64,000 nucleotides of DNA, taken from assembly GCA_963924555.1 (NCBI GenBank), contig OZ004593.1, positions 4,522,480-4,586,479 on the forward strand. Reading direction: 5' to 3'. Source of the stretch: Crambe crambe (Eukaryota; Porifera; Demospongiae; Poecilosclerida; Crambeidae). A program made the translations under genes and the position numbers. The notes beneath the pieces are model-generated. The model was given only the letters and a program-made list of their open reading frames with translations. It searched no databases and was not told the DNA's origin. This document shows positions 1 through 64,000 of the stretch, piece after piece (the stretch's first letter is position 1; each line of letters starts with the position of its first letter).

Positions 1-599
1 GATGGCCAAGAGGATCAAGGTCTGCATAATTTCCTTCTGGAAAAAATCACTCTAGAGCAGACTCGTGAATTAATGATGTGGTCCCAGCTGAGGTTATACA
101 CCAACGTGATATAAACTGCAAGAGCGTTCTAAATAGATTAAATATTTTGGCCCACTCAATACAAAAGTGGCAGGAGAGCCCTGCCAAGAGAGTAATAGCG
201 CCAGTATGGAGGGAGGTGCTGCACCCAGAACCCGAATCCACTACCTCCTTTCCTGCCAGTTGTGAGTTCTGCCTAAGCTCACCTCACCTTTACATGCCAT
301 GTCGCAAAGCTACGTCAATGGTGGGTCATCCAAACAGAATCTACATCTCCTTGAAGAAAATGATATACCAAGCAAGAACAGAGAAAGTTTCATATATTCG
401 ATAGAAGAGCAAGGAATTCAAGGCAGAAAGTTGAATATTGCAGGTAAAACAACTTGGAACTGAACACTGAAGAAAACTAGAGATCTATACGCAAGCTTTA
501 AAGTTATCTTGATAATATCCATCATCTGAAGACAACTGTGGGGACTGTCATCTCATCAACTTGAAGAGGGCAGTCAGTGCCTTCTCTTGTTGTGGCTCT
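1..599. other. Window edge, no gene recognised
   Basis: I see no gene with a recognisable domain. A short open stretch at 1-110 runs into a stop and may be the end of an exon from outside the window. The right half contains one member of a local repeat (see 378-515). Confidence 0.5.
378..515 (+). repeat. Dispersed repeat copy, paired with 3965-4110
   Basis: The block beginning AGAGAAAGTTTCATATATTC and ending near GATCTATACGC is repeated almost identically at 3967-4080, with a further match in the TTATCTTGATAATATC tail. The two copies flank the Mutator-like relic and the scraps downstream, so they may be remnants of one larger element. No coding potential is evident. Confidence 0.75.
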
Positions 600-2008
600 C
601 CTCTGTCGGTGACTGAAGACAGGACTAGCAGAAGGGGGTTTGTAGTTAAGATGGCTATTTGCTGCACTGTGTGTGGCAAAAAGTCTAAAATTATAGACCC
701 CTACTGCGAAGATGATCTGGAAGTCAACCACAGGTCGGTTCTGGCATCGAGAGTCATGGGCAAGGGAAGGTCTGGCCTAGCCACTTTTGCTGGTATGATG
801 GGAATGCTCCCTCCACTCACTACTCCTATCACTATGATGATATCAAAAGGGCCACTGAAGCGGAGAAGAACATGTCAGCTGCTGCTGCCCTTCTCTGTAA
901 GGATGCTGATGAGGATGAGATCATGGACGTGAAGGTGACCTGTGACGCAACGTGGCAGAAGCGAAGCCATCAATCTCTGTATGGTGTGGTGGTTATGGCA
1001 TCATGGGATACCAGTCAGGTTCTGGACACGGAGGTGTTGAGCAAGTGGTGCCATGAATGCAATGCAAAGCGGCACTTGAACCCAACATCAGAACAGTTTC
1101 TTGACTGGTGGGAGGATCATCAGCATCTCTGTGGCCAGAACTTTTATGGCTCGGCAGGTTCCATGGAAGCTGAGGGTGCGTTGAATATCTGGAAGCGATT
1201 GGTTGAGAAACACAAGTTGCGGTACACAGCAATGATCGCTGATGGTGACTCATCCACCTATCCCACCATCAAGCCATAGTGGAGATAGCCACCCCATCAT
1301 CAAGCATGAATGTGTTGGGCGCGTTCAAAAGAGGATGTATGCCCACCTCAAGACGGCCAAGGCAAAGCCACACTTTGGGACGGATGGCAAACGAGTAAGG
1401 ATGGGAGGGAAAGGTCGCCTCAATGATATGTTGATGAAAAAGTTTCAGCGTTTTTATGGGAAGGCCATCTGCTCCAATGTGAATGATGCTGAGGCCGTGA
1501 AGAGAGCGCTGTCATGGCCATCTTCTACCACTCATATTCTACTGATGACCGTCCTCTCCACTTCATGTACCCTGCCGGTGACAAGTCCTGGTGCAAGTAC
1601 CAGCACGCAGTAGCGAAGGGCGAACCTCACCTCTCAGAGGACTCGTTGATGGAGTGCTGCGTCCTCGGTGCTACCCAGAACCAGAATAAATAGTTCAACA
1701 GTATTATCTGGAACCATTGTCCAAAGATAGACTTTGCATCTGTTGCAGTGGTGGAGATGTGTGTGGACTTTGTGGTCATTACATTCAATTCTAGGATGGG
1801 GACACTGAGAGGGGTCTTGAAACGACTCCACTATCACTGTGGGCCAACGACATCCAACTTTCTTGACAAGGTTGATGATAACTGGATCTGGATGGCCGGC
1901 TACAAAGGGAAGGAGCTTGTCAAGAGGCAGATGAGGCTTGACGGGGTCGCCATCGAGGAAGAGCAGGCTCAAACGGAGGGGGTGACCTACAGCTCTGGAG
2001 CTTTTTAA
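600..2008 (+). pseudogene. Mutator-like (MULE) transposase, decayed
   Basis: Three reading frames together give a protein typical of animal Mutator-like transposases. Visible landmarks are CTVCGKKSK near 665, VTCDATWQKRSHQSLYGVVV near 930-990 (first catalytic Asp region), EGALNIWKR near 1170, MIADGDSSTY near 1235, HPIIKHECVGRVQKRM near 1290, and SEDSLMECCVLGATQNQNK near 1640. The order matches the family. The frame changes near 820, near 1265 and near 1510, and an in-frame TAG follows QNQNK at about 1690, so the gene is dead. A final open stretch (1748-2008) ends at a TAA. Role in life: DDE transposase for cut-and-paste transposition. No terminal inverted repeats were found by eye. Confidence 0.85.
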
Positions 2009-2576
2009 TTTCTTTTTTATGCGTCAGGACAGTCCTGGCATTTAAACACACATTTTACCCTGACGAAGACTTGACTTGCAAAGTTGAAGATTTGAATTCT
2101 TACCTAGACCAGCTATCGAACGTAGCAGAGTCAACTTTGCACTCCTCCAGACACTTCACGCACCAGATACCTCAACACACATACAGGTCCATCCAGATAC
2201 TGCCACAAGACATTCAGCCCCTAGAAAAACAACCCCCACCCAACCCTACACAATCGTTCAGAAAAGATTGAGAAGACCACACCAATCAGACACCAACCAA
2301 TCAGCCATATCAAACTTGGACCACTCATTTAGACACATCCACCATGTGTTTGCTCATTTCACCCACAAAGTCAAAATGGGTGATTTACCTAGCAAAGAAG
2401 TAAGCATTACAATATACTTACTAAAATATTTCAATAACTATTCCCTAAAGGAACGAAAGATAATAAATACAACTTCAACAAGGGGGGGGGGAAAAAAAGA
2501 GTTGCTCAAATAATACAGGCACGCCATACTACAACAAGCCACAACCATCACACCTACGCCAACCATTAAATTACTT
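2009..2576. other. Non-coding stretch
   Basis: A-rich low-complexity DNA with a G10 run near 2484. Short open frames show no recognisable domain. Confidence 0.5.
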
Positions 2577-2632
2577 TTGTCTCGGCACCGGAGTGCCGAG
2601 GCGCAGTGCTGGGATCACCTATGGTGGTCGGC
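2577..2632 (+). repeat. Hairpin-containing dispersed repeat (inverted partner at 10711-10770)
   Basis: CTCGGCAC-CGGA-GTGCCGAG forms a perfect 8-bp stem with a 4-nt loop. It is followed by GCGCAGTGCTGGGATCACC and TATGGTGGT. The reverse complement of the whole block, including the hairpin, occurs at 10711-10770. It could be the end of a transposon, a Helitron-type terminal hairpin, or a SINE-like unit; the sequence alone does not decide. Confidence 0.6.
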
Positions 2633-2960
2633 TCTGTTAGACAGGTTGCCTAATCTGTATTATTTTTTTATGAACTATTTTCAGGCCCGAGGGCTGGGGC
2701 TAGTATTGTAGGTGCCATATACCTACTGTATAATTAGCCTCATTCATTGGCAATTGAGTGGGCTGCACACCCGCTTCCTGAAAAACAGGAAGTAGCAAGG
2801 AAAAGCAGCTGCTGTATTTTTTTCATGATTATCAAGTATTACAAATTTTATGACAGGTAAAAAACAACAACAAAAAAAACAACAGATGGAAGACTTTTTA
2901 AATAGAATTCCAGTATGATAGTGACAAGTCTGGGAATTCCCAGAACGGAGTTTATATATC

Positions 2961-3018
2961 CTTAATTCCTCTTTGTAGAGTTTATTGTGCATAGAAAATA
3001 ACCTTGTGGCTCACACTT
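2961..3018 (-). pseudogene. Duplicated fragment of the last CDC25 exon
   Basis: On the minus strand this block encodes KCEPQGY then, after a one-base frame slip, [10 protein letters not shown]. It is nearly identical in DNA to the terminal exon of the CDC25 gene at 19432-19518. Only the tail exon is visible; no CDC25 catalytic domain lies nearby. It is best read as a partial genomic duplication, because adjacent non-exonic sequence is present and no poly-A tail is seen. Confidence 0.8.
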
Positions 3019-3119
3019 TAGAGAAGGAGGGGGAGCAGAAAGGGGAAGAGGAGGGGTTACAAGAAAGTAGGTTACGAGAAAAAATTCTTGAGTTAGTGGA
3101 GGATGGAATGACTAATGTA

Positions 3120-3310
3120 AGGGTCATGGTACTTTACAAGACCACTACAGTACAACATATGGGATCTATTCTGAACACCTCAAAATATTTTCATGTCACC
3201 AGTGGGATATTATGCATGACATACTTGAAGGTGCCGTATCCTTTGTTAAACAGTTGTTAAAGTATGTCACTACATGAATAGCAGCACTGAGATTAGAAAG
3301 TATAACTAGT
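3120..3310 (+). pseudogene. Relic of an MHDxLEG-type transposase
   Basis: A short stretch encodes YFHVTSG in one frame and DIMHDILEGAVSFVKQLLK in the next. This is the signature block found in the transposases of the two large elements in this window (compare YFDVCSGALVQDVMHDVLEG at 42092-42156). The sequence around it is disordered, with stops and frame changes. It is probably a fragment of a related but distinct family member. Confidence 0.6.
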
Positions 3311-3519
3311 TCAGGTGAGGATTACAATATATTTCAGGGGTAGGAACCAGGAGGGCTGTAGCTCCACTAGATTTTCAATATGTGCAATTTCTTCAAAGCA
3401 AGGTCAATCATTTAGTTCATAATCTTCTTCGGACTCCCTACACCTATTTTTTTTTTGTATGTGAGTGTGTGCCACGTGTGATAATTAAGATTTTCCCTTG
3501 CATTTATAGCAACCATTAT

Positions 3520-3920
3520 GCCAGTACAAGCCAAACCATATGCTCGCTACTACAAAAGCTTCCAGATCTTACTGAAAACATGGTAAGAATCTGTAACCAG
3601 ATGGAAAGAGGAGTGAATACAGCAAAGATGAAAGCAGATGAAATGCATGAGGAATTGAAGAAGTCTGATGATTTTAGTGGTGATGGCGTACAAACCCCAC
3701 AGGGCATTGCTGGTGCCATTCCAACAATGGTTTGATCATCAGACTCCAGAAAATAATACCAGAAGGGCTGGCCATGGTTGATAAGGAGTTAATCTCACGC
3801 TTCTTTCTCACCTGCAAGGATTATGAGAAGGCTTATAGAGAAGGACATACATGTAACACTGTAGATACTAAAGTTAGGGAATACAAATCATATCGTAGAG
3901 TACATACTTCACAAAGATAA
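3520..3920 (+). pseudogene. C-terminal remnant of an unclassified repeat protein
   Basis: Open stretches in two frames read LLQKLPDLTENMVRICNQM then, after a stop and frame change, CKDYEKAYREGHTCN and VREYKSYRRVH. The KxYKSxRRVH ending recalls the C-terminus of a repetitive protein family seen in sponges and cnidarians, but I cannot name the family safely. It ends at a TAA at 3918-3920. The frame break at about 3735 says it is not functional. Confidence 0.4.
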
Positions 3921-3959
3921 ACTTAATGTAACATTACAACAAATCTTAATGTTGCAGAG

Positions 3960-4435
3960 CAACAATAGAGAAAGTTTCATGTATTCGATAGAAGAGCAAG
4001 GAATTCAAGGCAGAAAGTTGAATATTGCAGGTAAAACAACTTGGAACTGAACACTGAAGAAAACTAGAGATCTATACGCCACACTGCTTTAAAGATATCT
4101 TGATAATATCAAACAAGAACAGAGGAAAGATTCATGTACTCAATAGAAGAGCAAGGGATTCAAGGCTGATAAAGTTCAATATTTCCAGAATGCACATGGC
4201 AAGTACTCCGTGGAATTCATCGTGACAACCAGCCTGGTAGCAGCTGATGGACCGAGGTTTATTGCAGCAAACACTGAAGAAACTATTCTTGAATGAGTGT
4301 GAGCATAACAATAATGTTGGAATGCAATGAAGATGAGAGATATCTAAGGTACTAAGCTTGAAAGGTACCTTTAAGAAAGTGATAATACCAAGCAAGAACA
4401 AAGCAAAGGTTCATGTACTTGATAGAATAGCTAGC
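3960..4435 (+). repeat. Local repeat cluster
   Basis: Variants of a unit with CAAGAACAGAGNAAAG.TTCATGTA.T.GATAGAA recur at about 3967, 4110 and 4390. The first is the near-identical partner of 378-515. A short GCTAGCTAGCTAGC run lies at 4429-4444. Confidence 0.65.
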
Positions 4436-4444
4436 TAGCTAGCT

Positions 4445-4950
4445 CTGGTACCTTACAAATTTAGTTGAAATCAATAAAAGGAATTGGTACACTGGTACTA
4501 AAGAAGAAAACCAGATGGATGTAGGCAGATCCTGTTCGAATGGCTAGATAAAAGTATAACTGGTTGTGGGGTTGCGGTACGGAGATGAAAACGATAATGG
4601 AACCATGAATTGTAACAAATTGAGGCTGAAATTTTGATCTGCTTTAGAATGTCACAATTGCATGGCATTTTTGTGTAGCCAGTAAATGTTGGGAGATTTT
4701 GAGCACAGAGAATCCACAATTAAGTGACCCAGATAGCTAAAGAACCTTCACCTAAAGAGTGATAAAATACCTATAATTATTCAGAACCACTGATCTCCTT
4801 GTGAGTTTGAAGACACAGGTATAATGTGACAGGACAAAGTCAAGATAACTGCCTTGCTAACTCTTTTAAAGCAAGATTCTCCCAGCAAACATTCCTGCCA
4901 GCAGAGATAACAGAGCTAATGGCAAAATTTACATTAGTGCACCACACAAT
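4445..4950. other. No gene seen
   Basis: AT-rich sequence. Short open frames lack recognisable domains. Confidence 0.5.
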
Positions 4951-5280
4951 CAAGGTATTTTTCAAGCCATAAAAACTCAATCTGGTATTACAGCAAATAC
5001 TTTTAATTTTCGCCTGTTTGAGAGGTTTAATCATAAGCACTCTTAATAATGATTTCTACACCAATAAAAAAACATTCTGTAATATATAAAAAAAAACAAT
5101 GAATGGTACAAATTAAAATCATTATGATTAAGATCTATAAATGAAATGAAGCCATTCTAACTTACATAGTAAAAGGTTATTCTAGCATCTAAAAAAAGAT
5201 CACACAGAGAGAGAATTGAACATAAATCATAAGTATGAGCACACATTCAAGTACAAAATATAAGCTATCTTTAAATATGT
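4950..5280 (+). repeat. Dispersed repeat, inverted copy at 18100-18345
   Basis: CTGGTATTACAGCAAATACT followed by CCTGTTTGAGAGGTTTAATC, then a segment ending ATTCAAGTACAAAATA, matches the reverse complement of 18100-18345. The first part (TTGGTATTACAG... CTGTTTGAGAG) also begins the larger repeats at 44583 and 53315, so all four belong to one family. Confidence 0.75.
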
Positions 5281-5289
5281 TAACAAGTG

Positions 5290-5830
5290 GAGTATGGCCA
5301 CTCCCCCAGGTTGGGCTGGGTTAATTGATCAACCGTGCATGCGTAGAGATTGCACATGCCAGTCTACTTGATCAAGCCTAGCCAGTACAGCACATCTACG
5401 CTGTCCTCGACCACTGTCTTCTCGAGCCTAGTCTGTACTGCGCTGTCCTTAACCACTGTCTCCCCCCTTTTTGTTCAATGCCTATCCATGCCGGGAAGAC
5501 GAGGACGCGTATGTGGCGCCAGTGGAGCTGGAGGCCCAACCAATCGAACCACTCGCACCACCCCAACTGTACTGATTCCTCCAACTCACAGGCACCGTGG
5601 GTGAGGGCGAAGAGGCCGGCCCCTGGCTTGTGCACCACAGCAGGTAGGCCAGGTGAGCGCTCCTCTCCCGGATTCTCTCTCTGACCTACTGGCCTTGGTG
5701 AGGAGCGAGGTGCAGCAGGTGCTCAGTCAGTCCCCCACCAACACCGAGGCAGCCGTTCCTACTACAGCCGTGGAGAGACAGGGGCCGTCTGACAGCTCGT
5801 CGGTTCAAGGTTCATGGGTAGCTAATTAGC
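5290..5830 (+). other. GC-rich coding-like island
   Basis: This block is clearly richer in G+C than its surroundings. It encodes a low-complexity stretch (QSNHSHHPNCTDSSNSQ) followed, after a possible intron, by LLALVRSEVQQVLSQSPTN and then a Ser/Thr-rich tail. It resembles the disordered N-terminal exons of large sponge or cnidarian transposon proteins, but no domain is recognisable. It could also be a non-coding CpG-rich region. Confidence 0.3.
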
Positions 5831-6465
5831 ACAGTTGCTAATGTGTCAAATTTGTGGTATGAGTGACACTGATGTCATTCTGCTGAAATACCATGAGCAG
5901 TTAAGCTGTATTAGGTGTGTGTACTGGTTGCTGTGCTCTGTGTACCCACCATTCACGCAGCTATACTTTGTTTGATATGAGTGCAAACGATGTACATTCT
6001 CACTACAGGTTTCCTACAGTTTTTATTTTTAGCTGGTGCTCTCCAGCACCCTATTTCAGCAGCACTGTACTTTATTGGAAGGCTATGACCTCTATAAAAT
6101 TATGATACCACCTTGCTCATGTGCTGAAACTTATAAACCCATACTTCATGTGCTGTGGGTGAAAGCATCATCTGGCTCATCTGAGCCAAATCATATAATT
6201 CCTTTACTTGTTGCTAAACGTGAGTTAGCCATATATGTCTATCTCATTGTCTACTCATAAAGTTATCCAGAAGCTGATGCTATACCAAGCAAAAAAGGTC
6301 TTGATCTACTCTCTTGTGATGATGTCTGGTGATTGTTCTTCTCTTTTGATCTTCTTCCACAAGTAAAAAGAAGATAATAGATTTTGAACTTGATTTGAAC
6401 GGAACTTAACTTTTGTTTTTTGTTTTTATTGCTTTTGGGATGTATAGTTGTCATCGTGATTTTAT
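5831..6465. other. No gene seen
   Basis: AT-rich, only short open frames, no recognisable motif. Confidence 0.5.
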
Positions 6466-6469
6466 CCTT

Positions 6470-6870
6470 CCATGTGCCATACACGAACAGCCTTCAAAAC
6501 TACAACAATATTAGCTACCAAGGTAAAAGACCTCATAAAAAGAGAGAACAGAACAGGATTAGTGTACAAGATTGAATGTGAGTGTGGAGATTATCACATT
6601 GGTGAAACAGGAAGAGATTTGGCCTCAAGAGTGAAAAAACACCAATATCTGCTTGGCAAATATGCCTATTTCACCAATAGCAGAACCCGCTTGGCAAGAA
6701 GGATCTCATAACTAAGATTGAAATTATAGATTCCTCAAAATTATGGTAGAAAAAAAGACTATAAGAAGCCATATATATATATATCTTGTCCTAAATAAAT
6801 TAATCATGAACAGAGACACAGGATTAGAAGTCTCCCAGTTGTTAATTAGAACAGCCAGGAGGCAAAAATA
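6470..6870 (+). pseudogene. GIY-YIG tail of a Penelope-like retroelement
   Basis: The frame from 6472 reads TVKDLIKRENRTGLVYKIEC-like residues and then GDYHIGETGRDLASRVKKHQ. This is the GIY-YIG nuclease signature found at the C-terminus of Penelope-like (and a few other) retroelements. After a frame slip near 6700 the expected tail continues as KIEIIDSSKLW, EAIYI and MNRDTGLEVSQLL, ending near 6850. No reverse transcriptase domain precedes it, so the copy is 5'-truncated, as is usual for retroposed elements. Confidence 0.75.
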
Positions 6871-6910
6871 AATAACTGACACCCCAGGCTAAGCTTTAAT
6901 TGTTTTTATG

Positions 6911-6952
6911 TAAGCCCTGATGATGGCTGAGGCATTTCAACCAAAACATGTA
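6911..6952 (+). ncRNA. Possible degenerate hammerhead ribozyme motif
   Basis: CTGATGA (6917-6923) is followed 19 nt later by AAAAC (6943-6947), just downstream of the GIY-YIG tail. Penelope-like elements are known to carry hammerhead ribozymes with a CUGAUGA ... GAAAC core. Here GAAAC has become AAAAC and stem II is poor, so this would be inactive at best. Confidence 0.25.
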
Positions 6953-6999
6953 GGCATTATGATTATTTGTGATTGAAAAAAAGAAGTTAACTAAACTAT

Positions 7000-7660
7000 A
7001 GGATTGTTTGTCGGAACATTTCTTTCTTGGACTGTACACTAATATTACAGCTATACAGCATACTTTTCAGGTATGTATGACTATGAATTATAGGCTTATT
7101 AATGAATACATTTATATGCAACAGGCCACATGAAGTGTACACAGCAGTGAAAAGAAGTGTGTGGGGGAGAACATCTGCTGCTTGTGTTCAAGAGAGCTCT
7201 GTGAAAGGAAGCACTCGCACACTGAGAAATTGTTGCTGGAGTTCCCATCTGAACTTGGTATGAAAATTGTAGCAAGTGTGTGCAGAGCTAGTCTATCGAG
7301 TGCTAAGGAATGTATGAAGAAAGAAATTAATGGAGAGACTTGCGGAGTCAGGTGGCTAGTGCATAGTGTACCTGTACAGTATTTCATTGACATAGTTCCT
7401 TTGATGCTGAAAGCATTTATACTGCAATAATAGAATGCCCGAAGCAAAGCAAAAAAAATTACATACCAAGTAGAAAAAAAAAGAAGAAAATACGTAATGT
7501 AATCTAAATAAATAATCAAAAGCACGATCCTTCCCTGAGTACCTTAGCGCTTCATTGCCATCCCGGATCTGTAAAGCAATTTCGCTCTTCTTCATTCTAT
7601 TAACTTAGAGCGCCTAACTCTACTTCGTTTTGGACTGCGCATCAGGTCAGAAATTTGCTA
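7000..7660. other. Unrecognised; small open frame at 7161-7430
   Basis: An 89-aa frame (7161-7430) begins with CCLCSRELC, a possible metal-binding knuckle, but has no other family signature. The rest is AT-rich. Confidence 0.3.
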
Positions 7661-7664
7661 CCGT

Positions 7665-8015
7665 CTCCATGTTGACAATCTTTACCATACAATTTAAGAA
7701 CACGTGCAATTGCAAGCAGAGTTCTTTAGCTTTATCCTGTAGTAGCGGCAAGCCTTGATTGCAGACAGAGATGAGACTCTGCTAAGCAGCGGTGTGTACA
7801 GGCATTATGTGGTTCAGGTGAGTATCTAGTCAGCTTTAGGCCTACTATCATCGGTAATTGTACATGTTGACGATCTTTACCATGCAATCTAAGAACACAT
7901 GCAAGCAGAGTTCTTTAGCTTTCTCCTGTAGCGGCAAGCCTTGATTGTAGACAGAGATGAGACTCGTCTACAGGCATTATGTGGTTCAGGTAAGTATCTA
8001 GTCAGCTTTAACTAT
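7665..8015 (+). repeat. Tandem duplication of about 185 bp
   Basis: The unit running from GTTGACAATCTTTACCATAC to GTTCAGGTGAGTATCTAGTC is present twice (about 7671-7838 and 7866-8011). Differences are small: several substitutions and short indels, including AAGCAGCGGTGTGT present only in the first copy. No coding signal. The copies end in a GGTGAGTATC / GGTAAGTATC string that looks like a splice donor. Confidence 0.8.
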
Positions 8016-8249
8016 CATCTGTATTAATAGCTGTATTATGGAAATGTTTCCTATCTTTTATCAGGTTATGGCCTTCCAGCTTCAATAATCTGTGATTTGG
8101 GACACTAGTGAGAGCTCCCTGACCTTTCACCTACAAAATAATATTTTTAAATGATCAAAATAATTATTGCCTTGACAGCTTATCTCAGTGACACATCTGT
8201 AATGTAAAAAAAGCATACATTGTAGTAAATATGAATAAGACTTATTGCC

Positions 8250-9090
8250 TGTTTTTCTACTTCGGTATGTGGTAAACTCTTGAAAAAAAAATTAGCTCCA
8301 ATGGTTGGCATGGGGTTTGATGGAGCTGCACCATTTTCTGGGAAACACACAGGTGTGCAGGCCAGACTCAAACAGCATGCCCCTCATGCAGTGTATGTAA
8401 CTCCAGTTAGCCTGTATTCAAGCTGCATATGCCACAAAAGGAATTGACCATGTTTACAGCAACGCTCACGACACTGTGGAAGTTCTTTCACTATTCTCCC
8501 AAGTGTGCTCAGTCTCTAAAGGAAGTTCAAAAGGTTCTAAATTTACCCGAGTTGAAGGATGTAAAACCGTCTGACACACGTTGGCTCTCTCATGAGAGAT
8601 GTGTCAAAGCTGTTAAAATGAGCTACAGTGCAATTATTGTTCTTGCTTTAGATGGCATCTATAATGAAAATCATAGGCCTGAAGCTTTAGGACTCTCTAA
8701 AATTCTCTCCAAGCCTTCAACGCTCTATGCGATCTTTCTTCTTGATGAAATTTTGCCACAGACTGCTAAAATGGTTCAGCAATATTCCTTGACAGATCTA
8801 AACTCACTGAACACCATGTGTATTTATGGAGTTACATTTGGATACCGCTCGCTTCACCTGCTGCTGAAATTAACAGTCGATTTCAGTAAGCAGACAACCA
8901 CAACAGCAGTTTGGTACAGAAGTCCTGATAAGCTTAGTAAAGCGTTGCATGTTGATCTGTCTGCCATTTCAGTCCTAGTTGATAACACCCTGAACATGAT
9001 AGATGTTGCTATGGAGCCTGCCGCCAACTGGATTCTACATCTACGTCTTTGCAACGAATACTTTGCAACCAGTTCGCAAATGGTTCGCGA
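8250..9090 (+). pseudogene. ZNF862-like hAT transposase, middle part
   Basis: The region encodes LVGMGFDGAA-like residues (seen as MVGMGFDGAAPFSGK at about 8300), then, after a break near 8425, LWKFFHYSPKCAQSLKEVQ, VKPSDTRWLSHERCVKAVK, LLDEILPQTAKM and HVDLSAISVLVDNTL. This block order is characteristic of the hAT-derived proteins annotated as zinc finger protein 862-like in invertebrates. The N-terminal zinc fingers and the C-terminal hAT dimerisation domain are missing, and the frame from about 9055 no longer resembles the family. It is a relic of a cut-and-paste DNA transposon. Confidence 0.8.
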
Positions 9091-10705
9091 GCATGAAAAA
9101 GCATCCAGAAGGCCATGGCTACTTCCAGTTCGCGCAAAGGAGTCATAGTCAAGAGCATTCCTGGAGAAGGCCGTGGCAAAGATGCCAGGAAACTAATTAC
9201 TTCGCGAGGCTCGCACTTAACTAGTCTAGTCTTGACTAGGCCTAAGGCTGTAGTGTTTCAGTTATGCTTATAGATGAAAATGGATGCCCATAGAAAGTAA
9301 TGCTAGCTAGATATCTATGTAGATACAGCTATGGAGTCAATTGCCAACTACAGCAGCAACGAGTCAAGTCCGATAAAGTCCGACTCCGGATCCACCTTGC
9401 AGAACTTGTTCACGCTGGCGAAGACGAGAGTTGCCACTTGCTGGGCGTCTCTGCTTCAATGTCTGCTGTGGCCAAAGTTGCAGGAGAACCCCATGCTGGT
9501 GAAGACAAGAGCTGCAAATCGCCAAATAGAGTATCTGTTGCTGGTGACCAGAGCAGCCACTCGTTGGAAGCTGCCCAAAAATTCTCCAGCAATGATTTCT
9601 GCACCTAGCCCCCCCCCCCCCCCCCCCCCCCCCGTATAAGTTAAAGTACAAGCTGCCCCACAAGTTTTTAAACCTCAGAACCAGATCACTCAAATATCCC
9701 ACAATTTCAAGAATACTTCACTGACATACCACCTATAGTTGCATAATGCAATTGCATTCTTAACACCTTGGCCCAATTTATTGATGACATACTACAACAT
9801 GCGGCAAAATCCTATCTTAATAATACAACAACGATATTCTCCAAAATCTTTCTGTACCAATTCTTGTAAAAAAACCTCTATCCCTCCATTCCCCCAATCA
9901 GAAACATTTATGAAGGAATGCACAAACACCGAGAACTTCTACTCTTCGATCCCAAGCCGATTATGAAACTACTACATACCAACATCAATAACACCTTCTT
10001 TCTAAAATACTCACTTGAAGGTCTCAAGCGTCTGAAAGAGGATAATTGAGAAGTATATTCATCCCCATTGTCACAATCTCTATAGAAGACAACGAATACA
10101 GGCACTGGAATGACTCTTGTTGTCATTACTTTTTAGCATTGTGATATGCACAATTGAGCCAGTATGTGACATAACAAGTTTGTTTTCAAAAAGACCTGTG
10201 CCTTGGCACTGGTAGAATATGAGGTAGTACAGTGCACACTGTTGAAATTCAATTCTAGCTAAGCTTATGTATAATAATCAAATGAAGTTTGAGTTAGTCA
10301 GTGCCCTCTGATTGGCTTTTCAAATATTCACTTCCATGCAAGGCCTGTAGTTGATCTCATTGTTCTTGCCTTTCCCATCATCTGACATGACATGTGGTGT
10401 CTCTGTTCCTTACTCTCTCTCTCTCTCTCTTCTGGCATGTAGTCGATGTTCTCTGGTGCGCTTGGCCTTCCTGTAGCCTGGCTAATCGTGCCAAATGTAC
10501 ACTACCTTGTTGAAATGTTCACTTGTTGATCACGATTTCGCCTAGACTGCTGTCTCTGCTGTTTATGTACAGTCTGAGCCTGTCTCTTGGTCCATTCACG
10601 CTTGAATAAGTTGAATAACAGTTGTTTGACCTATTTACACGTGCAATCTAGATTGCGTGGGTAGGTGTAAGTTACATGAACGCACAGGTGAGCTACTATT
10701 ACGAC
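9091..10705. other. Non-coding, low complexity
   Basis: Short imperfect repeats of GGCGAAGACGAGAGTTGCCA type lie at 9410-9570, a poly-C tract at 9609-9633, and a CT dinucleotide run near 10411-10430. No gene recognised. Confidence 0.5.
9609..9633 (+). repeat. C25 homopolymer
   Basis: Twenty-five consecutive C. The other strand could form a G-quadruplex. The true length may be uncertain because such runs are prone to sequencing error. Confidence 0.9.
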
Positions 10706-10710
10706 ATATA

Positions 10711-10770
10711 TACCACCATAGGTGATCCCGGCACTGCGCCTCGGCACTCCAGTGCCAAGGCAAAAAAAGT
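10711..10770 (-). repeat. Inverted copy of the 2577-2632 hairpin repeat
   Basis: ACCACCATAGGTGATCCC followed by GGCACTGCGCC and a GGCACT-CC-AGTGCC hairpin. It is the reverse complement of 2577-2632 with a few substitutions. Confidence 0.65.
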
Positions 10771-11009
10771 CCATACATCAGCTCGGAAGAGGATTTAGTT
10801 TCTCAAATTCAGTTCCAATAATTAGCCACTTCAAGTTATCATCATTGTCACTTTTAAGTATGTGTACGAATAAATGACGTCATAAAGGTTGTAAATGAAC
10901 TTCAGTGGAAAGGTCAAGATTATATAAATAGTCAATCATCCATTGAATGGCTCGTCTCAAGAGCTACAATTTGGTACCTAGATCATAGTTCTTAAATAAT
11001 AGCATCAGC

Positions 11010-11310
11010 AGTGTATAGTGTACATAGTGTGTGGTAGTAATGTGTATTGCAACTGATACAGAGATGCCCTATATCATATCATCAAAAGATGGTGGTGGTA
11101 ATGATTTTGAAACCCAATATTCAGTGGGAGAAATCAACTCAACTCTCATCTGAAGGGGGAAAACCTAGTGAAGATTATATTCTTCGCTGGGCACATGTTC
11201 ATTCATGTCACCAAATATAGAAAAGAAAACATCATTCCACAGAAGATGGAGATGCTGCAATGTTTGGATAATATTGTTATGCTGGTGGATTTAAACAATG
11301 ATTTCTGTAC
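11010..11310 (+). repeat. Dispersed repeat, second copy at 47262-47640
   Basis: Blocks such as TTGCAACTGATACAGAGATG, GGTGGTAATGATTTTGAAAC and CATGTTCATTCATGTCA occur in the same order at 47400-47640. Identity is broken by indels. The 47-kb copy contains an extra 110-bp coding-like segment. The nature of the repeat is unknown. Confidence 0.75.
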
Positions 11311-12078
11311 CTAGCAACAAGATCAACATGCAAAACAGTGAAGTCCAGTATCTCAAACATAAATTGTGCTGCTTTGATTAAGTAGTTATTGTTATCAATT
11401 GATTCATGTAACTATTTGTCATTATCACTGATTATTATTTTCTACTAACCATTAATTAATCGTTTGCTGCTGCTAAAAATGTATCGAATTGGGTTGAAAG
11501 ATCTTGGGAGATCAACCCATCCTTTAATAGAAGATTTTTTCTATATTTTATGATAAAGACGTTAATTATTGCAGATCAGATGATATTTTAGTCCAATATG
11601 AGGATTTGTTTTTGGATAAGGGTAAAACAAAAAATCAATATAATATCATTTATAGGGTGGGTGGGGCAGTAGTCAGCCAGCGCCTAATCCCGAATTCAGT
11701 ACCAAACGTTAATCTTACGTCATCAAACTTGGAGTTCAAAAAGTTCAGATACTGATCTAACTGCAACACGTGCATCACACTTTTTCTTCACTGCTTAGCC
11801 TTTTGGGAGCCTGCAACAGGATTTTTGCCACCTTTTCTAAGCAGTAAGTCTGTAATGCCTAGTTTAGTTCGGTTGAAACTACTAGCAAAGGCGCTTTACT
11901 TCTAGATCAGAACTAGCTAACGTAGAGTGCTAAAACTGAGAATATTTTGACTTATCACCTATTTTTAATGATTTTTTTTTTGGAAAGTACACTAATCTGG
12001 CTTATTCCAGACAGTAGTACAAACAGTACAATGGCCATCAGTAACCACTGTTTACTTAACTACATACTTGTTTAGGTT
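11311..12078. other. No gene seen
   Basis: AT-rich. It may contain the 5' non-coding end of the pogo-like element that follows, but I could not find its terminal repeat. Confidence 0.4.
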
Positions 12079-14100
12079 ATGGCTTCTCAGAGTAAGACTG
12101 ATACTTTGCAGTCTGCTCTGCTCAGGGGGAAATGTCTTTAAGGGATGCTTCCCAACATTATGGCATACCCAAGAGTACCCTCCATGACCATTATTCGGGT
12201 AAAGTGAAAGGATTCAAACGAGGACCTCCCACTGTCTTATCTGAAGCTGAGGAGACTATGTTGGCCGAGCGGGCCATAAATATGTCTAATATTGGTTATG
12301 GGCGTACTCGTGAACAAGTACTGGAGATAGTCAAGACTATACTGGACAAGGATGGTAGAAGAACCCCATTTGTTGATAATCGACCTGGACGAGATTGGTG
12401 GTATGCATTCCTACGACGTCACCCTGACATATCTCTTCGCTCTCCCAAACAGCTACAAGTTGCAAGAGCTTCTTGTTGTAATCCACAAAGACTAAATAAA
12501 TGGTATAGTGATTTTGAAAAGTTTTTAAAGGATAATGACATAGAGGATCCTGATAAGATATGGAATGCTGATCAGACAGGTTGTCCTTTATGCCCCAAAT
12601 CTGGAAGTGTGCTTGCTATGAGAGGTACCAAAGACATCTATCAGGTTACTAGTAATAGTAAAGAGCAAATTACCACCTTGTGTGCCTTTAGTGCGGCGGG
12701 AAGTATGGTGCCACCAATGCATATATTTGCTGGGAAACGGTTTAAAAATGACCCAATGAAAGACTGTGTCCCCAATGCTTATTTTGGTAGATCTGGCTCT
12801 GGTTGGATGAACACTGAACTTTTTTACGACTGGTTGAAGGAGGATTTTATTCCACGCACTGCAACAATCCGACCTATTGTACTTTTAATTGACGGTCATA
12901 AGTCCCACATTAACATAGACACTTCAAAATTATGTAAAGAAAATAATATTCTTCTTTACTGTCTACCTTCCCATACCTCACATGTTACACAACCATTGGA
13001 TGTGGGTTTTTATGGCCCGCTGAAGAGTTCTTGGAAGAAAGCTGTTTCTAAATATGCTTTGGAAAATGTAGGACTGAGCATCACTAAATATACCTTTGCT
13101 AGAATTTTTTAAAGAAGCATGGTTGGATGCTGTAAAAGTATCAACAGTGGTTAATGCTTTTCAGGGTGCTGGAATATGGCCTGTAGATCCAAATGCTGTT
13201 CGGCAAAGTAAACTTGCACCAGCTACTGTGTACGAAGACAAGGAAGCTTCTCCTAAGAGCAAGAGCAAGGACGGGAAGGACGTGGTGTCTTCAGATAAGG
13301 CAATGGAAATATTAGAGTCAGTCGTGTCAGCTGAAACCTCCAAGATATTTGAGCGCAGGTATGAGGAGGGGTATGATGTGGAAGGTGATGAATTTTATGC
13401 AGTATGGTGTCAACTCAAGGCACTTACAATAGAAGATACCACTATAGTGAGGCGTGTTCTGTTAGTAAGAATGTTATGACAGCAACTAATGATTTGGATA
13501 GTGGAAGTGATAATGATGAAGAGAATGAAGATGATAGTGATGATAATACAGATGATACCAGTTATGAGGATGTTTTTAAGCTAACTCTAGCCCTTCCTAA
13601 GTTGATTGCTCGTAAGAAAACCCGATCTACACCACTATTGCCACATCATCTTTCTGGTGACACAGCAATACTTCAGATGGAGAAGCGAATACAGGACAAA
13701 GTAGAGGCTGAAGCTGAGAAAAGAAGAACGGGAAGAGAAGCGCATTCAAAAGCAGAGAGAAAAGGAGGAGCGGAAAATTCAGAGACAGAAAGAACAGGAA
13801 GAGAGACGTATTCGGAAGCAGGAAGAAAAGGAAGCAAGAGAAGAGAGGAAACTCCAGAAACAGAAGCAAGGGGCAGGATGTCCCCAACAGCAGAGGAGCG
13901 GCAGAAGGAAGACTCCAAAGCAGACTGCAGAGCAGCAAAGCAATTATACCTGTCCTGCTTGTGGTATAGATGATCTGACTCGGGTGATGCTCTGTGGTTT
14001 TCATGTGACATTTGTGATAAGTGGTACCATGCAGAATGCACCAATGTATCTCCTGATATAGCAGTATCAGCACCATGGACTGGTACTGTGGAACGTGTGT
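12079..14100 (+). pseudogene. Pogo/Jerky-like transposase with C-terminal zinc finger
   Basis: Order of parts: a start MASQSKTDTLQSAL (12079) that needs a frame shift to join the main frame; a Psq-type helix-turn-helix (SLRDASQHYGIPKSTLHDH, 12135-12195); a CENPB-like helix (GYGRTREQVLEIVK); and a DDE domain with NADQTG (about 12560), LLIDGHKSH (about 12885) and HTSHVTQPLDVG (about 12975). The frame slips in a T-run near 13110 and continues as EAWLDAVKVSTVVNAFQGAGIWPVDP, then a charged coiled coil with another slip near 13725. It ends in a PHD-like finger (CPAC ... CDICDKWYHAEC ... WYCGTC-like) at about 13945-14100. At least three frame breaks: inactive. It encoded a Tc1/mariner-superfamily (pogo group) transposase. 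Confidence 0.88.
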
Positions 14101-16440
14101 AAACTGATTATTTTTGTAAATTTTTCTGTGAATATTATCTTATGGACTAACTGTACTACTTTTACTACTTGCTAGTTAATTCTTCAGTCTAAAAAAATTT
14201 TTTTTGGATTTTTAAATTCATAAAATAATCATTTATCCTGACTGTCCGTTTATTGACCACATTGTCCGGATACTACCTCTGTGTGGCAGGTCGGTTTACA
14301 CACTCCCTCCGTCAATCTGGCAGGTTCTTTCTGCACCAATCGCTGCAGAATTGTTCACGAAGGATAGGGGTAGGTACCTGCTGAATGTTGTCTTCTTACT
14401 GTCCTGCACTTACCAGCAGCGGTCGCCGGTATCCTTAAGTGTACGAGTATCCCCCCGCCTACCCTACTAGTTTTGGGATTATGTTTCAGCAAATGATGTA
14501 GACTTTTTAAGGTCGTTGTGGAGGGCAAGGGAAAAAGAAGAACTAAATCCATGGTGAGATTATCTATTACCTTATAATTATCAAACCAATCTTATAGTGA
14601 ACACTACAGTTAGCTTCCCCAGTGTCAGTGTTGGGGAAAATCCAAAGCATTTCAACCGTTTAAGATCATCAGTTCATTGTACAAAGCATAGATACTAAAG
14701 GGGTGGGGCCTATTCCTTGTTGCCAAAGGCTGAGACATTGTTGTCAAGGGGTAACATGAATCTGCTGTGTTTTTTACAGCTATAAAGTCCATGATCAGGT
14801 TCATGGGTTATTCATGGATGATTTCATGGGGAATTTCATGGTGAGCACATTTCATGGTTTTTTTCACGGAAGTACATGGTGTCTATTTTCATGAATGGAT
14901 CCTAATAAGCCCATGGATTATCAAATAGTTTACTTCATGGTCAAAACATTGCCCTTTCATGGATTTCTATATAGTAGTGCTATTAGTTTAGTAAACTAAT
15001 TGATTGCAATAAACAACAAGCACTGGGTACAAATGTAAATCCAAATCCAGACAAGCTACAGTGCACTAATATTAATATGCCAAAATCCATTTGTACGCTT
15101 GAAAGGAAAGGGAGATGATCAGGTCCCTTAAGGACAGAGTGGATAAAACCATGAAATTGGGTTTGATGATTCCGTAGGGTATATATAACTAACCTAGAAG
15201 GGTAGCCACCAGAATATTCAACCCTCATAAAAAATATGACTACTTTATTATTATAACTAAGATCAACAGTTTGCGCGAATATATATATTTTCGTGTATAG
15301 TACATTTTAATATGCAAAATTAAAAACGCATAATCCACCAGATTAGCAAAGCCCAGTGCATGGGAGCCCAGCTGCTTTGCATCTGCACCTTCTAGAGCAG
15401 AGAGGCCAAGCTTTAGAGCCACACTTTAATAGGATCATATGCTCTTGGGCTGTTCACGATAAATATAGGCTTTTATACTAATATTTGAGACACCTACCTT
15501 TTTCATAGATCACCTTTTTCAGTCACCTTGATATACCTACCGTTGCTAATTTCTTATAATTTACCTACCTTTATTGGTGATCACCCTGACAGAATCAGTA
15601 GCAACGTATACATTTACATTATAGACAATAGATAACTGGTGTACAGTTTCAGATGGTCCTAGCCATGGAACAATCAGCACAGAAGACTTTTCCACAACCT
15701 TTCTTCAATAGACCAGGAAACATTAGGTCCATCGTATCATACACCAAGACACACCTATCTATCCTTGCAGATCAATCATCATATGATATGCACTTTCTCA
15801 ACGGATGGACAGAGACTATTTCCATCCTTGCACCATACACCAAGAGTGAAGACACACCTACCTTCTTTTGCAGACTGGTCCACTTAACTTATGTAAGATA
15901 CAGCAGTAAGTCAGAAGGAAAGTATATGCAAGGCTTACTGTTCAGGCTCAGTACTATTATTACACTGGCAAAAGCCATGTAGTAAAGCATAATTTTCTAA
16001 GCTACACTGCTAGGACTTGTAGGTTAACTGCACACCAGTTGATTATTGCCATCCCAGATTAACCTATTTAATTGCTAATAATTAATGCAGTGTTCTTCAC
16101 AGCAGAACTTTAGACTTTGACATACAATTTCAAGGACATGCTGTTAAATAAACCAAGTCTGAAGAACAATACATTGAACACACCCATTCTCATATACTTT
16201 ATGTAGAAGTTGTACCCACAGTTTCCATAACAGATTTTCAGTAGTGCCCGCCACACCAGTCAGGACCAGTCAGGACAACTGCTCAAAAACTGCCAGTCCC
16301 TGTTTGTCTGTTATGTGGAAACAATTCAGCAGTCACAACTAGAACTAGGGCTAGATACACACTCATGCAGCTAGCTGCCCTTGTCCAGCAACCTGGGGCC
16401 TGCTCCTCCAATATTGCAACTATTGCCCTTTCCCCACAGT
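14101..16440. other. No gene recognised
   Basis: A cluster of TTCATGG words lies at 14795-14960. An open frame of 109 aa at 15653-15982 contains an internal partial repeat (ACACCAAGA ... ACACACCTA) and no recognisable domain. The rest is AT-rich non-coding DNA. Confidence 0.4.
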
Positions 16441-18095
16441 GTTGGTCTATTTAGGGCCCAGGCTTGTTAAACTTGTGTAATAACGTACATGAGCTGGTTC
16501 TTTGGGGGAGCGGGTGATGAGATAACGAAGAATTTGGTCTGAAGAATTATCTAACATCCAAGGAGTAGAGGTATACACCTGATGAGAGCTGTGTACAGGA
16601 AAGGCAGAAATTAAACATACCAAGAAGGTCACACTCTCGAACTCCCTCTCTACAAAAAAAAAAAAAAAGAGCACGTGTAAGATCCATGCACGCACATGCG
16701 CATAAACGTTGCGCGCGCTGTGTGATTAGTTTTGTTGAGTTCGATTCAATTATCATTCGAAAAGTGTTATTGCTAGTTGAGATTTTATTAGTTAAGAACT
16801 CAGACTTCATATGCAGGTAGTAGAGTAGCTAGACTTTCAGTGCTCCAAGTTTGGGATCTTGTATGCTTGAAAACCAGCTGTAAATACGAAGGCCAAAAAG
16901 TGTAGATCTTTTGGTGAGTTGAGAAAAGATACGTTGATATGGTTGATGGGATAAGCACAATTAGATATTTGGTCCATGGTACACAGGTAGTCTAGCTTTC
17001 AGAAAGTAGCTATGTATTATAAACGGTGGGGTTCTGCTGTACAATATTCATCAAAGGAGCAGGCTAGTATATCCTTCATACAGCACCGTTTTTGAATAGG
17101 CTGTGCTGTATGAAACTCATACAGTTCAGCCCATACAGCACAGTGCTACATGCATACAATGCATAATGAATTGCAACTGATCCAGCTGCTATGCACCAAT
17201 TGGAACACGCTAGAACAGTTACAAAACAAGCCAAAAGACTCTTATTTTTATAGTTTTACAGGATGTGTTGGGTTGTGTAGTTTCCAAACAATGTGATTAT
17301 TGATGATGATAAATTGATGAGGAGAAAGTTGCATCTCCTATAATGCACCTATATACTTGGATTCTCAGGAAATTAGTCCAACTGTACCATGAACACTAAC
17401 TATACCATCATTTACAGTATTTATTATTTTTTATTATTATTTTTGGGGGGGGGGGGACATTCCCAATTAACATAGTCATCAAGATTGATTAATTTTGTCA
17501 CCTTATGTCCTCATAGATAATGTGGTACAGCTCCTTTGTAAATCCATCCATGCAAACTACTTAGAGCACTGAAGGTCGTGCTGTATGTGTAGTAATATAG
17601 CGCTCCCTCCAGTGCTATAACTATTACATTATTGTACAACCAGAGTTTGATCAGGTATGGCTAATAATTGATGAGTTCGAAACCCATATGTTATTATCCA
17701 AAGTAAGAATTTCAATATGCAAATGTAGGTACATGTGACCTGAATGTGCCTGCATGCATGAGAAAACATGATGTGGAGAGTTAAGAGCACACCCTTGAAT
17801 AGTCACATGACCAACATATACATTATTATATAATACTAATTAGCAAATAAACAAATAAGGGACATACTTTTTACCACCCCCTATCCTAGAACCTTGGACT
17901 CTACGTATGAAGATTACAATTCAATTTCAGGCCTGACCAATAGAATCTTTGTTACGGTGTTGCATGCACAGTTAGAATCTAGCCCCTAGCTATGTAGGAC
18001 GTTTCAGCTCATAATTGTTAGCTAATTTATAAGAAGCAAGTTCCAAGGGGCTAACTCGCCAAGAATTGTTATTAATAAATATATTAATTTTATTG
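16441..18095. other. No gene recognised
   Basis: Contains an A-run near 16652-16668 and a G12 run at 17445-17456. Nothing coding is supported. Confidence 0.45.
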
Positions 18096-18099
18096 ATTT

Positions 18100-18345
18100 A
18101 TTTATTTTGTACTTGAATATGTGCTCATACTCATAATTTATGTTGAATTCTCTCTGTGTAATATTTTTCTTTCTTCCTTTTGTAGATGCTATGTAAGTTA
18201 GATCGTAATGATCTTAATCTGTACCATTCATTGATTTTTATTACAGAATGTTTTGTTTTTGTGTAGAAATCAAGTGCTTATGACTAAACCTCTCAAACAG
18301 GCATCCACCTTGAAAACTAAAAGTATTTGTAGTAATACCAGATTG
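18100..18345 (-). repeat. Inverted partner of 4950-5280
   Basis: Reverse complement of the 4950-5280 repeat: TTTTGTACTTGAATATGTGC, then CTCTGTGTAATA, then CAGGCATCCACCTTGAAAAC. It also shares its end with the larger repeats at 44583 and 53315. Confidence 0.75.
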
Positions 18346-18584
18346 AGTTACAGCTTTGCCTGTAACAACCCAAAAGAATTCTATTTCACTTTCTTTCCTT
18401 GTCCTTTGTCTTTTGGTGAATGTCCGACTCTTAAAGGAGAACAATGATTTGTAGGCATGCTGTTTAAGGGGTGATTTAAGTTGTACTACTGCCCGATACT
18501 TTATGAAAGAAGATGCAGATAAGAGAAGAAGTACCAGGTTGCTCAATGCCTTTTTGGGCCATCACCTCATATATTCCTGTACAT

Positions 18585-18684
18585 GTGACAGTCGAGGGTA
18601 GAGATCAAACTTAAGTGTAGAGCATCAGTCATGACAAAAGTAAACTTTGACTAAAAACGTCTGATTTCTACCCTCGACTGTCAC
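18585..18684. mobile_element. MITE with GTGACAGTCGAGGG termini
   Basis: About 100 bp with perfect terminal inverted repeats GTGACAGTCGAGGGTAGA / TCTACCCTCGACTGTCAC. A second member (36675-36832) shares both ends and an internal AGCATCAGTCATGA block. Flanking ACAT/ACAC could be a 4-bp target duplication with one mismatch. It has no coding capacity and would be mobilised in trans. Confidence 0.85.
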
Positions 18685-18689
18685 ACACG

Positions 18690-19431
18690 TACATACAGTA
18701 AGATCACTGGCACAGATCTCGAGAAATGAACTTAGTGGTTTGGGGATCTGGGCAGTGCCTGCTTGGGCCTTTAATATATCGTCTACATCGTGGTGCACTG
18801 GAATGATGCAGTGATATATATGTCATTTTGGCTCTTACATATTACTTATGTTCCTTTCACATAGCTTACAGATACAACTTGCCTCATCCACATCCTCTAA
18901 CTGAAGGAGTTTCTCTATAATTGAGGTATTCCATGAAAAGTATTATACAAGTAGTTCATTTATTGAATATTAATTTTAATAAAATAATAAGAACATTAAA
19001 ACCAAAATTAGTCATGTCCAAAGTTCATCCTCGCCACCCTCAACATCCTGGTGGTCCATGTTCTCTCTTTAAACAAGAGTCAAACTAATACTCCCATCCA
19101 TCTTGCAGTTACAGTTTTTGGATATTTGGTGCATCTATCATTAAGCTACTTAGTGAGGGGGTAACTAATACTGTCTTGCTTGCGGAATGATTTGTGCCAA
19201 AAGTCTACAGACCTACCTGCTTACCTTACGACGTGGTTAATTAGTAATTACTTCGTAAAAGAACCTTTCAAGAACGAAGGGATAGAACACTTCTTCCCTG
19301 CAGCTATGTAACCGTTGTTTTTTTGCGGCCTGTGTACAATTTTTCATATAGCTAACATTACTGATAAATTTTTAAAAGTGCTTTGAATTGAAATAGGTAA
19401 TAATGTCACTTTCGGGTGGCTGGGCGATGCC
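18690..19431. other. Intergenic, 3' of CDC25
   Basis: AT-rich. It probably holds the 3' UTR and polyadenylation site of the minus-strand CDC25 gene; no other gene is visible. Confidence 0.4.
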
Positions 19432-20436
19432 TCACTGGACGCCTTGTCTGGGAAGACTTAATTCCTCTTTGTAGAGTTTATTGTACATAGAACAATAACC
19501 CTGTGGCTCACACTTATCCTGCAAGAGAAATGAGAGGAGGTCAGATTTAAAAGTTTTGTTACATGATCACATACCAGATAACTGGCAGAGAAGGCCTTAT
19601 AGCCACCATTCATTAGGTAGAGCTCGGGATAGTAGAGCTTAGGGTATTCATTTTTCTTTCTGTCCATTTCACGCAGAAAGCGACACCTGTGACAGAAAGA
19701 GAATAATTCAATTAGCACTGAGGTTCCTTTTTCTCTCACATTTTGGGGCCTCTCTGGGAAGAGAATTCACAGTGGAAGATTAGAATTTCTCTCCACTGGT
19801 CTCCAGGGTGTTCCAGAGGTCGAGAAAAGAGAGTTTCTAGGAGCTGTTCTTGTGTCCATATATTCTTTGCCCCTCTGATATGCCCTCCCTCGTATTCATA
19901 CGGGAACCGGCAGTCGATAATCTTGTACTTGTCAATAACATCACTGTAATTGCCATTGAGAAGGTTACACACCTATACACAAGATGATGACGTAACTGTT
20001 ATTATTGATTCCAACTTACAGTCTCAGGAGAAATACATTTCAAATCCTGACAGCTGCCCTTTGTCAAAGGCAAAGCATAAGGCTGAGGGAAACACTGGAT
20101 TAACCATAATTGTGACATTTTTTTGGTCAAACCTTTGAAGTATCTCCTATAAAACCAGGAGAAAAGAGGGTAGGGGATGAAGGGGTGCAGAGTTTGTTGC
20201 GACAAGGAGTGGTGTTAGGAACAAAATGATTTATAGAGCCAGCGGATGAAGGGGTGCAGAGGGGAGGTTTGTGGCAAGGAATACTGTTAGAAACAAAACG
20301 ATTTATGGAGCCAGCTATCATCAGGATCAATTAATGATGTAACTCACTTTATTGGCTTGATCTGAGTCTGAAGACTCTGATCTGGACTGTCTTCCATTGC
20401 ATCTTTGTCAGGACTAAAGAGTCGCCGTCTGCTCAT
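19432..20436 (-). CDS. CDC25: CDC25 dual-specificity phosphatase, compact form
   Basis: Six coding exons splice cleanly: 20436-20348, 20283-20133, 20082-20020, 19972-19740, 19686-19575 and 19518-19432 (735 nt, 244 aa), all introns GT-AG and 37-65 nt. The N-terminus ([18 protein letters not shown]) and a Ser/Pro-rich segment with repeated LCTPSS precede [18 protein letters not shown] and the rhodanese core [15 protein letters not shown]. The catalytic loop [10 protein letters not shown] (Cys-X5-Arg) is intact, followed by [19 protein letters not shown] and [10 protein letters not shown]25 removes inhibitory phosphates from cyclin-dependent kinases to trigger cell-cycle transitions. Vertebrate CDC25s are about twice as long, the difference being in the regulatory N-terminus. 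The initiator ATG is the first in a spliced leader exon context. A 69-bp tandem duplication spans exon 2 of this list and the intron before it. Confidence 0.92.
20176..20313 (-). repeat. 69-bp tandem duplication across a CDC25 splice acceptor
   Basis: GATGAAGGGGTGCAGAG starts two successive units 69 bp apart (20176 and 20245). One unit is wholly exonic and encodes a 23-aa [13 protein letters not shown] repeat. The other supplies the acceptor TTTCTAACAG, so part of it is intron. Confidence 0.75.
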
Positions 20437-20575
20437 GCCTAGACGTGAGATCGGGTCATACAGAGAAATAGGTAGCTAAAATTACTCACTTGCTGTTGTC
20501 AGTTCAATCGTAAGAAAACACTCAATTCCTGAAATGCCTCAAGACTTGAAGAGTGCAGTTTTTATATAGACCACC
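20437..20575 (-). promoter_or_regulatory. CDC25 promoter and non-coding leader exon
   Basis: On the minus strand a TATA box (TATATAAA, plus-strand 20561-20568) lies upstream of a leader exon that ends at a strong donor CAA|GTGAGT (20490). The leader is joined to CACGTCTAG|GC immediately before the ATG at 20436. Transcription would start near 20535. Confidence 0.65.
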
Positions 20576-20801
20576 ACGCGTGTTGAGCATGCGCAGCGCA
20601 CGACCTTTAACCCCTAAAGACGACGTACTGTACAGTCATAGGATGAGGTGTACAGTGAGCATACATACAAGCAAACATACACATGTATACATAAATTTAA
20701 AGTGAGGATGGTGTAGGATATGAAACTGAATGGATAAAAGACATAAAACGAACTCTAAATAGAATGATATGCTTAATTATAAAATGGACTAGAGCTGTGA
20801 T

Positions 20802-21347
20802 TCAGGCTCCTGGAAATTTTTCATGGTGGAGTGGACAGGTCAAAGATAAGCCACAGCAACCCCAGGAACACTGTGAATAAAGAGATACCTCCTTCCATGT
20901 CCCTTCTTCAGGATTGTACTTCTCCACAAAATCCACTGTCTTCACTCCATTATAGCCCCCAATGGCATACACCTCCCCTGCAAAGGAAACGACACATCTA
21001 GTACTTAGCTACCCTTGAGTGCTATAACAGCCACTCCAGTTCTTGAATGGTGCATAGGAACAATGAAACTCCATTGTTTGGTACCAGGGTCAAACCTCTC
21101 CACCTCACACAGCCCCATGTAATAATACTCTCTTCCCCTTTAACTAACTACTTCAAGGAGAGGTGCTTACCGGAGTCATATCCACATACAGCATAGAGAC
21201 AGCCATTGAGCTGTGTCGACTGCAATGCATGGGAGGCATGTCCTCCTTCTGGGTTGTAGCACTCCATGGAGTTGAGATTGGAACGGCCTCCATCGTCCCT
21301 ATTACTGCCCCCCACAGCATACACCAGGTTCTCTATCACAGCCACAC
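20802..21347 (-). CDS. Kelch-repeat protein, 3' part
   Basis: Three exons join in frame: 21347-21171, 21129-21013 and 20977-20802, with introns of only 41 and 35 nt. They encode about two and a half kelch blades: AVIENLVYAVGGSNRDDGG, then GCLYAVCGYDS, VERFDPGTKQWSFIVPM, GEVYAIGGYNGVKTVDFVEK and YNPEEGTWKEV. Stop TGA at 20802-20804. Kelch blades form a beta-propeller, often the substrate-binding half of BTB-kelch ubiquitin ligase adaptors. No BTB, BACK or earlier kelch exon is visible upstream, where a minus-strand open frame (21426-21641) has no kelch signature. So this is a truncated gene, or its 5' exons are too diverged to see. It lies in tandem with CDC25, about 230 bp upstream of the CDC25 TATA box. 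Confidence 0.75.
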
Positions 21348-21349
21348 CT

Positions 21350-22238
21350 TCAAAACACTAACGATAGCATGGTTCTCAATAATAGATCAGGTGCACCATG
21401 GAACTAATTAATGAGTGTAACCTCTCTACCAATTAAAACACTTTGTAGCCCCAGTTGAGCTTACAAGAATAATCCCAAACAAGGAAAGGTACAGGGCCAT
21501 AGACAAACATAAGATGCGAATGACCTCCCCTGCATGCAGAGTTTCTCGTGGCCACCACTTTATGGGGATCTGAGTGGGAAGACGGTAGAGGTGTGCCATT
21601 CCATTGGGGTATGAGCAGCTTGACGAATCAAACATACACATGACTCATTAGAGCTAATTGGCAGCCACCTCCACTGCAAAGAATCCCTGACCTGCATCAT
21701 TATGATAAAGGAACAGATACCACTTCTTTTCAGCTACCATGACCACAAGCCACACCCTTCAAGAAGCTGTTGTTTGACAAACATCAAGTTTGGGAATCAC
21801 CTATTAATTTGACAAACATCAAAATAGTTTGGAGATGGAAAATGTCATGTTTGAATGTCTCCTCTCAGCCACCATACAAAAAGTAAAAGAATTGTAAATA
21901 TGTCATGTAATAATAATAGTTGTGAGAGCTGTTCAAGTGCTAGCTGCTCATTTAATGTTTGTGCAAATGTTCAAATCTCTAGAAGACTGGCGAACTCCTG
22001 CCTCTCCTTTGATCCTTACAGATCTAAGAGACTGGGATAAAATCAATCAAAGTTAGTGAAGTCAAAGGATAAATAAAAATTATAGCTAGCATAACTATGA
22101 TTGTAAAACAGTGGTACCTCTACACATTAGCTACATAAATAAAGATTGTTGCTTTGTTTGCAAGATTTGTTTTATTTGTGAATAGCTAAAGATTGTTGTG
22201 AAGATCGTTGTTTTATTTGTTTATAAACTTATGTAGGA
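21350..22238. other. Upstream of the kelch exons, unassigned
   Basis: A 71-aa minus-strand open frame (21426-21641) may be an exon but has no recognised motif. The rest is AT-rich. Confidence 0.35.
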
Positions 22239-22239
22239 A

Positions 22240-22690
22240 TAACTCAACTGAGCTGTGTGTGCACATGCACCTAATGACTAACATGTGATACAAACAACAA
22301 TGTAGGAATGACTGTACCCAAGTCACATGACTAATGTGACAAATTTATATTTTGCAACACAATGTATGAATGGCAGAACTTGATCACATGACAATGTAGG
22401 AATGGCAGAACTTGAGTCACATGATTAACATGTGATACATATTGCAACAATGTTACAAGGAATGACAAAACTTGAGTCACATGACTAACATGTGATATAG
22501 GAATGGCAAAACTTGAGTCACATGACTAACATGTGACAAGTTTGCAACAATGTAGGAATAACAGAACATGTGATACAAATATTTATTGCAACAATGTAGG
22601 AATGGCTACTTGAGTCACATGATCACAAACGGACTAATATGATGTACGAATAACAATCACATGACAAGATGTAGGAACGAAAATTGAGCT
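22240..22690 (+). repeat. Minisatellite rich in TCACATGA
   Basis: Imperfect units of about 45-65 bp with the core CTTGAGTCACATGACTAAC, then ATGTGATA and CAACAATGTAGGAATGGC. TCACATGA recurs about seven times, several times paired with CATGTGA to make an inverted repeat. TCACATGA is the M-box/E-box type recognised by MITF/TFE bHLH-zip factors in animals; whether it is bound here is unknown. Confidence 0.8.
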
Positions 22691-22699
22691 GACCCATTA

Positions 22700-23269
22700 A
22701 TGTTATTTACAATTTTTTGTTGTCTTGTTTTTGCCTGTATGGTTAAAAGCATGCACATTTTGCACAGACACAGATGATCCATTATGAATAGCCAGTAGCT
22801 ATGTGTGCATTTTACAGGACATGTCCGAGGTACCACTGTACAATCAAGATGCTCGACTCTGTAGCTAAGTTCACTAAAACTCTACAGCTATATTTCAGTC
22901 ACTTGTCCCCTTAGTCCTCAATTACTTCTAACTGATCACTTGTGCACTGCTTCTTGAAAGTCAAAGCAGCTTAAGTATTGAAAACTCATCTTTTTTGGAA
23001 TTCCGTAAACAGTTGACCAGTGAGGAACTTCCATGATGCCAATTACGATCGATCAGGATTTGGAGAACTGGATGAGATCTGGCTGTTATAAAACTCTGCA
23101 CATCAATACCTAAAGGAATGGATCAGTAATTATTACACTTAAGAACTTTAACCTATAATTAATTTAAAACAAAACAACCTGAAAATGAAAATAGGTTCTA
23201 AATTTCTTAGAGTAATAATTATTAGCCATAGGCTTCACTCCCATGGCAACCATGAGAACAATTACATTG
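22700..23269. other. No gene seen
   Basis: AT-rich, no supported feature. Confidence 0.45.
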
Positions 23270-23551
23270 CAAACAAAACAGCAGCTGAAAGAGAATAGTC
23301 ATTACATACAAAGTAGCATTATAGTTGACCTGGATGGACCTCCATTCTCCAGACCCAGAGGCCCCTGACAACTGCAGCCTATGATTAGCACATATGTATG
23401 AGGCGTGAACCCGATTCTCAGGACACTTGTGTACAATTCTAGCTAGATCATCACACAGACAGTCAGTCAGTCTTTGTCTTAGCTTTTCTCTTTGGCTGAT
23501 ATATTTAGAGTCAATGGGATTTGACTGTTCTAGTTTAGTGGAGTGGCACAT
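23270..23551 (-). CDS. Unidentified coding-like exon
   Basis: The minus-strand open frame reads LEQSNPIDSKYISQREKLRQ, then DDLARIVHKCPENRVHASYI and HRLQLSGASGSGEW. Composition looks protein-like (two Cys, Arg/Lys-rich helix) and a possible donor follows GEW. I recognise no family. It ends about 45 bp from the left end of the first two-gene transposon and could belong to a host gene or an older element interrupted there. Confidence 0.3.
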
Positions 23552-23594
23552 AGCACATGAATATCAAGAAGAGATGTCTAAAAAGTCTGATATA

Positions 23595-23860
23595 CACTGT
23601 TAAAAATGAGGTGTATGATTACACCTTTTTAGGTGCTTCAGGTGACATTATGCCTGAGCACCCTTTAATGATGTTTGAACACACCCTTTGGTATTATGTA
23701 TTGAACACCCTACAGGTGCAGTGTAGCACCTTAATAACTTTCACATGCACCCTAGAGGGTGTAGCTATAACACCTGATAGGTTGAAAGAGGAACACCTTG
23801 TATCGTTTATTAAACACCCTACAGAGTATGTCATAACACCTGAATATGCAAATTGAAACA
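23595..23860 (+). repeat. Left terminal and subterminal repeats, copy 1
   Basis: After the terminal repeat, short motifs of the type GAACACCCTACAGGTG, AGGTGTA and AACACCT recur in both orientations at least ten times. Such arrays are where accessory proteins of CACTA elements bind. Confidence 0.75.
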
Positions 23861-23864
23861 CTTC

Positions 23865-23924
<60 letters not shown>
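23865..23924 (+). repeat. (AAT)n microsatellite
   Basis: About 60 bp of uninterrupted AAT repeats inside the transposon, between the subterminal repeats and the 3' end of the SAMD3-like gene. Confidence 0.95.
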
Positions 23925-23971
23925 TACTATAATAAATATTATTATATATAATACAGCACAATAATGTACAA

Positions 23972-26050
23972 CTATATTATACTCATTTTATTAAGGTTGG
24001 AGACAAGTTTAGAAGTGGGTAATGGTACTTGCTGCCCATCTTTCAACTCAAACACAAAATGTTGAAAGAAAATAAAAAATGGAGCTAAAGATTTTGGGTA
24101 CACTATGTCGTAAACAAAGTATACAACAATAAGGTCCAATAAACTGTCTTTGAATGACTTGGATTCTATTATTGTACTGCTTTCACCGGCAATAAAATAT
24201 TGTGCGTTGTCAGTACCAATTTTTCCAAGCACAATGATATATGGTGTCATCTGAGCTATATCAGCGACTTTTCTGTTTACATCAACGTCACAGTCCTATA
24301 AAATTTGATAGGTGAATTATCATAACAGAACCAGAATGAATTATTTGGGTACAGATCTGGTGTCAGTGGGATGCAAAATTTCCAGATAGCATATCATTGG
24401 CATTATGGTTATGGAATTTGCATTCGAACAGCAAGAGCTCTCATGCAGTAAGGCTTAAGATCCACCTATTCCAAATGGAGCCCAATGTACTGCTACTTTT
24501 CTACACATAATTATGTATAGCTACATAGCCTCACCTCAAAAGTGAAAATAAGAGAGTATCCTTGTGGAATTCCCCTAGTATACAGTAGCTTCATTAGTAT
24601 GGTAATACATGTGCCACATTTGAAGTCTGTAAAAGCAATCATAATAATTCAAGATAAAAATGTAACAGAAATGCAATTTCTTACCAGAATCATCAACGAT
24701 CTCATCACTATTAACATCAAGCTCGTGAAGTAGATCTTTAATTTGTCTTCTAGTGGCAGCTTCTACTTTTGCAAAGGCAAATATTTTCCCTTCCCAAGAG
24801 GACCAGGAATCCATCAAGGTTGTTACTCTGTCATTTATACCAGTAATAGTTTTAAACTCTCGGTAAAGCTACAAGATGAGGACATAATCAATTGATACAT
24901 GAGAAAATTCACAAACTTACAGCTTTTGTAGTACTTAAAGGTGGAAAAGCTTCGATGACTTCAATTATATATGGATGCCTTTCATCAATCCATTTATGCC
25001 GACCAGCAAAAGTTATTTCCATTAAGTCTTTAATCAGTGCATGATTTTTCTTCCTCTTATCACACTCTTGATTTAGTTCAGTTACCTTCAGCGCGTATTC
25101 TTCTTCTGGGAGACCGTTACTTGATTCCATCCTCAGTCGTTTCTTTGGGGGTTCACTCTTACTTGATTTGGAAGATGACTCGCTCTCATGACCTCCTCTT
25201 CTGAAGTTCTTAAAACTGTTCCTTAGCCCCATTTTCCATGATCCCTGTATTGTTATTGTTGTTATATATCATTATTATTTCAAAGGTTTACTTACCCAAC
25301 CACTTCCAAGCGGATCTGCCAGTTTATTGTATTTCTTCACTAGCTTCTCACAGACAGTTTCATACTGGAGATGATTCGGTGTTGGTGTATGCTGCAATAC
25401 AAGGGTACGCAGAACTCGTACTATCTCAGAGCGTGCTTTTGAAGAAATGACACCAGAGTCAATTGCATCACGAACAGCAGAGCTGAATGAGACAGGTTCA
25501 GGTATAACAAACTTTTGAAGCCATTGGTAATTTGGAGAGGATTGAGGTGGGGGTTCTTTAGTCTATAAGAAATCACAAACTGAGTTAGAATATATAATCA
25601 TTTGTAGCAATAAAAGCCTTGCCTTAACAGCCAAATACAAGTATAGTCCATATACTCTATGGCTATAGGTATAATAGAATATGCTTAACCTTTGGTATTT
25701 TTTCCTGAGGTTGATGCTGCTGAACTTCTTTATCTTTTGGAGCAATCTAATGAGATGATAAAGTGAGTGGCTAGCTTGATGCATTCTTAAGTCTACAGAC
25801 TAGAACCACTTACTTCTTTTTTAAGAGTCCTCATCAGTTCTTTTAATTTGATCCGAATACCCATTACTGGAACAAGTTCTTTAAGGTCCTCTTCCTCCAA
25901 GGCCAAGAAAGTTGACCCTGAAATCTCATTTTCTTCAAATTTGTGGCACAGACTCTCTGAAAATTCAAGGTCTTGTAGGTAGTCAGAGAATTGGCTAACA
26001 TTCAACTGTAGCACAGAAATGGCAGGCATCAGATCCAGAGTGTTCGCCAT
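23972..26050 (-). CDS. SAMD3-like SAM-domain protein, copy 1
   Basis: Seven exons give one uninterrupted 494-aa frame: 26050-25814, 25746-25690, 25562-25296, 25244-24921, 24868-24685, 24626-24535, 24295-23972. All introns are GT-AG, 51-239 nt. Residues 10-79 form a SAM domain (YLQDLEFSESLCHKFEENEI, then LEEEDLKELVPVMGIRIKL). Next comes a block with VIPEPVSFSSAV, YETVCEKLVKKYNKLADPLG and SWKMGLRNSFKNFRR; then a basic linker, a helical region with YIIEVIEAFPPL, and a C-terminal domain (TPYIIVLGK ... VVYFVYDIVYPKSLAPFF). This order is the architecture of animal SAMD3 (about 500 aa). The role is unknown. SAM domains oligomerise, so an accessory DNA-binding or assembly factor for the transposon is a reasonable inference. 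Start chosen at the ATG facing the shared promoter. Confidence 0.85.
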
Positions 26051-26170
26051 ATGCTTTGTGCAGCTGCTCGATTGTGCGCTTACGGCTGCTCGAACGACTG
26101 CGCATGCGCTTACATGCGAGCGCGGGCTATTCGCGCAGATAGGTACGTGAAGCCAGGTGAAGCCTACTAA
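26051..26170. promoter_or_regulatory. Bidirectional promoter region, copy 1
   Basis: The 120 bp between the two divergent ATGs are GC-rich. They contain a direct repeat: GCTGCTCGATTGTGCGCTTAC then GCTGCTCGAACGAC...GCGCTTAC (about 26063-26113). No TATA box is clear. The layout implies one promoter for both genes. Confidence 0.65.
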
Positions 26171-27789
26171 AATGGAAGGTCCATATAGACTGCTCTGCAC
26201 CGTTTGCGAGTCCTATCGTACTAATAAACTTCGTGACTTACTCCAGTATATACGTATCCTTCATGCTCATCAGCCAGGCCTTATTAATATTATTAGGTGT
26301 GGAATTGGAGGGTGCCACAGGACATATTCGAACTTTGGTACCTTTCAAAATCATATCTCAGCTTACCATAGTACCGAGCAGAATCCAACGAATATAGCTC
26401 AGACTTTTGATGACTTGGATGATGAGGATATATCTGATGAATTGCATCATGAACTGGACCCTGATGAACCAGAAGAACAGTGTGTACATGTGCCACTACC
26501 TGATCTCCAAAAATCAGCCGCACTTTTGTTACTAAAATTGAAGGAGCACCACAAACTTACCCAAAAAGCTGTGCAGGTGAACAACAGTGTGCACTCGATT
26601 ATGATTTATTGTTCCAGGATGTGATCACAGACATTACCGATGCAAATGCCGAAGTTGATCTTGGAAGTGAAAAAAAGGTTGCTGCTGCTCATTTTGATTC
26701 TGAACAAATTCTAGCTGGACAGAATCGCTGTATATTATTTATTTATAGGCATCTATTGAAGGCATCACATTGCTGTGGCAAAGTTATCTCTCCAACATTC
26801 ATTTTTGTGTGTCTAATGTGCTGATAGAAGATGGAATTAACAAAGAATCACTTTCCAAACTGGATAAGATATTCCAAAGTACTGGTACTTTTGGTAATCC
26901 ATTTGCTGGGCTTTTAACTCAGCATCAACAAACGAAGTACTATAAAGGAGAGTTTGGACTAATAGTAAGTTAATTTCGTGGGGTGGAGTCTCTGTGATGA
27001 AGGCATAATAATTATCAAAGGAACCAGTTCGGGTAACACTCGGAAAAAAGCGTGTGTGGAAGGGGTTAGGACAGAAACGGAAATGCTTGGAAGTGTGCGA
27101 CACCTTTATGTACATCCCCCTCCTGAAAACTATTAAAGTCTTATTGAACAACAAGGCCATTAGAGATCAGGTATTTTTTTATACTTTAATCATATTATAA
27201 TTATTATAGCTATGCCTTCAGATTGAAAATGGCCATTTATCTTCAAGTGGCTACATGGAAGACTTTTGTGATGGGACAGTGTTTAAGTCACACCCTCTAT
27301 TCTCTGTCCATGGCCACGGTCTCCAACTCTTTTTATACTACGACGATGTAGAGGTTTGCAACCCACTAGGATCCAAAAGAAAAATCCATAAACTAGGTAC
27401 GTTAGTAACATATACACTGTTAAGATAGGGGTACTGAAATGTGTTACCCCATAGAGATATAGGTAACCCATTTCCATGACTTGACTTAGGTTTCCATGGA
27501 AACAGTTCTGACATCATGACTTGTACTCATGATGATTACAAATTACAAAAGATTAAAGGTATCCATGGGAACCAGCCGTGGATCATGGAGCACCCTAGGG
27601 TATAATATATGTATACTCCTTGGCTATAATACCACATTCAATAGGTTTCTTCTATTTCACCCTTGGAAACATAATTCCGAAGAATCGATCAAAGATTTCT
27701 TCGATACAACTTTTAGCCATCGCAAAGAAATCAGTGATTGATGAATATGGAATTGATGCTGTGCTGAAATTTACTATGAAAAATAACTA
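26171..27789 (+). pseudogene. C2H2/CACTA-like transposase, 3'-truncated
   Basis: Exons recognisable by comparison with copy 2: 26171-26577 (two zinc-finger-like motifs, CTVC...H and CGIGGCHRTYSNFGTFQNHISAYH), 26617-about 26740, about 26750-26966 (ends TKYYKGEFGLIV), about 27022-27170 (MYIPLLKTIKVLL), about 27223-27403 (DFCDGTVFKSHPL, FLYYDDVEVCNPLGSKRKIHKL) and about 27643-27789 (YFTLGNI, LLAIAKKSVIDEYG). The last exon stops early at TAG 27787-27789. The blocks for CRHC, MHDxLEG and the C-terminus seen in copy 2 are absent. Function in life: DNA transposase whose zinc fingers would recognise DNA. It lies divergently to the SAMD3-like gene. Confidence 0.8.
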
Positions 27790-29389
27790 GTTGATGTTGT
27801 AGCAAAATAAAAGTAGTTTTGCATGTGCATAGTTAGAGTAGCTGACTTTTAGTGTAGGCCTTAAGTTACACATCATAATTATGCTATAACCATAAACTTT
27901 AAAAACCCAATTTGGTCAACTCTGTACCTGTGACGATTTTTATCATTACATTTATATATAGTGGCTAAAAGAAGAGTTTCTTGTCTATTTGGATGGAGCA
28001 TAAAAGCAAGGAAAGGGTTTTCCAAATTTGAGAAAAAGAAAATGCTCCTTAGCCCTGAGACCTTGCTGGGTTTGAAAATGACAGGTAGCTAGAGCTTCTT
28101 GTTAGCTTGCTAATATTCCTTGTTATAGTATTATCATTTATGGAATATTCTGTTTTCCATTGATGGAGTGAAAAAAAAATTGAGTGAGCACCTTCTGAAA
28201 AGTTTTTTGGGTGCAAGCGACAAAGAGGTGGAACTCATTCCAGTTAGAGGCAATTGCAGGGCTCACAGTTCCAAGCCTGATTTGGAAAAAGGAAATGCAA
28301 AGCAGAGAATGATTTCCAAACATGAATGAATCATTATAACAGAAAAAAAAAGCATGCTGCATGAATTCTTGATTATTGGTGATGAGGACTTTGCGCAGTC
28401 CTTTAGAACATTGGAGGGACTTTTTCGACCTCTGCTTAAAGTTTCAACCACGCATGCACCACCAAATGAGAATTCACTCATCTATAGACCAATTCATTCA
28501 TCTCTCATTACTTCTTCCATGATTTCATCTTTTTTCCACATGATATTTCTCTAGCCTTAATTGCTCGTACAATAGTATACCTCATTTTTTAATCAATAAA
28601 AATGTCAAATGCATCATCTATAGATCTAATACAAAATACAAGCCACTTCTGTTCACATTGAGGATCCAGTTGCTGAAGATTGGACTGCTGCTTCTTCTAT
28701 AGCTAGCTCTTCATCCAAAAGTTCCTCTAAACTCAATAACCACTCCATACATATTTTTTCACCATAGACTCTGTCCTTCACAGTTCTATAAATGTATCAA
28801 AATGGACATGCTGCTGTAACAGTAGATCCCCCATCATGTTCACCTAAAAAACCTATCAGATGATATTCTGGAAGATGGGAAATCCACCATATTTTGGTGA
28901 TGACACCAAGAATTTCTTCCACATTAAGATGAATTCATCCGATGAATAAATGCTATAATGGTAAACCCCCACCTTTGTTTACAGCTGACTTTAAATAGTC
29001 AGAGCTGTTTCAAGTTTGCTATGGATTAAAGCAAAACTTGAAAGCTAACATTCGTTCCTGCAGTCCAGGCACCATGCATATAACTCTCTTGCAGCTTGCA
29101 GAGATGCAGAAGCGTTTGATGAAGGAAGTTTAAACCCATTATCTTCTTTTACTGCCTGAATGTATCTCAGACTCATTGAGAGGGGCCTAAAAAGTGAATT
29201 ATATAGCTATAATAGCTGGATTTAAGGTTACAATCTTTGCTTACTTGTATTTCTCCTATAGCTTCAGCCATTATCGAAATACTTGCCTCAGCTACTGTTT
29301 GGCAACGTCTTTGCTGACTCAGCAAACAACGCGGATTGTATCCTAAAATCTCGCGCGAACCACCCGTTTCCAATCCCGTGTCCGGAGGT
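27790..29389. other. Transposon interior without recognisable gene
   Basis: This segment replaces the 3' half of the transposase. A coding-like snatch at about 27965-28085 reads FGWSIKARKGFSKFEKKK followed by LLSPETLLGLKMT, possibly an exon of another repeat protein. The remainder (28100-29390) has only short frames. Confidence 0.45.
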
Positions 29390-29478
29390 TATAGGGTGTT
29401 AACAGAACACCCACACCCCTTGTGGTGTGTGGAAACACTCTTGATAGGGTGTATTATTACACCTCATTTTTTACTGTG
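29390..29478 (-). repeat. Right terminal and subterminal repeats, copy 1
   Basis: AGGGTGTTAACAGAACACCC and GATAGGGTGTATTATTACAC precede the terminal CACCTCATTTTTTACTGTG. The arrangement mirrors the left end. Confidence 0.8.
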
Positions 29479-29547
29479 TAGTGAGTCCATATTATTATCC
29501 TAAGATTAATTACAAAGTCATGCATGCTTGATACAATAATAATTTGT

Positions 29548-30831
29548 TATAGTTTCCAATGGGAATACTCTTGTTTAACGAGAACAAAATAGAGGAAATG
29601 ACCAAAATAATGCAGATCATCCACAGCAACTACGTTCCCACAAATGAATGGAAAGAAGATTGTACAATTAATGGCACTGAAATTAGTATACCCAAAGCCT
29701 GTGTGCATCCTATACTTTTTGGAGGTGACCAATTAACAGCAGCACGGGCAAGGGGAGCCAAAAGGGCTAAAGGAAATTCCATTACAGCTTCTTCTCGCCT
29801 TGATGGCCTGATTCCAGTTGCTGAGGACTGGCATACTCGCCTGAATTATATGGGGGTAATACTTAGCTACAACTCAACATACAGAGCATTAATGCATGGA
29901 CTATACCCATATATATTTTTTTCCATTGTAGGTGATATGGAAGTATTGCTATTCCACAATTTCCCACACAGACCATGGGACTCTCTACCAATTGAGAAAT
30001 AGACTACATAGAACAAATGTAGTGAAAGATCCAATAAATAACTTCAATGTGGTATCTGGTCATATAATTGCGGCCCTAGCACATCTTGGACCAGAAGATT
30101 TTGATGTAAATACAGATTGGATGTTATCAAACAAAGAAAGGAAGGATTTGATTTACAGATTATCTTCCAAAATAGTCGATCAATTTATTGATTTTTCCTA
30201 CAATAGGAGTGATGATGACATCCAACAATCAAGTGATCAGATTAGAGAGTATGCTATTCAGCTCCTCAGTTTAGGATGCTTCTATCTTGAAATGTCGGAT
30301 GCTATAAGAGAAGGGGATGGAAAACGTATTTTGAGATGTTGGAGGTATTTGTTACCTATTTTTTGGAACAGCAGAAGAAAAAATTACTCAAATGAAGTTT
30401 TGAAAATGCTGTATCAACATGACTATTCATTGTCGCCAGCACATGTAGCAGAACTACTTTGGGGGAGGTGCATTAATATTCATGGGCGCAGAGGAAAGAA
30501 TATCCCAGCAGACCTCCACATGGAGCACCTAAACCGAATGGTCAAGGACTCTATCAAAGGATTGGGGACGAATAAAACCAGAACTGCTGTTACACGAGTT
30601 GGACGTGCTCTGGGAACTATTGTTCCTATCCTGGAAAATTTAGATTCAGACAATAATGTCCTTACTCTCTCTGGGGCTCATGCTAAACTTGATTCAACGA
30701 AAGATATTGAAATTGTTGCAAAAGAACTGGTTGGGGTGCAAGTATTTTCTAACATTCCAGGAAGAAAACACCTGAAATTTCCTGCTCCAAGAAGGGTACT
30801 ACATGGGCAAAAAAAAGGAACTAATTATTGA
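29548..30831 (+). pseudogene. DUF6589-domain repeat protein, 3' exons
   Basis: Two exons: an acceptor at about 29547 to 29855, and 29932-30831 (76-nt intron, joining NYMG to VIWKYCYSTIS in frame). Landmarks: GGDQLTAARARGAKRAKGNS, LDGLIPVAEDWHTRLNYMG, DHGTLYQLRNRL, HIIAALAHLGPEDFD, LLSLGCFYLEMSDAIREGDG, RCWRYLLPIFW, NIPADLHMEHLNRMVKDSIKGLG and KTRTAVTRVGRALG. This is the core of the DUF6589 family, a multi-copy protein of unknown function in sponges, cnidarians and fungi, presumed to be transposon-encoded. These exons are uninterrupted and end at TGA 30829-30831. The upstream exons are missing: the first acceptor lies 68 bp from the end of transposon copy 1. It may be a fragment, or the 5' exons were separated by that insertion. 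Confidence 0.8.
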
Positions 30832-30963
30832 CTGGATAGCTGCAAAAATAGTGACCAATAAATATTATATGAGCTGTTATTGTAACCACATTGGCATTAC
30901 TTTGCAACCTACAACAAAATTATATAATGTTATAGTCAGCCAGCAAAGCATATCAACACAAGC

Positions 30964-32040
30964 AAATTAAGTAACCTATATATGAGAAAACAAGAATTAA
31001 CCACAGTAAACCTAGCACATAAAGCCATGACTTTATTAGAACAATCAGAGTTGGGGCCCTTGCACCTCAATACAGATGATACAACGAAGATGCAGAAGAA
31101 ACTTGAGGGAGCTGCCCTTAACGGTATAGTTTTATCTGTTAATGAAGTACCAGATGGCAGTGCTTGTAGTATTATTCAAGATATGTCACAAGAGCTGCAA
31201 AAGTTACGAGAGGTAGCACATGCACTTAATATACCAAATGCAGATAAGATCAATTTTACTCTAATAGCATCTTCAACCTCAGACTCGGCATCTACTCAGA
31301 AAAAATTCCACAAACTCCTGCAAGAAGAAAGAGAAAAAGATGAGAAGAGATTTGGTGTGGCATCTCAAGAGGTGGTAGAACTTATTGAAAATTTCTGTTG
31401 CATGCACCTAGGTGTGAATATTTGAAAAGCCTTTTTAGAAGGAATGAAAAGTGTCTGTGAAGAAGACAACAGTACACAGCAGCAGGATAGTTATCCAGTA
31501 GACACACTAGTTCATGAATTTTGCAAGCTGCTAGGCAAGCATGGTGTGCCAGAATATGGTCTTGGGGGATTGTCCTTCCCAGATTTTCTGGAAGAAAATT
31601 CAGACAAAATGGAGTATTATCTGTAGTGGAGAGCTGAGGTTGCAAGACTCTACAAGGAAGAAGAAGCTAGGAGGAGTAAATAGAGGCGTGTGAAATTAGT
31701 TGAAGTGCATAGTAGGGAGGTAATGAAAAAGAAAACAATTGAAAAATTGTCTAATTTGCATTTGATAACCTCAAGTGATGAACTAATGGAGTGCCTGTCA
31801 GAAATTGATATTGAAGAGATAACTGCAAAGAAAAAAGTGCAAAAGAAGCTTGGTATAAGGGAACAGATCAAGATCCGAACAAAGGTGCTGAAACAGAAGA
31901 TTAAGATACCGTTTACAGTTAAAGGAAAGCAAAGACCATTTAATATTATTGTTCAAGAGTTTATGGACTGCATTGATGATGGAGATCGTAGCTCCCCCCC
32001 TCTGTTGACTACACTGCAGATTCTTTAGTGGGAAAGAATA
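30964..32040 (+). pseudogene. Unclassified multi-copy repeat protein with in-frame stops
   Basis: A single frame can be followed with three in-frame stops (TGA 31423, TAG about 31624, TAG about 31681). Landmarks: LSVNEVPDGSACSIIQDMSQ, LNIPNADKINFTL, DSASTQKKFHKLLQEEREKD, VELIENFCCMHLGVNI, HEFCKLLGKHGVPEYGLG, and a C-terminal block IREQIKIRTKVLKQKI with KGKQRPFNIIVQEF. I recognise the pattern as a repeated protein of sponge and cnidarian genomes, without a safe family name. A middle section of that family appears deleted near 31626. It sits directly downstream of the DUF6589 exons on the same strand, so the two may belong to one element. Confidence 0.65.
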
Positions 32041-32164
32041 TCCTTCATAAATTTGAAGTGGATGGCAAAGAGAAATAGTATTCTGGATATATTGTGGATT
32101 ACAATACATGCACACAGCTACATGAAGTTACGTATGATGAAGAAGAGGAAAATTTTTTTAAAAC

Positions 32165-32709
32165 TTAACTCAAGACATATCTCAGGGTGATCTGATAGTT
32201 TGTTGATACATTATATATATATTTTTTGTAAAGTGTTTTTAACTGCTTAGTGATGCCATTGATTGATTGTCTTGTCTGACCTAGTTCAAGCAGCAGTAAT
32301 TTTACTTCCTTTCGCACGGCACATATTTCTTCATCTTGTTCCCTCACTTTCATAGATAGCCGTTGGATCTGTACTGAATACCCCTTCACTTCATTTTGTA
32401 AATAATATACTCCTGGAGAAACACGTGTCAATTGATCAACCCCCAAAAATGATCTATACATGTAGGCAGCATGGCTCAGTGGACTCTTAAAATACTCAGC
32501 ATGTACAGAGGATCTACTATACTAGACTAGTAGTCTGACCCTTTACCTTCTTTGGGCACAGGGGGTATGATGTAAACTAGCGAGCTAGAAGAAGACTGAA
32601 TGGAAGCTGAACTTTTATAGTCAGCCACGTCCTCAACACTGACACCAACTGCCACCTCAGTAGCAAAGAACTCCTCTATCACAGGCGCTGACTCAGTCTT
32701 CTTCAACAA
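32165..32709 (-). CDS. Unidentified two-exon coding-like region
   Basis: Minus strand. A first open block (32709 to about 32545: SAPVIEEFFATEVAVGVS ... IIPPVPKEG) ends at GGTAAAG, a possible donor. A second block (about 32415 to 32200) encodes a heptad-like coiled coil, YYLQNEVKGYSVQIQRLSMK and LLLLELGQTRQSINGITKQL. No family is recognised. Possibly the C-terminal part of a repeat-borne protein. Confidence 0.3.
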
Positions 32710-32719
32710 ATTATGTCAT

Positions 32720-33685
32720 TCACTAAACTGTTTCAAACTTGAACCCTGTATTTTGTTGCCCTAGCTGAAGGGATGGAAACGATCGTCCGTATAGAGTACG
32801 AAATTACAGGGAAAGGCCTGGATGAAGCTTTTAAGAACCACTGGGAATAGGCTTTGAAGCAGTAGAGTTTCGAGGCCATGAATCAACATTATTCAAAATG
32901 CACCTAAGTTTCAAGACTGCGGTGAAGGAGTTTAGGGCACCAGTTCGGTTGGAATCGAAACCACTGAGAAGTTTGGCAAATATTGATATGGAGAAGTTGA
33001 AAAAGATATTCAAGGCTAGAATACCCCTATATTGGAGAGCATCTTTAGGCTCAACTTTACTGAGGACTGCCAAGGTGATGAGAACACAGTTGACAAGCTA
33101 TACCTCCAAAATGTGCTTATGAGCTTCCTTTCATTCCCATGTTTATCCTTCAAGCATAAACTAGATCTCAAGGTTGAGAAGTTGAGTAAGACTGTCTCAA
33201 AAATTGTTCAATGGCAGAAAGAGCAGGAAGCCACGAGTTATTCCATTGACCATATGTAGTCCACACAGAGTAATGCAACTAATTGTGATAGTATTTATAA
33301 TTATAATTATCAAATCCATGGATGTACGTGCATGCAGCTATGGAGCAAAATAGCAGAAGAATTCTGCCTTAATTTCAAAAGAGAACTCAGTGATCAGAAA
33401 TCTATTGTAAGTTTAATGTGGCTATAGACAAACATACTAAGCTGTGCACATATACTGTTATAGAAAATCGTTAAGGATCTTGGTGACGAATCACATCCTG
33501 TTACAATTTGTGGATATTTTGCTGTGTAGACAGCAAGCAAGGTGCCAGACAACGACGTCACATGACAAGTGCTGTGTGTGCATGTGCAATAAACAGTCAA
33601 CGTCAGTGCATGCGTATGAACTGCGCATGCATAGCAACAAAAATGCTTGAACAAATTTTAGTTGGTACAATTTTCTTTCATGGAT
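32720..33685 (+). other. Coding-like scraps, then non-coding
   Basis: A stretch near 32890-33260 encodes FKTAVKEFRAPVRLESKPLR and, in another frame, CLSFKHKLDLKVEKLSKTV, with stops between. No domain recognised. 33260-33685 holds no supported feature. Confidence 0.3.
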
Positions 33686-33689
33686 CTTG

Positions 33690-35210
33690 ATACCAAAAGA
33701 TACCAGCAAAGAGAAAGACAGAGAAGGCACAGAGCTGCACTAACTGACAGTGAAAGGGGAATAGAGAGAGAAGGTAGAGAGCAGGAAATGGTGAAAGCAC
33801 AACTTTAGTTGGGTATCCATCAATACTGAAACAACTCTTCACAGGAACCAGCCCAATAGATAACAATTTCAAATCAAACATCAGAAATTATAACAGTGCC
33901 TTTGCATTTGCTTCCTTTGGTGCTCAGACAAACATACCACCAAGCCATGGAAGTTACTGCTTTCGAATACATGGCCAGACATACCATTCCACAAGTACTC
34001 TCATCCTCCTGATGGAGAAGAAAGACGCTATGGCCAGTTATACATCATTGAAGGTGATCAAGCAGTAGCCTCATGAATGAACGCACCACAAAATCAAGAC
34101 TACATACCAGAGGTAATGGAAGCAATACAGATGATGATGGAAGAGGCAAACCCTTATGCCGATGCATTCAGACACATGTATGCTGAGGAAAATGAATGTG
34201 CAGCAGCTGATGGCAGAGATGTGAAACAGGTTAGGCTCTTTTTCAAACGAGGTCCTGAATGCAGAAGGTATAATAAACCAACACATGATGAAATAGCCCT
34301 GCAGTATTCATTGGCGATAACAAAGTTCCACCTTCCAACAGGGATATAGTTATCTATCCTAAAGATCAATCACCACAATAAATATCATACATGTCATGTC
34401 ACTTAGACCCTATGTGTTATCCTCTTTTATTTCCACATGGAGATCCAGGTTGGCACATGGCATGCAACATGTTATTGAACATCGCACATCAGTGAGGAAT
34501 ACACCCACAATGAAGCAATTTTACAACTACCACTTGGCTGTGTGCAATAACTTCAGCCCGGTAAGCTCTTCCAGTAATATGCTGTGGATGCTTATGAAAA
34601 ACAGAAGGGTGCAGATTGCACTACAATCATAACGACCAAGCTCAGTTCAGAGTGGATCTTTACTCAGGTTTGATACACTCTTTTGATAGAGGGGAGAACT
34701 GTTCACAGTTTAAGCTTCCAGTGCCTATCACTGAAACAAGCTCATGAACCTACAAGATCACACCCTGTTCATCATTGACGAAGCATCAATGATCCCTACC
34801 CATGCTCTCCATGCAATTGACAGGTGTCTGAGGGATATTACAGGATTAAACGTCCCATTTGGCGGCAAGGTTCTGGTGATTTCAGGCAAGTACTCCCAAT
34901 TATTCCACGAGTTCCAGCTGCGGTCATCATTGACACCTGCCTCAATAAGTCGCATCTATGGTCACAGTTCCAAAAATACAAGCTCATGCAGAATATGAGA
35001 ACTAGAGAAAGTGAGCAGGAGTTTTTCAGATGGCTTCTGGAGCTTGGAAATGGAACTCTTACAGCTCCAAGTATGCCTGGGGTCATAGAGATTCCTGTCA
35101 CATGTGCAGTGAGCTTTAACAGGGAAGAAGTTTACGGTGACATGTCCGGCACTGAAGATGTGTCTGACAGAGTCATTTTTTACCCACCAATGACAATTGC
35201 CTACAGATAA
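33690..35210 (+). pseudogene. Helitron Rep-helicase, internally deleted
   Basis: The N-terminus has a basic RERQRRHRAALTDSERG segment (33700). Next comes YNSAFAFASFGAQTN with SHGSYCFRIHGQTYH (33885-33990), the start of the Helitron-like N-terminal domain, then MEAIQMMMEEANPYADAFRH, IVIYPKDQS and YPLLFPHGDPGWH (34420-34455). The HUH replicase core and Walker A helicase segment are missing. The sequence resumes at LFIIDEASMIPTHALHAIDR (34766, Walker B), SGDFRQVLPIIPR (34880, next frame), QNMRTRESEQEFFRWLLELG and IPVTCAV. Many stops and frame changes make it dead. It belongs to a different lineage from the Helitron at 55.7-60.6 kb (FAFASFGA-type versus EWQHRGSPHVHG-type). Confidence 0.82.
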
Positions 35211-35439
35211 ACGAAGAAGTATTGCAAATGATCCTGGTGACCTGGTAAAGTTTGGAGTAATGATTCCAAGGAGTCCTGTTGATGTTTGAAGATCACCTGT
35301 GTAGAATTCAGCGCGCAATTACACGTATGATCTGCTAAAGTGCGTAAATACGTGATAACACATCAAGCATCGCGTTTGTGCGTTCGGAGATACGCGCTTT
35401 ATCGTATAATTCCGCAGAAAAAGGCATAAAAACGGCAAT

Positions 35440-35671
35440 AATCTCGCGTAAAATAACATCTACACGTGCCGTTTATCAGACAAGAAAGACCTGTTGTCCA
35501 AGGTTCTTCTTCGAGCCTACCTTGGAGGAGGTTTGCGAGTGTGCCTTTTGCTTTAGGTGCTACCAGGAGGATGGAACAGAGTGGGTGGAGTGTGGGTGTG
35601 GCTGCTGGGTCCATGACCAGTGCATGGAAGAGGTCATACTTGATAGCAATGATTTTGTCCATTTTATTTAA
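35440..35671 (+). pseudogene. PHD-like Cys-rich finger of a transposase C-terminus
   Basis: The frame reads CAFCFRCYQEDGTEWVECGC followed by GCWVHDQCMEEVI. The spacing (C-X2-C, ... W-X2-C-X1-C, ... W-X-H-X2-C) is that of the C-terminal finger seen on pogo-like and other transposases (compare about 13945-14090). The rest of the protein is missing, and the region upstream (35210-35440) is not coding. Confidence 0.5.
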
Positions 35672-35899
35672 ACTAGCAACTATGTTTTGCTTCCATACTT
35701 TTTTTTTTCCAATTTACTGCCTTGAATACAGTGGTAGCTAATGGTGCTTTTTCTCAGAATGGTACCTTAGAAATGAAAAAGTGGTAAATGGTCGACCGTA
35801 GCTTCTACATAGAACGATAATAGTAACGGTCGTCGATAAAAGAACGACATGTAGATGATTTCAAACCACAGTTTCAACATTACAGCTATCTATTTAAGC

Positions 35900-36300
35900 A
35901 TTCAGTCAAGTCTCATTTCGTAGAGGAGATTTTGAAGTTTAAGTTTGGGCTCTCTGCTACCTGCAGGGACAAAGATAGAGAAAGCAAGGTAACTGATGAT
36001 TGATAATTGGCAGCCTACGCTAGCACTTATGACGAATTTAGATACTAGGAAAATATAGGAGTTGGCAAGACCAAAAGAGAAGTGATCTCTATTGTTAAGA
36101 GGACACTACTTAAGAAGGGGAGGAGCCTTGATAGTTTTTCGCATGGATGAATCAATGAAGTACTAAGAGAAGATGCAATAGAGCCACAAGATATAATCCA
36201 GTGTCTAAGTAAAAACCAGCACACACACTCTCAAGACTTTTGCTACAGAAAAAAGTAGGTGGGAAGAGGTTGGTTAGCCAGCTGCAATGCAAAAAAGCAC
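35900..36300 (+). pseudogene. Fragment with pogo-type helix-turn-helix
   Basis: GVGKTKREVISIVKRTLLKK (about 36060-36120) matches the GYGKTRKEVLVGVETSLKRK block of the pogo-like ORF at 46550. Surrounding sequence is degraded. It lies just left of transposon copy 2. Confidence 0.4.
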
Positions 36301-36501
36301 ATGAGCACTTGTGACAAGAATGCAAGAATATGTGAGTGAAGAATCAGTTAATGAACAGTACATTGAACTTTCTAGAGCCATTGCTGATGAAACTGGACTG
36401 CTTTACAAAGGTCAAAAAGTAATACTACCAATTTCTTCAAGAACAGATATAGCAAAGTTTTTCTCAATCCAGATTGTGTTGTTATGGAATGATTTGAACT
36501 A

Positions 36502-36670
36502 CACTGTTAAAAATGGGGTGTAAGTATACACCTAAAAAGGTGTACACTATACGCTTTAAAAACTCTACCCTTGGAGTGTAAAGTTAAGGTGTATATATTC
36601 ACTACATTGGTGTATCTTTCATCTTTTTGCAGGTGTAAACTATACAACAGAGGTGTATATTATCTACTAC
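36502..36670 (+). repeat. Left terminal and subterminal repeats, copy 2
   Basis: The terminal repeat is followed by AGTATACACC, AAAGGTGTACACTATACGC, TTAAGGTGTATATATTCAC, GGTGTATC, GCAGGTGTAAACTATAC and GAGGTGTATATTATC. A GGTGTA motif occurs every 20-40 bp and continues to about 36870 beyond the nested MITE. Confidence 0.85.
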
Positions 36671-36674
36671 ATTT

Positions 36675-36832
36675 GTGACAGTCGAGGGTAGAAATCAAAC
36701 TTTATTCACGCTTCTACTTTTGAAAAAAAAAAGTTCGAAAGGCAGAAAATTTTATTTTAAAGCATCAGTCATGATAAAAGTAAACTTTGAAAAAAACGTG
36801 AATAAAGTTTGATTTCTACCCTCGACTGTCAC
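36675..36832. mobile_element. MITE, GTGACAGTCGAGGG family, nested
   Basis: Inverted ends GTGACAGTCGAGGGTAGAAA / TTTCTACCCTCGACTGTCAC are perfect and continue about 15 bp further. Flanking ATTT on both sides is a candidate 4-bp target duplication. It interrupts the subterminal repeat array of transposon copy 2, so it inserted later. The relative at 18585-18684 is shorter. Confidence 0.88.
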
Positions 36833-36992
36833 ATTTGTATATCCTTCAGGTATAAACTGTACCACATAGGTATAAAAAATTTTTAAACCAGCTCTGATAA
36901 AAGAGAATAATATAAAATAAGTAGCTAAGCAGAAAGCAGCTACTGCACATGATATAATAAATGAAATAACCAAGATAAGAACATAACTAAGA

Positions 36993-39900
36993 CTAAGCTG
37001 CAGTGTCCATTCGTTTTAGTGAGGTAACCATTTCAATTACTGAAGGTGGATCCCTCTGGGTGTCATATATACTTAAAATATAGTGTTGAACCATTATTAG
37101 AAGGGCATATAAAGTTTTTGGGTAGGCTATATCAAAAACAAAGTAAGTTCCAATAAGATGAAGTAAGGCAGTTTGAAAAATGGAGAATTCATATATTGGG
37201 TCTTCTTCAACTATAACATGAAATGTGGTTTCTTCACTGGAATAACACACCACTATGTAAGGAGCTTTCAACTGCACAGATTTGGCAAAACTTGATAGGT
37301 CATCCGAATCCTTAAAAAAAGATCATAATCATTATCATTGATCTGTAGCTATAGTAAAGAGAGTTACCTTTGCAATATAGACTAGTCTTTCTTTACATGT
37401 CTTTGGAACCAAAAACTCCGAAAGGAGTCGGAAAGAAATAAAACCTGAACATGAAGCAGACAATACCATGAAATTCAGTATCTGTGTACAAGCAGGACAA
37501 AATAACAGACGCACACACACAAGACTCTCACAACAAAATTATCAAGACACAGATGGACAGCACAAACATTCATACAAGAACAAAGGAACCAGCTAGATTT
37601 ACACAAGAAATAAGGCAGTCTGACACCATTTTTGAGGTGTGCACTATTACGAACATGGAGAGAAGAGTACTTGTCATCACAGACGAATAACAAAGTCACC
37701 AGAGGGGATACAGATGTAAATACACAAACTCTTCACACAAGAACAAAACCCACAGACACGCGCACACACAAAAAGATTCTCCAAGGCACATCATTGAGGT
37801 GTGCACTATTAAGAATGAGCAACACAGATGCACAAGACAACAAAAGCAAAGTCATCAGAGAGGGTCACATAGATGCACAAACAATATAGCAAAGTTATTA
37901 GGACAGATGCACGTGTATAAACCTCTCCTACAAGATAGACACAACACACAAACCTCTTCTACAAGAGCAAAGTCACCAGAGAGGACACAGATATACACAA
38001 AAACTTTCACAAAAAATTCATCAGGAGACAGACACACACGCACAAATCCCTCCTACAAGAGGAAGTCATCAGGACACAAACACACAATACACAAACCTCT
38101 CCTACAAGAGCAAAGTCATCAGAGAGGGCACAGACACATGCACAAACCCTCATGCAAGAACAAAGTCTTCATCAAGACACAGACGCACACACACAAACCC
38201 CTCCTAAAAGAGTAAACAAACCAGTAGTCATGGGCCAACACAAAACCAAACCTCCCAGCTATACTAGTAACAACTATAATAAGAGAAATGAAAAAAAAAA
38301 GTAGGGATGACCATTGCTTTAAAAAAGTAAGGAAATAAGGGTAGGCTATGAAGAATGGAAGGATGGAAATGGGATCAATCTTTGTTCTGAATATTCAGCC
38401 AACAATCCCTACATATACGCACTATTATCTGAAGCTACCCAACATATATGTAGGGATTGTTGGCTGGATATAAAGAAAAAAGATTGATCCCATTTCCATC
38501 CTTCCATAACCTATCCTTGTTTCCTTACTTTTTCAAGCAATGGTCATCCCTACATCTTTTTTCAATACGCGTCATCCCTACATAAAGAGAGCTACTGCTC
38601 GCTCTGATGCTAACTTTAGAACAATAAACTGCCCATAGCTGCAGAGTAACTGTGCATGGGTACAGGCTAGTTAATACCAGAGGTGGATTCCACAGACAAA
38701 CCCACATACATAAAACACATTCAGTCATGTACATACCTTGATCAAATTGTCCTGCGTCTGATGAGGATTCATCCAAATGATCCAGCAACTGCTTCACCTT
38801 GGGTCGGTTAGACTTTTCCAAGTGCGAGTACGAAATAATCCTGTTCTGCCACAGAGACCATTCTTCCATCAAAGAATTAACACTTACTCCATCATCCAAG
38901 CCAATAACAGTTTTAAATTCTTCCCTAAACTGAAATAAAAGTAATATGATAAGGATTACCTAAATGCTACAATAATAGTAATAACTTACAATCTTTCTAA
39001 ATTTGAGAGAAGGATACATTTCCAATACTTCAGACACGTGAGGCAAGTCCTCTTGAATCCACTTGCGCCTGTTCCCATATGTAGAAGAAGTAAGTTTTTG
39101 GACAGTTGCCATACACCTATTCTTCTTTCGCTTTTTACACTCCTCTTTAAGAGTGATAATACTAGCCTCAAATGACTCATCCAATTGTAAATCAGTGCTA
39201 TCAGACCCAACACGTGCTGACTTCTTTCGTTTGCGAGGTGGCTCTTCAGAACTAGTAGTAGATGGTGTGAATGATCTTCTTAAAAATTTGAATCTATCCC
39301 GTAGTTTCTTTTTCCATGAACCCTATTACAAGTCATACAATAGCAAAGTCACACCATTGCAATAGCATGGGCTGGAGATCTAAGTTACACATGGGATCTA
39401 AACACCTACTTCCTGGATAAAGTATGCTGGCAAACCCCAGACTAAAATTACCACACTTACATAGCCTGTACTTCCAATATCATCCTTCAAGGTAGGATAC
39501 TTTTCTATAAGTTTACGACACACTAAATTGTACTGTTCACTACTTGGTGATTTTGTATGGATCATCACTAAACAAGAAAGTGATTGTATTATTTCTGTAC
39601 GGATTCGTTTTGTCAATCTGCCTGTAGTGATTGCCTCTTCTGTTCGAGTAGAAAAATTTGCAGGGATTTCAAAATTGTGATGCCATTGATCTTGACTGCT
39701 GCCTTCACAAGGTAACTTGAAAAACAAAAACAAAAAAATTTATCAATACAATGAATCAAAAGCACAAAAACACTAGGCAATGTTTAGTAAGGTCGCTATT
39801 TCTATCTTGGAGGCACAGTCACTTCTCACTCACCCCCTTTACTGAATCTCCCCACCCAACCCAACCCAACCCCTGCATTAACAGGAAACATAGAGTTATC

Positions 39901-40286
39901 AGTTATAACCACTAAAACTTAATTACCTTGGCATTTTTCTGTGGAGGTAAATCTTTCTCAAGTGGCAACTCATGAAGTGATGAATAGCTGCCTTTGGCAA
40001 TATCCTACAATACAGTAATTTAGCTAGTCTGTAATATTTGCTTAGCTAGTCAGCTTACCTTCTCATCCAAAACAATTTTTTCTAGGCTAATTCTGTCGAC
40101 AATTCTTGGTGAAATTTCTTTCAGATGCTCACTAGTCATAAGCAGTAATGTCTCCCCATTCACACCATGCATTTTAATATCAACTACACCCTGAGGAATA
40201 TCTTTGGATAGTAGGAATTCACCGAGTTCTTCAACAGACAAATCTTTGACGCTACTGGCGCTGCTAGCCATCGTACGTCTTTCCAC
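36993..40286 (-). CDS. SAMD3-like SAM-domain protein, copy 2
   Basis: Seven exons give one uninterrupted 493-aa frame: 40286-40059, 40004-39927, 39715-39461, 39322-38990, 38929-38737, 37444-37368 and 37310-36993, all GT-AG. Exon number and intron phases match copy 1. A SAM domain is at residues 14-75 (LSVEELGEFLLSKDIPQGVV, LLLMTSEHLKEIS). Then come FEIPANFSTRTEEAI, YNLVCRKLIEKYPTLKDDIG, GSWKKKLRDRFKFLRRSF, a basic KRKKS segment, HVSEVLEMYPSLKF and a C-terminal domain with APYIVVCYSSEE and GTYFVFDIAYPKTLYALL. This is SAMD3-like architecture. Protein identity to copy 1 looks low outside these blocks, so the copies are old relative to each other and yet both open. The fifth intron (1.3 kb) is swollen by a foldback element and a minisatellite. 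An alternative start is MASSAS, five codons downstream. Confidence 0.85.
37484..38220 (+). repeat. Imperfect minisatellite in an intron
   Basis: Degenerate units of roughly 55-65 bp with the core CAAACCTCTCCTACAAGAGC, then AAAGTCATCAGAGAGG and GACACAGACACAC. The open frames across it are artefacts of composition. It lies within the fifth intron of the SAMD3-like gene. Confidence 0.7.
38288..38565. mobile_element. Foldback element
   Basis: Two arms of about 110-125 bp (38288-38416 and 38443-38565) are reverse complements with few mismatches. GTAGGGATGACCATTGCTTT is mirrored by AAGCAATGGTCATCCCTAC, and CCAACAATCCCTACATAT meets ATATATGTAGGGATTGTTGG near the centre. No coding capacity: a non-autonomous foldback or MITE in the intron of the SAMD3-like gene. 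Confidence 0.88.
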
Positions 40287-40464
40287 TACTTTGCAGCTGC
40301 TTTGTAAGTTTCTCCAGCGGCTCTATAAATTTGCACATGCGCACTTCAATCTTTAGTGGTGTGCACCTTTAAGAAACTGTGTAACTAAGACAACTGAATG
40401 CTCTCGATCGCAACTCCTGACCGTATAGATCGCGATCTCCTGACCGTATATTTTTGCTAGCTAG
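40287..40464. promoter_or_regulatory. Bidirectional promoter region, copy 2
   Basis: 178 bp between divergent ATGs. A direct repeat of about 23 bp (GATCGCAACTCCTGACCGTA then GATCGCGATCTCCTGACCGT, about 40407-40450) sits just before the transposase ATG. Copy 1 has an unrelated direct repeat in the same place. Confidence 0.6.
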
Positions 40465-43461
40465 ATGGATCCATCAAGTATAAAATTGTGTCAACTCTGC
40501 TCTTTCAAGGCACCAGACCTGAAATATCTATTGAAACATATTCGCCAAGTGCATGCCCACAAGCCTGGATTTCAAATAGTATGTGGTCTTAGCTCTTGTC
40601 CAAAGAGGTTTGGAAACTTTGAAGTGTTTCGCAACCATGTTTATGACTTTCACACTAATCATGAAACTGTTGTACCCCAGACATCTTCACTTTCTAATGA
40701 AGAAGAGCTTTGTAATGAATCACCCGAAAATGAAAATTCCTATGAAGAATGTTCTCATTCCAAGAAGATTAGAGTAGCAACATGGATACTGAAAGTTCAA
40801 GAGACCTATAAACTCCCTCAGTCTACTATGGAAAGTATTCTGAAGGACACTACTGGACTCATCCAGGATTTATTGATCGATATTCGTGATGATGTTGAAT
40901 CCTGTCTGACTAATGCAGGGGTTAATTTTTCCAATGTTTCAGGACTCTCTGAGCTGTTTGACTCATCATCTCTATACGCCAATCCTTTTTCAGGTCTAGA
41001 TAACCAATATTCTCAGTTGAAATTCTATAAAGACAAGCTTAATTTAGTGGTATGTTACTATTTCTGCTTTTATCAGTATTAGCATGTTTTTATGATTTTT
41101 CATGTGCAGGAGCCTCAGCCTGTACTTTTAGGTACGGAGAAGCAGTGGAAGGGAAGTGGGACAAAGAGATCATATGCTGATGTACGGGAAGAGATGATGT
41201 ATATTCCAATCCTAAAAACTATTCAAAACTTGCTTGATGACCCGGGGATTCTAAAACAAGTATGTTGGAGTCCTGATTAAGGTTTGGACAGATTGTCTCA
41301 AGAAAATTCATCCTTTATTTGGAGGTTAATCAATATTCTCTTGCAGATTGATGATGGTCATAAATCAACAGATTTAGTTATGCGAGATTTCTGTGATGGA
41401 AAAAAGTTTTCTCAGCATCCGTTACTCAAGAAAGACCCTTCATTTCTTCAAATTGCTCTCTATTACGACGATCTTGAAGTTTGTAATCCGATTGGATCCA
41501 GGCGTATTATTCACAAACTTGGTAATACACTCTATTTGATAATGTTTGATAATTCCATGTGCTATTTTCATTGTACAGCTGTATTTTACTTTTTTCTTTG
41601 TAATATTGATCCAATGCTTCGATCAAAAGTGAGACGAATACAGCTGGTAGCAATTGCTAAGAGTGAACACTTCAAAAGGTATGGCGCTAATCTCATTTTG
41701 CAACCAATGATTGAGGACATAAAGAAGTTGGTAAGTGCATGACTGATCTGCTGAGCTGTGCTTAAATTTTTTTACAGGAGGCAGGTTATATATTCAACAT
41801 TGGTGGTGTGCCTAAAGTTAAATACGGAACCATCTGCTTACTACCAGCAGATAACCTTGCTAGCAATGCTTTAGGTGGGTTTAAAGAGGGTTCAACTGCA
41901 AATCGAGGCTGCCGTCACTGTCTTTCTACGCCATCTGAAATGAAGTCAATTTTTTCTGAATCGCAACTAGTTTTGCGTACTTCTGATGATCATTCTATGA
42001 AGTGTGATCAACTAGATGCAGCTGCTACTCAGCATAACCGTGATGCTCTATCTACTGAATTTGGTATCAACCACCGATCCATTTTAAACCAATTACAGTA
42101 CTTTGATGTCTGCTCTGGAGCCCTAGTTCAAGATGTCATGCATGATGTACTTGAAGGTGTGTTAATTACATGACCACAACATTATGCATGCATGTTGGTG
42201 TATGGTGCATTTTATGCAGGCATGCTTGAATATGAGACGAAGGAACTTTTAATCAGCATGAATCATATTATTCACTGGACTACTTAAACCAGCAAATAGC
42301 TGGCATAGAACTTGGCTACATGGAGAGCCGAGATAGACCATCACAAATTAGTTTAAGTACATTGAACAGTGTGGACCACAAATTGAAACAAGAAGGTACG
42401 TATAATTGAAAGAAATAATAATTATATAGCTAATAATAATATGGTGTTAGCTCTACAGATGTGGCTATTAGGAAGGTTGCTTCCTGTCATGGTTGGGGAT
42501 AAAGTTCCTGTTGGCGATGAACACTGGTTAAATTATCTTGATCTTTTGACGATTACGGATCTTCTTTTAGCTCCGGAGATCACTGAAGATGACATTTCTC
42601 ACCTGTCAGTTTTGATCAAAGATCATCATCAAGAATTGTCAAACTATATCCTCATGCATCGGTAACACCCAAGATGCACTACCTCATACATATGGCGAGG
42701 CTCATACTTGAGTAGGTCTATAAGGTTTAGGGGTTCACAACTTAATATGTGGTTGAATTTTTCTAGGTACGGGCCATTACGACAGTACTGGACCACAAGA
42801 TTTGAGGCAAAACATTCCTATTTCAAGAAGTTAACTCAACATATAGGCAATTTCATTAACCTGCCTTACACTTTAGCAGTACGGCATCAAAAATTTCAAT
42901 GCTATCACAAACTGAACAGCAAAGACTACTCTTCTGGAGTCATTGATGTTGGCCCAGGTGAATTTCTGATGATGTGCGTTACTATTGTTATGACTTGTGC
43001 ATCTACACTTTTATTTTGTAGCTACAACTATTCCTGTTGTGACAGCTCCAAGTAGTATACCAAGCTCGGGTGCAGATATACAAAGGTGTGTAACCAGTTA
43101 CATGACCACTTAGACAAGGATGCAAATTATTATTAGGGTTAAATGGATTGAACTGGATGGTACCATGTACAAGAAACCCTCTACTTTGGTACTACGCAAT
43201 AATGAATCCGAGGACTATCCAACATTTGGAAAGTTACTTGACATATTCTTGACAGATTCAAAAGTCTATTTTGAAGTACAGGAGTATACTACACTAGAAT
43301 TTAATAGCCATTTTCATTGTTTCACTGTTCAATTAAGTAGTGTTAAACGAATTGTAAGTCAAAATCAACTTTTCTCACACTATCCACATCAAATCAGGCC
43401 CCTACCATGTAACAATGGTGTTTTGTGCATTATTCCAAAGCATCATTTTGTAAGCTCATGA
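40465..43461 (+). pseudogene. C2H2/CACTA-like transposase with two frameshifts
   Basis: Exons: 40465-41049, 41110-41259, 41347-41521, 41579-41730, 41778-42156, 42220-about 42393, 42451-about 42710, 42767-about 42956, about 43022-43086 and about 43137-43461; roughly 800 aa. Two zinc fingers come first (CQLCSFKAPDLKYLLKHIRQ..H; CGLSSCPKRFGNFEVFRNHV..H). Next are CDGKKFSQHPLL, IALYYDDLEVCNPIGSRR, VRRIQLVAIAKSEHFKRYG, CLLPADNLASNALGGFKEG, GCRHC, YFDVCSGALVQDVMHDVLEG, WLLGRLLPVMVG, LAPEITEDD, YGPLRQYWTTRFEAKHSYFK and a C-terminal WIELDG domain. The YYDD-NPLGS ... D-N-G-F ... CRHC order resembles tnp2/Transposase_21 of CACTA elements. One-base deletions near 42277 and near 42650 break it; all splice sites still look good. 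Confidence 0.85.
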
Positions 43462-43464
43462 AAT

Positions 43465-43598
43465 TATACATATACACCCTTATTATTACAGTTTACACCA
43501 TAGTATTGTTATTATTTACACCATTGTAAATTTACACCCCAGATGATACTAAATTATACACCCATGGGTACTTTATATACACCCCATTTTTAACAGTG
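43465..43598 (-). repeat. Right terminal and subterminal repeats, copy 2
   Basis: TATACACCC, AGTTTACACCATAG, TTTACACCATTG, TTTACACCCCAG, TATACACCCATG and TATACACCCC are spaced 15-30 bp apart, ending in the terminal repeat. They are inverted relative to the left end. Confidence 0.88.
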
Positions 43599-43599
43599 T

Positions 43600-44580
43600 A
43601 CCCCCTTGAGAGTTGTATCCAGTATGAAACAGTACACTAAATTTCTATTGAAAAGGTTTGTGGGATGGTATTATTACAGCAGGTGTATCACAAATACAAT
43701 CCGAGGCAGCTAAAACCACACCCAAAGACCATCAAAATGGGAAGGAGAGATGTGAAGGAGACATCTTGTGTGAGTCTCATCACACATTTACACCTAACCT
43801 CACGCTCTCGTGGTGGATATATTGATGCAGTGTTACAACTGTGAAGATGGTTGATGAGGTAGAAACTTCCAGATTTGAGTGAATCAAAAAATTGAGGGAA
43901 AGAGAGAGATTTACACATCTGGTGACAGTACCAGTTAAAGATAGCATGAAGCAGTTAAGAATTGTTTCAAATTCAGCTGGTAGGGAATCCCTCACATGCA
44001 CAACATAACAAAAATCAGTAGAATAAAAAACGAAGCAATGCTAGTATAATTTATGGGGATAATAAACAACAATAAACTCACAAAAGTTATACTAAAACAT
44101 TTAAGAGTTGGTTGGCATTATCCAAAGGTAGGAACAAAACTGCCATACTAAGCAAGCTAACTATAATACTTGCTAGTAAAGATTTTTTTTGCAGTCTGGA
44201 TTAACGGTGGTTATGGAGAGTGCAAGTTAACGGTTATGCAGAGTGTAAGTCCTTTATTATTATTATTTTTTGCAGTAATACTTTACCTCCCAATTAATCC
44301 CCCCTCCATTCAAGGCTATGTAAATAAAGACACATCACAATGTAGAGATAAGCAGAATCTATATGCCCTTGAAGAAAATCATACTCCAGTACTATTTATA
44401 CTGTATTGAACTGTGATCTACTAGTGTGGTATAAGAAATGTCTAAGTCCAGTATAGTGTGTGTCCCTTCAGTGTTGTCACATTATCAGAGATGACTGATT
44501 CCAATAACAAGGTATGGACTTAATTGCAGTAAATTCTTGTGCCCTTTATTCTCCAATCTTGTAAACAGAGAATGATTCCA
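43600..44580. other. No gene seen
   Basis: AT-rich. Short frames have no recognisable domain. Confidence 0.45.
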
Positions 44581-44582
44581 AA

Positions 44583-46110
44583 GTGAAACAATTTGGTATT
44601 ACAGTAAATACTTAAGTTTTCAAGGTGGATGCCTGTTTGAGAGATTTCTACACTAATTAAAGATAAAATAAAACTTAAAATAAATAACAACAATAATAAT
44701 AACAATTGAATTGAGATTAGCTACTGGGAAAGAATTGACTTATGTAATAAAATATCTATTTCTTGTAGTCCACATAGTGGGTTACAGATCCAGCTAGGAA
44801 ATGAATGTGAGAAGATTTAGCTCAACACATAAGATAGAAAAATAAATAAATAAATAAAAATGATTAACAATAATAATGTAGGATACATCAAGTATTTTGA
44901 GAGCATCTGGAGAGCAAAATGCAGTTCTTGTAATTCCTTAGTGCAACTGAAGTAGTCCTTTGATAGGGTAAAGTTAATTATTTACAAAAGTTTTCTATAT
45001 GGCCTGTATTACGGGATACATCGACTAATGAAAAAACCTAATGTGGTGACCAGAGAAAAGCCATTAACCCATCGCATGCCTCAGGAGGAGCTGAAACCAT
45101 TAAAGAAAAAGAACAATTGTAGCTACAATGTTCTCCTTAAAATAAAGAAAATTATCCCCTAAGTTGTATGTCATAGACCTATCCAAATATGAGGAACCAG
45201 TACTACTGAAGAGAGATAGAAGCACATTAACCATGAGTTTAAGATTACACTGCATAGAGTGGATCTAGTCCTGAGGGGTGAATGAAGCACTGGGAAGCTG
45301 GACCAAAAAGACATCAGTTTGATCCCATTAACGATCACCGTAAAAGGCTCGATATATGCAGCTGCTTATGCCAATTTTACTCTAGTAATTATCCTTCATC
45401 TCCCAAGGTCAAATTTCTATCTAAGAAGATTCTTCAATCCTACCATGTAGCACAGCAATATAATATTGAAAGAGATATGTTTCTTATTCCAACAAGCTAT
45501 GGTTATCATTTCAACTTAAGAGCTGCAAAACCTTTTATTATATAAAAGATTATTACTTTCTCCCAACACGAGTCTGATCCTCTGGTCAAATGGTCAAAAA
45601 AAAGAAAAAAAAAAGAGCATTGGTGGTTTAAAAGATGAAGTCACAAAAATTAATTACAAAGCAGTTCTTTTGGAACAAAAAACAACAAAAAATCACACAA
45701 AAATAAATAAAACAGAATAAAATTAAACAAAAAACAACAACAAATACTCACTTTGTTATATATGAAAAAGTATGAAGCAGTTATGAAACGTATTCTCTAA
45801 GTGCACCAGAACTCCTTGTATGAACAATGCAGAAATAAAACTAACATGTCAAAAATGTAATAAACTAACAATAAGTTGACAAAAATGATAACTACAAATC
45901 CAATCACTATGTATGTAAGAATATGTTAAAAATGGGTTGGCAGAGAGTATTATGCCTATGATTAACTCTCAAACAGGAATCTTGTGAAAACATTAAGTAC
46001 TTACCAATAATTTTTAAGCAGTTTAAGCATCAAATCAGCTGCGAGGGCTAAGGTTAGCCCCCTGGGGGATCTTATAAGCCATGTTCAACTTCAGTACAAG
46101 ACTCAAAATA
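44583..46110 (+). repeat. Long dispersed repeat, copy A (partner 53315-54880)
   Basis: Shared blocks in the same order as at 53315-54880: TTGGTATTACAG with TGGATGCCTGTTTGAGAG, AGGATACATCAAGTATTTTG, GAGCATCTGGAGAGCAAAA, TGAATGAAGCACTGGGAAGC, TATTGAAAGAGATATGTTTC, CAAAAATGTAATA and GCAAGGGCTAAGGTTAGCCC-like text. Small indels separate the copies. A weak reading frame (MKHWEAGPK ... IERDMFLIPTSYGYHFN, 45282-45545) suggests a decayed protein. The family is not identified. Confidence 0.8.
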
Positions 46111-46500
46111 TTCGACCAGCAATCTGTTCAAAACTTCAAACTCTGTTACCAGTAAGTGATGCAGTCATTCATGAAATTTTAGGTCTACCAGGCACAGCAA
46201 ATTTGCCGCCGCAATCAAACATTCCTTCGCTACAGCAGCAGGCCACACCAACTCAGTCAAAAAAGAATTTCATTGAGTGGCTGGATGCCATTTTCGAACA
46301 GGTGAGTCCTGGAATGAAAAAATCAAGAAACCAACGCGGCGTAGTCATCCCTGGGTCTTATGATGGCCTTAGGGGCCACGAATATGGAAAGATAGAGAGT
46401 ATGCTCAGTAAAGTCATCAATCACCGACCATCACTTATTCTCAACCGCACTGTATCAATAGTTAATCACCATTATTTGATGTTTAAAGTTTACTGAAGTG
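46110..46500 (+). CDS. Unidentified coding-like exon
   Basis: An open frame reads ICSKLQTLLPVSDAVIHEIL, then LPPQSNIPSLQQQATPTQSK, NFIEWLDAIFEQVSPGMKKS and VVIPGSYDGLRGHEYGKIES. It looks protein-like, with a Gln/Pro-rich linker, but I recognise no family. It lies at the junction between the long repeat and a pogo-like N-terminus. Confidence 0.35.
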
Positions 46501-46549
46501 CTGGGCGGGTATCCAGAAAGTTTACGGAAGAGACTTGTAAAATCTAGCT

Positions 46550-46939
46550 ATGGCTGTACCTGTGTCAGTGAGAAAAAAGGGAAAATCAAAGCTCAGGCAG
46601 TGGACTAATGAAAGTATACTAGAAGCTCTTCAAGCAGTTCGTAATGGCACTTTTGGAGTCAATCGAGCAGCGTTGGAATACAATATACCACCTACTACCC
46701 TGAAGGATAGAGTTAGTGGCCGAGTTGCTCACAGCACTGCTTCTGGCCGTAAGCCCTACCTGACAAAAGAAGAGGAAAAAGAGCTGGTGGATTTTCTCAT
46801 GCTCTGCAGCAAACTCGGCTATGGTAAGACAAGAAAAGAAGTTCTGGTAGGAGTGGAAACAAGTCTAAAGAGAAAAGGGGGGAAGTTGGAGAAGAGAAAA
46901 AGATTCAGAGGGAGCAAGGCCAAAAAATTGAAGTTATAG
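46550..46939 (+). pseudogene. Pogo/Jerky-like transposase, N-terminal part only
   Basis: 129 aa beginning MAVPVSVRKKGKSK. It contains a Psq helix-turn-helix (WTNESILEALQAVRNGTFGV ... EYNIPPTTLKDRVSG) and a second helical segment (LGYGKTRKEVLVGVETSLKR). It stops after a basic tail (KRFRGSKAKKLKL). The DDE catalytic domain is missing, so it cannot transpose. A truncated DNA-binding protein of this kind could still bind transposon ends if expressed. Confidence 0.7.
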
Positions 46940-47260
46940 CATTTCCATTGAATAGCTTATCTTAAGAGCTCTTGAATGTGCCACCATGGATAGCTCACCT
47001 GACTGGTACAACAGCTATAAACTACAACCCTACTTATCAAGGGCATCACTTTTGGAATCTTAATCTTGGATCAGTAATGTCTGCTGGAGATATTCCCAAT
47101 TCAGTTCAGTCAACTGAAGACATTGATGTAGACTACTACTCAAATGGCAAGGTTGAGCTTAAAGATAAGGAGACAGGCACTATGATGTCCACTCGTTTCT
47201 TCTAAAGTATACATGAACTTGATTATGACTTGTATATTTGCAAAAGTAGTGAATTAATGT
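46940..47260 (+). other. Small open frame of unknown nature
   Basis: 77 aa at 46972-47205 (WIAHLTGTTAINYNPTYQGH ...), no recognisable family. Confidence 0.3.
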
Positions 47261-47261
47261 G

Positions 47262-47640
47262 TATAGTGTATATAGTGTGTGATAGTAATGAGAGTGTGCC
47301 AGACTATTCAGTGTATATTTTATATTACGAACAAAGACCTGTCAAGATTATCTTTCTAGAAGCCAAGATATCCAATTCCATAAATATCCATTCCGTATGC
47401 CAATGTATTGCAACTGATACAGAGATGCCCTATTACAAATTCTGTCGGTCTCTCCATACTATCAAAAGATGTTGGTGGTAATGATTTGAAACTCAATATT
47501 CAGTGGAAGAATTCCGAAGGGGAAAAACCTCATGTTCATTCATGTCATCAAATATAGGGAAAAAATTGCACCGTTCCACTGATGATGGGTTTTGTATAGA
47601 AGCTGAAATGTTTGGATGATATTGTTATGCTAAACTAACT
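47262..47640 (+). repeat. Dispersed repeat, partner of 11010-11310
   Basis: Same block order as the 11-kb copy. It includes an inserted segment that reads VYILYYEQRPVKIIFLEAK, which may be the original coding part of the repeat. A 17-bp unit (AAGTAACTTGCAGATT) is tandemly repeated just downstream at about 47643-47690. Confidence 0.7.
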
Positions 47641-47809
47641 ACTAAGTAACTTGCAGATTAAGTAACTTGCAGATTAAGTAACTAAGCTAATGTCCCAGCT
47701 AGTAGTCTTCTCCTTTCCCTACTCAGCACACTTTCAGATCGATACTTTATTCAAGCGCCCATGCACCAGGGATCGAAACATTGTGGGGGAAAAATTGTGG
47801 GGCTGATCA

Positions 47810-48640
47810 GTGCAGCTGACTCAGCCGGACCATCAACTCAGCAAGACGAGAACAACAAGGATGTTGCCAACACCACCACCACCACTGCCACTGCCAAAAC
47901 TATGCAAAAATAGTATCAGTTCAGCCTGTCAAATTTTGATTGACATCAGTGCTCTGAAGATCCTTAGATTGATCAGAGCAAAGAAAATGAAGACCTCTAT
48001 GCTTCAAGTAAGAATAGACTCAGATACATTACTAAGTGACGGTTTGAAGTTGTACAAGGATCCAAATCTTGACATAACTCGTCCTATTGAAGTAACTTAT
48101 AAAGGTAAGATGAATGGCTTAGCTATAGCTATTATACCATGTCATTATTATTATTTAGACCAAATGGCCTTGGACTTTGGTGGTGTTAGAAGACAATTTT
48201 TTTCCGATCTTCAAGAAATTACATTGTCCACCAGCCTAAACTTATTTGAGCGAAATGACTTGTATTTGTTGCCGTCAATCAATCAGGAGGCCTATATTTG
48301 TGGCCATTATAAAATGCTGGGCAAATTGATCCTCCATTCCATCTTGCAAGAGGGCCCAGGGTTCCCCTACTTTCCCCCATCCCTCTATTACTACATCTGC
48401 ACAGGGTCAGTTGAAGTGGCAATGGAAGATTATTGTGGATGAGGTAAATAGCTAAGAAAATTATTAATCCACCATAATTATAATTAGATTCAAGTGTGTG
48501 CTGACAATGAGGCACTTCAGGAAGTATCCCAAACCTCCATGTGTGCAGAACTACTTGAGAGATGTGGCTGCCATCATAGACTATATAGGTTCCAACATGG
48601 ACTAATCATCTTGCATGTGGGTATAAAATATATCTTTACA
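47810..48640 (+). pseudogene. HECT-domain fragment (E3 ubiquitin-ligase-like)
   Basis: The exon ending at 48114 encodes LQVRIDSDTLLSDGLKLYKD and ITRPIEVTYKG. A 44-nt intron follows, then 48159 onward reads ALDFGGVRRQFFSDLQEITL, LNLFERNDLYLLPSINQEAY, KMLGKLILHSILQEGPGFPY and SLYYYICTGSVEVAME. This is the N-lobe side of the HECT-like domain carried by many sponge and cnidarian repeat-associated proteins. A later piece (48490-48610, EALQEVSQTSMCAELLERCG) may continue it. The C-lobe with the catalytic Cys is not seen. Either a gene fragment or cargo of a transposon. Confidence 0.75.
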
Positions 48641-48791
48641 TGCTCATTATATTGACCCAACATCAGAAGAAGATCAGAAATGCCAAGGAGTGCAGAGAAC
48701 ACAACAACACTGGATAAAAGAGTTTAGTTTATAGCTATGCATCTGATCGTTTGAGCATTATATTATTGGCTGGAGAATGGCTGTCATTGTA

Positions 48792-50350
48792 TCCAGAAAC
48801 CAGCAGCCCAACTTGATCCCACAGCCGACAACCCCAAAGACATCCAGCCCATCGAAGTGGTGTCTTCAGGGAGGCAGAGGTTTGGTAGCACCAAATCAAT
48901 GAAGTCCCATCCCGTAGATACTCCCATCTTGGTAGAGTTTAAGAAGTAAGTAAATTCCTCATTAGATTAGGCAATTGAACTCGGTCATCTCTAGATTCCT
49001 TGGCTCTCTTGCTGGCGGCCAGAAGAAGCCCAACCAGCAAAAGGAGATGGCCGTTGACTTGGGGAAGTTCCTCCACTTCTCCTCACCAGAATCTATCGAT
49101 GTAACTGATGTCACCAAGATGAAATGCATCGAGGCCTACGTGGAGGAGCTACAAAAGAGGAGGATAGGGCCCAGTGGAATCACCAACAAGTTGAACACGC
49201 TGTGCTTTGCACAGACCTTCTTAATTCAACAGTAAGACAACAATGCTATGTCACAAACTACTGTTAGTGATACTTATTTCCTCATACAGGATGCCAGACG
49301 AACCAACCAAAGAAGATGAATCTCTGGCCTCAAAGGCCCAGATATGCCGAGTAAAAACAAATTCATTGAAGAAGGGCCTGGCAAGGCACAAAAACCTATT
49401 ATCTGCCAAAAAGAAAGATCTGCTGTCTCGACAGCTGCAGCCACCAGAAGACCTGACAATGTTCCTGCAGTCTGACGAGACTTTCGAAGAAGATACTGAA
49501 GATTGCCCACAGGGACCCAAAGGACATTGTTGTTAGAAGGTATGCGACTACATGTGCACGTCTTCTACAGCCAGTGTCCATTCTATGATTTCACTTGCAG
49601 ATTCCTCATGTGCTACCTCGTGTACACCAATTTTCAACGCCAAGGAGCAGTGGCAAACATGACCGCTGGGGAGGTACTCTCCACGGACAAGTGCAACAAT
49701 TACAGAATCGTGATGGTTTGGGACCACAAAACGGTCTCCACACATGGATTGGCAAGGATCGCCGTCCATATACGAGTCTACCAATTGCTCCTGAAGTATG
49801 TTGTCTATAATAGCCATACGCATGAGAGTATACCAGCTATTGTTCAGGTACATGGAACCCAAGATAGGGGCAGATCTCGTGTTCACCACAGAGGGCGGGG
49901 AAAAAGTCACACACGTGGCCGTAGAGCTCGAAAAGCTCGGTGAGTGCTTTGGAAAAAAATTTAACATCACCCCAACGCTCAACTGCAAGCAAATTGCCAC
50001 CTCAATTGGACAAACTGGAACAGATGCCGACGTAAGGGCAACGGCAAGTTACCTTTCACACTCCCTCAATGTACACCAGTCCTCATATCAACAAAAAAGT
50101 AACACGGAGGAGACCATGAAGAGGTATAACAAATATTTTTTTTATCAATTATGTAAGAGGTTGATACATCCAGTTGAATCAGACGGCCCCGGTCCCTCAG
50201 GAACCAGCGAGGACCAGAGAAGGTATACAATCCCTCTGTCAATATAATTACTTAGGTAAGAACTTACCATGTATTTGACAGGACCGATGAAAGCGACGAG
50301 GATTTCGATCCTCCCCCTCCCACCCGAGTGCAGAAAAGGGCTAGGGCTAG
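48792..50350 (+). pseudogene. Crypton-type tyrosine recombinase, copy 1
   Basis: Exons: about 48792-48945 (RQRFGSTKSMKSHPVDTPIL), 48994-49231 (SLAGGQKKPNQQKEMAVDLG, KRRIGPSGITNKLNTLCFAQ), about 49289-49552 (KKGLARHKNLLSAKKKDLLS), 49602-about 49796 (FLMCYLVYTNFQRQGAVANM, DHKTVSTHGLARIAVHIRVY) and 49848-50123 (VELEKLGECFGKKFNITPT, YLSHSLNVHQSSYQ). The order is that of Crypton recombinases: R in RQGAV, the HKT block, and H/Y in LSHS...SSY. The expected second Arg position reads LNCKQ here but LNRKQ in copy 2. A one-base slip near 49490 (EEDTEDC where copy 2 gives EEILKIA) breaks the frame. Short exons follow to 50350. Function: site-specific DNA recombination by a tyrosine nucleophile. Confidence 0.78.
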
Positions 50351-50384
50351 GTATGCAACCTCTCTGTCGATAAGAACTTATAAC

Positions 50385-50640
50385 GGGAGCCGCGAGGTTA
50401 GGCTAGGTTCACACAGTGGGCTAAAATAGCCATGAGGTTAGACTAGGTTTACGACGGTGGGGTAAAATAGCCATGAGGCGGGATGAAACAAACATGAGGT
50501 TTATAACGGTGTAGCCATGAGGTTTATAACGGTGTAGCCATGAGGTTAGGGCCAGGTTTACACGGTGGGGTAAGATAGCCATGAGGTTAAGGCTAGGTAT
50601 ATAATGGTGGGGTGAAATAAGGATAGAAAGAAAGTTATAT
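50385..50640 (+). repeat. Minisatellite with CCATGAGGTTTA units
   Basis: Units of 30-60 bp built from ATAGCCATGAGGTTAGGCTA, GGTTTACACGGTGGGGTAAA and ATGAGGTTTATAACGGTGTA. Immediately 3' of Crypton copy 1. Confidence 0.8.
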
Positions 50641-52457
50641 CAACTTTGAAAAGTGGTTACAAAATAACTACTCTGGTGGGAAGCCATCCACTGAAGAGTG
50701 GATTGCCATTGCAGAGAATTACCCCCCTTCCAGAAGGATGTACTAGTTCCAAACTCTGTACCATCACACACTTATAATTACTCACCTCCATTATGGTAGC
50801 CAACCAACAACGTACAGTACATAGATACAGCTAGCTAGCTTTTTAGGAACCACGAGGCATGCGTGTGCACAATTCATTCACTTTATGAGCATGCACATAA
50901 TGATGGGAACATTCCAGAACAGGAAAAACTCTTTGTAATAAAACCTTTCAGTCATTATCTAAACTGAAAAGACATTATTCAACCAACAAGCACAAAGGAT
51001 TTGAAAGATACCAGGAAATGAACAAGATTGCAAAGCAAGACCAAGGTCTCCTATTCACCCTGGATGTGATTCTGTGTTCAGCCTCCCTCCTAAGTTATCA
51101 CACATCACTGAAAATCAAGATGAGAATGATTTAGTTACCAGCTGCAGAGTAAATGAACCTGTAGATATATAGACCAGATTGATAGATAATTGCAATAGGC
51201 TCCCTTCTCGGCTCTCTGCAAGTCATTTTATATATGCTAATAGCCTCAGACCAGTGGTATGTGACTATAACAAGAATTCATAATTATTATATTCAACAGA
51301 GTGATAGTAGTTTGCACTATGTATGCACCATGTGCAAAGACATGGATCCATATGCACCCAGTATCGCTACACTAAAAATATAAAGTTACCGGGATATTGT
51401 AAGCCAAAAAGGTACTTCATCTTATAGATTGAACTTTTCTATTATTATTATTGTTCTATTCCAATATGGGTACTCCTTTTTATGTCAATCTACCATCAAC
51501 GATCATAATTATCACAATACCTTCAAAATGAAATTGTAGCAACCAAGCTGGAGAGGTATCCAACATACACGAAGGATGCCTTAGAGAGTAAGCCATTGAA
51601 ATTAAAATCAGGAGCCTTTCAAGGTTATTTCAGAGAACTGTTTCAGAGTTGCCGATGGAATGATCACCCCATGTACTCTACCACCTTTTCCATTGGAAAT
51701 GTGGTGGTATTTAAACTTGGTTCAATAATAGGATTTGGAAAAATTATAAAGTGGTAATGATATAAAAGAGAGGAAAAAGACTATTTCCATGGTCTAGAAT
51801 GTCCTCTAAACCTCCCTATGCAACCACCACAAATCACTTCTTGGTAGAGATTTCAAAAGATGTGTGGAAGACACTTTCAAAGGTACTAATCATGTATGCA
51901 AAAATCGATCATGACTGAGTTATGGGTCACGTGAAGTAGTATGAATTGCCACGTGATAGGAAACAGCTTCTTAGGCTTTCTAATCATTGATGCTACCGGA
52001 CTCCATTACTATGATAATCTCTATCTATTTAAAGCACACCTAAGTAGGAATGCATCAGTTACAATAGGTGTATCATTAGGAACCCAGTGATAGCTTAGTT
52101 TACCGGTTGGACCTGGAACTAGGCATAGGAATGAGCAATCCCTAAAGTTAGCATACCATTAGAATGCTCTATGAATAAGCTACAATTTGATACCTAAAGA
52201 TTAAAGAAAGACTCAAGTATAAGGAAGTTATGGACAAAAAAATGGTATAATCCTCCCTTAAAGCATATAATTGCTGCTTGACTCAGCTGAGAATTGGGCT
52301 AAGGCTGCATACAACTACAACTCAAGAAGACAGATTGGAAGAATTGAAGAGTGAGCTTCCCTTTATAAAAAGTGGTGGGAAGAATCATCAGCTCGAACTG
52401 CCTGATTCATTGAGAACTGCAAGATTGCTCTACTTAGCTTAGTTTTCGTCAGCAGGA
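50641..52457. other. No gene seen
   Basis: About 1.8 kb of AT-rich DNA without supported coding or repeat structure. Confidence 0.5.
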
Positions 52458-52865
52458 ATGTGTGTTTTCCTTGCTTTTAAAATATCCCTTATGCTTCAAT
52501 GTAATAACAGAGTGAATTGCATTGTAATTTCCTGGGTACGAACAATGGTAATGAGTTCAGCAAAGACATCGGTGTGGATTCCGACTTATACTCCCCCCCC
52601 CTCCCCCCCAGACTACCAAAATATCGATATGTTCATGGGATGTACTGATCCAGTTGTAGTAAGGTGTAAATCTCTGGATTTACCAAAAATTCTTATTGTT
52701 GGTCCTGGGGGACCTGTTAGTATTAGCCTACGGTTAGTTCAGGTTCCTCATCAGCCACTTGGTGATGAATGGTTATTAAAAAACAATAACTATTCATGTC
52801 ATCCACTGCACCCACAGTGGACACACTCCACAATCTTTCCCTGTGAATCAAGTGGGTCAGATTAG
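52458..52865 (+). other. Open frame of unknown nature
   Basis: 135 aa, with a proline-rich YTPPPSPPDY segment and ILIVGPGGPVSI. No family recognised. It contains a C-rich run near 52593-52609. Confidence 0.25.
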
Positions 52866-52935
52866 TGCGACAGTGGATGGTGTCAGATAATGACTTATAC
52901 TTCTAATTTGCTTTTCGGTACAACATACACAATTT

Positions 52936-53240
52936 GTGCCAAAGTTGGTATCTCCAGCAGAGATTGCCAACGTTGGTATCTCTTTGCTGAATACAGAAAA
53001 GGCAGCAGAGATTGCCAAAGTTGGTATCTCTTGGCTGAATACAGCAAAGGCAGTAGCCAAAGTTGGTATCTCTTGGCTGAATACAGAAAAGGCAGCAGAG
53101 ATTGCCAAAGTTGGTATCTCTTGGCTGAATACAGCAAAGGCAGTAGCCAAAGTTGGTATCTCTTGGCTGAATACAGCAAAGGCAGTAGCCAAAGTTGGTA
53201 TCTCTTGGCTGAATACAGCGAAGGCAGCAGAGATTTTCAT
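52936..53240 (+). repeat. 42/48-bp tandem repeat, open in most frames
   Basis: Seven occurrences of TTGGTATCTC start at 52945, 52973, 53021, 53063, 53111, 53153 and 53195 (spacings 28, 48, 42, 48, 42, 42). Units are AAAGTTGGTATCTCTTGGCT plus GAATACAGCAAAGGCAGTAG, with a 6-bp longer variant. Both lengths are multiples of three, so the frame is kept. One plus frame encodes repeats of AKVGISWLNTAKAV and AKVGISWLNTEKAAEI, amphipathic helix-like. A conventional gene around it is not evident. Confidence 0.85.
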
Positions 53241-53314
53241 AGCCAGGCAAGCACAAAACATAAGAGGACACTAAATTTTATACTGTATTGCCAGGCACTG
53301 ATATAGTGTGAGTT

Positions 53315-54880
53315 GACTTTGGTATTACAGTGAATACTTAGTTCTCAAGGTGGATGCCTGTTTGAGAGGTTTAGTCATAAGCATTTCTATACTAATTAAA
53401 GATAAAATAAAACAACACGAACTAAAAATGAAATAAATAAATAAAACAGTAATAACAATTGAATTGACATTAGCAACTGGAAAATAAAATAAAATATCTT
53501 ATTGTAGTCCACAGAGTGGGTTACAGATCAAGCTAGGAAATAAATGTGAGAAGATTTAGCTCAACACATAAGATAGAAAGTACAAACAGGACTGATCCAC
53601 CAAATCAGATGATTAATAATAATAATGTAGGATACATCAAGTATTTTGAGAGCATCTGGAGAGCAAAAATGCAGTTCTTGTAATTCTGTAGTGCAACTGA
53701 AGTGGTCCCTTGATAGAGTAAAGTTAATTATTTTCGAATAGCTACAATGTTCTCCTTAAATTACTCCCCTAAGCTGTATGTCATGAGATCTATCCAAATA
53801 TGAAGGACATCAGGAACCAGTACTACTGAAGAGAGACGGAAGCACATTCAATCTGGAGTTTAAGACTACACTGCATGGAGTGGATCTAGTCGTGAGAGGG
53901 GTGAATGAAGCACTGGGAAGCTGGACAAGTTGTCTTGTCCAGCATAAAGGAATTTCAAGATATGAAGGCCTGCATAACGGAAGATATGAAGCGTGCAATG
54001 GAAGCTGGAGTGGGGGTGAGAAGAAGCAACAGGGAAAAAGTGTACGAATCAATTGGGCACCTGATGGATTTTTTACAAAAATTCAGAGCTATACATACAT
54101 ATACGTTCACAGCGTATATGTGACAGCGTCGAAAGATATGATCCCATTTCACTTAAAGATCACTGTAAAAGGCTAGATAGTATAAAGGAAATTCGAACCT
54201 TGGGAGATGAAGGATAATTACTAGAGTAAAATAGGCATTAGCAGCTATATCGAAAAGATTCTTCAGTCCCATTATGTAGCACAGCAAGATAATATTGAAA
54301 GAGATATGTTTCTTATTCCAACAAGCTATGTTTATCATTTCAACTCAGGAGCTGAAAAATCTTTCATTCTACCAACACGAGTCCGATCCTCATGGTCAAA
54401 ACAGGAGCATTGGTTGAAGTCACAAAAATTAATGGATATTGAATTACAAAGTAGTTAACATGAAGTTCAAAAAACAAACAAAAAACAATAAAACAAAACA
54501 AAAAAACAACAATAAAAAACTCACTTTGTTATAAACAAAAATGTATGAAGCAGTTATGAAACGTATTCTCTAAGTGCACCAGAACTCCTTGCATGAACAA
54601 TGCAGAAATAAAACTAACATGTCAAAAATGTAATAGACAAACAAACAAAACAAACTAACAATAAGTTGATAAAAATGATAACTACTAATCCAATCACTAA
54701 TATGGTAAAATGTGTTGGTAGACAGTATTATGCTTATGATTAACTCTCAAACAGGAAATCATATGAAAACGTTAAGTACTTACCATGAACACCAGTTTAA
54801 GCATCAGATCAGCTGCAAGGGCTAAGGTTAGCCCCTGGGGGATCTTATACGCCATGTCCAACTTCAGTACAAGATTCAAA
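53315..54880 (+). repeat. Long dispersed repeat, copy B (partner 44583-46110)
   Basis: Colinear with copy A, including TGGATGCCTGTTTGAGAGGT, the AGCATCTGGAGAGCAAAA block, a better preserved frame (KHWEAGQVVLSSIKEFQDMK ... REKVYESIGHLMDFLQKF, 53905-54123) and the final GGCTAAGGTTAGCCCC. The frame shows features of a coiled-coil segment. The family is unidentified. Confidence 0.8.
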
Positions 54881-55680
54881 TGGGGTTTTAGATCGACAAA
54901 AACAGGATTACGACAGGAGAAGAAACAAGGAAAAAGAAGATAAAGAACAACTAAAACAGTCGATAAATGAAACTTTTACAAAGTTAAGAAAGTAATATTG
55001 TTCCTGGGATACCTCTGACTGTAAGAGAGCTAGATGAAGCACTCTACAGCAGTGGGAATGTACCAACGAGACTAATAAGAAATCTTACCATTTTCTTCAC
55101 AAGGGATATACTAGCCTCCTCTTGTGCTTATGGGGGAGGCTCTTGACTAGCTGCATGCCTGAGTAAGTTCAGAGGAGGACAAGGAGCCGGAGCAAAAAGA
55201 CAATGAAATGGAGGTGCTGAGAAAGAAAGTGAACCATCTAGATGTTGGATGAGAGGGCAAAAAAAGGGAAGACAAGAGACAAAGGAGGGAAGACAAGAGA
55301 CAAAGGAGGGAAGAAAGACAAGCCAAAGAAAGATTAAAAGAAAAAGAAGAAGGTGAGGAGGGGGAGGAATGGGGTTTAGATCGACTAAAATTGTTAGAAA
55401 AGGATTAAGACAGGAGGAGGAACAAGGGGAAAAAAAGATAAAGAAAAAAGAACAACTCGAACAATTGATAGAAATTTTTATAAAATATTGTTATAATTTG
55501 GCGAGCAAAGCGAGCCACTCTCTGGTCATGTCAACGGGAGCTCGAGATATATATATATATATACGTTTGTCAATAGCTAGCAGGCATAATTAATAATACG
55601 CATGCGCATACGTTCGTACGTCAAAAAAATTATCATTGCACATGCGCTGAACCAATTGCTAAGCGACTCTGCTACTATAG
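54881..55680 (+). other. Purine-rich region with repeated modules
   Basis: TAGATCGAC-A-AA...GGATTA(C/A)GACAGGA occurs twice (54890 and 55378). AGGGAAGACAAGAGACAAAGG is tandemly repeated near 55266-55310. A stretch at 55020-55110 (TAGATGAAGCACTCTACAGC) is shared with 61127-61205, where it encodes LDEALYSSGNVPMRLIKNLA. These look like pieces of a charged, coiled-coil repeat protein. An (AT)n run is at 55545-55562. Confidence 0.5.
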
Positions 55681-55681
55681 T

Positions 55682-58600
55682 ATGGAGCCACCAAAGGCTA
55701 AAAAGAGAAGAACTAGGCTGGACGAAAGGAATGAGAGAGACAGAGCTAGAAGGAGAGCAAAGACTGAAGAACAAAAGAAAGCCAGATTAGCTAAAAGAAA
55801 TGAGAGGGATAGGGCCAGAAGAAAGACAGAATCTACTATGGAGAGAGCTGCCAGGTTGGAAGTCATGCATGCTCTACAGCACAAGAGGCTGGCCACTGAG
55901 ACACCTGAAGAGAGAGATACCAGGTTGGAGGGCATGCGTGCTCTACAGCACAAGAGGCTGGCCACTGAGACACCTGAAGATAGGAATGCCAGGTTGGAGG
56001 GTATGCGTGCTCTACAGCACAAGAGGCTGGCCACTGAGACACCTGAAAAGAGAGATGCCAGGTTGGAGGGCATGCGTGCTATACAGCAACGGAGACTGGC
56101 CACTGAGACACCCAAAGAGAGAGCAACAAGATTGGAACACTTGCAGCAGAACAGGAATGGCCGTCAGAAAACACACCTCCCCTTGCTTGAACAGAGTTGC
56201 ATTCGAGACAAGATGCTAAAATTTCACCAGGAAATTTCAATGATACAGATCTCAGCATGCTCCACTTGCATGGAGAAATTTTCTGGGATGAAGCTGACTT
56301 CACAGTCTGAATGTCTGAGGTGTAGTCGAGACAAACTTTCCCCAAAACTCTATTCCACTGCCAACAACATGACCCCTGGACCTGTTCCACCAGAGCTACA
56401 GGTACAAGTCATAAAATTTACAGTAAAAATTTTCATTTGTGTGTGCATGTGAATTAATGAAAATTCTTTCATTGGGTAAAGGCTCTGTCACAGGCAGAAG
56501 AGATGCTAATCTCACGAGTGATGCCCCTCATGTCCATCTACCGCCTTCCTCATGGGCAATATGGATACAGGGACCATGTGATCAACCTGCCACAGGACGT
56601 CACCATGTTTGCTACCAGCCTTCCAAGGCTTCCCACAGAGCTTGACGTCCTGCTTGTGAGGAAGGAGGGGTCTGACAACTCCCACCGCGACTTCAGAGTC
56701 AGGCGGTCGATAGTTATGCATGCTCTGCAGTGGTTGAAGCAGCATAATAAGTACTACAAGAATATAGAGATCAATTACGCTGCCCTGAGTCAACTGCCAA
56801 CTGATGGGGAACTGACTGGACTCCATACAATGGAGGACATTCTTGATAATGAGGAAGAACAGCAGCCTGCAGACGGTCAGGACCCCCATGACGTTGGCTC
56901 ATTCGTTCCTATTGCAGCACGGAAGATGACAGAGCAGGAAGCAGTGAGGAAGTCGATCACAAAATCTCAGTCTACAGCCCCCGAGCAGGTTGTGCCCTGG
57001 CCAGCCAGAGGTGATGATCCCATCAATGAGTTCACCACGGAGGGATACATCTCATGTGCCTTCCCCGCACTGCTGCCCACTGGTGCTGGAGACTTTGTAG
57101 CACCCCGTCAGCGTGCAGTCACCGTGGGAAACTACTTCAAGCACCTCATGAGGTATGGAGATGGCCAGTTTGCTAGGCACCCACGATTCCACTACTTTGC
57201 ACTGAACACTGAGATGAGGTGGCGTGCCCTGCAGACTGGCAGGATCTTTGTCAACCAGCACCCAAAAGATGCCCGTCTCTCTCTTGATGAATTGAGAGAC
57301 ATGGTGGGACGTGAGGGAGAGGTCTTCAGCAACCGAGTGTTGCACTATGGTGCCAGCCTGCGTGGCACCAGCCAGTACTGGTTCAAGCAGAGGAGCAGGC
57401 TCATTTCCATGGTGGACACCCTGGGACTGCCCACAGTGTTTTTCACACACAGCGCTGCTGATGGCCAGTGGCCTGAGCTGGCACGTCTTATTTGCCCTGA
57501 CAACCAGCATTGCAGTTCCAGTTGTAGCTCTGCAGTGTCAGAGAATCCAACAATTGCTGACTGGTTCTTCTTCCACCGAATCAGCAAGTTTCTCGACTCC
57601 TTCTACGTTGGCATTCTGGGGGCAAGCGACTATTGGTTCAGGTTTGAGTAGCAGCATCGTGGCAGTCCACACGTGCATGGGGTCGCCTGGTTTAAGGATG
57701 CACCCAAGGTGGAGCAGCTGCTAGCATCCCAGGAGGATTCCGATGTCATCACAGCCGCCGAGGAGATCACAACTTACGTCGATGACATCGTCAGCACCAT
57801 CAAACCCAGCTGTTGCACCCGATGGCAGCAATCTAGAGGGTGCTCCACTCCCAAAGACCAAACCTCACATTTGCAACAAGCCTTACGCTGAGGTGGAAGA
57901 CATCAACATGGACTTGGTTGACCTGATAGCCACCTGCCAATGCCACACGCGATGCTCGATGGCTTACTGTCTCAAGAAGAGGAGAGGGAACCAGGAGTGT
58001 CGTTTTGGCTTTCCAAAGCCCCTGCAGCCAGCAACATCAATCGCTACAGAAGAGGATGGAGAGCTGAAAGTGCTGACTGCACGCAATTATTCCCTGCTCA
58101 ACAGCTACAATCCCGTGCAGCTGTCTGCCTAGAGAGCCAATGTGGACATGCAGTATGTGGTGTCAAGACAGAGAGTCATCCAGTATGTGGCCAAGTATGC
58201 AACCAAGTCAGAGCCTCGCTCCAAGGCACTGAAGAGAGTGTTCAGCAACATCATGAGCACCATCAAGGAGGATGGTACCTCCCTGCAGGTTGTACAGAAG
58301 CTCCTGATCAACAGCGTTAGAGAGAGGGACTACTCTGCACAGGAAACTTGCCACCTGCTTCTTCAGCTACCCATGTTCAGAGCGTCACGCGACTTTGTCA
58401 TTCTGAGTCTCGACGGCTCCAGAGAAGTGGATGACACACTTGAAGATGACAGAGCCGTGACCCTGGACTCCCAGCTGGACCACTACATCGCCCGTCCTAC
58501 CACCCCACAGTTTGAGGAGCTCACTCTCTTGCAGTTTGTTCAGAAGTACAGGATCCCCAAGAGAGTTGATGATGACCTCGTCCACAGGACGAAGGAAGTT

Positions 58601-60558
58601 GTGGTGATCCCCCGTCCATACTGTTCCCCAGATCCGAGTGGTCCCAAGTATGAGATGTACTGCAAGCAGAAGCTAATGTTGCATCAGCCATTCCGCCAGC
58701 TCGAGCAACTCCTGGGAGCATGTGACAGCCACGCTGATGCATATTCCATCTTCCTCCAGTCTGGTGCCTCTCCATGGTCCCTTGCTGATGATATCCAACG
58801 ACTTGAAGCAATGGAGAGGGAGAACCATGATACCAATATTGAGGAGGTGAGATACATTATATATCAACCATGCATTGATTTTGATTCAGTAATAATTATT
58901 TCTCAGGAACAGGAGGAGCGTGATGGAGATCCATCATCCACAGTGCAGGACTGGATGCTCCTTTGCCAGCACAGACCAAAATTTCCAGATTCCATCACTA
59001 CTGATGATAATGTCGACTGGTCTTTAGCAGCCAAGGCATATTCCAACCTGGACGAAATGCCACACTTCATCGCTCAGCAGCGCCAGCACCACATGGCACC
59101 ACCTACCAGCACAACAGCTGACTCAGAACAACTCCAAGGCAAGCAGCTCCATGCTTACAACATTGTGCGTGACCACTTTGAAGACAAGGCAGCAGGCAAG
59201 CAGCCCCTCAGGATGATCGTCTCTGGCACGGCAGGAACTGGGAAGTCATACCTGATCCAGTGCCTCAAGGTTCTCCTGGGAGACCACCTCTATGTCATAG
59301 CTCCTACCGGCCCGGCTGCATACAATGTCAATGGCTGCACCCTCCACTCACTCTTGGGGCTTCCCGTCAGGGGTGACTTCAAGGAGCTCCAGGGCAACCG
59401 TCTCCAGACCATGCAAGAATCACTGGCAGGTGTCAATTATATCATCATTGACGAGATGTCCATGATGGGCAGGAATCTGTTTGGTCAAGTAGACAGGAGA
59501 CTTCGTCAAGCATTCCCCCACAAGTGAGTACTTATGATATGTCATTAATATTTTACCGAAATTCATGATGCAATTCATTTATGTCATGTAGAGCTGAAGA
59601 ACTGTTGGGTGGATGTTCCCTTCTCCTGATTGGTGACTTTGGCCAACTGCCCCCGGTCATGGACCTACCCCTGTACACCATGGCATCTCGAACGGAGCTG
59701 TCAGATCTTGGAAGTGCCAATTACCAAATGTTTGACCGTGCTGTTGTCTTGGATCAAGTGATGAGACAGGCTGGAGAGGATGCTGATCAGAAGCTATTCC
59801 GTGACCTGCTTTGCCGAATGAGGAATGGTCAGTCCACGCTAGACGGTTGGCATCATCTGATGAGACAGACACCTTCAGAGTCGGGAGACACCACACCTTT
59901 CGATGGGGCTCTGCATCTCTATCCTACCACTGCAGCAGCTGCTGAGTACAACATCAACAAGTAGCGTGCCAGCGGTGAGCCCATTGCCATGATCAAGGCC
60001 ATTCATGCAGGTCCAGGTGCATCCAAGGCTTCGTCAGATGATGCTGGTGGACTGGAGTCCATTGTCTGCATCGCGCATGGGGCACGAGTGATGCTCACTG
60101 CCAACTTGTGGGTCAATGTGGGATTGGTCAATGGTGCCATGGGAACAGTTGCTGCTATCTGCTATCAAGATGGCCTGTGCCCACCAGATCTGCCGGTGGC
60201 TGTGACGGTTAATTTCGATTCCTACATTGGTCCCACACTACCGAATGGCACGGTTCCCATTGCTCCACTGCGCCGCACCTGGTTTGCAACCACCCAGCAG
60301 TGTTCTAGACTTCAGCTGCCCCTAAAGCTGGCCTGGGCTGTCACCATCAACAAGGCCCAGGGCATGATTCTGATAAGGGTCGTCATCGACGTGGGAAAGA
60401 AGGAGTTCTCTTCGGGCTTGATGTTTGTGGCATGTTCACGTGTTCGCCACCTCACTGACCTGCTCTTTGTGCCACCATTTACGTTCCAACGCTTGGCTAG
60501 CCAAGGGGAACTGGGGCAAATGACTGACCAACCTAACCTTTACTTTTGCCTGTCATGA
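55682..60558 (+). pseudogene. Helitron Rep-helicase, nearly complete
   Basis: Four exons: 55682-56401, 56482-58846, 58907-59523 and 59592-60558, introns 60-80 nt, about 1550 aa. In order: a basic N-terminus with four 23-aa repeats, a Cys finger (CSTCMEKF ... CLRCSRD), and the Helitron-like N domain (FPALLPTGAGDF, FFTHSAADGQWPELARLICP). The HUH motif SPHVHG follows, then a Cys cluster and the replicase Tyr motif VIQYVAKYATK. The PIF1-type helicase has Walker A GTAGTGKS, Walker B IIIDEMSMM, LIGDFGQLPPV, HGARVMLTANLW, TINKAQGM and VACSRVRHLTDLLF. Helitrons move by rolling-circle replication. Defects: in-frame TAG at 57649 (where the family has Trp in EWQHRGSPHVHG), TAG at 58130 (Trp in LSAWRANVDMQ), TAG at 59962, and a one-base insertion near 57802. 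Otherwise it is remarkably intact, so the death is recent. Confidence 0.92.
55853..56128 (+). repeat. Four 69-bp repeats in the Helitron N-terminus
   Basis: AGGTTGGA starts units at 55853, 55922, 55991 and 56060; each encodes RLEGMRALQHKRLATETPEE and three further residues. They are arginine- and glutamate-rich and helical. Confidence 0.92.
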
Positions 60559-61640
60559 GGCAAACTGCAAACTGGCAAACTGGCTAGCTGAATCACCTCA
60601 CCCTATAAAATGTCTTATTATAGATAGAAATTGATAAGGGTTGCTAAGGAGGGCTCTGCAGTACATGTATGAAGACTGCAGACCATCAGATATCAGGGTA
60701 TTACAGATATTTATAATTACCAGACTGAAAGGACAACACATGAAATTCCACACATTTTCTTAATCAATATCACACAGTGATGTCATCATAAATTTCACAT
60801 GCCCATGTGCAAGTAAAATGGGAGGAAAGAACAGCAAGGTGAATGAGAAAATAAATGAGGTGAAAAAAGGACAGTAAGAATGAGGAGGTAAGGCAAAGAA
60901 TTTTATTTTGTATTTTTGTATTGGCAAAGGGCCCCCCTCAAAGTTTAATTTGCCCCTCTTGCAGGAAGCAAAAGGTAGAAGAAATGTGAAGGATGGTGTG
61001 GAAAGGTTGGAGCTGGAGAATGAGATGGAGGATAAGGAGCAAGATGAGTCAAGGAAGGATGGTGTGGAGAAGACTGAGATGAAGAATGAGATGAAGAATG
61101 TTGAAAAATTGCCAATCTTAAGAAGGCTAGATGAAGCACTCTACAGCAGTGGGAATGTACCAATGAGACTAATAAAAAATCTTGCAATTTTCTTCACAAG
61201 GGATATGGGGGAGGTTCTTGATCAAGATATATTAGCTGAGTAAGTTGGGGACCGGAAGGGGTATGTATATATCTATGACCAATAATATGGGCCAGAGGAT
61301 TTCTGAATGGCTACTGTAGACCCTCCTAGCTATAATTAACCTACTGTTTCAAAGCAACACTTTAAATTGTTAATGTTGACAACAGGCATAAGCTTAGTGC
61401 CCGCACTACCTTATAACTGACTAATTACTATTTCCTTTCTTCCTGTTGATTTAGCTAGTTTTTGTAATTCTTATATCATAACATATCGCTTTTGATGAAT
61501 TTGACTGCAATGGTTGGAGACGGCTTGTGCATAAACTGCTAGCATATGAAAATAATGTACTAGTTCAATGCATTAGTACTTTTCTGGATGGTATAGACAT
61601 TTAGCTGTACACCTTTAATTGAGTGTACTATTAGGAAATT
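60559..61640 (+). other. Unassigned, with a charged open frame
   Basis: An open frame (about 60962-61243) encodes a repetitive acidic/basic segment (KDGVERLELENEMEDKEQDE ...) followed by LPILRRLDEALYSSGNVPMR and NLAIFFTRDMGEVLDQDILA. The last part is duplicated at 55020-55110. It vaguely recalls a BEN-type helical domain, but this is only a suggestion. A splice donor could follow AE at 61243. Confidence 0.35.
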
Positions 61641-62475
61641 CAGTTAGCTACTTGGATTTGTATGGTACTTAGCATCATATTTGCGCAAAATTGAAGAGAC
61701 AAGATTCAACGTGATAACTTTCAGTGGAATCATTTCCATGCATCCAAAATCAAGGAAGTAGCTAGCAAGCGAATTACAAAGAACATCAAGAGGAGTGCTT
61801 CTCAAGATGCTGCCAATACATCTTCTGCACAAAAGAAGCCGATATTAGGCACGCTTACTCTGATGCTATAGGAAAACAGCCAGAGGCCCTCTGGACCATG
61901 TGAAGTCAATAACAGAGTGGAGGCTGATAAGGAAGCACCAGCATTATTGTCCATTGGAGCAGGCTTGCCATCTGTTGATGGATAAGATACAGGCTGGGGA
62001 GTTTATTGAAATGGCCGAGTTGCTCAAGGTGACGGATACCTTCAAAATTATGTAAATAGTCAATCACAGATATTCATGCTGTTATGATAGACTCATTGTC
62101 ATGGCTTTAATGAAAAGCGTGGCACAGTTAAAAATAGATCTGAACTTGGAAGAGAGAAATCTGCTATTTGATGGTTACAATAAAGTCATTGACTCTCTAC
62201 GTACAGCATGGAGAAAAATAAGCTACATTGAGCTTCAGGAGTACTCTAGGGAGATGCAGATGTTACTTTAAGAGGTTGTAGATAAATGGATCCTTTATAT
62301 CATGTGAAGGACCCTAATCTCCATTTTGGAGTCCCAAATTTTTGCAAAGCAGATCATGTGATTGCAGTCCAAAACATTCATGCAATGACTTTAAAAAAAG
62401 TCAGAGGCTTTGATTACTTTAGGGAGTTCATTGAGCACTTCAATTTTATGGTTCTAGAAAGATTGTCTCTTTCAC
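61641..62475 (+). other. Coding-like scraps, unassigned
   Basis: Lysine-rich fragments (ASKIKEVASKRITKNIKRSA near 61742) and an open frame at 62286-62519 give no recognisable domain. Probably the degraded 5' part of the element that carries Crypton copy 2. Confidence 0.35.
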
Positions 62476-63370
62476 ATGCAAAGAGGCCTATGTGGAAGAA
62501 CTGCAGGGGAGGAGGATAGGGCCAAGTGGCATCATATCAACACGTTGAGTTTTGCACAGATCTTTGTAATCCAACGGTAAAATAACAATGCTACGCCACA
62601 AACTTCTGTTAGTGATATTTATCTTATCATACAGGATGCCAGATGAGCCGACAGAGGAAGACCAGTCACTTGCGTCCAAGGCGCAGATCCGTCGCGTTGA
62701 AATCAATTCAACGAAAAAGGGACTGGCAAAGCATAAAAATCTACTGTCTGCCAAGAAAAAAGATCTACTGTCCAGCCACCGGAGGACCTCACGGTCTTCC
62801 TCCAATCAGATGCAACTTTCGAGGAGATTCTTAAAATAGCTCACCAAAATGAGAAGGACATACTCGTGAGAAGGTATGGGGCTACATATGCATGTCTTCA
62901 GCAGCCAGTGTTGATTCGATGATTTCACTTGCAGATTCCTCATGTGCTACCTTGTCTATACCAACTTTCAGAGGCAAGGTGCCGTTGCCAACATGACTGT
63001 GGGTGAAGTCCTCTCAGCGGAGAAGTGCCGCAACTACTGGATAATCATGGTGTGGCACCACAAGACCGTGTCCACACATGGCTCTGCCAGAATTGCAGTA
63101 CACATACGTGTGTACCAGTTGTTGCTGAGGTACATTGTCTAGAATAGCCATACATATCAAGTATACCAGCTATTGTTCGGTACATGGAGCCCAAAACTGG
63201 GGTCAATCTGGTTTTCACCATGGTCGGTGGCGAGAAGGTTACATACATGGCTGTAGAGCTGGAGAAGCTCTCCGAGAGGTTTAGGAAGAAGTTTACCACC
63301 ACACCGACCCTCAATAGAAAGCAAATTGCTAATCTGTGGGACAGACGCCGAAGTGAGAGCCACAGCTAAT
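62476..63370 (+). pseudogene. Crypton-type tyrosine recombinase, copy 2
   Basis: Homologous to 49110-50090. Visible parts: AKEAYVEELQGRRIGPSGI (62476), a 57-nt intron matching that of copy 1, EPTEEDQSLASKAQIRRVEI in two frames, LAKHKNLLSAKKKDLLS, MCYLVYTNFQRQGAVANMTV (62942), HHKTVSTHGSARIAVHIRVY, a conserved intron (63132-63182), then MEPKTGVNLVFTMVGGEKVT and TPTLNRKQIA. Internal stops at 62546 and 62566, a frame slip in the 62640-62840 exon, and a slip after LNRKQIAN (63335) disable it. It retains the Arg that copy 1 has lost. Confidence 0.75.
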
Positions 63371-63399
63371 TACCTGTCTCACTCCTTTAAATTAATTAA

Positions 63400-63780
63400 T
63401 TATATAAGAGGTTGAACTTACACAGATATCTGGAGTTGAACCAAACTGCTTGTGGGACATCTGGCACATCAGCTGACGGTCCCGGTCCATCTGGAACCAG
63501 AGAGGATCAACAGAAGAGGCCCGCTGTCATAAGAAAGTATACAACCCCTTTGTCAATATATTTAGGTAAGAATTTACTATGTATTTGACAGGATTGCGGA
63601 TAGCGATGACAATTTTGATCCTCCTCCTCCTCGAGTACGGAAGAAGTCTGCTGTCGCAAGAAGGTATGCAACCCCTTTGTCAATATATTTAGGTAATAAC
63701 TTACTACGTATTTCACAGGATTGGGAGTGATGACGAGGAGTCGATCCTCCGCTTCCACCAGCGAGGAGGATATGATCAGA
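63400..63780 (+). repeat. Repeated exon-intron modules after Crypton copy 2
   Basis: A small intron, (A/G)AAGGTATGCAACCCCTTTGTC to GTATTT(G/C)ACAGGATTG, occurs twice (63532-63592 and 63662-63720). Each copy is followed by a short acidic/proline exon (DDNFDPPPPRV-like). A related module follows Crypton copy 1 at 50221-50370. These are tandem duplications of a whole exon plus intron. Confidence 0.75.
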
Positions 63781-64000
63781 TCCCACTTTGCTACTGATAG
63801 TAGACTCAAACTCCCAACCAGCTCGGACAGCCATGAGGCAAAAAAAAAAAAAAAATCTAGCAGGAACTTAGGGTGAAGGACCGTCATCCCTTAAGTCTGC
63901 CTCGGAGATTGTTATTGATCTTCGTTCATCTTTGAAGTGGCTTCTTTGTGCGTCCCTGCAATTAGGACACTCTTCTTCCTGTAGTTGGTGCAGAAGACCC
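63781..64000. other. Window end
   Basis: An A15 run at 63840-63854, then sequence without a recognised feature. Confidence 0.4.

What the first reader, a model, noticed from the sequence alone, without database searches (positions are those of the whole stretch)
23595..43598. A two-gene transposon pairing a SAMD3-like protein with a zinc-finger CACTA-like transposase
Seen: two elements (23595-29478, 36502-43598) share inverted CACTG termini, TA flanks, subterminal GTGTA/TACACC arrays and the same divergent gene pair. Known: CACTA elements start CACT(A/G), have subterminal repeats and need an accessory protein (TnpA in plants) that binds them; animal SAMD3 has the same domain order as the accessory gene here. 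Inference: the SAMD3-like gene is the accessory factor of an animal CACTA-like family, and host SAMD3 could be related by domestication or capture. I do not know of this pairing being described.
Basis: partly seen in the sequence, partly recalled or inferred. Interest (0 to 1): 0.92.

Follow-up and report, generated by a model that had tools for sequence, protein, structure and literature searches.

The report
Two-gene transposon with SAM-domain partner
This eukaryotic genome carries a diverse, recently mobile family of jumping genes in which a cut-and-paste enzyme usually travels back-to-back with a second protein resembling the animal protein SAMD3, which suggests that the second protein helps the element move.

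Summary
E1 (23595-29478) and E2 (36502-43598) are transposons with CACTG/CACAG ends, TA outside, and subterminal GGTGT/ACACC arrays. E2 carries a SAM-domain (SAMD3-like) gene head-to-head with a C2H2/DDE transposase gene; E1 keeps the SAMD3-like gene but lost most of the transposase. The pairing is not accidental: 36 of 57 transposase clusters in the genome have a SAMD3-like cluster within 10 kb, 36 of 36 divergent, random mean 0.64; 4 of 7 unpaired ones read further also carry it. Eight divergent representatives keep the pair, and the two proteins diverge in step (r=0.98). Three copies differing at 10 and 22 sites sit in different flanks with TA on both sides and both genes open: the unit moved recently. 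The transposase shows the D, D, C(2)C, H(3)H, E signature of the CACTA/Mirage/Chapaev clade and matches a Transposase_21 protein (hhalign E=1.8e-11), but TA flanks differ from CACTA's 3 bp. An end-binding accessory role for the SAMD3-like protein is inference; kinship with host SAMD3 is untested. Ten paper searches found no description of the pairing.

The parts
23595..29478 (+). Element E1 (subfamily B), derivative without most of the transposase, TA on both sides (23593-23594, 29479-29480)
23595..23625 (+). E1 left terminal inverted repeat, CACTGTTAAAAATGAGGTGTA...
   Evidence: (I5)
29448..29478 (-). E1 right terminal inverted repeat, CACAGTAAAAAATGAGGTGTA... on the minus strand
23595..23840 (.). 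E1 left subterminal array, 9 GGTGT/ACACC copies (0.8 expected)
29395..29478 (.). E1 right subterminal array, 6 GGTGT/ACACC copies (0.7 expected)
23975..26050 (-). E1 SAMD3-like gene: all five profile blocks (SAM, S3, S4, S5, S7) matched
26172..27770 (+). E1 transposase, 5' part only: C2H2 exon and first quarter of the main profile
27771..29400 (.). E1 tail with no match to the full-length copies; stands in place of the rest of the transposase
   Evidence: the tail matched only itself among the loci then held
36502..43598 (+). Element E2 (subfamily A), near-complete two-gene copy, TA on both sides (36500-36501, 43599-43600)
36502..36522 (+). E2 left terminal inverted repeat
   Evidence: I8
43578..43598 (-). 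E2 right terminal inverted repeat
   Evidence: I8
36502..36657 (.). E2 left subterminal array, 7 GGTGTA/TACACC copies, the inner four 20-23 bp apart
43417..43598 (.). E2 right subterminal array, 7 GGTGT/ACACC copies
36996..40271 (-). E2 SAMD3-like gene, multi-exon: SAM 40059-40271, S2 39927-40004, S3 39461-39715, S4 38990-39322, S5 38735-38929, S6 37368-37442, S7 36996-37310
   Evidence: exon limits approximate, splicing not tested
40272..40464 (.). ~0.2 kb upstream region shared by the two start codons
40465..43461 (+). E2 transposase gene, about nine coding blocks: C2H2 fingers 40465-41049; D1 41347-41520; D2, CxxC and MHD 41778-42161; HxxxH about 42640-42712; E 42768-42959; C-terminal block 43138-43458; a frame break near 42640

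Best explanation
A family of cut-and-paste DNA transposons of the CACTA/Mirage/Chapaev (CMC) clade that encodes two proteins from one short divergent promoter region: a C2H2-zinc-finger DDE transposase and a SAM-domain, SAMD3-like protein. Shown: the two genes move as one unit, the pair has been kept through long divergence, and codon positions differ as expected under purifying selection in both. Inferred: the SAMD3-like protein is the accessory factor of the transpososome. It would bind the GGTGT/ACACC arrays (in several ends spaced ~20 bp, about two helical turns), directly or through the transposase fingers, and its SAM domain would oligomerise to bring the two ends together, a role comparable to TnpA of maize En/Spm but filled by a protein that I take to be unrelated.
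For: Same head-to-head pair in subfamilies A, B, C, D, E, F and in L054, L055, L059. 36 of 57 TPase clusters lie within 10 kb of a SAMD3-like cluster, 36 of 36 divergent, random mean 0.64, maximum 4 in 1000 draws; of 7 unpaired clusters read 5 kb further, 3 carry several SAMD3-like blocks and 1 a short piece. Control: 2 of 24 Transposase_21 (PF02992) matches in the genome have a SAMD3-like cluster within 10 kb. Three copies L048/L051/L052, 22 mismatches (L048-L051) and 10 (L051-L052) in alignment columns 400-6000, different flanks, TA both sides, both genes open. Pairwise identities of the two proteins correlate, r=0.98, Spearman 0.73, 105 pairs. Between L048 and L049 third codon positions differ at 0.56-0.68 and second at 0.18-0.29 in both genes. 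hhalign to a Transposase_21 protein of the same genome E=1.8e-11 over 394 columns. Motif spacing D1-D2 93-94 (3 of 3 rows that hold both), D2-C 20-21 (4 of 4), first H to E 24 (5 of 5). Subterminal arrays.
Against: No DNA-binding domain was recognised in the SAMD3-like protein by Pfam; PDB sequence matches were SAM domains and weak coiled-coil or other chance-level rows. The transposase has its own zinc fingers and could bind the arrays alone. 23 of 59 SAMD3-like clusters have no TPase hit within 10 kb, though 8 of them have a terminus within 3 kb on the expected side. 21 of 57 TPase clusters have no SAMD3-like hit within 10 kb; 7 of these were read further, and 3 showed none or only a doubtful 19-position match (L053, L058, L057). 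The predicted transposase structure was too poor to use (mean pLDDT 45). The correlation is inflated by near-identical copies; the trees agree on shallow groups but differ in weakly supported deep branches.
Confidence: 0.6

Rival explanations
1. The SAMD3-like protein is not part of the transposition machinery but a regulator or anti-silencing factor that the element carries (for instance it recruits or blocks host chromatin proteins through the SAM domain), as TET/JBP genes may do in fungal transposons.
For: 8 of the 18 PDB sequences matched are SAM domains of polycomb-type proteins (polyhomeotic, PHC3, Scm, Sfmbt, L3MBTL3), all weak. Fungal transposons, CMC-clade ones included, carry TET/JBP genes that the author thinks help escape methylation-based silencing (PMC12730594, passages).
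Against: The pair is held in every divergent representative read in full, whereas the passages on TET/JBP describe transfers between transposon lineages. The subterminal arrays call for a binding factor.
Confidence: 0.25
2. The SAMD3-like protein acts mainly by regulating the shared divergent promoter or as a transposition repressor, the transposase being sufficient for mobility.
For: The two start codons are only ~0.1-0.2 kb apart, and E1 keeps the SAMD3-like gene while losing most of the transposase.
Against: The arrays lie at the element ends, not at the promoter.
Confidence: 0.12
3. Accidental pairing: a host SAMD3-like gene captured once and hitch-hiking.
For: 23 of 59 SAMD3-like clusters show no TPase within 10 kb.
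Against: 36 of 36 pairs are divergent; the pair spans representatives with 19-54% identity in the SAMD3-like protein; codon positions suggest purifying selection on both genes.
Confidence: 0.03

Closest known systems
Plant CACTA (En/Spm) elements with TnpA and TnpD
   Same: CAC... ends, a DDE transposase of the same clade and a second element protein; tnpA and tnpD products are stated to be essential for transposition (PMC1636069, passages). Subterminal repeats of plant CACTA are recalled.
   Different: TA flanks instead of a 3-bp duplication; the second gene is a separate divergent gene with a SAM domain, not a splice product; similarity to TnpA was not tested; transposase below the Pfam cut-off.
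Animal CACTA-related elements (SmTRC1; animal EnSpm of Repbase)
   Same: Eumetazoan-type [LVI]-D-x-[LM]-H-x3-L-G motif (here D-[VI]-M-H-D-x-L-E-G at the like place), CxxC motif, several exons.
   Different: The SmTRC1 paper reports a Transposase_21 domain, a possible CCC core at animal ends, and accessory products with no similarity found elsewhere (passages); no SAM-domain gene in the passages read.
ESTA and Mirage (CMC-clade transposons)
   Same: TA duplications (ESTA from PMC12730594; TA for Mirage is recalled); CA..TG ends; D, D, C(2)C, H(3-4)H, E signature (PMC12730594, passages).
   Different: ESTA is reported from rust fungi with TET/JBP; no SAM-domain partner in the passages read. Phylogenetic placement could not be tested, no sequences being available.
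Vertebrate SAMD3
   Same: Recalled, not tested: N-terminal SAM domain followed by a long conserved region, with a similar layout.
   Different: SAMD3 is a host gene, mostly single copy as far as I recall; the relation to the transposon gene is not established here.

Membership tests
CMC (CMCT) clade of DDE transposons | Catalytic D, D, E with C(2)C and H(3-4)H between the second D and E | tested here: met
   Motifs and near-constant spacing in the rows that hold them; row C lacks the D1 stretch and row D the D2 exon in my concatenations. Catalytic role inferred from the motif. Definition from PMC12730594 (passages).
CMC (CMCT) clade of DDE transposons | Sequence homology to known CACTA-type transposases | tested here: met
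   hhalign E=1.8e-11 to L030, itself a PF02992 match at 1.1e-18; DUF4218 and Transposase_21 only below cut-off.
CMC (CMCT) clade of DDE transposons | 5'-CA..TG-3' ends and 2-5 bp target duplication | tested here: met
   CACTG/CACAG ends; of 13 copies with both ends read, 9 TA/TA, 1 CA/CA, 3 without match (L009, L010, L014). Without an empty site, TA could also be read as part of the ends.
Canonical CACTA (EnSpm) | 3-bp target site duplication | tested here: not met
   The three bases before and after the element are ATA and TAG for E1, CTA and TAC for E2; the TA/TA copies agree over two bases.
Canonical CACTA (EnSpm) | Transposase_21 above Pfam cut-off | tested here: not met
   14.5 bits against 28.6 for L048; no match at E<=1 for the three members of A1.
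Canonical CACTA (EnSpm) | Subterminal repeats bound by a second element protein | tested here: inconclusive
   Arrays and second gene present; binding not testable here.
SAMD3 family | N-terminal SAM domain | tested here: inconclusive
   SAM_1/2/3 best E 5.6e-5 to 0.044 per scan, below cut-off where the score was shown; PDB SAM chains from E 6e-4.
SAMD3 family | Full-length homology to animal SAMD3 proteins | not testable with these tools
   No eukaryotic protein set available; similarity is recalled only.

The most novel reading that the evidence does not exclude
Animal SAMD3 genes descend from, or donated, the accessory subunit of an ancient CMC-clade transposon, so that a human gene of little-known function would be a domesticated transpososome partner whose SAM polymer once bridged transposon ends.
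Probability: 0.33. Interest if true: 0.85.

Novelty: new variant of a known kind. Interest (0 to 1): 0.64.

Why it matters
Plant En/Spm needs a second element protein (PMC1636069), but the papers I could search name no conserved counterpart in animal-type elements (ten searches, listed in the full report). Here is a candidate kept across deep subfamilies, with near-identical, apparently intact copies, so a two-component mechanism becomes directly testable. It also gives a concrete hypothesis for the origin and biochemical role of SAMD3, and warns that SAMD3-like gene models in genomes may be transposon genes.

Tried and rejected
Strict CACTA assignment: rejected on the 2-bp TA flanks. Accidental pairing: rejected. 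Host SAMD3-like genes in this genome: the divergent lineage L048/L049, which I first suspected to be host genes, proved to be the same two-gene arrangement; five 'lone' SAMD3-like clusters (C10:4.37 Mb, C17:3.43 Mb, C1:8.58 Mb, C15:4.84 Mb, C3:1.57 Mb) gained a divergent TPase hit when other TPase queries were run. The remaining 23 of 59 were not resolved, so a genuine host copy is not excluded. Relatives elsewhere: viral contigs and genome contigs gave none. Structure of the transposase: mean pLDDT 45, so no fold search was made. Pfam and PDB gave no function for the SAMD3-like C-terminal blocks. Literature: 10 searches, listings seen, gave no paper linking SAMD3 or a SAM domain to a CACTA/EnSpm transposon; passages of three papers were read (PMC12730594, PMC1636069, PMC9004415). 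Repbase and most subscription journals were not searched. Of the 20 stretches fetched by termini (L014 and L015 are one element), six elements hold both genes (L009, L010, L011, L012, L014+L015, L018), L016, L019, L020 hold SAMD3-like parts only, L013, L017, L022 show weak matches to both genes, L021 and L023 to the SAMD3-like gene only, and L024-L028 neither in the stretch read; the transposase fragments near the terminus of L028 lie on its other side.
Full report
What is there. The window lies at C16:4522480-4586479 of a 143-Mb eukaryotic assembly in 119 contigs, species not named. Two elements were claimed. Both have inverted ends beginning CACTGTTAAAAATGRGGTGTA (CACAGTAAAAAATG... at E1's right end), with TA just outside each end. 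Allowing three mismatches, the 21-mer occurs 100 times in the genome against 10 for the same pattern read backwards.

The ends carry arrays. In 16 element ends of 350 bp from eight elements, GGTGT/ACACC occurs 3 to 11 times, against 0.5-1.7 expected from dinucleotide-preserving shuffles. In several ends neighbouring copies are about 20-23 bp apart (E2 left 87, 108, 131, 151; L011 right 176, 199, 220, 242; L012 left 40, 59, 79, 98), about two turns of the helix; in others the spacing is irregular. The right ends of L009 and L010 (3 copies each) and of L013 (5) do not exceed the highest of 300 shuffles.

The genes. E2 holds, on the minus strand, a multi-exon gene starting at about 40271 that encodes an N-terminal SAM-like domain and four further conserved blocks (S3, S4, S5, S7), and on the plus strand from 40465 a multi-exon gene with two C2H2 fingers followed by a transposase. 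The start codons are about 0.2 kb apart. E1 has the same SAMD3-like gene and only the 5' part of the transposase gene; from about window 27770 it leaves the sequence of its full-length relatives.

What the transposase is. Pfam gives weak C2H2 matches and below-cut-off DUF4218 (E=0.089, E2) and Transposase_21 (E=0.02, L048) matches. A profile of three subfamilies aligned with hhalign to an 880-residue stretch of the same genome that matches Transposase_21 (PF02992, E=1.1e-18) at E=1.8e-11 over 394 columns, with the D2-C(2)C, MH, H(3)H and E motifs in register. Spacing: D1 to D2 93-94 residues (3 of 3 rows that hold both), D2 to C 20-21 (4 of 4), first H to E 24 (5 of 5). PMC12730594 (passages read) defines the CMCT clade by D, D, E with C(2)C and H(3-4)H between the second D and E, mostly CA..TG ends and 2-5 bp duplications. 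These features are met. The same paper takes 3-bp duplications and CAC..GTG ends as consistent with EnSpm; the 3-bp feature is not met here.

Is it one mobile unit? The best evidence came from a divergent lineage. L048 (C8), L051 (C1) and L052 (C10) are three copies of a 5.86-5.87 kb element with ends CACAGTAAAA..TTTTACTGTG, each with TA on both sides in different flanks; within alignment columns 400-6000 L048 and L051 differ at 22 positions and L051 and L052 at 10, besides a few short gaps. In all three the main transposase exon is open over 638 codons and the SAMD3-like exons are open. The two-gene unit has therefore moved recently as a whole. Two-ended copies read: 13; TA/TA in 9, CA/CA in one (L017), unmatched in three (L009 and L010, which share the flanking bases shown and look like a segmental duplication, and L014).

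Is the pairing constant? Exon matches from three SAMD3-like queries and three transposase queries were grouped by hand and script into 59 and 57 clusters. Within 10 kb, 36 of 57 transposase clusters have a SAMD3-like cluster, and in 36 of 36 the two are divergent; random placement gives 0.64 on average and at most 4 in 1000 draws. At 5 kb the figure is 33 of 57. I then read 5 kb upstream of seven of the 21 unpaired transposase clusters with profiles: L054, L055 and L059 carry several SAMD3-like blocks in the expected place and orientation, L056 carries a short piece of S3 and S4, L057 shows only a 19-position S3 match that overlaps the transposase match and is doubtful, L053 and L058 show none and no zinc-finger exon either. 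The other 14 unpaired clusters were not read. As a control, 2 of 24 matches of the ordinary Transposase_21 family in the same genome lie within 10 kb of a SAMD3-like cluster. The search tool states that its counts are lower bounds.

Age and selection. Among eight representatives (E2, L011, L012, L048, L049, L050, L054, L059) the transposases are 32-59% identical and the SAMD3-like proteins 19-54%. Over 105 pairs from 15 elements the identities of the two proteins correlate with r=0.98 (Spearman 0.73), and the trees share the groups (E2,L009,L010), (L011,L014,L018,E1), (L048,L051,L049), (L050,L059) and (L054,L055), while deep branches are weak and differ. Near-identical copies inflate r. Between L048 and L049, third codon positions differ most in both genes (transposase 0.57-0.68, SAMD3-like 0.56-0.64) and second positions least (0.18-0.29), as expected under purifying selection on both proteins (the S4 block could not be scored).

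How it may work. Both proteins are kept, both start from one short divergent region, and the ends carry arrays of one short motif. The simplest reading is a two-component transpososome: transposase for cutting and joining, SAMD3-like protein for recognising or bridging the ends, with the SAM domain as oligomeriser. This works like En/Spm, where two element proteins are essential (PMC1636069, passages). DNA binding by the SAMD3-like protein is not shown; its best PDB sequence matches are SAM domains. Anti-silencing or promoter control are live rivals.

Kinship with SAMD3. In this genome no SAMD3-like gene was shown to be a host gene, but 23 of 59 clusters remain without a transposase hit within 10 kb (8 of them have a terminus within 3 kb on the expected side), so a host copy is not excluded.

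Novelty. Ten full-text searches of the open-access library listed no paper that joins SAMD3 or a SAM domain with an EnSpm/CACTA transposon; PMC9004415, on transposon protein fossils, mentions EnSpm but not SAMD3 (term search of its text). Repbase itself was not searchable, and such elements may be listed there without comment. I therefore rate it a new variant of a known kind.

Noticed in passing
window 29932-30831 (+): DUF6589 protein fragment (PF20231, E=3.3e-28) between E1 and E2.
   Followed up: no
window 34824-35210 (+): PIF1-like helicase fragment (PF05970, E=1.5e-12), possibly from a Helitron.
   Followed up: no
window 3116-3274 (+): Weak match (E=2.7e-4) to the MHD region of the same transposase profile: a possible third, decayed copy in the window.
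   Followed up: no
L013 1592-7021: An element with the same kind of ends holds a large unrelated set of open reading frames between weak matches to the transposase and the SAMD3-like gene: captured or nested cargo.
   Followed up: partly
C9:7805091-7805264, C9:7825605-7825774, C10:5637311-5637482, C21:3266346-3266517: Short (~0.17 kb) stretches with CACTGTTAAAAATGGTGTGTT-type ends in inverted orientation, MITE-like derivatives.
   Followed up: no
C3:5109102, C8:5059241, C1:1958094, C3:1810751: Four weak S3-block matches of equal identity (33%, E~2e-5) with no transposase hit within 10 kb: perhaps another element family carrying part of the SAMD3-like protein.
   Followed up: no
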